A stretch of 22,071 bases of DNA from a virus: the IMG/VR virus record IMGVR_UViG_3300011424_000003, positions 1 to 22,071 of that record; one strand, written 5' to 3'. This document shows positions 1 to 22,071 of this stretch, piece after piece. Below the pieces are notes generated by a model. That model was given only the letters and a program-made list of their open reading frames with translations, had not been told where the DNA came from and ran no database searches. The position numbers and the translations under genes are program-made. Positions within the stretch are counted from its first letter, which is position 1; each line of letters begins with the position of its first letter.

Positions 1-170
1 CCTATCCCCGCCAGCAAGATTACGAAATCCCGCTCACGAGATTATCTAAACCCGCTCTGCGTTATTAAGAACCCCCTGAAAAGGAAAGAGAAACTAGTAA
101 AGTAAAAGCCCAAAAATCACATACTGGTAGAATAAGTGGAAGGAGCCATGGGAGTGTCGTATAATCTACG
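1..170. repeat. Left inverted terminal repeat (~170 bp)
   Basis: The reverse complement of the last 170 bases matches the first 170 bases. Positions 1-123 are identical, and the only differences up to 170 are at 124, 144 and 146, after which the arms diverge. The repeat starts with a GC-rich array (CCCGC-headed units) and its inner part (117-170) is the 3' end of the terminase large subunit gene. Diverged inner bases show the two arms are separate sequences rather than a single arm read back on itself by a simple hairpin artefact. The outer 123 identical bases could still be a collapsed repeat at an assembly break. Confidence 0.95.
7..71. repeat. Iteron-like tandem 22-bp units, left end
   Basis: Three imperfect units follow head to tail at 7-28, 29-50 and 51-71. 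Each begins CCCGC and continues into an A/T-rich half; units 1 and 2 share 14 of 22 positions, including a common AGATTA core. A C-run at 72-76 follows at the next 21-22 bp step. Regularly spaced units of about 22 bp are what plasmid replication initiators and some packaging proteins bind, so this could be an origin or end-recognition site. Function is inferred from spacing only. Confidence 0.5.
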
Positions 171-1427
171 ATATACCACCCCTAGATATCTCACCGCATC
201 AGCAATATGGACAGCCCAATTATCTAATGGCTTCTTGTCATAGACTCCTAAGCCTTCTTTAAATAGACGTTGATACTCTCTTAAAGCTCTCACTAATAAA
301 TCACAATTAAGTTTATCGACACGAAGCCTAGGGAACATATATCGAACAGCTTCTATACCGTCATCAAACGCCATCTTAGGAACCATTTGAAAGTGCCAAC
401 CATAGCGTCTAGCTTGCATAAGTCTAGACTCTGCGTGTTCCCAACCTTGATGCTTATGGTCTATGTCATGAGGACCAAAGTGGTTTCCCCATTGACATCC
501 AAATATTTCACGGACCCTTTCGGCTTCGTCGAGATATGATTTAAAACCACGTTTTGAATCGTGGATAAGGTAAAGTAGATGAATAAACTTACCAGTAACC
601 TGAAAAAGAATTCCCGCCGTTGCATCGGTACCTCCTAAATCCCATATGGAGTGTAATTTGAGTCGAGGGTCAGGCTTAAGCATCGTGATACGACCCTCTC
701 GCACCATGTCGCCCATCTCTTGAGTATAGTATGCACCAAGATTACCTACTTCGAAATCGACAAAGAATTCTTGTCGAATTAATTCATCAGACATACCTAA
801 ATCTTTGGCTCGCTTGATATCTTTTTTAGAGATGATAGGAGTGATACCATCATGCTTGAAAGTTTGGTCTACGCTAAGATGTTCAATATGATAATCGGGT
901 AAATCTCTAACAGCATTATAGACTTCGAATAGATGATTCATTCCTCTGGGAGTGCTATTAATAATTTCTATGCCTTTATTCTGCACTAGAATAGGGTTTA
1001 GATATTGTCTTGCTAACGGATTATGTAGAGCAAACTCAGAGTAAATAAGAGTAATAGGATTGGTACCCATGAGACTGTCATAATTATTTGAACCTGCTAG
1101 AATTAGACGACTACCATTGTATAGAGTAATTTCCATACGAGCTTCATTTTTTCTAGAGATTAAGGCATCAGGAATAGCGTTTAGAAATGGTTTACCATCA
1201 AAGTCCATACCATTCCAAATAACACTTCTAGCTTGTGCGTAAAGTGGAAAGAGATAGACGTGTGTTCCTAATCTTTTTAAACCTCTCAGAACCCACGCTT
1301 CAAGACAAAAGATATCTTTGCCTGCCCGACGATGAATGATAGCACAAATATTCTTATCTTCTAAAACAGCCTTGAACATTCTTTTTTGAAAGTCATAAGG
1401 ATTAATAGAAGGAACTTTAATATAAAT
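117..1427 (-). CDS. Terminase large subunit (packaging ATPase/nuclease)
   Basis: This is the DNA-packaging motor and headful/end nuclease that docks on the portal. Numbered from the first Met (1379), the ATPase shows an atypical Walker A (RRAGKD, 17-22), Walker B (LIYSE, 111-115) and the coupling motif STPRG (142-146). The nuclease half shows D247 (WDLGG), D305/D307 (HDID) and HxxDA at 391-395. The ATG at 1379 has no Shine-Dalgarno and sits only 16 residues before Walker A. The frame is open upstream to a TAA at 1431-1433, and GAGG (1436-1439) lies 8 nt before an in-frame ATT (1425-1427). That start adds IYIKVPSINPYDFQKR, the usual kind of lead-in to this Walker A, giving 436 aa. An ATA at 1428-1430 is an alternative. 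It is shorter than T7 gp19 (586 aa). Its last 17 codons lie inside the left terminal repeat. It is the last gene of the leftward operon. Confidence 0.93.
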   Translation of the reverse strand: MYIKVPSINPYDFQKRMFKAVLEDKNICAIIHRRAGKDIFCLEAWVLRGLKRLGTHVYLFPLYAQARSVIWNGMDFDGKPFLNAIPDALISRKNEARMEITLYNGSRLILAGSNNYDSLMGTNPITLIYSEFALHNPLARQYLNPILVQNKGIEIINSTPRGMNHLFEVYNAVRDLPDYHIEHLSVDQTFKHDGITPIISKKDIKRAKDLGMSDELIRQEFFVDFEVGNLGAYYTQEMGDMVREGRITMLKPDPRLKLHSIWDLGGTDATAGILFQVTGKFIHLLYLIHDSKRGFKSYLDEAERVREIFGCQWGNHFGPHDIDHKHQGWEHAESRLMQARRYGWHFQMVPKMAFDDGIEAVRYMFPRLRVDKLNCDLLVRALREYQRLFKEGLGVYDKKPLDNWAVHIADAVRYLGVVYRRLYDTPMAPSTYSTSM

Positions 1428-1452
1428 TATTTAATCCTCAGAATTAAAAACT

Positions 1453-1647
1453 TTACACGCTTTCATTAATAGGGCGGTCATAGTTTCCATAAGCAGGCTC
1501 AATGCTATGGCGAATATAAGTGTGAGGATGAGCAGCCATCTCCGGAATTGGGAGACGAGGGCCATATTTTTGGGTTTCATGTTCTTGCCGCTCGTCTTCA
1601 AAGTTATCTGCATATATAGATTTATTTACCATACTTTCTACGCTCAT
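1453..1647 (-). CDS. Small hypothetical protein, 64 aa
   Basis: I do not recognise this protein. It is polar and rich in His, Pro and Tyr, with no membrane segment or signal peptide. It starts at 1647 behind AAAGAG, overlapping the end of the 52-aa gene by 26 nt. An ATG at 1632 is possible. It stops 25 nt before the probable ATT start of terminase, so the four leftward genes look translationally linked. A competing frame, 1613-1431, encodes a 60-residue protein with one hydrophobic segment. It has no ribosome site, and I judge it to be the shadow. Placement just before TerL is where T7-like phages often keep small packaging or lysis proteins, but the sequence itself gives no function. Confidence 0.55.
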   Translation of the reverse strand: MSVESMVNKSIYADNFEDERQEHETQKYGPRLPIPEMAAHPHTYIRHSIEPAYGNYDRPINESV

Positions 1648-1780
1648 GCTCTTTATTTTCAGCTTGTCTTTGTTCAGAGTAAGCTATAGCGACGGCCTGC
1701 TTCTGAGGATAATTTGAATGCATAAGTTCAGCTACATTCTTGCTAAAAGCTTCTTTGCTATCGCTATGTATAAGAGGCAT
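1622..1780 (-). CDS. Small conserved phage protein, 52 aa
   Basis: This gene reads MPLIHSDSKEAFSKNVAEL..., then PQKQAVAIAYSEQR, and ends in a basic tail (HERRKYGK). The pattern MPL-x-x-S...K-N...PQKQAVAIA belongs to a small protein seen in many tailed-phage genomes as a hypothetical protein. I recognise the pattern from general knowledge of phage genomes, and its function is not known to me. It has a strong ribosome site, AAAGGAG, 8 nt before the ATG. It lies between the coiled-coil gene and the 64-aa gene in the leftward operon that ends in TerL. It is soluble, highly charged and lacks cysteines. Confidence 0.8.
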   Translation of the reverse strand: MPLIHSDSKEAFSKNVAELMHSNYPQKQAVAIAYSEQRQAENKEHERRKYGK

Positions 1781-1799
1781 GCTTATCACTCCTTTATTG

Positions 1800-2039
1800 T
1801 CAAACTGGATTCTCTAACCCGGAAATTTTAGCATTAAGTTCTTCATTAACTTTTTGACCTAAAAATAAATTAGTTCTTAAGCTTAAATTAGAAATAATAG
1901 CTTCATTCAAGTATTGTTTATGAGCATCTAATTGCGCAAGTAGATTCTTAACACCTTCGTTAGTTTGAGCAATTTGTGTTTTAAGCTTAGTATTTTCAGT
2001 TGTTAAAGTATCGACTTGATTTTGTAATTCTTCAGACAT
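1800..2039 (-). CDS. Coiled-coil protein, 79 aa
   Basis: This is a hypothetical protein and the first gene of the leftward operon. Residues 1-35 form a heptad-like coiled coil (LQNQVDTLTTENTKLKTQI), followed by a second helical part (NEGVKNLLAQLDAHKQYLNE) and a third near residues 60-75. There is no signal peptide, membrane segment or lipobox, which argues against a spanin despite the position near the terminase. The start has AAGAGA 8 nt upstream and sits about 29 nt downstream of the predicted transcription start of an extended -10 promoter. An oligomerising accessory or assembly factor is possible, but nothing more specific can be said. Confidence 0.7.
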   Translation of the reverse strand: MSEELQNQVDTLTTENTKLKTQIAQTNEGVKNLLAQLDAHKQYLNEAIISNLSLRTNLFLGQKVNEELNAKISGLENPV

Positions 2040-2074
2040 TTAAAATTTCTCTTAATTATTAATTATAATTAAAA

Positions 2075-2083
2075 ATTATAGCA
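2075..2083 (-). promoter_or_regulatory. Extended -10 promoter for the TerL operon
   Basis: On the minus strand the sequence TGC-TATAAT forms a perfect extended -10 element (TG at -14/-15 plus consensus hexamer). There is no good -35, as expected for this promoter type. It would start transcription near 2068 and read through the coiled-coil, 52-aa and 64-aa genes into terminase. It looks like a host sigma-70-type promoter. Confidence 0.6.
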
Positions 2084-2096
2084 CGATTTAAAAGCA

Positions 2097-2124
2097 TTGC
2101 TTATTATTTTTATTTCCGTATATT
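2097..2124 (+). promoter_or_regulatory. Sigma-70-like promoter for the moron gene
   Basis: TTGCTT (2097-2102) and TATATT (2119-2124) are separated by 16 bp on the plus strand. The predicted start near 2131 leaves a leader of about 29 nt with AAAGAGA (2146-2152), 7 nt before the ATG at 2160. It forms a divergent pair with the leftward extended -10 promoter. Confidence 0.55.
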
Positions 2125-2159
2125 CACTGGTTCAAAAATATCACTAAAGAGATTAAAAA

Positions 2160-2606
2160 ATGATTAAGAAATTTATAATAGTAATATCCTTACTTTTATC
2201 TTCCACTGCATTTGCAGTACATCCATCAAGCACATTAACTAAGATTTGGCCATTTGATGAGAGTCGTCCCATTCCACTTAACATGCATGCAACTTTTAGT
2301 TCTTATCACGGGTCAATAACATCAAATAGTTCGGCTTTAGAAAAAGATGCTAGAGCTTGTTTTATACTTACAGCTTGTCGTGAACATGGGCCTAAAGCAA
2401 CTAAACAGACAATCGTATGCCGTGATTTTAAATCTCCTTCTCAATCTGAGATTCGTCAAGATGCAAATATAAGTTTAGATTATGTTGCAACGTATCCAAT
2501 GCGTTGTACCATAGTTGCAGAGACAGTTCTTAGTGGTTCTGAGCCTGCTTATTCTGCCGATGTTAAGAATGTGCTGTTTTCAAATAATAAAGGTAATGAT
2601 GTTTGA
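2160..2606 (+). CDS. Secreted accessory ('moron') protein, 148 aa
   Basis: This is an unrecognised protein with a textbook Sec signal peptide: a KK n-region, a hydrophobic core (FIIVISLLLSS) and cleavage after AFA (residue 19). The mature part of about 129 aa has four cysteines (67, 73, 87 and 116), enough for two disulfides in the periplasm. Residues 100-125 look like beta strands. It faces against the surrounding late genes, has its own promoter, and ends at a perfect 12-bp stem terminator. That is the classic layout of a moron, a gene expressed from the resident element to benefit the host or to exclude competitors. It could instead be an envelope inhibitor or lysis modulator. Its function cannot be told from sequence. 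Confidence 0.85.
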   Translation: MIKKFIIVISLLLSSTAFAVHPSSTLTKIWPFDESRPIPLNMHATFSSYHGSITSNSSALEKDARACFILTACREHGPKATKQTIVCRDFKSPSQSEIRQDANISLDYVATYPMRCTIVAETVLSGSEPAYSADVKNVLFSNNKGNDV

Positions 2607-2618
2607 AGGATTTTTATT

Positions 2619-2659
2619 TTAACTTACCATTCATTTTTTAAAATGTGATGGTAAGTTAA
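2619..2659 (+). terminator. Intrinsic terminator between moron and tail fibre
   Basis: TTAACTTACCAT (2619-2630) pairs perfectly with ATGGTAAGTTAA (2648-2659), a 12-bp stem. Inside it, CATTTT and AAAATG form a second 6-bp stem around two T. On the plus strand it is followed by a T-rich tract starting TTTATATTT. It lies 12 nt past the moron stop and just beyond the tail-fibre stop (2671), so it probably ends both convergent transcripts. The minus-strand exit lacks a T-run, so termination there is less certain. Confidence 0.75.
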
Positions 2660-2670
2660 TTTATATTTAA

Positions 2671-5370
2671 TTATCTAACTCTTCTTGCATAAATGTTGCC
2701 GCTTCCTGTGACTGACCCTGCTGAAAATCCACAATAGGCAGATAAGTAAATAGTCGTTGTACTTGCTAAAATAGCTCTAAAATAAGGCGTCGTTATTCCT
2801 ATTGATGAAAATGCGGCGGCCGGTACAGCCCCTATATTTATAATAGAAGTTAAAGATACATCTGGTGCAGTTGCTGAAGTTGAACTTATCCAAGCTGAAG
2901 AAGAACCTGTTGAAGGTGTTGCAGAATAGTTAAAGTGTACATTTCCATAAACATCCCAATCACCAGCCGTAAGTGAAATTGATGTAATATTTCTTGAGAC
3001 GCCACTTGTAAAGGCAACCCCTGAAGCGATAACAACTGAACTACTAATAAATTCACCTACGCTTCCAGCAGCAGCATTAGAATTTGTTGAAACCCCCACT
3101 AAAGCAACTCCACTCGTTCCTTTACCTGAAAGAGTTAAAGTTATATTTGAATCTGTACCAAGAGCAGAAATAGTAGGACTTGCTGTAGTTAATGCCGATG
3201 CAATATTTACATAATTAACAGCAGTTGAGGGACCTGTTAACGTAAGAAAATTAGCAGCTACAACACCTAGGTTATTAGAGAAAGTAAATCCACCAGAACC
3301 TTTAGTAGTAAATAAACCAGTAACATTAGCATCGGTACCACTAAATTGAAATCCTGGAGCTGCTCCCGCTGCACTGTTAACAATAGTAAGAAAATTAACA
3401 GCAGCAGCTGCACCAGTAAACGCAAGTACAGGAAGATTATTAACTTGGTCATTAATAGCATTAATTAAAGGATTATTAATTGTTGGACTAGTTCCAAGAA
3501 CAGGAGCCCCTGTTCCAGTGGCTACAATCCAAGCAGGAACACCGGAAGCATTTGTTAATAATCCGGCACTATTAACAGTTGCTAATCCAGTAACAGTATT
3601 AGCACCATTAGAATATAAAATAGTACTAGCCGCATATGTATCAGCAAATGTAGCTGTACTGTATACATTTGACGTTCCATCAGACCTTATTATTTTACCT
3701 GCTGCGCCTACTGTACTCGGAAATGTTGCTGCACTCCAAGTAGGGGCGCCCGCACCCCCAGACTGAAATAACTGACCAGTTGTACCGACAGAAGATAACG
3801 CTATAGCTGTAGGGGTGCTATATGCAATAGAACCTGCACTAGCCGTCAAACTCGCATTCGTACCACCATTTGATAATGAAACAGGAAATATAATATTACC
3901 AAATTGAGAATAACTAAAAGCGGTGACATCTACAGTTGCAATTGTTACAGAATTATACCAAGCAGTTCCGGCAAGAGTAGCACCATTATTAACAATAATT
4001 AATCCCGTATTATTAATTTCTGAAGGAGTATCATATGTCGTCGCGCGTGTTAGAATATAATTTGAAGCACCAGAACCAACGTTAGTAACAGAATATATGC
4101 CTTCATTCGCAGCATTAGCTAAATTCTTAACTAATACAAGAGAGTTTAAAGGAGGGTTAACACCATCTAATGCTAAAGTTGCTTGAACACCTGCATTTGT
4201 TAAAGTAGCTCCGACACCTGAACCTGATTGAGTAACAGTTAGATTAGTTGTTGTTGCAGCATAAACAGCAGTACCGGTTAAAGAATTCAAATCTACGTAA
4301 TTTTTTGTCGCAAAATCGGACGGCTGAATGGGGTCTGCACCATTATTAATTTGGAAGCCACCCATATCAAAGTTTTGATTTTGAACGCCTAAGTATTGAA
4401 TATTAGTTTGCACTGCTTGAGGTAGAGTCTGGCTCCAACTAGGTACGCCAGCAGCACTAGATTGCATTACACTACTATTAGCAGGTGTAATAACAGCATA
4501 AGTATTAGAACCTGTAGTGTAGATTAGATTGTTAGCAACGGTGGTTAATCCAGCAATACTAGCTAAAGCCGCATTATAGGCTTGAACATTTACGCCAATT
4601 TCTAACCCTAAATTAATACGAGCTTGTGGAACGTTTGTTAAGTCAGAAAGATTATTAGTGGCTTTGAGAAAGTAAGTTGTTGGCACCATAGTGGGCAAAG
4701 CAACTCCAGCAGTAATATTCCCCCAAAACGTATTAGCAGTCATAGTATCAAAAGATATTGTTCCTGCATTGGTAATTGGGCCACCCGTTAAACCAAGACC
4801 TGTATTGATTTGAGTTACAGTACCACCACTGACAATCGTACTAATAGGTACAGATTCAATAGCAGTTCCAGCGCCGTTCATTGCCCAAAATTCATTACCG
4901 TTTAGAATAGGTAAAATAATATTAGCATTGGGAAAAGATGAATTAGGAGCAATCACAGCTGAGTAGTTATATCGAGGTGCAATTAATTGATTAACTAATT
5001 CAGCTTGCTGGTCTACTAAAGTGAGAATGCCGAAGTCATTATTCAACATACTAGGAGTGAAATTAGTATTGGTATAGAGATTTTCTCTATCAGCAGGAGT
5101 CATACGAGTTATAGTTACAATATCCCCCGCTGCGGATGGACTAACTAAGGTAACTTGAACTTCTAATTCAGCTCCAATAAAAGTGACAGAATACTGAGAA
5201 GGATAAGAAAGAATTTGTGTCTCATCGTTAGGAGCATCACCGAATGGTGTGACATAAACTACGACATCAGAAGCAAAGTTAGCAGTCCAATTCGTGCCAA
5301 AATCAACTTGGTTTAATATAGCTGTAGCTTGTGTGTAGGGAAGAATATCACCAATCACAACGTCTGACAT
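2671..5370 (-). CDS. Tail fibre, T7 gp17-like N-terminus
   Basis: This is the receptor-binding fibre attached to the tail tube. Residues 1-115 resemble the N-terminal attachment domain of T7 gp17, a beta-rich segment ending in TRMTPADRENLYTNTNFTP with a following helix (residues ~110-130) used to join the tail. The middle is Ala/Thr/Ser/Asn-rich fibrous sequence. Around residues 640-765 two related ~45-residue units (A-V-N-F/Y...GTD-A/S-N-V/I-T...KGSGG) form a shaft. The last ~125 residues are a distinct compact beta domain with SVGEFIS...ITSISLTAGDWDV, probably the trimerising, receptor-contacting tip. At 899 aa it is much longer than T7 gp17 (553 aa). It starts 8 nt after TAGGAT and is the last gene of the late operon. 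Host specificity would reside in the tip. Confidence 0.9.
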   Translation of the reverse strand: MSDVVIGDILPYTQATAILNQVDFGTNWTANFASDVVVYVTPFGDAPNDETQILSYPSQYSVTFIGAELEVQVTLVSPSAAGDIVTITRMTPADRENLYTNTNFTPSMLNNDFGILTLVDQQAELVNQLIAPRYNYSAVIAPNSSFPNANIILPILNGNEFWAMNGAGTAIESVPISTIVSGGTVTQINTGLGLTGGPITNAGTISFDTMTANTFWGNITAGVALPTMVPTTYFLKATNNLSDLTNVPQARINLGLEIGVNVQAYNAALASIAGLTTVANNLIYTTGSNTYAVITPANSSVMQSSAAGVPSWSQTLPQAVQTNIQYLGVQNQNFDMGGFQINNGADPIQPSDFATKNYVDLNSLTGTAVYAATTTNLTVTQSGSGVGATLTNAGVQATLALDGVNPPLNSLVLVKNLANAANEGIYSVTNVGSGASNYILTRATTYDTPSEINNTGLIIVNNGATLAGTAWYNSVTIATVDVTAFSYSQFGNIIFPVSLSNGGTNASLTASAGSIAYSTPTAIALSSVGTTGQLFQSGGAGAPTWSAATFPSTVGAAGKIIRSDGTSNVYSTATFADTYAASTILYSNGANTVTGLATVNSAGLLTNASGVPAWIVATGTGAPVLGTSPTINNPLINAINDQVNNLPVLAFTGAAAAVNFLTIVNSAAGAAPGFQFSGTDANVTGLFTTKGSGGFTFSNNLGVVAANFLTLTGPSTAVNYVNIASALTTASPTISALGTDSNITLTLSGKGTSGVALVGVSTNSNAAAGSVGEFISSSVVIASGVAFTSGVSRNITSISLTAGDWDVYGNVHFNYSATPSTGSSSAWISSTSATAPDVSLTSIINIGAVPAAAFSSIGITTPYFRAILASTTTIYLSAYCGFSAGSVTGSGNIYARRVR

Positions 5371-5390
5371 AATTTATACATCCTATAAAA

Positions 5391-8300
5391 TTAGTTATTC
5401 TCAGCTGCTTTTTTGTTCCTAGGCCAATTCTGTCCTTCAATAAGTTTATCACTGAAATAACGCCCATACATAGCGCCAGAAATACAAGTCATATGAGCAG
5501 CAGTTTTCATACCCTGTTCGTTAATACCAGAATTAAACATTCCTATTACATCAGTTGCGCGAGCAGCTGTTGAACTAACAACATCACTCATTCCAAATAT
5601 TCCAGTTTTAACCCGGTTCTTAAATTTATCGTTTTTCAAATCACCTAATAATTTGTCATCTGACATTAAGTTAGCTATATTTAATACATTGCTAATTGAA
5701 CTCATAACACCACTATCGGTAAATGCTTCATAGGCATGCTGACCAGGAGTCATATCATCTGGCCATCCATCCTCTCCACGCGAAATTCTACGTGTAGGAC
5801 TAACCAAGGCACCTGCGCCCATAACCCACATCATTTTAAGAAGCATCTCTCCATCAGCATGCTGTAATGCAGGAATTAAATATCGATTAGTAGCTGCATA
5901 AGTCCAACCTGTAAATGTATGAAAAAATAAACCAAAAATTTTATCAGCAAAGAATGGACTATCAGCCATTCCTCTTGAAACAGAAGTATTTTGTATGCCC
6001 CGAAAAACAGCATCATTGAAGATATTTGCAGCTTCAAGGTCTTGCCATAGCCAGGATTTTGACATATAGCCGCCTAGTTTAGTCTTGAAGCCTTTAGATT
6101 CCTTATATGAATTCACCATTCTAGAAGCCCACACTTTAGGGTCTATGCCGTACTTTCTAAGATAGAGAGAATCTTTATTTGAGAGAAGCCCTTTAACTTC
6201 TTTATGTAAAAGCTCCATAAAATGGCTTTGAATAATGCTGCCATTCATACGTTGAATGCCATTGTCAATATATGGTGATAAATCTGTTAAAGCTGAAAAA
6301 TGAGCATATTTTTCTAAGCCACTCTGTATTTTGCCCATATTTAAATAAGGCTGAAGGTCAGAACCCCAATTCTTATCAGCATAGTTATTTAACATATCCT
6401 GAAGGCCTAAATTAATATGAGGAGCCATTTCACGTAAAGCTTCAGCATCTTTTGTCTTTAAAATCCCACCAAGACTTTCAATAATAGGATAGATTCCATC
6501 CCTTATAGAAGGCCATATACCATGTTGAAAACCTGCGAAAGCTAAATCAGTGATTTGTGTTGCAGGCATATTATGCAGGTTCACAGCAGCTGTTAATGAC
6601 ATCAAGGTTCGTCTGAACATCGTATCAAAATCACTTCTTTTATTAATACCCATCATTCTGGTTTCAAACAATTTTTGCATTGTATCTTTGATATCTTTAA
6701 ATTTTATATCTTCTTTTTTTAAGAGCTTTTGTTGTTTTATTATTTCTTTAGGGTCAGTAATTTTTTCTAATTTTTTATTTATAATAGCACGTCTTGATTG
6801 ATAACGATTTGAAAGACCTTCTGCTAGTTCTTTAAAGTCACCATTGACTGTAACATTTTCAAATGAAGTTTTTAAATGAGTTCGTTTAGATAAAAAATTT
6901 ACATAATTAGCAGTTTTAGCAAAAAGGTCTTTTGTCATAAAATTATTGTTATAAAGTATTTCATCTGGAATCATTAGAGTACGTTTTTTTAAAGGGTTGG
7001 TTGCATCATTGCCAGTGATTCTCCCGAAGATATCCGATATAACATCTTCTGGATGCATATGCATTATTGAATCGTAGCAAGCTTTAGCATGAATCTCTCT
7101 TTGCGATTGGGAATCAAACACATCACGAAATTTTAATCTATTATTCGGGTCTTTAAATTTAAAATTCAAAGGATTATAAAGACGAGGATTAATTTCACCA
7201 TGCATTGCTTTGTTATAAAGATTATATTCTTCATCTGAAAATTGATTCTTCAAATCATGTAATTTAGCTTCTTCTAAATCTATGTTTTCTTTTTGTTCAA
7301 TGTATTCTTGTGCATGAGGTTTAGCTTTTTCAACGGTAGTTTGTTTTTGCGCTGTAGATAATTTGCCTGAACTTTTAGTTTTTAATTTAGAAACAATTTT
7401 TTGTTGTTCTTCTATTTGTTTCTGTAATTTCTCACTAGGGCCCAATATAGATTTGAGTTCTTTAGCTTCATTAGCTGAAATAGCATTTCTATCTTCAATA
7501 TGGTAATCATATTCTGGATTATCACGCAATTCATTTTGTAACTTTTCTTTCATAACTGTTAATTGATGATTCATATCCTTATAAGTTTCAACAATATCTG
7601 AACGTGGAATAAGCGGTGTTTCTCTTATTCCTTCAACTAATCTTTTTTTAGAACCTTTTTTAATAGGTCCAATATAACTTCTTATTCCTAAACCTTCTTC
7701 TTTAGGATAAGCAATTTCTCGACTAGGATGCATTTGTAATTCACGTCTACCGAGTTCTGCAAATGCTTCATTGTGAGTAGATTTAAACTCTTCTATTCGA
7801 GCCTCTAAATCTTTTATAGGCTTCATTTTTTGAGTAATTAAAGCATCTGAATCCGCAAAATACTTAGAAACAACAGGAATCCAGGCAGAAGGATTTCCTT
7901 CATGAGTGCCCCCTATTACACCTTCATTTAATTGCATATGAGGAGTGTTATAGACGCGACTTAAATATGTTTCCATATTCCTAAAATAGTCTTTAGGGAG
8001 ATTATAAGCATCTAAATAGGAATGAGCAGAACTATCAATTATATTTCTATATAATGAAGCAAGATTATTAACTGGAGCATGTTCGCTTGGCTTTCCACTT
8101 ATCATTACTCTTTGAGCCATATCCATAAAATCTTCTTCATTTATCCAATCTGTAGATTTAGAATCTTGTGATAAAGCTTCAATTGACTTTTGTTTAGATG
8201 CATACCAGGCATTTTGGATATCTATAGCTGGACGAGCCATAATATTATAACCATTCATTTCAGCATGAAGACTTTTAGTTTGTGCTTTAAGAGCAGTTAA

Positions 8301-9554
8301 CATTGCTCTGGTTTCTTTAACTTTTCTTTCAAAACTTTTAGGTCTAACGCCACCTTTAGCTTCGCCTTCTGTAGTAATGAAATGGTCAAAAGCTGCATCA
8401 GCAAAAGCATTAGCTTCAGGGTAATCTGAAGTTTTTAGTTTAATTAAAGGAGAGCCTAAAAGATATTCTAGTCCTTTTCCAATAGTTCTAAAGCCAGGAA
8501 TATCATTTGAAAAGTTTCCTGTAATTGTTTTTAATACAGCTGTACCCAAATAAGGAATCTTAAAGATTGGACCTTTAAAAAAAGCTGCATCTGCAAGTTC
8601 CTGGGCTCTTGTAACCCTAGCAGCATTAAGAGCGTAGCCGCCTGTTGTATCAATAGCTTCAAAGCCTTTTAGATTGCCTTCTTTATCTACTTTATAGTTA
8701 AAACCAATACCATCTAATGATTCTCTAGCGAATTTCTTTAAGTTATTAAATTCAACTACGTTAACTAAAGATTTTGCAGCTCCAAAACCACCATAGAAAG
8801 CCATTCCAAAAACAGTATCAATAAATGTATCTTTTAGAAAGCTAGGTAGGTTTCCATCTATTTTATCTATTTGTGCCGCGCCTTCATGAATAGCTGAAGC
8901 ACCTAGAATGCCTGGAGCACTTTTACCTAAGGCAGAAAGAAAGCCTGCACCCACTTTTGCTTTAGTTGCAATAGCAGTTAAAGGAATAAAATTCTCAGGG
9001 CTTCCTACAGTTAATCCAAGAAAACCACCCAATATTTTTCCTAATGTAGAACCATTTTCTAGCTCTTTATCTCTAACTGTTTCATCATTAATACTATCCA
9101 TGGTGTATCTAAAATCATCTGGATTTTTAGTTGCCATTAACTTAGGCAAATACTTTGGGTCTATGTTTGTTTGTTTTTCTATTTCTTGTTTTGGAGACCA
9201 TCCAGGAGGCGCAGGATGATAAAATTTATCATTAACATCTGGATAATATTGTGAAACTTGTGCACTAGCAGGTTTTGTTAAAGGAGCATTTGCAGCATGT
9301 AAAACATGAGATACTGTTGCTAATTTTTGAAACTCATCAATTGCTGTTTTAATAATTCCTGTTTTTTCTGGTTCTATTAGATAACCAGGATTAGCAACGG
9401 TTTCATCTGCTTCACCTGTCTTAGATGGAATATCTATCGTAAAAGGGTTCTGGGGAATAAATTCAAAAGATGTATCAACAGGCGTATTTTTTAAACCCTT
9501 ATTAGGAACATGAATATCTCCTACAGCAGATTCAATAATATTATCAGTAGCCAT
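5391..9554 (-). CDS. Internal virion/ejection protein (gp16-like), 1387 aa
   Basis: This is the largest gene and matches T7 gp16 (1318 aa) in position and size. In T7 that protein leaves the capsid with the DNA and forms a channel across the envelope. Visible parts are a polar N-terminus, a Gly/Ala-rich hydrophobic stretch (~170-262), a long charged coiled-coil region (~690-780) and a second hydrophobic, aromatic segment near 1225-1250 (WVMGAGALV). T7 gp16 carries a lytic transglycosylase at its N-terminus. I see no ES...GLMQ-type motif here. The start overlaps the end of the upstream gene by 11 nt with AAGGAT 8 nt before the ATG. Assignment rests on order and size rather than a catalytic motif. 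Confidence 0.8.
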   Translation of the reverse strand: MATDNIIESAVGDIHVPNKGLKNTPVDTSFEFIPQNPFTIDIPSKTGEADETVANPGYLIEPEKTGIIKTAIDEFQKLATVSHVLHAANAPLTKPASAQVSQYYPDVNDKFYHPAPPGWSPKQEIEKQTNIDPKYLPKLMATKNPDDFRYTMDSINDETVRDKELENGSTLGKILGGFLGLTVGSPENFIPLTAIATKAKVGAGFLSALGKSAPGILGASAIHEGAAQIDKIDGNLPSFLKDTFIDTVFGMAFYGGFGAAKSLVNVVEFNNLKKFARESLDGIGFNYKVDKEGNLKGFEAIDTTGGYALNAARVTRAQELADAAFFKGPIFKIPYLGTAVLKTITGNFSNDIPGFRTIGKGLEYLLGSPLIKLKTSDYPEANAFADAAFDHFITTEGEAKGGVRPKSFERKVKETRAMLTALKAQTKSLHAEMNGYNIMARPAIDIQNAWYASKQKSIEALSQDSKSTDWINEEDFMDMAQRVMISGKPSEHAPVNNLASLYRNIIDSSAHSYLDAYNLPKDYFRNMETYLSRVYNTPHMQLNEGVIGGTHEGNPSAWIPVVSKYFADSDALITQKMKPIKDLEARIEEFKSTHNEAFAELGRRELQMHPSREIAYPKEEGLGIRSYIGPIKKGSKKRLVEGIRETPLIPRSDIVETYKDMNHQLTVMKEKLQNELRDNPEYDYHIEDRNAISANEAKELKSILGPSEKLQKQIEEQQKIVSKLKTKSSGKLSTAQKQTTVEKAKPHAQEYIEQKENIDLEEAKLHDLKNQFSDEEYNLYNKAMHGEINPRLYNPLNFKFKDPNNRLKFRDVFDSQSQREIHAKACYDSIMHMHPEDVISDIFGRITGNDATNPLKKRTLMIPDEILYNNNFMTKDLFAKTANYVNFLSKRTHLKTSFENVTVNGDFKELAEGLSNRYQSRRAIINKKLEKITDPKEIIKQQKLLKKEDIKFKDIKDTMQKLFETRMMGINKRSDFDTMFRRTLMSLTAAVNLHNMPATQITDLAFAGFQHGIWPSIRDGIYPIIESLGGILKTKDAEALREMAPHINLGLQDMLNNYADKNWGSDLQPYLNMGKIQSGLEKYAHFSALTDLSPYIDNGIQRMNGSIIQSHFMELLHKEVKGLLSNKDSLYLRKYGIDPKVWASRMVNSYKESKGFKTKLGGYMSKSWLWQDLEAANIFNDAVFRGIQNTSVSRGMADSPFFADKIFGLFFHTFTGWTYAATNRYLIPALQHADGEMLLKMMWVMGAGALVSPTRRISRGEDGWPDDMTPGQHAYEAFTDSGVMSSISNVLNIANLMSDDKLLGDLKNDKFKNRVKTGIFGMSDVVSSTAARATDVIGMFNSGINEQGMKTAAHMTCISGAMYGRYFSDKLIEGQNWPRNKKAAENN

Positions 9555-11754
9555 TATGAATATCCTTAGGACTTATTAAAGGGAAATGACTTATTCTAGA
9601 TTTATAAGCTTTATCAATAGCTTCTTTATTTGGATTATAAGTTGTGATTCCAAGATGAGGAGCCACTAAAAATAGACTACGTTGCCCATAAGGAGTTTCA
9701 ACGGATACATCCCATTGATTTCCCGCTCGACCAACTAAGTTGATGGGATATCTATATTGCTTAACCCCATCTTTTGTTTTTACATGCCTTACTGCTTCAA
9801 CTACATTATTCTTTAAAGGTAAGGTTTCCCAATAGTCATCCGGATAAGCTGTTTTCGCTGCACTAAATGATTCAGAAAGATGATTTAATATATCCTGTTG
9901 AACATAAGGAGTTACATCATTACCTTCATAACCTAAATATTTCTCTACAGAACTATCTGATTTTTGTTTAGTACCATTCACATAAGTATCCGAATAATGA
10001 TTGTCAACATAATCTTGAGTCATCTTAACAGCAGCATTATAATCGCCTCTAGTTGCTGTGAAATTAGAATTTAATTGGTTATAGATATCATTACCATAGA
10101 TAGTTCCGAAATAAGCACCCCCCATTTTATCTTTAGATAATCCTACTGTCTGAAGACCAAAATCAGCAAAAGATTTATTCTTTCCCATACCTCCAACACC
10201 TTTTTGAGAAAGTATTAGACTCCAAGAATTATCTAAAGTTTTTTGCATCTTTTCATCAACATTAGATAAGTTATCTGTAATCTGTCTAGCTAAATCACTA
10301 TCAGGCATTGACCCGCGTTGTTGTTGAAATAAAGTAGCAATAGCTTTTGCTTTAGTAGAAACACCTTCATATACACTTCCACGTTTCATATGATTTAACA
10401 TATCAATTTGATTTGAGGCAGATTGAATATTTGCAGGATTTCCACTTAACAGTTTATTTTGTAATTCTTTTTCAAAAATAGGTACTTTCCCACCAGCTGA
10501 GGCTGCTACTTGCACTTCAGCTTCTTCTACTGAAATAGGATTGCTTTGCTCTTGTCGTTGTTGAACATAATGATTAACTTGAGTATCAAAAGCTTTGTTT
10601 ATTCCTTTTTCAGTTAGACGAGAAAAAGAACTTGGGTCATTCCATGAAGCGATAGCATTATTGACATTACCTTGTTCGGTGTTAAAAGCTTTAACAGTAT
10701 TTACATATTTTAATTGTGCTTGTTCATATGCTACAGGCGATACATTTCTTTTTAGTTCTTGTAGTTGTTGTGGCATGTCAGCAGCCAAAGGATTCATAGC
10801 AATGCTAGTATTAAACTTAGCTAATGATAAAGATTGGTCTTGAGCTAGCAAAGAATTTTGGTGATTTACAAAAGTCATTAGACCATTTGTAACATCCATG
10901 TAATCTGTGTCACTTAAATAGTCTGGTTTTTTATCAACAATAGATTTCAAATATGCTGGTTTTTCTTCATCTTTTTTAGAATTATAATCATGAATCATTT
11001 TACCGGTAAGATAACTTTTACGTGCAGCATCAATATTAGATTTAGCTTGTTCAGGAGTCATTAGCCGCGATGCAACATCAGCTTGAGATAGTTTAGTTGT
11101 AGTCTCTATTGCGGCCTGAGCTGCCTTATCATTGCCATGTAATCCAAATGTATAAGCATGCTCAGTATTCATCTGACTAGCTAAAGCTGTATTATTCGTC
11201 CTATCTTGCTTTTGTTCTCTAAGCATTCTCTCTGTTAAATCTGCATTCTGACTTAACATTAAGTTTCCATAATGAGACTGTAAGTTAGCTTGAATAGCAG
11301 AAGGTGCATTATTAAATATATTTTGTAGTCCAATAGAAACAGAACTATTAGTTTTTCTAATTAGTTCTGGCGTTATACGGTTAACTTTAGCTACTTCTAA
11401 ATTAGATTCAGTAATAAGTTTATTCGCTTGTAAGCCTAGAGTTGCTTGAGATTGAGTTATATAACTCTTCTGCATAGCATCATCAAATTCAGTTAATGGA
11501 ATAACACCTAAATCACCTTTAGGATTTTTTCCTATTTCTGTACCTAATTTTTCGGCTATAGCATTTGATGCTCGATTAGCTACAAATGAACCTACGGAAG
11601 ACATCCAATTTTGACTACTGGCATAATTTGATATTGCGCTTTGGAAATCTGGCGTAGTATTTTGTTCGATTTTTTCAGTACGATGATACGGCGCTGGATT
11701 CTGTTGATGTTGAGGCACCTCTGAAACTGTATGTGAAAAATCTAATTCAGCCAT
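9544..11754 (-). CDS. Internal virion/ejection protein (gp15-like), 736 aa
   Basis: This corresponds by position and length to T7 gp15 (747 aa), a ring-forming internal core protein ejected into the periplasm. The sequence is largely helical and polar with many Gln, Asn and Ser. The N-terminal ~50 residues are disordered (HQQNPAPYHRTEKIEQN), and the C-terminal 120 residues look like a folded beta-containing domain (YRYPINLVGRAGNQWDVSVE). There are no membrane segments. Its start codon shares one base with the preceding stop (TAATG). GGAGG inside the Gly-rich tail of the upstream gene is its ribosome site, 9 nt away, so translation is coupled. An internal core role is inferred from synteny. 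Confidence 0.78.
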   Translation of the reverse strand: MAELDFSHTVSEVPQHQQNPAPYHRTEKIEQNTTPDFQSAISNYASSQNWMSSVGSFVANRASNAIAEKLGTEIGKNPKGDLGVIPLTEFDDAMQKSYITQSQATLGLQANKLITESNLEVAKVNRITPELIRKTNSSVSIGLQNIFNNAPSAIQANLQSHYGNLMLSQNADLTERMLREQKQDRTNNTALASQMNTEHAYTFGLHGNDKAAQAAIETTTKLSQADVASRLMTPEQAKSNIDAARKSYLTGKMIHDYNSKKDEEKPAYLKSIVDKKPDYLSDTDYMDVTNGLMTFVNHQNSLLAQDQSLSLAKFNTSIAMNPLAADMPQQLQELKRNVSPVAYEQAQLKYVNTVKAFNTEQGNVNNAIASWNDPSSFSRLTEKGINKAFDTQVNHYVQQRQEQSNPISVEEAEVQVAASAGGKVPIFEKELQNKLLSGNPANIQSASNQIDMLNHMKRGSVYEGVSTKAKAIATLFQQQRGSMPDSDLARQITDNLSNVDEKMQKTLDNSWSLILSQKGVGGMGKNKSFADFGLQTVGLSKDKMGGAYFGTIYGNDIYNQLNSNFTATRGDYNAAVKMTQDYVDNHYSDTYVNGTKQKSDSSVEKYLGYEGNDVTPYVQQDILNHLSESFSAAKTAYPDDYWETLPLKNNVVEAVRHVKTKDGVKQYRYPINLVGRAGNQWDVSVETPYGQRSLFLVAPHLGITTYNPNKEAIDKAYKSRISHFPLISPKDIHNGY

Positions 11755-12266
11755 TAGCCACCACCTCCAATAGAAGTTAAGCCAAAGCCTTGTCCAGCTT
11801 GTTTACCAAATGCTTCCCAACCAGAAACGCTACTTGGAAATCGATTAATTGTTCGGCTAGCAAAGCTTCTCCATAACTTAGTGGAATCTGAACTATGTTG
11901 TAAACGAGACATAGCTTGACCTGCACGTAATTGATTTTCTTTACCTAATAGGTTAAGTTTTCTAATCTGTTCATCTGCATTGAAATTTCCAATACTTTGA
12001 TTTGAAATAGCAAACGCGCTACCAGCTCCGGACTGTTTACCTTGTGCTGCATTAGCCGCAATTTGACTACCTAGATTCTGACGTAGTTGTTTCATAGACT
12101 GTAAACTTTCATCAGCGCTTTCCGCTCTTAAATCCATGATATTAGCTTCAACTGCTTGGTCTTGCAGTTTCATGCCGATATTCATCATATCTCTTTGATT
12201 CGAAGCTCCAAGAAAATCAATTATCATTCCGGATGCTTGCATGGCTAACAATAAATAAAATGGCAT
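11754..12266 (-). CDS. Internal virion protein (gp14-like), 170 aa
   Basis: This is the first of the three core genes and equivalent in position to T7 gp14 (196 aa), which inserts in the outer membrane on infection. The N-terminus is hydrophobic (YLLLAMQASGMIIDFLGA, residues 4-21). A long helical segment (25-65), a small-residue stretch rich in Ala/Gly/Gln (66-90), and a Gly-rich tail follow. The pattern of helices with QAVEANIMDLRAE and GSAFAIS-like segments is typical of podovirus internal virion protein B families. AAGGAG lies 6 nt before the ATG and overlaps the stop of tail tubular B. Confidence 0.8.
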   Translation of the reverse strand: MPFYLLLAMQASGMIIDFLGASNQRDMMNIGMKLQDQAVEANIMDLRAESADESLQSMKQLRQNLGSQIAANAAQGKQSGAGSAFAISNQSIGNFNADEQIRKLNLLGKENQLRAGQAMSRLQHSSDSTKLWRSFASRTINRFPSSVSGWEAFGKQAGQGFGLTSIGGGG

Positions 12267-12275
12267 TTTTTCTCC

Positions 12276-14825
12276 TTAAATCTCTACTGAATAGAAGACC
12301 CCGAGTAATTGAATATCGAAAGGCTCATTGTGTTCTATTGTATACGTAGGATTAGTAAAGTCATCCCATCCTTTCAAAACACTTAATTCGAAAATTCCTC
12401 TAGCTGGGAATGGCGGCTCACCTATATGGGCCATATCAAAAGGTTCGATTGCAATAGGTACGCCATTTATAGCGCCCCCTATGGTATTGTTAAACATGAA
12501 TCTAACGAACATAATTCGTTTAGGCTTTGTTAAGGTTGTTTCTTTAGGAGATGAGCCACTGGCTATACTTAAAGGCATAGGTTCTATAACAGTATTAATG
12601 GGAAATCCAATAAATGCATCAGATACCTCAACTGTGCTGCCATGAGATTCAAATACAATTTGATTGCCTAGATTAATATTCGCCTCAGAAACAAAACCGA
12701 AACCATCGCCTACCATTTTAATATCTTGAGCATTAAACAAATTGCCTGTTAAAACTGTATCAGTTGGCGTTCCATTGTATTGAATAGCACAATCTAAAAA
12801 TACTTCATCCGTTAATTCTTCAAGTGTAAATATTGTAGCTAAGGGCCATGAAGTTACGGTACTTAAAGTTCCTATACTCGTAAAGTTAATTGCACTTATT
12901 GCATTAAGTGCATCCTCTTGAGTTAAATAAACTACAAAATTATCCGTGTCAACTCCTACAGCCCAATAGTATTGAGATGAATTTACTTGAGGTGAGCTTG
13001 TTGGTAATGCTCCCATTGTAGCAAATAGCATAGCAGTAGGTATTGTAGGACTAAAGTTAATTGATAAGACTTCAAGAGTAGAAGGGTCTGTTGATGTTTC
13101 TTCTGTAAATCCCGTAATAGCACTTGTAAAAGCTGTTTGTGCTATTTGTCTTTGAACTACAAACCAACAACGTCCATCGGAGCTACTTGCAGTCTGAATG
13201 AAAGAGGCTGACCCGTAAGATTGCTCCATGATTTGAAGCGTAAAACCAGAAACCCCTTGAGAGATTAATGTTTGATATGTTGCCATTGAACCATTTCTAT
13301 TTATAATAAATACAAATCGACTTCCGGCTCTGCGTAAATTTTGAAATGCTGTTTCATCCTGTGGGTCACGAATTGTTTGCTCACTTATGACGGAAACAAT
13401 ATTAGATGTATAAGCATTATTGATACCATCCCATAACATTTGATGTGCATCATTACCTGATAACACAACAATCTGATTATCAATTGCTGTTGGCTGTATA
13501 ACATCCGCTGGGGTTGAATCTTGCAATTGAAGAGTAAAATTAGTAGGCGTTATAGCTGTAACATCTGACAATGGACTTGAATAAATGCCTGTGTTCGTAT
13601 GAACAGTGATACTGCGATATGGAACTATGAACTTTATATAATTCATATTGTCAGACGTTGGGTAGAAGCCAATAGCGTCATCATCATCTGTTGTTAGGTC
13701 ACCAAAATCACTATAGTCATTTATTACACTAGCCCAGAAGCCATTAGGCAAACTAGATGTATTAGCAAATAATGCTCGGCTCTGATAACTGGAACATACT
13801 TGAGGCCATCCGCGAGTATCACTCCATGCAGGTTCCGCTAGCAATACCAGACTGCCAGGGATAAAAGAGCTGGCAATATTAAAAGGTGTTTGAACAGCAA
13901 CAGTAAAAGATGTGGTGGAAGCTACAGCAGTAATTCTTGCAGAACCTCCACTCATAAAGAATCCGCCACCTACATATGCACTAGATAATAAAGAATAGGG
14001 TGGTGTAACAGTAATCGTGACATTACTTCCAGAAACAGCACTAGCACTAAACCCATTTCCGTCATAAGAAACAACTGCGCCATTGAAATCATATACAGGA
14101 CGATTCTTAAATACAGTTGCAGTAATAGCCCAGTTATCTTGTATTACTACATGAGAACCTGCACCAGCATTAATAATAGTAAATGGATTAGTCTGAAATT
14201 TTGCATCTTTAGAAGTGCTATAAATACTAAATGTAGTAGTAGTGTGAGTATAAATAAAGTAAGTGATACCTGTAAATATTTGTGGAATTGTTGTAGGCAA
14301 TACACCTGTATCGAATTTCACAGGATAGATATTTCCAACTGGAAAACTTGCGGTAGTAATACTAAGTTGAGTACTACTCACAAGTGCATTAATTATAAAT
14401 GGTGCACTTGGTGACCTTGTTAAATCAAATGGACGAATACCTTGAGTAGTAAATCTAAATATAGCCCCTAAAACTGTAGAGATTCCATTAAAGATTTGCG
14501 GAGCTGTATAACCTGCTACAACAACAGCCTGCAACTTTCCCTCAAGATATATATAAATATTACCAGGTGTCATTACTATCTGATAAACGCATTCATTTAA
14601 ATATTGGAATGTTTGAAAATAAAGTTGGTCGAAAGCTGTAAAGCCCGTTAAGGTTGTTTGATACAGTGTACCAAATCTTTTACCTGCGGCGCCTGAGGGA
14701 TAAGTTAAAACATTCTGTGCTGTCTTTAATCCATTGTTATATTCATTAACTGTAACGCGAGCATACATGTATGGAGAAAGCTCACCTTTCGTAAAAATAT
14801 CTTGCGACCACGTCGTGTATGCCAT
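12276..14825 (-). CDS. Tail tubular protein B (gp12-like nozzle), 849 aa
   Basis: This is the tail nozzle protein that extends the short tail below the gatekeeper ring. The N-terminus carries the family signature FTKGELSPYMYARVTVNEY (residues ~11-29), followed by a GLKTAQNVLTYPSGAAGKR segment. In T7-like phages these parts read F..GELSP...R.D...Y and N....P.G...RRPGT. The rest is beta-rich, consistent with the propeller of gp12. It is 849 aa against 794 aa in T7. It starts 13 nt after the stop of tail tubular A, with AAGGG about 10 nt before the ATG. It interacts with tail tubular A above and with the fibres at the side. Confidence 0.92.
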   Translation of the reverse strand: MAYTTWSQDIFTKGELSPYMYARVTVNEYNNGLKTAQNVLTYPSGAAGKRFGTLYQTTLTGFTAFDQLYFQTFQYLNECVYQIVMTPGNIYIYLEGKLQAVVVAGYTAPQIFNGISTVLGAIFRFTTQGIRPFDLTRSPSAPFIINALVSSTQLSITTASFPVGNIYPVKFDTGVLPTTIPQIFTGITYFIYTHTTTTFSIYSTSKDAKFQTNPFTIINAGAGSHVVIQDNWAITATVFKNRPVYDFNGAVVSYDGNGFSASAVSGSNVTITVTPPYSLLSSAYVGGGFFMSGGSARITAVASTTSFTVAVQTPFNIASSFIPGSLVLLAEPAWSDTRGWPQVCSSYQSRALFANTSSLPNGFWASVINDYSDFGDLTTDDDDAIGFYPTSDNMNYIKFIVPYRSITVHTNTGIYSSPLSDVTAITPTNFTLQLQDSTPADVIQPTAIDNQIVVLSGNDAHQMLWDGINNAYTSNIVSVISEQTIRDPQDETAFQNLRRAGSRFVFIINRNGSMATYQTLISQGVSGFTLQIMEQSYGSASFIQTASSSDGRCWFVVQRQIAQTAFTSAITGFTEETSTDPSTLEVLSINFSPTIPTAMLFATMGALPTSSPQVNSSQYYWAVGVDTDNFVVYLTQEDALNAISAINFTSIGTLSTVTSWPLATIFTLEELTDEVFLDCAIQYNGTPTDTVLTGNLFNAQDIKMVGDGFGFVSEANINLGNQIVFESHGSTVEVSDAFIGFPINTVIEPMPLSIASGSSPKETTLTKPKRIMFVRFMFNNTIGGAINGVPIAIEPFDMAHIGEPPFPARGIFELSVLKGWDDFTNPTYTIEHNEPFDIQLLGVFYSVEI

Positions 14826-14838
14826 CTCATTAGCGCCC

Positions 14839-15444
14839 TTAACCTATTTGTGGCCCTATTATACCAGTTATATTTCTCTTCGTTAGTATCGGTATTTGTA
14901 CATCAACAAATTGAGGCCTGTTTTGTGCATCGGCTGCGGCTGCTATAGCCCATTGAATATTTTTTTGAGCCATTAATGCTTTAAAATAATCAGGCTTTTG
15001 AGCACTTGAAAGACTTAAAAATCCAGCTATTTCATATATAAAATAGTTTACAAATGTAGCATTCAATTGTGCGATACTTGGAAGAAATGCAAATTCCATG
15101 TAAACAGGCGAGGAAGTTCCCCAGTTACACCAAATTTGATTATTAGAATATATCTCATATACATAATTCTGAGGAATGATTCGAATATTCTTAAGATAAC
15201 CTGCCGGTAAAAGATAAATCTGATTGAAATTAGTTTGAGGTGGCGGCACTTCAGTTGATAATGTTAATTGCTCAATTTTCATTGAGAAACGCCAATTACC
15301 AGTTCCTAAAATGCTAGGCAATAATAAATCGAATGCCTGTTCAGCTGCTATGACCATGTCATCTGCATCTGTAAGACTTATAACAGGTTTATGCCCTAAG
15401 AGCATTACAGCAAGACTTATTATTGATGTCTTCGTGAAGGCGAT
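14839..15444 (-). CDS. Tail tubular protein A (gp11-like gatekeeper)
   Basis: This forms the dodecameric ring under the portal. The family N-terminus is a helix of the type xTKTxIIxLALxxLGxxPVxSLTDxDD. Here that sequence runs across an internal ATG (15405). Upstream in frame it reads AFTKTSIISLAV, so the ATG start would cut the helix. There is no Shine-Dalgarno before 15405. GGAG (15454-15457) lies 9 nt before an in-frame ATC (15442-15444), which gives MAFTKTS... and 201 aa, close to T7 gp11 (196 aa). A start ATG at 15450-15452 is one base from the GGAG, is out of frame and stops after 10 codons. A sequencing indel or frameshift is the alternative. The rest is typical: MKIEQLTL, LPAGYLKNIRI, and DAQNRP near the C-terminus. 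Confidence 0.88.
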   Translation of the reverse strand: MAFTKTSIISLAVMLLGHKPVISLTDADDMVIAAEQAFDLLLPSILGTGNWRFSMKIEQLTLSTEVPPPQTNFNQIYLLPAGYLKNIRIIPQNYVYEIYSNNQIWCNWGTSSPVYMEFAFLPSIAQLNATFVNYFIYEIAGFLSLSSAQKPDYFKALMAQKNIQWAIAAAADAQNRPQFVDVQIPILTKRNITGIIGPQIG

Positions 15445-15466
15445 GTTGGCATGCTCCTATTAAGAA

Positions 15467-15487
15467 GCGACACAATATCTGTGCCGC
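15467..15487 (-). terminator. Stem-loop after the decoration gene, attenuator candidate
   Basis: On the minus strand GCGGCACA pairs with TGTGTCGC (8 bp, one G-U) around a 5-nt loop, followed by TTCTTAATAG. It begins 17 nt after the stop of the decoration gene and ends about 10 nt before the ribosome site of tail tubular A. The weak T-tract suggests partial termination or an RNA processing/stability element that lowers tail expression relative to capsid. Confidence 0.45.
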
Positions 15488-15504
15488 TAATTTAGTATTG
15501 CGAA

Positions 15505-16332
15505 TTAAACAGTTGGAACAATCTTATACCAAATGTGTGCAACTAGTGAACTACCTGTACCAGTAGTAAATGCGCCCGTTATGTTGGAAAGATATAGACC
15601 TTTGTTAACGCAAGTCGTAAACGTCTGCGCTACAACACCCATATTGAATCCAAATCCAGTGCTAGCAACTACGAAAAAGTCAGCAGCAGCACGAGTAGTA
15701 GATGCAATAACGCCAGCACCATTCGCAGTTGAATCATATTGAACAGCAGCTACACCACCTGCAGCAAAAGCCGCACTTCCGAAAGTTAATAACAAATCTA
15801 ACTTATCTAGTACGATTAAAGTATTAGCACCACCAGCAGCTACAAGTAATTTAGGAGCAGCATACATACCATTAAATTCAGCAGCAGTAATAGGAACAGC
15901 TAAATATTGAAGAGTATTTAATGCTAGCTTAGCTGAGGTAACATTGTTATCCAGAATCTTAACAGTTGTTACTGCATCTGAAGCTAATTCAGTTGCGGTT
16001 ACTGCGCCAGCGACAATATTTGCTGTACCGATAGAAGTTGTTAGACCCATACTAACTACGGTGACCGAAGTAGATGATACAGTTGCTACTGTAACTGCAA
16101 ATGATGCATCCGTTCCGCTGCCCCAAATAATATCACCAACATTTAATATATTAAAAAGTGATAGGAAATAATCCGCCGCTATAATCGTAGCAACAGTATC
16201 ATTTGGGCTTGCATACGTAAAAACATTAATAGTATTTACTACTGTAGGTGAGCCGCCAAAGGGCGTAACCGTTTCTTGTCCAGCATTCATCGAGGGTTGT
16301 TGGCAACCCCAGTTTGCAATTGTAAAAGCCAT
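15505..16332 (-). CDS. Capsid decoration / head-fibre candidate, 275 aa
   Basis: This is an unnamed virion protein directly after the major capsid gene. Three parts are visible: an N-terminal beta domain (~1-105), a short fibre-type linker of repeated A-V-T-x-x-K/E-I/L units at ~108-140 (GAVTATELASDAVTTVKIL, then NNVTSAKL), and a C-terminal beta domain rich in Gly/Ala (AAFAAGGVAAVQYDSTANGAG). The linker motif is widespread in trimeric tail and head fibres, so a trimeric protein projecting from the capsid is likely. A minor tail component is the alternative. It has a good ribosome site (GGAG, 9 nt). No enzyme motif is visible. The assignment is by position and repeat type. Confidence 0.6.
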   Translation of the reverse strand: MAFTIANWGCQQPSMNAGQETVTPFGGSPTVVNTINVFTYASPNDTVATIIAADYFLSLFNILNVGDIIWGSGTDASFAVTVATVSSTSVTVVSMGLTTSIGTANIVAGAVTATELASDAVTTVKILDNNVTSAKLALNTLQYLAVPITAAEFNGMYAAPKLLVAAGGANTLIVLDKLDLLLTFGSAAFAAGGVAAVQYDSTANGAGVIASTTRAAADFFVVASTGFGFNMGVVAQTFTTCVNKGLYLSNITGAFTTGTGSSLVAHIWYKIVPTV

Positions 16333-16378
16333 GCTTAATTACTCCAATTCATTAATAAAGATTCAATACTTTATTTTA

Positions 16379-17209
16379 TTAAGATTCATCACAGTTGATT
16401 TGGATGATACCCAGGTTATCAATCGTGATTGCTCCAGCAGAGAAGATTCCATTTACTAACCAAGAAGTTTCACGAGGTAAGTAGTTAATCTCAGTGCGGA
16501 AGTCATGCCCAATACCCATACCGGTTGATTGCTTGTGCCAGAAGAATGTTTTACGAATATCTGGGCTAACGAAAGGTAATCCACCTTCAATCATCTCAGG
16601 AATGATAATAATGTTTACACCAAGATAATCACGTACGAAACCTTTATCCAATACACGATTCTGTGTATAGAAAGTAGATACGAACTGGTCAGCTTGAAGA
16701 AGTGATTGAAAATTGCTGGCCGACATTGCAGCAAATCTTTCTGGTAAAGGAACAGCATTATTATCGAAAAATTGGATTGCTTGAGTGTACTTAACATAAG
16801 TCATGTTAGTACTGCCATCCAAAATTGTTTGACCTGGAGATACTGCTAAGGAATCAATAATGATTTGGTCGGAACGACGACCTAAAGCATTCGCTACTAA
16901 CATAGCGTTTTCCATCTTAGCATCAAAGTTTACTGTTAATTCTTGTACAGAATCAACGGCAGTTGGAGCAGTATACTTTTGTAATATTGCCGATGTTTGA
17001 CTGTAAGTTGGGTCTTGAATAACAACAGTTTGTAAATAACCAGTTGGAACTGCCTGAATTTGGTTTACTTTGCGGAATGAAACAGTAGCACCTATCACGT
17101 CTCTACGAACGCGAACAGTATCACGTAATAAAAAACCAAGAGATTGATATTCTGCTTTTACAAGCGCATCAAACTCAATTTGTTGGACGGCTGTCAATGA
17201 AGTGGACAT
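16379..17209 (-). CDS. Major capsid protein, 276 aa
   Basis: This is the shell subunit, expected to have the HK97 fold shared by tailed phages. Evidence is its place after scaffold and before decoration and tail genes, its size, and its composition. It has an N-terminal helical arm (QQIEFDALVKAEYQ), a beta E-loop region (TGYLQTVVIQDPTYSQT), a long spine-helix region (NAMLVANALGRRSDQII), and a C-terminal P-domain ending with SAGAITIDNLGIIQIN. It is shorter than T7 gp10A (345 aa) and resembles the ~280-310 aa capsid proteins of other podovirus groups. It has a strong ribosome site, AGGGG 7 nt before the ATG, and the longest non-coding leader of the late block (163 nt), suggesting its expression is set separately. 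Confidence 0.88.
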   Translation of the reverse strand: MSTSLTAVQQIEFDALVKAEYQSLGFLLRDTVRVRRDVIGATVSFRKVNQIQAVPTGYLQTVVIQDPTYSQTSAILQKYTAPTAVDSVQELTVNFDAKMENAMLVANALGRRSDQIIIDSLAVSPGQTILDGSTNMTYVKYTQAIQFFDNNAVPLPERFAAMSASNFQSLLQADQFVSTFYTQNRVLDKGFVRDYLGVNIIIIPEMIEGGLPFVSPDIRKTFFWHKQSTGMGIGHDFRTEINYLPRETSWLVNGIFSAGAITIDNLGIIQINCDES

Positions 17210-17372
17210 AGCTTAACCCCTAAAAATTATTAATCAATGAAATATTTGACTAAGTTTTTCTCAGGGCTTGCTACTTTAAAGATTATCTCTTTTAATAAGA
17301 GGTCTAGGCAGTAAGTTGTCCTTACATATTTAAGTTGTCAGACTAAAATATGGACTACTATTATTATGAATC
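17210..17372 (-). promoter_or_regulatory. Capsid leader with TAAGTTGTC direct repeat
   Basis: This is a 163-nt gap between scaffold stop and capsid start. TAAGTTGTC occurs twice in the same direction at 17312-17320 and 17331-17339, a period of 19 bp, close to two helical turns. Further on, CTCTT and AAGAG form a weak 5-bp hairpin around 17287-17301. No convincing -35/-10 pair is seen. It could be a protein-binding site, a phage-specific promoter or a stabilising leader for capsid mRNA. Confidence 0.35.
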
Positions 17373-18056
17373 TTATGCGCCCACTTTGTCAACAAAGCCT
17401 GGAGCATTTTTAGAAGCAACTTCTAAACGTTTCTGTAAATCTTTTCGATAGCCTTCATCAGTTTTATATTTAGCAAGATTATTTGATAACTCTAACTTGA
17501 TATCATCTAAGGAGGCGGAGCCTGTAACCGAGCCATTATCATTAGGTACTTGTGGTGTGCCGGACATCATTTTTCCTCTTAATTCTTCTAGTGCTTTAAT
17601 TGAAGCTGCATTAGTTAAGCTACCTGTTAAAGCTTCATAAGCATCTTTTGAAAGGTTAGCTTTCGCCCAATTATCCAAGACTACAACACGTTCTTTGCCA
17701 TTATCACCTAACTTCTTAATTTCTTCATTGTTATCTATTGTGAATTCGTCCATGTACTTATCAACGGACTCCAACATTTTATCAATGAATTCTTGAGGAA
17801 CGCGTTTTTCTTTAGCAAAGGCTTGTAAGTCTTGGAATGGTGCATAGTCAGGGTCAAGAAATTTTGACTTAGTAAAATCATAATTATCAGGAACTATTCC
17901 TACACGTTTTTCAAGTTCAGTATAGCTCTTTGATAAGTCAGCTACTGTTTTAAACTTGTCTGGTAGCCAACTTGGTCTATCACCTGAGCCTGGCATTCCT
18001 TCATCCAGGAACCAGCTTGGCTGAGATTGTATTTCGGGTGGTGTCTCCACTGTCAT
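17373..18056 (-). CDS. Scaffolding protein (gp9-like), 227 aa
   Basis: This is the capsid assembly protein that templates the procapsid and is lost on maturation. The diagnostic N-terminal motif DRPSWLPDKFK followed by ADLSKSYTELEKRVG (residues ~26-54) is shared by podovirus scaffold families. The rest is highly charged and helical (FAKEKRVPQEFID, KELRGKMMSG), and the C-terminus (KNAPGFVDKV) is a helix that would bind capsid. At 227 aa it is shorter than T7 gp9 (307 aa). Its ATG shares one base with the upstream stop (TAATG), and AGGA sits 8 nt before it. Position directly before the major capsid gene fits. Confidence 0.9.
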   Translation of the reverse strand: MTVETPPEIQSQPSWFLDEGMPGSGDRPSWLPDKFKTVADLSKSYTELEKRVGIVPDNYDFTKSKFLDPDYAPFQDLQAFAKEKRVPQEFIDKMLESVDKYMDEFTIDNNEEIKKLGDNGKERVVVLDNWAKANLSKDAYEALTGSLTNAASIKALEELRGKMMSGTPQVPNDNGSVTGSASLDDIKLELSNNLAKYKTDEGYRKDLQKRLEVASKNAPGFVDKVGA

Positions 18057-18370
18057 TATTTAGTTCCTGCTAATATTCTTTGTTGATGCGAACGAACCGA
18101 ACCAAGTAGCATTCTACCAAATTCTTTAAATCCTTCAGCCCATAGAACATCTAACTGATATGTCGCTGTTCCACTTTTAACTAATGCAGGAACAAGGTAC
18201 CTTTCTTTGACTAACTCTAAAAATCTTTTACCCTGAGCATTGCTTTCAAATAGCTCAAAGCAGAGTTTGTCAAATTCAATTATTTGTGGGTTATTTTTTA
18301 GTTCATCGATACTTTTTTGATATCCCGAGAAGAAGTTCTCTTGCTCAAGAAATGGATTGTTTTGCTCCAT
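18056..18370 (-). CDS. Small Bbp19-like protein between portal and scaffold, 104 aa
   Basis: This is a helical, acidic-to-basic protein. The core reads FELFESNAQGKRFLELV...FKEFGRMLLGSV (residues ~38-92), which resembles the pattern F-x-S/T-x-x-G-x-x-V/F-L-x-x-L...GxR of the Bbp19-like family found between portal and scaffold genes in several podoviruses. The role of that family is not established to my knowledge. A head assembly or internal protein is likely from context. GAGGA lies just before the ATG, and the gene is coupled to scaffold by the TAATG overlap. The family assignment is from memory of the pattern only. Confidence 0.65.
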   Translation of the reverse strand: MEQNNPFLEQENFFSGYQKSIDELKNNPQIIEFDKLCFELFESNAQGKRFLELVKERYLVPALVKSGTATYQLDVLWAEGFKEFGRMLLGSVRSHQQRILAGTK

Positions 18371-18380
18371 TATTTCCTCT

Positions 18381-20030
18381 TTATGAAGTAGCTATAGGTT
18401 GTTGACTTGGGTTTTGTGGTGGTTCTGGCATATTACCTTGTGGGTTAGCAAGCTCAGCCATGCTTTGTTTGTTTTGTAATTGCTGCATAACACGTTGAAC
18501 ATCTTCAGGCTTATTCAAGAAGCGTTCATCTATCTGTAGCATGTCAGCAATCATATAAGGAGTAGTCTTAGGATTAATATATAATTGTGTTGCTTCTGGT
18601 CCCATGATTCCTTGCATTACTTGAATGTACTGTACAAAACGCTCAACATCAGCTCGACCTTTAGATAATGCAAGAGGGGATTTATACTTAAATACTATGG
18701 GGATTCCACCTATATCAGGATATGGCAATAAACCCATTGAGTTTAGAATATAAGCAAATCTCTTGATTACAGGCCACATGAATTCTTGAATACTTCTAGA
18801 AAAAATAGGTCCAATTTTCTCAGCTAGTGTAGATTGCTTCATAGCAAGTTCATAGGCAGTTTGCGGCTGTACACTGCGTGAGTCTTGCGGCTGTTCTGCA
18901 AAGAGAAGTTGCTTAATTTGCATTCTCAAATCAGCAACAGTCATCTGCGCAAATTCAGGATTGGCACTATTAGGTAAGGGTATAAGAGGAACCTGACCAT
19001 TTGAACCAATAGGAGCAATTGGGATAATCGTGAAGGGTTCCAATTTGAATGTATGAGGATTAAAAACAGCGTCACTAAAACCCATGTAAGGTCGAAAAGT
19101 GTTAATATTTGCTGAAGCAAGCTCAATCCTTGCCATCTCATTTAAACTGATAATAGAAGGCAATGCTTCCATCACAGGACCACGTCCCCAGGTTTCGTTA
19201 TTGCATTTCTTCCAACGCCATACGATGCCTGGGTTTGATTCTAACCATTGGTAGTAAAGCAAATCATTGTCAGCCCAAACAGCATATAAATACTTCTTAG
19301 GTTGGTTAGCGAAATAGGCTACCCCTTCATATACATTTCTAATAACTGCATCAGGGTCACCAGCAATTAATGCTAGTAAATTAGGTGTAAGAATAATCTT
19401 AGGCCAACGAGTATTAAGCTCACATACTTTAAGGTTCTGCCATGTTCGAAACCATGATTCAATATTGCCATTTGCCGCTTCTTCAATAGCAAGCTTATCA
19501 GCAGGAATGCTTGTACAAATGAACGGTGTTTCATCATCGATTTGATTAATGACAAGCGCTGAAGTGCCTACAGCTAAATCATAGTAGCACTCGTTAATGG
19601 TCACATCGAAGTTTGAAGCATGGATGTAGGTAAACAACTGACGCATGTAATTATCAAGAATCATCTGAGCTTCTTGAAGAAGCTGTATGCTTTCTTCATC
19701 ATTAGAATCTTTGACGATTGTATCATCAACTTCTAAATATCCCCATTGAACCTGTGGGGGTGTCATCGTGTCATGGATTTTACTAACAAAGGTTGTAACT
19801 GCTTCTACAGCAGTTGTATCGTAGACTCGCGTATTTTGAATGGTCCCTTGGAATTCCTTACCCGGAAGATAGTATCTATTACGAAATGGTATCGCATAGA
19901 AATATGCAGCTTGCTGAATTGGAATCCACAAATCAGCTGTATATTTAGCTGAGTTATATCTCTTCCGCAAAGTCTCAAGCATTGAGTTGCCTGGCATTGG
20001 AACAGGAGGCATTCCTTGGGTTGTATCCAT
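18381..20030 (-). CDS. Portal / head-tail connector (gp8-like), 549 aa
   Basis: This is the dodecameric portal at the unique vertex, through which terminase packages and tail tubular A attaches. The sequence follows the T7-type head-tail connector family, with an N-terminal helix LRKRYNSAKYTADLW (21-35), then RVYDTTAVEAVTTFVSKI (68-85) and MTPPQVQWGYLE (89-100), matching the family pattern of a D-T/S-T-A...L...L-T/P-P...W. The central wing/stem and crown region follow (TWGRGPVMEALPSIISLNEM). The C-terminal ~45 residues are Gln/Asn/Pro-rich and probably disordered. Its length is close to T7 gp8 (536 aa). The start has GGATAAGATAA before the ATG, 5 nt after the previous stop. Confidence 0.95.
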   Translation of the reverse strand: MDTTQGMPPVPMPGNSMLETLRKRYNSAKYTADLWIPIQQAAYFYAIPFRNRYYLPGKEFQGTIQNTRVYDTTAVEAVTTFVSKIHDTMTPPQVQWGYLEVDDTIVKDSNDEESIQLLQEAQMILDNYMRQLFTYIHASNFDVTINECYYDLAVGTSALVINQIDDETPFICTSIPADKLAIEEAANGNIESWFRTWQNLKVCELNTRWPKIILTPNLLALIAGDPDAVIRNVYEGVAYFANQPKKYLYAVWADNDLLYYQWLESNPGIVWRWKKCNNETWGRGPVMEALPSIISLNEMARIELASANINTFRPYMGFSDAVFNPHTFKLEPFTIIPIAPIGSNGQVPLIPLPNSANPEFAQMTVADLRMQIKQLLFAEQPQDSRSVQPQTAYELAMKQSTLAEKIGPIFSRSIQEFMWPVIKRFAYILNSMGLLPYPDIGGIPIVFKYKSPLALSKGRADVERFVQYIQVMQGIMGPEATQLYINPKTTPYMIADMLQIDERFLNKPEDVQRVMQQLQNKQSMAELANPQGNMPEPPQNPSQQPIATS

Positions 20031-20035
20031 TTATC

Positions 20036-20338
20036 TTATCCGCCTAATTGAGTGCTTAAGTCATCTGAAGCAGGCATACCGACTCCTAGCATTCCTGTGT
20101 TTTGCGCTCTATTTCTGCTACGTAAACTTCTGATTTGCTTTTCTTCTATTCGGCGTTTTTGTACATCAGCAGTAGCTCTTGCTTCGTCTAATTGTTTTTT
20201 AGCTAGCTCAGTTTGCTCTTGATATGCTTTCATCTGAGCATTCATCATGTTTTGCTGCTCTCTATTTGCTTTAGCGTCATACGTACCAAACGATGCTACT
20301 TTCTCAAAGCTATCTCTAATATCAGTCCACCAGCTCAT
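20036..20338 (-). CDS. Small helical virion-associated candidate, 100 aa
   Basis: This is a hypothetical protein. It begins MSWWTDIRDSFEKVA, then a long amphipathic helix with heptad features (residues ~25-70) and a basic patch KRRIEEKQIRSLRSRNR, ending in a Gly-rich tail. The basic-then-Gly/Leu C-terminus resembles that of small tail-assembly/host-range proteins encoded just before the portal in T7-like phages (compare gp7.3, 99 aa), but this is a resemblance in size, position and composition only. TAGGAGAG lies 4 nt before the ATG. It is the first gene after a 106-nt regulatory gap. Confidence 0.6.
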   Translation of the reverse strand: MSWWTDIRDSFEKVASFGTYDAKANREQQNMMNAQMKAYQEQTELAKKQLDEARATADVQKRRIEEKQIRSLRSRNRAQNTGMLGVGMPASDDLSTQLGG

Positions 20339-20355
20339 AGTGCTCTCCTATATCC

Positions 20356-20419
20356 ATATGTGAACATATATTGTTTTCTTCTCAAATTCTTCCGGCTTAA
20401 TCTCTCTGTCAACATATAT
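20356..20419. promoter_or_regulatory. Operator-like repeats upstream of the late operon
   Basis: In the 106-nt gap between TerS and the next gene, ATATGT-GA-ACATAT (20356-20369) is a perfect 6+6 inverted repeat. TGTGAACATATAT (20359-20371) recurs as TGTCAACATATAT at 20407-20419, 12 of 13 bases, 48 bp away. On the minus strand the second copy contains a consensus -35 (TTGACA), but no good -10 follows at 16-18 bp. These look like binding sites for a dimeric regulator not encoded in a recognisable form here. Confidence 0.4.
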
Positions 20420-20444
20420 AATACGCCACGGTATTTTAATTTTT

Positions 20445-21077
20445 TTACGTAGCTCCTTTATCTGCGAAAGGATTTTTGACATTTGCATTCACCGCCACTA
20501 TTGACAAATCAGATTTTAACTCATCTATCTGCTTTTGTAACTCAAAGACTTGGTGAACATTTATTCCAACATTCACAGCTTCCATCAATTGTTTGAATTC
20601 ACTAGCTGTGAAATCACCCTCTGAAGCTTGTCTTAAAATCTCTTGATAATGTTTAGCTGGTGAGTCTTCAGGATTAACATTGATTCTAATCTTTGAGTTT
20701 CGACTAATACCGAACTTAGTCCATCCCATGAGTTTCCAATGTTCGAACTCAAAGTTAATGGTGCCCATCTGATACTCTTTATCTCGAATCTTTCTGCCTT
20801 CTTCGAACCAGAGTTGTTTAGCAACCATCTTAGTAAAAAACCAAAGACTTCTGAAAATCTCATGCTTGTGAACCCAGTTATAGAATGTTTGCTCACATAC
20901 CATTGCTTGAACACAAAATGCACTATGACATCCGAAATCTTTATTCATCATTACTTTTATAAGTAGTTTGCAATGTGTTTCTTCACAATACTTTAAATTA
21001 TATCTATTTTTAAAATGCTTATAAATGTCATCTACTATCATTCCGTCTTTTGTTGACATCTTGGTTTCATTCCTCAT
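20445..21077 (-). CDS. Terminase small subunit (TerS) candidate, 210 aa
   Basis: This is the DNA-recognition subunit of packaging. The N-terminal half has a helix-turn-helix-like pattern, FCVQAMVCEQTFYNWVHKH (residues ~54-72), typical of the DNA-binding domain of small terminases. The middle reads NFEFEHWKLMGWTKFG. The C-terminal ~80 residues are a helical oligomerisation region with heptads (VFELQKQIDELKSDL), ending with a charged tail. It is first in the late block and adjacent to the right terminal repeat, whereas TerL is at the far end, about 19 kb away. The start could be 21077 or the ATG at 21059. Neither has a well-spaced ribosome site; GAGGA sits about 11 nt before the second. Confidence 0.75.
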   Translation of the reverse strand: MRNETKMSTKDGMIVDDIYKHFKNRYNLKYCEETHCKLLIKVMMNKDFGCHSAFCVQAMVCEQTFYNWVHKHEIFRSLWFFTKMVAKQLWFEEGRKIRDKEYQMGTINFEFEHWKLMGWTKFGISRNSKIRINVNPEDSPAKHYQEILRQASEGDFTASEFKQLMEAVNVGINVHQVFELQKQIDELKSDLSIVAVNANVKNPFADKGAT

Positions 21078-21104
21078 GTCTATCGATTAACATCATTATT
21101 AGAT

Positions 21105-21132
21105 TTTATAGGATTTCTTGCATAATGTTAAA
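21105..21132 (-). promoter_or_regulatory. Promoter candidate for TerS and the late block
   Basis: On the minus strand TTTAAC (21127-21132) and TATAAA (21105-21110) are separated by 16 bp, predicting a start near 21098, about 20 nt before the TerS ATG. The -35 half overlaps the first codons of the divergent lysozyme-like gene. The match is only fair. Confidence 0.4.
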
Positions 21133-21622
21133 TATACTTCAATTTCGAGAACTTATTGTTAAGTCTACATTAAATGATTTGCTAATGTATTCACAAAATG
21201 CAGAAGAGTTAATGGTATTCACTTGCGCTGTAGAATCTTTGGGCGGTCATTATCTTAAGCAAGTTAAGGGTCCAGCATTAGGCATCTACCAAATGGAGCC
21301 TCAGACTTATAATGATATCTGGCAAAACTATATCCATAATCAAGGCGGTTTACTCTTAAAGTTATTCTCAAACTTCGGTCTTACTTATATGCCAGCTGAA
21401 GATATACTCATATATGATTTACGTTTCGCTACTGCTATGACTCGCATCTTTTATCAAAGAATTAAAGAGCCTTTGCCTGATTATCGTAATGTAGATGCTA
21501 TTTGGGCTTACTATAAAAAATATTACAATACAGAATTAGGTTCAGCTACTAAAGTCGAATCAATTAATAAATATACTAACTTCCTACATAACTCACATCT
21601 TCGTAATTTGATATTAGTGTAG
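21125..21622 (+). CDS. Lysozyme/transglycosylase-like muralytic enzyme, 165 aa
   Basis: This is a predicted peptidoglycan-cutting enzyme. VESLGGHYLKQVKGPALGIYQM (E37-S38 ... G53-I-Y-Q56-M) matches the layout of lysozyme-like transglycosylases, where a catalytic Glu in an ES pair is followed by an AxGLMQ-type motif. The C-terminal half continues with FATAMTRIFYQRI and VDAIWAYYKKYYNT, similar to the helical lobe with its Y...W-x-x-Y...K-x-Y motif. There is no signal peptide or membrane segment, so release would need a holin, which I cannot find. It might instead be carried in the virion. An upstream in-frame ATG at 21050 has no ribosome site and overlaps TerS. AGGA (21110-21113) is 11 nt before 21125. 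Its 3' end overlaps the convergent zinc-type gene by 47 nt. Confidence 0.7.
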   Translation: MLNILQFRELIVKSTLNDLLMYSQNAEELMVFTCAVESLGGHYLKQVKGPALGIYQMEPQTYNDIWQNYIHNQGGLLLKLFSNFGLTYMPAEDILIYDLRFATAMTRIFYQRIKEPLPDYRNVDAIWAYYKKYYNTELGSATKVESINKYTNFLHNSHLRNLILV

Positions 21623-21800
21623 ATGTAGATATATTACAAAAGCATACTCGACAAAGTAATCTTGTTACTCGCTCTGTATTTTCTGTCTTAACCCATTCGA
21701 TAGCAATGTAATCGTGAGGGCCTCTATTCTTACCGCATAGTTCTATTGCTTCTCTCTTTCTTCTAGCTTCAATATCATCTCTTGCTGGGTGTAGACTCAT
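21576..21800 (-). CDS. Small Cys/His (zinc-binding type) phage protein, 74 aa
   Basis: The core reads ELCGKNRGPHDYIAIEW, then ERVTRLLCRVCFCNIS. C-x6-H followed 27 residues later by C-x-x-C gives a likely zinc site, a layout I associate with small conserved phage proteins of unknown role. The start at 21800 has AGGA 9 nt upstream and gives MSLHPARDDIEARRKREA... A longer frame begins at 21899 (107 aa), directly inside the right repeat. It lacks a Shine-Dalgarno, but its ATG falls 7 nt after a TATAAT box, so a leaderless longer form is possible. Its last 47 nt overlap the convergent lysozyme-like gene. A DNA-binding regulator is conceivable but unproven. Confidence 0.6.
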   Translation of the reverse strand: MSLHPARDDIEARRKREAIELCGKNRGPHDYIAIEWVKTENTERVTRLLCRVCFCNISTSTLISNYEDVSYVGS

Positions 21801-21901
21801 TAATTCTTTTCCTAATATTCTTTCTATTAAATTTTTATATTCAAGAAGACTTTTTCTATATTTAGAAGAGCTTTTTACAATGTTTTCACTTATATTCATA
21901 C

Positions 21902-21955
21902 CGTAGATTATACGACACTCCCATGTCCCCTTCCACTTATTCTACCACTATGTGA
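21902..21955 (+). pseudogene. Orphan 3' fragment of terminase large subunit
   Basis: The plus strand of the right repeat encodes RRLYDTPMSPSTYSTTM then TGA. That is the same 17-residue C-terminus as the real terminase, with two conservative changes (A to S, S to T). All three nucleotide differences in this stretch keep the reading frame and stop. The codon just outside the match (TAC versus TAT) is also synonymous. No terminase coding lies upstream of 21902, so this is a duplicated tail brought in by the repeat. Confidence 0.75.
21907..21912 (-). promoter_or_regulatory. Inward-facing TATAAT in the right repeat
   Basis: A consensus -10 hexamer on the minus strand lies 7 nt before the ATG at 21899. 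There is no good -35 at 16-18 bp and no extended TG, so support is limited to the hexamer and its position. If active, it would read into the right-end small gene. The same hexamer exists at 160-165 in the left repeat, where it would read antisense to terminase. Confidence 0.3.
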
Positions 21956-22000
21956 TTTTTGGGCTTTTACTTTACTAGTTTCTCTTTCCTTTTCAGGGGG

Positions 22001-22065
22001 TTCTTAATAACGCAGAGCGGGTTTAGATAATCTCGTGAGCGGGATTTCGTAATCTTGCTGGCGGG
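22001..22065. repeat. Iteron-like tandem 22-bp units, right end
   Basis: This is the mirror copy of the three CCCGC-headed units found at 7-71, identical in sequence on the opposite strand. Having the array at both extreme ends with perfect conservation, while the inner repeat has begun to diverge, suggests either selection on or gene conversion of the outer part. Confidence 0.5.
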
Positions 22066-22071
22066 GATAGG

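Follow-up and report, generated by a model that had tools for sequence, protein, structure and literature searches.

Chloroplast genomes and the yeast 2-micron plasmid share a quadripartite plan: their maps are circular, the inverted repeats are identical and two orientations occur. In phages P1 and Mu, a serine recombinase flips a few kb of tail-fibre genes between inverted repeats, while T7 has direct terminal repeats and its own RNA and DNA polymerases. As described in an excerpt of PMC8539067, the genome of herpes simplex virus 1 is split by inverted repeats into two unique parts, with isomers arising by recombination, and the exonuclease and annealing protein of this virus have been compared with lambda Red.

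The best named relative of the DNA analysed here (22,071 nucleotides, hereafter the window) is Methylophilales phage MEP301, which has a T7-like virion module with a capsid protein 36% identical to that of the window, and a 34.8-kb genome carrying RusA, YqaJ-type recombinase and ERF genes. The MEP301 paper, through which HTVC010P-type podophages join this phage among the closest known systems, states that neither an RNA nor a DNA polymerase was identified and that the MEP301 genome was assembled as one circle (PMC8024684). No near DNA relatives of the window were found among named phages.

The clade to which the window belongs departs from all of these systems. MEP301 has no inverted repeat pair, its gene order differs from that of the clade, and it encodes a resolvase-domain protein of a family found in none of the nine clade records. 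Distant inverted pairs of at least 50 bp were likewise absent from SI2, Vibrio 1.257 (a partial genome), Hodr, CKB-S2, ZP6 and ctVRi840; SI2 has a 29-bp inverted pair. The virion module is common to T7 and the window, whereas PolA was detected in none of the nine records, which may be incomplete (controls detected in 10 of 14). The repeats are inverted like those of P1 and Mu, but here they flank whole halves of the genome, and the plan is the quadripartite one of chloroplasts and the 2-micron plasmid without an FLP-like recombinase. Neither tyrosine (PF00589) nor serine (PF00239) recombinases were matched in any of the nine records, although controls were detected, and a site-specific recombinase of the P1/Mu type was therefore rejected as the inversion agent. 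Relative to herpes simplex virus 1, these are tailed phages with a far smaller genome and no polymerase found, and their isomers are inferred from contigs. A literature search of open-licence papers by exact-word matching found no tailed phage with this plan.

We propose, with a probability of roughly 0.8, that the window is the late, particle-building half of a four-part podophage genome of about 34 kb, in which two inverted copies of a repeat, R, are kept alike by recombination; the ends of the window are then not molecule ends. Recombination between the copies may also invert the two halves, in which case isomers would coexist.

Virion genes of the window

The window carries a T7-like virion module with a PF12236 portal, tail tube proteins and internal virion proteins, encoded on the minus strand unless stated otherwise. 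At its left end, the gene for the terminase large subunit, terL (117..1379; phrog_2, E = 1.3e-13; phrog_2472, E = 7.4e-22), has its last 58 bases within the repeat. Beside it lie two small ORFs of 55 and 79 amino acids (1622..2039; phrog_2423 for the first, E = 1.1e-17), which occupy the same place in relatives according to tblastn, and a plus-strand ORF of 148 amino acids (2160..2606) with a signal-peptide-like start, judged by eye, and no family match. The tail fibre (2671..5370; phrog_11393, E = 4.7e-12) is followed by a large internal virion protein resembling T7 gp16 (5391..9554; phrog_342, E = 2.8e-29), a putative internal virion protein of 736 amino acids in the place of gp15 (9544..11754), assigned by position and having no solid family match, and a small gp14-like internal virion protein (11754..12266; phrog_418, E = 3.3e-7). 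Tail tube proteins of the B-like (12276..14825; phrog_376, E = 1.1e-62) and A-like types (14839..15405; phrog_394, E = 8.5e-13) precede a 275-amino-acid protein with weak fibre-like matches (15505..16332; phrog_28766, E = 7.4e-6), whose gene adjoins that of the major capsid protein (16379..17209; PF19821, E = 8.4e-46).

Further right are a scaffold-like protein (17373..18056; PF05396, E = 2.1e-5, below the Pfam cut-off; phrog_1052, E = 1.9e-4), an ORF of 104 amino acids (18056..18370) that is kept in relatives and has no family match, the portal or head-tail connector (18381..20030; PF12236, E = 1.8e-67), and an ORF of 100 amino acids (20036..20338), also kept in relatives and with no solid family match. 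The putative terminase small subunit, TerS (20445..21077), is assigned from its position and a weak match to Sf6 TerS (E = 0.023). On the plus strand, a phrog_3108 protein (21050..21622; E = 8.1e-35), for which the library gives no function, looks by eye like a lytic enzyme, and its alignment suggests that the true start is likely near 21125. The first late gene beside R is an ORF of 107 amino acids (21576..21899) whose ATG straddles the repeat edge.

The earlier note had described this set as every gene needed for the virion. Profile searches bear out a virion-only content, but the wording was too strong, given the slender basis for TerS and lysis genes that are not clearly identified. In line with its observation that no replication genes are visible, the 20 window proteins scanned gave no match to polymerase, primase, helicase or integrase families, and targeted scans found neither PolA nor a tyrosine integrase or serine resolvase in the window, while detecting their positive controls. 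Scans for single-subunit RNA polymerase and for protein-primed type 2 PolB returned no matches in the nine records, nor in their positive controls.

The capsid protein was not found in GTDB contigs. One GTDB contig of 4.5 kb (L313), from a Burkholderiales MAG, aligns with the portal, which was judged too weak to propose a host.

The repeat R and the genome plan

The window is bounded by arms at 1..174 and 21898..22071, the late-side edges of R beside terL and, inverted, beside terS. The arms are 174 nt long and 98% complementary. Their four mismatches, at left-arm positions 124, 144, 146 and 171, all fall inside the 3′ end of terL, so that the outer 123 bp are identical. This confirms the inverted ends of about 170 bp reported in the earlier note. 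The longest exact inverted match, of 123 bp, compares with 14–18 bp in 20 first-order Markov resamplings. A search of IMG/VR with the outer repeat gave no match, although records very near the window may have been left out.

In the closest relative, G001, which is 94.5% identical to the window, the copy beside terS lies within the contig, and the sequence continues for another 8.9 kb into an early module with RusA and other early genes. The window is thus not a complete replicon, its bases 1 and 22071 are not confirmed as molecule ends, and the inverted repeats at molecule ends expected of a protein-primed linear replicon are not what is found in G001 and other contigs. In total, the virion module is linked across the repeat to an early module in 22 relative contigs, G001 included (19 of 57 contigs together with G016, G041 and G043; the tally leaves out G011, with a single weak marker, and L046, joined terS-X). 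These contigs support the last of four readings offered earlier, in which the window is one module of a larger genome and lies between the arms of a long inverted repeat. Sequence continuing past the ends into a replication module, which the earlier note had set out as a refutation of its proposal, is what relatives show, in contigs as opposed to reads; it was not observed for the molecule of the window itself.

The repeat stands around the late module in 24 of the 53 contigs examined and around the early module in seven. In five contigs (G006, G007, G018, G019 and G045) both pairs are present, so that each of the two unique parts lies between the same pair of inverted repeats, with an R of 539–1193 bp and an inferred circle of 33.1–36.4 kb; the window shows the late side only. 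The plan drawn from relatives is a late module of 20–24 kb, R of 0.5–1.2 kb, an early module of 7–12 kb and R inverted. None of the contigs contains both R copies in full. One contig, G070, extends past terL without a repeat, but may not reach R at its opposite end.

R reaches from the 3′ end of terL as far as the first early genes and contains a core motif specific to the clade, which was not found in seven of 26 R stretches (G021, G022, G024, G028, G031, G042 and G070), some of them incomplete. A coding role for the core (LRELWGTGI-like in some members) was rejected on the basis of in-frame stops in several members, judged by eye. Rfam gave no match in the window or in a 1.5-kb stretch of G007 containing R. 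The nearest match of each R was the partner copy of the same genome in 24 of 24 cases, with identities of 0.965–1.00 within genomes, compared with at most 0.743 for the best other copy, or 0.93 between the window and G001. These two differ at five R sites, and at each site both copies agree within each genome. That R copies are more alike within than between genomes implies recombination between them.

Proposed inversion of the halves and its alternatives

Within strains, the halves were found joined in opposite ways, at the level of contigs probably assembled from short reads. In strain 1, G016 and G066 share 6,854 bp of late sequence and 3,789 bp of early sequence plus R at 100.000% identity, and are joined as X-R-terL and X-R-terS, respectively, so that one early end, X, is connected through R to both late ends. 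In strain 2, G043 and G045 have 10,810 and 4,168 bp in common at 100% identity, and their joins are opposite. Strain 3 provides an indirect case, in which G063 and G064, 99.95% identical over 9,619 bp, share a late end but lead from it into two different early ends, X and Y, as do G065 and G066 of strain 1; in each pair the two early ends are presumed to be parts of a single genome. The strain 3 copies beside X and Y differ, that of G063 being about 160 bp longer, and R continues for 364 bp beyond this insertion, a distal stretch that is 98.6% alike.

A possible, if doubtful, alternative is a linear genome cut within one R, similar to that of herpes simplex virus. It would have a complete R internally and a partial one at either end, in place of a circular map with two complete copies; isomers would still arise. 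The DNA packaged by tailed phages is linear, and in contigs crossing R the other copy is represented only by short pieces at the contig ends. Strain 1, however, has a full R beside terL (G016) and beside terS (G065, G066), which requires two copies or inversion of the linear form, and the contigs whose ends overlap by 123 or 127 bp appear to stop at graph ends.

A rather unlikely alternative retains two inverted R copies but has halves that never invert, with gene conversion homogenising R and the opposite joins being arbitrary choices of the assembler. Because R exceeds the usual insert size of short-read libraries, the joins in contigs that cross it may be arbitrary. Opposite joins would in that case be no proof of inversion, although the presence of two inverted copies would stand. 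Some contigs also cross R despite apparently collapsed copies, with end overlaps of 69, 70, 76, 87 and 88 bp among others; between identical copies such crossing cannot rest on unique k-mers, and we know of no k value that fits these overlaps. Opposite joins are nevertheless direct in two strains and indirect in a third, and crossovers are likely where identical inverted copies lie beside phage recombination genes.

It is very improbable that the window represents one part of a bipartite phage, or that it is a linear replicon or satellite whose copying depends on a helper, the arms being genuine terminal repeats. The virion-only gene set, the inverted ends and the recurrence of virion-only contigs of about 22 kb fit such elements, but the linkage of late and early modules through R in 22 contigs speaks against these three readings of the earlier note, and the late and early sides hold different R edges with no single common terminus. 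Chimeric amplification or misassembly that folded back the terL end is scarcely credible: although the window itself is a single contig, the layout appears in 24 of 53 contigs, which come from many samples and have repeats of divergent sequence, and independently in G001.

Recombination genes and possible consequences of inversion

Returning to the proposed inverting four-part genome, early genes of relatives include a RecE-like exonuclease (family present in six of eight relatives), RecT-like or unassigned annealing candidates, RusA (six of eight) and an O-like initiator. A T7-like virion combined with host-dependent replication and RusA, exonuclease and annealing genes is thus found in the window's relatives, not in the window itself. 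Homologous recombination between the R copies would flip one half against the other, possibly helped by the phage RecE-like exonuclease, annealing-type protein and RusA resolvase, while the DNA may be copied by the host polymerase after loading by the O-like initiator. An identical early promoter-like site in both R copies could leave expression unchanged by inversion; in the promoter scan, resampled controls did equally well in about one-third to three-quarters of trials for G008, G011, G012, G016, G019 and G067.

More tentatively, the clade might represent herpesvirus-like isomerisation in a tailed phage, in which the exonuclease/annealing pair recombines inverted control regions during host-driven replication, converting theta forks into double rolling circles and so producing concatemers, which the terminase requires. 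The conserved core and a C-rich tract in each R could then be a packaging or origin site, with packaging from either copy.

If inversion is confirmed, a whole podophage clade keeps its virion and early halves as mutually flipping blocks. The plan would be that of herpesviruses and chloroplasts, and such phages could serve as a bacterial model of repeat-driven isomerisation. For a phage without its own polymerase, inversion might also open a route to concatemers. The ends of the window look like points at which the assembler met a collapsed R, the late half being cut out by assembly because two inverted R copies separate it from the other half. The same would explain why databases repeatedly contain members of the clade as virion-only contigs about 22 kb long that could be taken for satellites or segments. 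The inverted repeat pair is itself a conserved genome plan, an aspect that the earlier note had not foreseen.

Inverted ends of the window and the plan of the genome

Accepted open reading frames (ORFs) make up 95% of the 22,071-base window, nearly all of them on the minus strand. Profile searches identify TerL, a tail fibre, tail tubes B and A, capsid and portal among their products, and the window also codes for three internal virion proteins (one assigned by position only), a scaffold-like protein and a putative TerS. The inverted ends of about 170 bp proposed in the earlier note are borne out, with arms at 1-174 and 21898-22071 that are 98% complementary. The four mismatches (arm positions 124, 144, 146 and 171) all fall within the 3′ end of terL and the outer 123 bases are identical; the longest exact inverted match in 20 first-order Markov resamplings of the window was 14-18 bases.

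The suggestion that these ends are termini of the molecule did not hold up. Scanning IMG/VR with TerL and portal yielded relatives including G001 (IMGVR_UViG_3300047388_000414, 30,979 bp), in which pieces with at least 90% identity to the window total 20.8 kb (mean 94.5%). In G001, the terS-side copy of the repeat is internal and 8.9 kb of early module lie beyond it, encoding RusA, a 75% relative of the phrog_3657 gene of contig G007 and further small early genes. This alignment indicates that the window ends are not molecule ends.

A survey of 53 contigs (the window and 52 relatives) found the inverted repeat, R, flanking the late (virion) module in 24 and the early module in 7; many of the remainder end short of where it could show. 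On re-inspection of 11 of these others, the ends of one (G025) share a 25-bp match, and most of the rest barely reach the repeat. G070 might be a true exception to the plan, though its right end may fall short of R. Both repeats are visible in five contigs (G006, G007, G018, G019 and G045), with an R of 539-1193 bp, a late unique part of 20.3-24.1 kb, an early unique part of 7.4-12.2 kb and an inferred circle of 33.1-36.4 kb. No such inverted pair was found in seven named relatives (MEP301, SI2, Vibrio 1.257, Hodr, CKB-S2, ZP6 and ctVRi840), and an exact-wording search of open-licence papers found no tailed phage with this layout.

The exact end overlap measures 123 bp in five of the 24 contigs with the late-module repeat (the window, G002, G026, G031 and G045) and 127 bp in two more (G010 and G033), lengths that resemble assembler k-mer sizes. 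The window terminates exactly 123 bases past the point where its arms turn identical, as would a merged node in an assembly graph. The remaining overlaps, of 69 to 126 bp, are not covered by the k-mer account. End overlaps into R are nearly equal within a contig, and also between two different phages from one dataset (70, 70 and 69 bp in G007 and G008, 87/85 in G018 and 88/86 in G019), which points to a technical cause.

Opposite joins between the late and early modules

The late module ends in terL and terS, and the early module in X, adjoining RusA-side genes (or RecT-side genes where RusA is absent), and Y, adjoining RecE-side genes. Across R, terS joins X in 12 contigs (G001, G007, G018, G020, G022, G034, G042, G044, G045, G064, G066 and G067) and Y in 5 (G006, G008, G019, G063 and G065), while terL joins X in 4 (G012, G021, G016 and G043) and Y in 1 (G041). 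This tally comprises 19 contigs from a 57-contig scan, plus G016, G041 and G043 from other comparisons, and is partly non-independent, some contigs sharing one strain.

Three strains were found with at least two R-crossing contigs. Three IMG datasets contribute contigs to strain 1. Among them, G016 and G066 are 100.000% identical across 6,854 bp of the late module and across a 3,789-bp stretch of early sequence and R, yet they are joined differently (X-R-terL in G016, X-R-terS in G066), and G065 (Y-R-terS) matches the late module of G016 at 100.000% over 10,913 bp. The three R copies (1,155, 1,155 and 1,154 bp) differ by one base in total, at R's far edge, next to where the flanking sequences start diverging. 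In strain 2, the late modules of G043 and G045 are 100% identical over 10,810 bp, as is a 4,168-bp stretch of R and early sequence, and the two contigs have opposite joins; the arrangement in G044 is that of G045. One early end is observed joined to both late ends in strains 1 and 2, and at contig level a full R stands beside terL and beside terS within one strain.

Strain 3 is an indirect case: G063 and G064 (99.95% identity over 9,619 bp) exit the same late end, the former to Y and the latter to X. Their R copies are not identical, with approximately 160 bp extra in G063 and the 364 bp beyond 98.6% alike, suggesting that homogenisation is incomplete. The extra stretch (G063, oriented 12895-13056) lies in the copy beside Y and is missing from that beside X in G064.

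Because R exceeds common inserts and the contigs presumably derive from short reads, a join across R could be arbitrary, which is a serious caveat on the opposite joins. Homologous recombination between the R copies would invert the halves, a reading that we place at a probability of roughly 0.75 on the strength of strains 1 and 2 and the repeat edges; strain 3 and the start codons near the edges count for less. Double rolling circles and a packaging signal in R are a speculative and rather unlikely addition. HSV-1 serves as the model for the proposed isomerisation; the account in PMC8539067 describes four HSV-1 isomers arising by recombination between inverted repeats, and UL12/ICP8 acting like lambda Red.

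Homogenisation and contents of the repeat

At contig level, the comparisons establish the repeat itself, its interior position in a close relative, and the fact that it is conserved and homogenised. The two late-side edge copies of R are mutually nearest in 24 of 24 genomes, with identities of 0.965-1.00 within a genome and at most 0.743 to any other, except for the window/G001 pair (0.93). Five sites of the shared repeat distinguish the window from G001, and at these sites the two copies within each genome agree, which requires recombination between copies after the two genomes split; non-shared changes fall in terL, at the inner edge of the repeat. Homogenised copies alone would not prove crossing over.

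In 11 of 12 genomes, at most 53 bases separate the terS-side edge of R from where the first ORF of at least 60 aa begins, and in the window this edge falls inside the ATG of a 107-aa ORF. On the early side, 9 of the 12 ends considered (G063 and G064 excluded) have an ORF of at least 35 aa whose start is no more than 45 bases from the edge. Of 26 R stretches, 19 contain a core, GAGAGTTGTGGGGCACCGGAATC and a C-rich tract, once each and in the late-to-early direction; across the 26 contigs, one match fell outside R (up to 6 substitutions in each case). A 21-base form of the core matched four IMG/VR contigs (G063, G064, G007 and G011), all of this clade. In 7 of 18 R stretches, a sigma70-like site directed towards the early module outscores every one of 100 resampled controls; in at least 6 it performs at chance level. 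The window terminates short of both the core and the promoter-like site. In contig G028 (oriented 108-237), a fragment of a relative of the 107-aa ORF adjoins terL in plus orientation, and the repeat there may extend into that gene.

Early genes and observations on relatives

Of eight early-bearing relatives, 6 encode RusA, 6 an exonuclease VIII family protein (phrog_412) and 5 HTH_36, and the HTH_36 protein of G007 matches the replication initiation family phrog_1032 (1.7e-11). RecT clears its Pfam cut-off in G019 but falls short of it in G034, and SSB is present in G045. The gene beside RecE belongs to phrog_3657, a family without assigned function, and its place suggests an annealing role. 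The earlier note had seen a virion module without replication genes and proposed profile searches; in these, PolA, tyrosine integrase and serine resolvase were missing from all nine records while positive controls matched. RNAP and PolB scans of the nine gave no match, the controls likewise having none. The account of MEP301 in PMC8024684 describes a T7-like virion phage without its own polymerase, a combination that is therefore not new.

The early module of G001 contains a 403-aa ORF with collagen-like GXX repeats (oriented 27301-28512). A small ORF adjoining terL in the window (2160-2606) has a signal-peptide-like start; by eye, a 148-aa ORF in the early module of G006 (oriented 27133-27579) resembles it, as if moved between halves. 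Pelagibacter phage Hodr (L178) carries a large imperfect palindrome at 11942-12635 (69% in BLAST, with arms of approximately 350 bp) spanning the point of transcription divergence. The deposited record of SI2 (L176) begins and ends with the same 448 bp in direct orientation (1-448 and 36881-37328), either a terminal repeat or a circular-assembly overlap. A 4.5-kb contig of this clade (L313, CAIKYO010000050.1; portal 73%) is binned in an uncultured Burkholderiales MAG, a weak hint at a Burkholderiales host.
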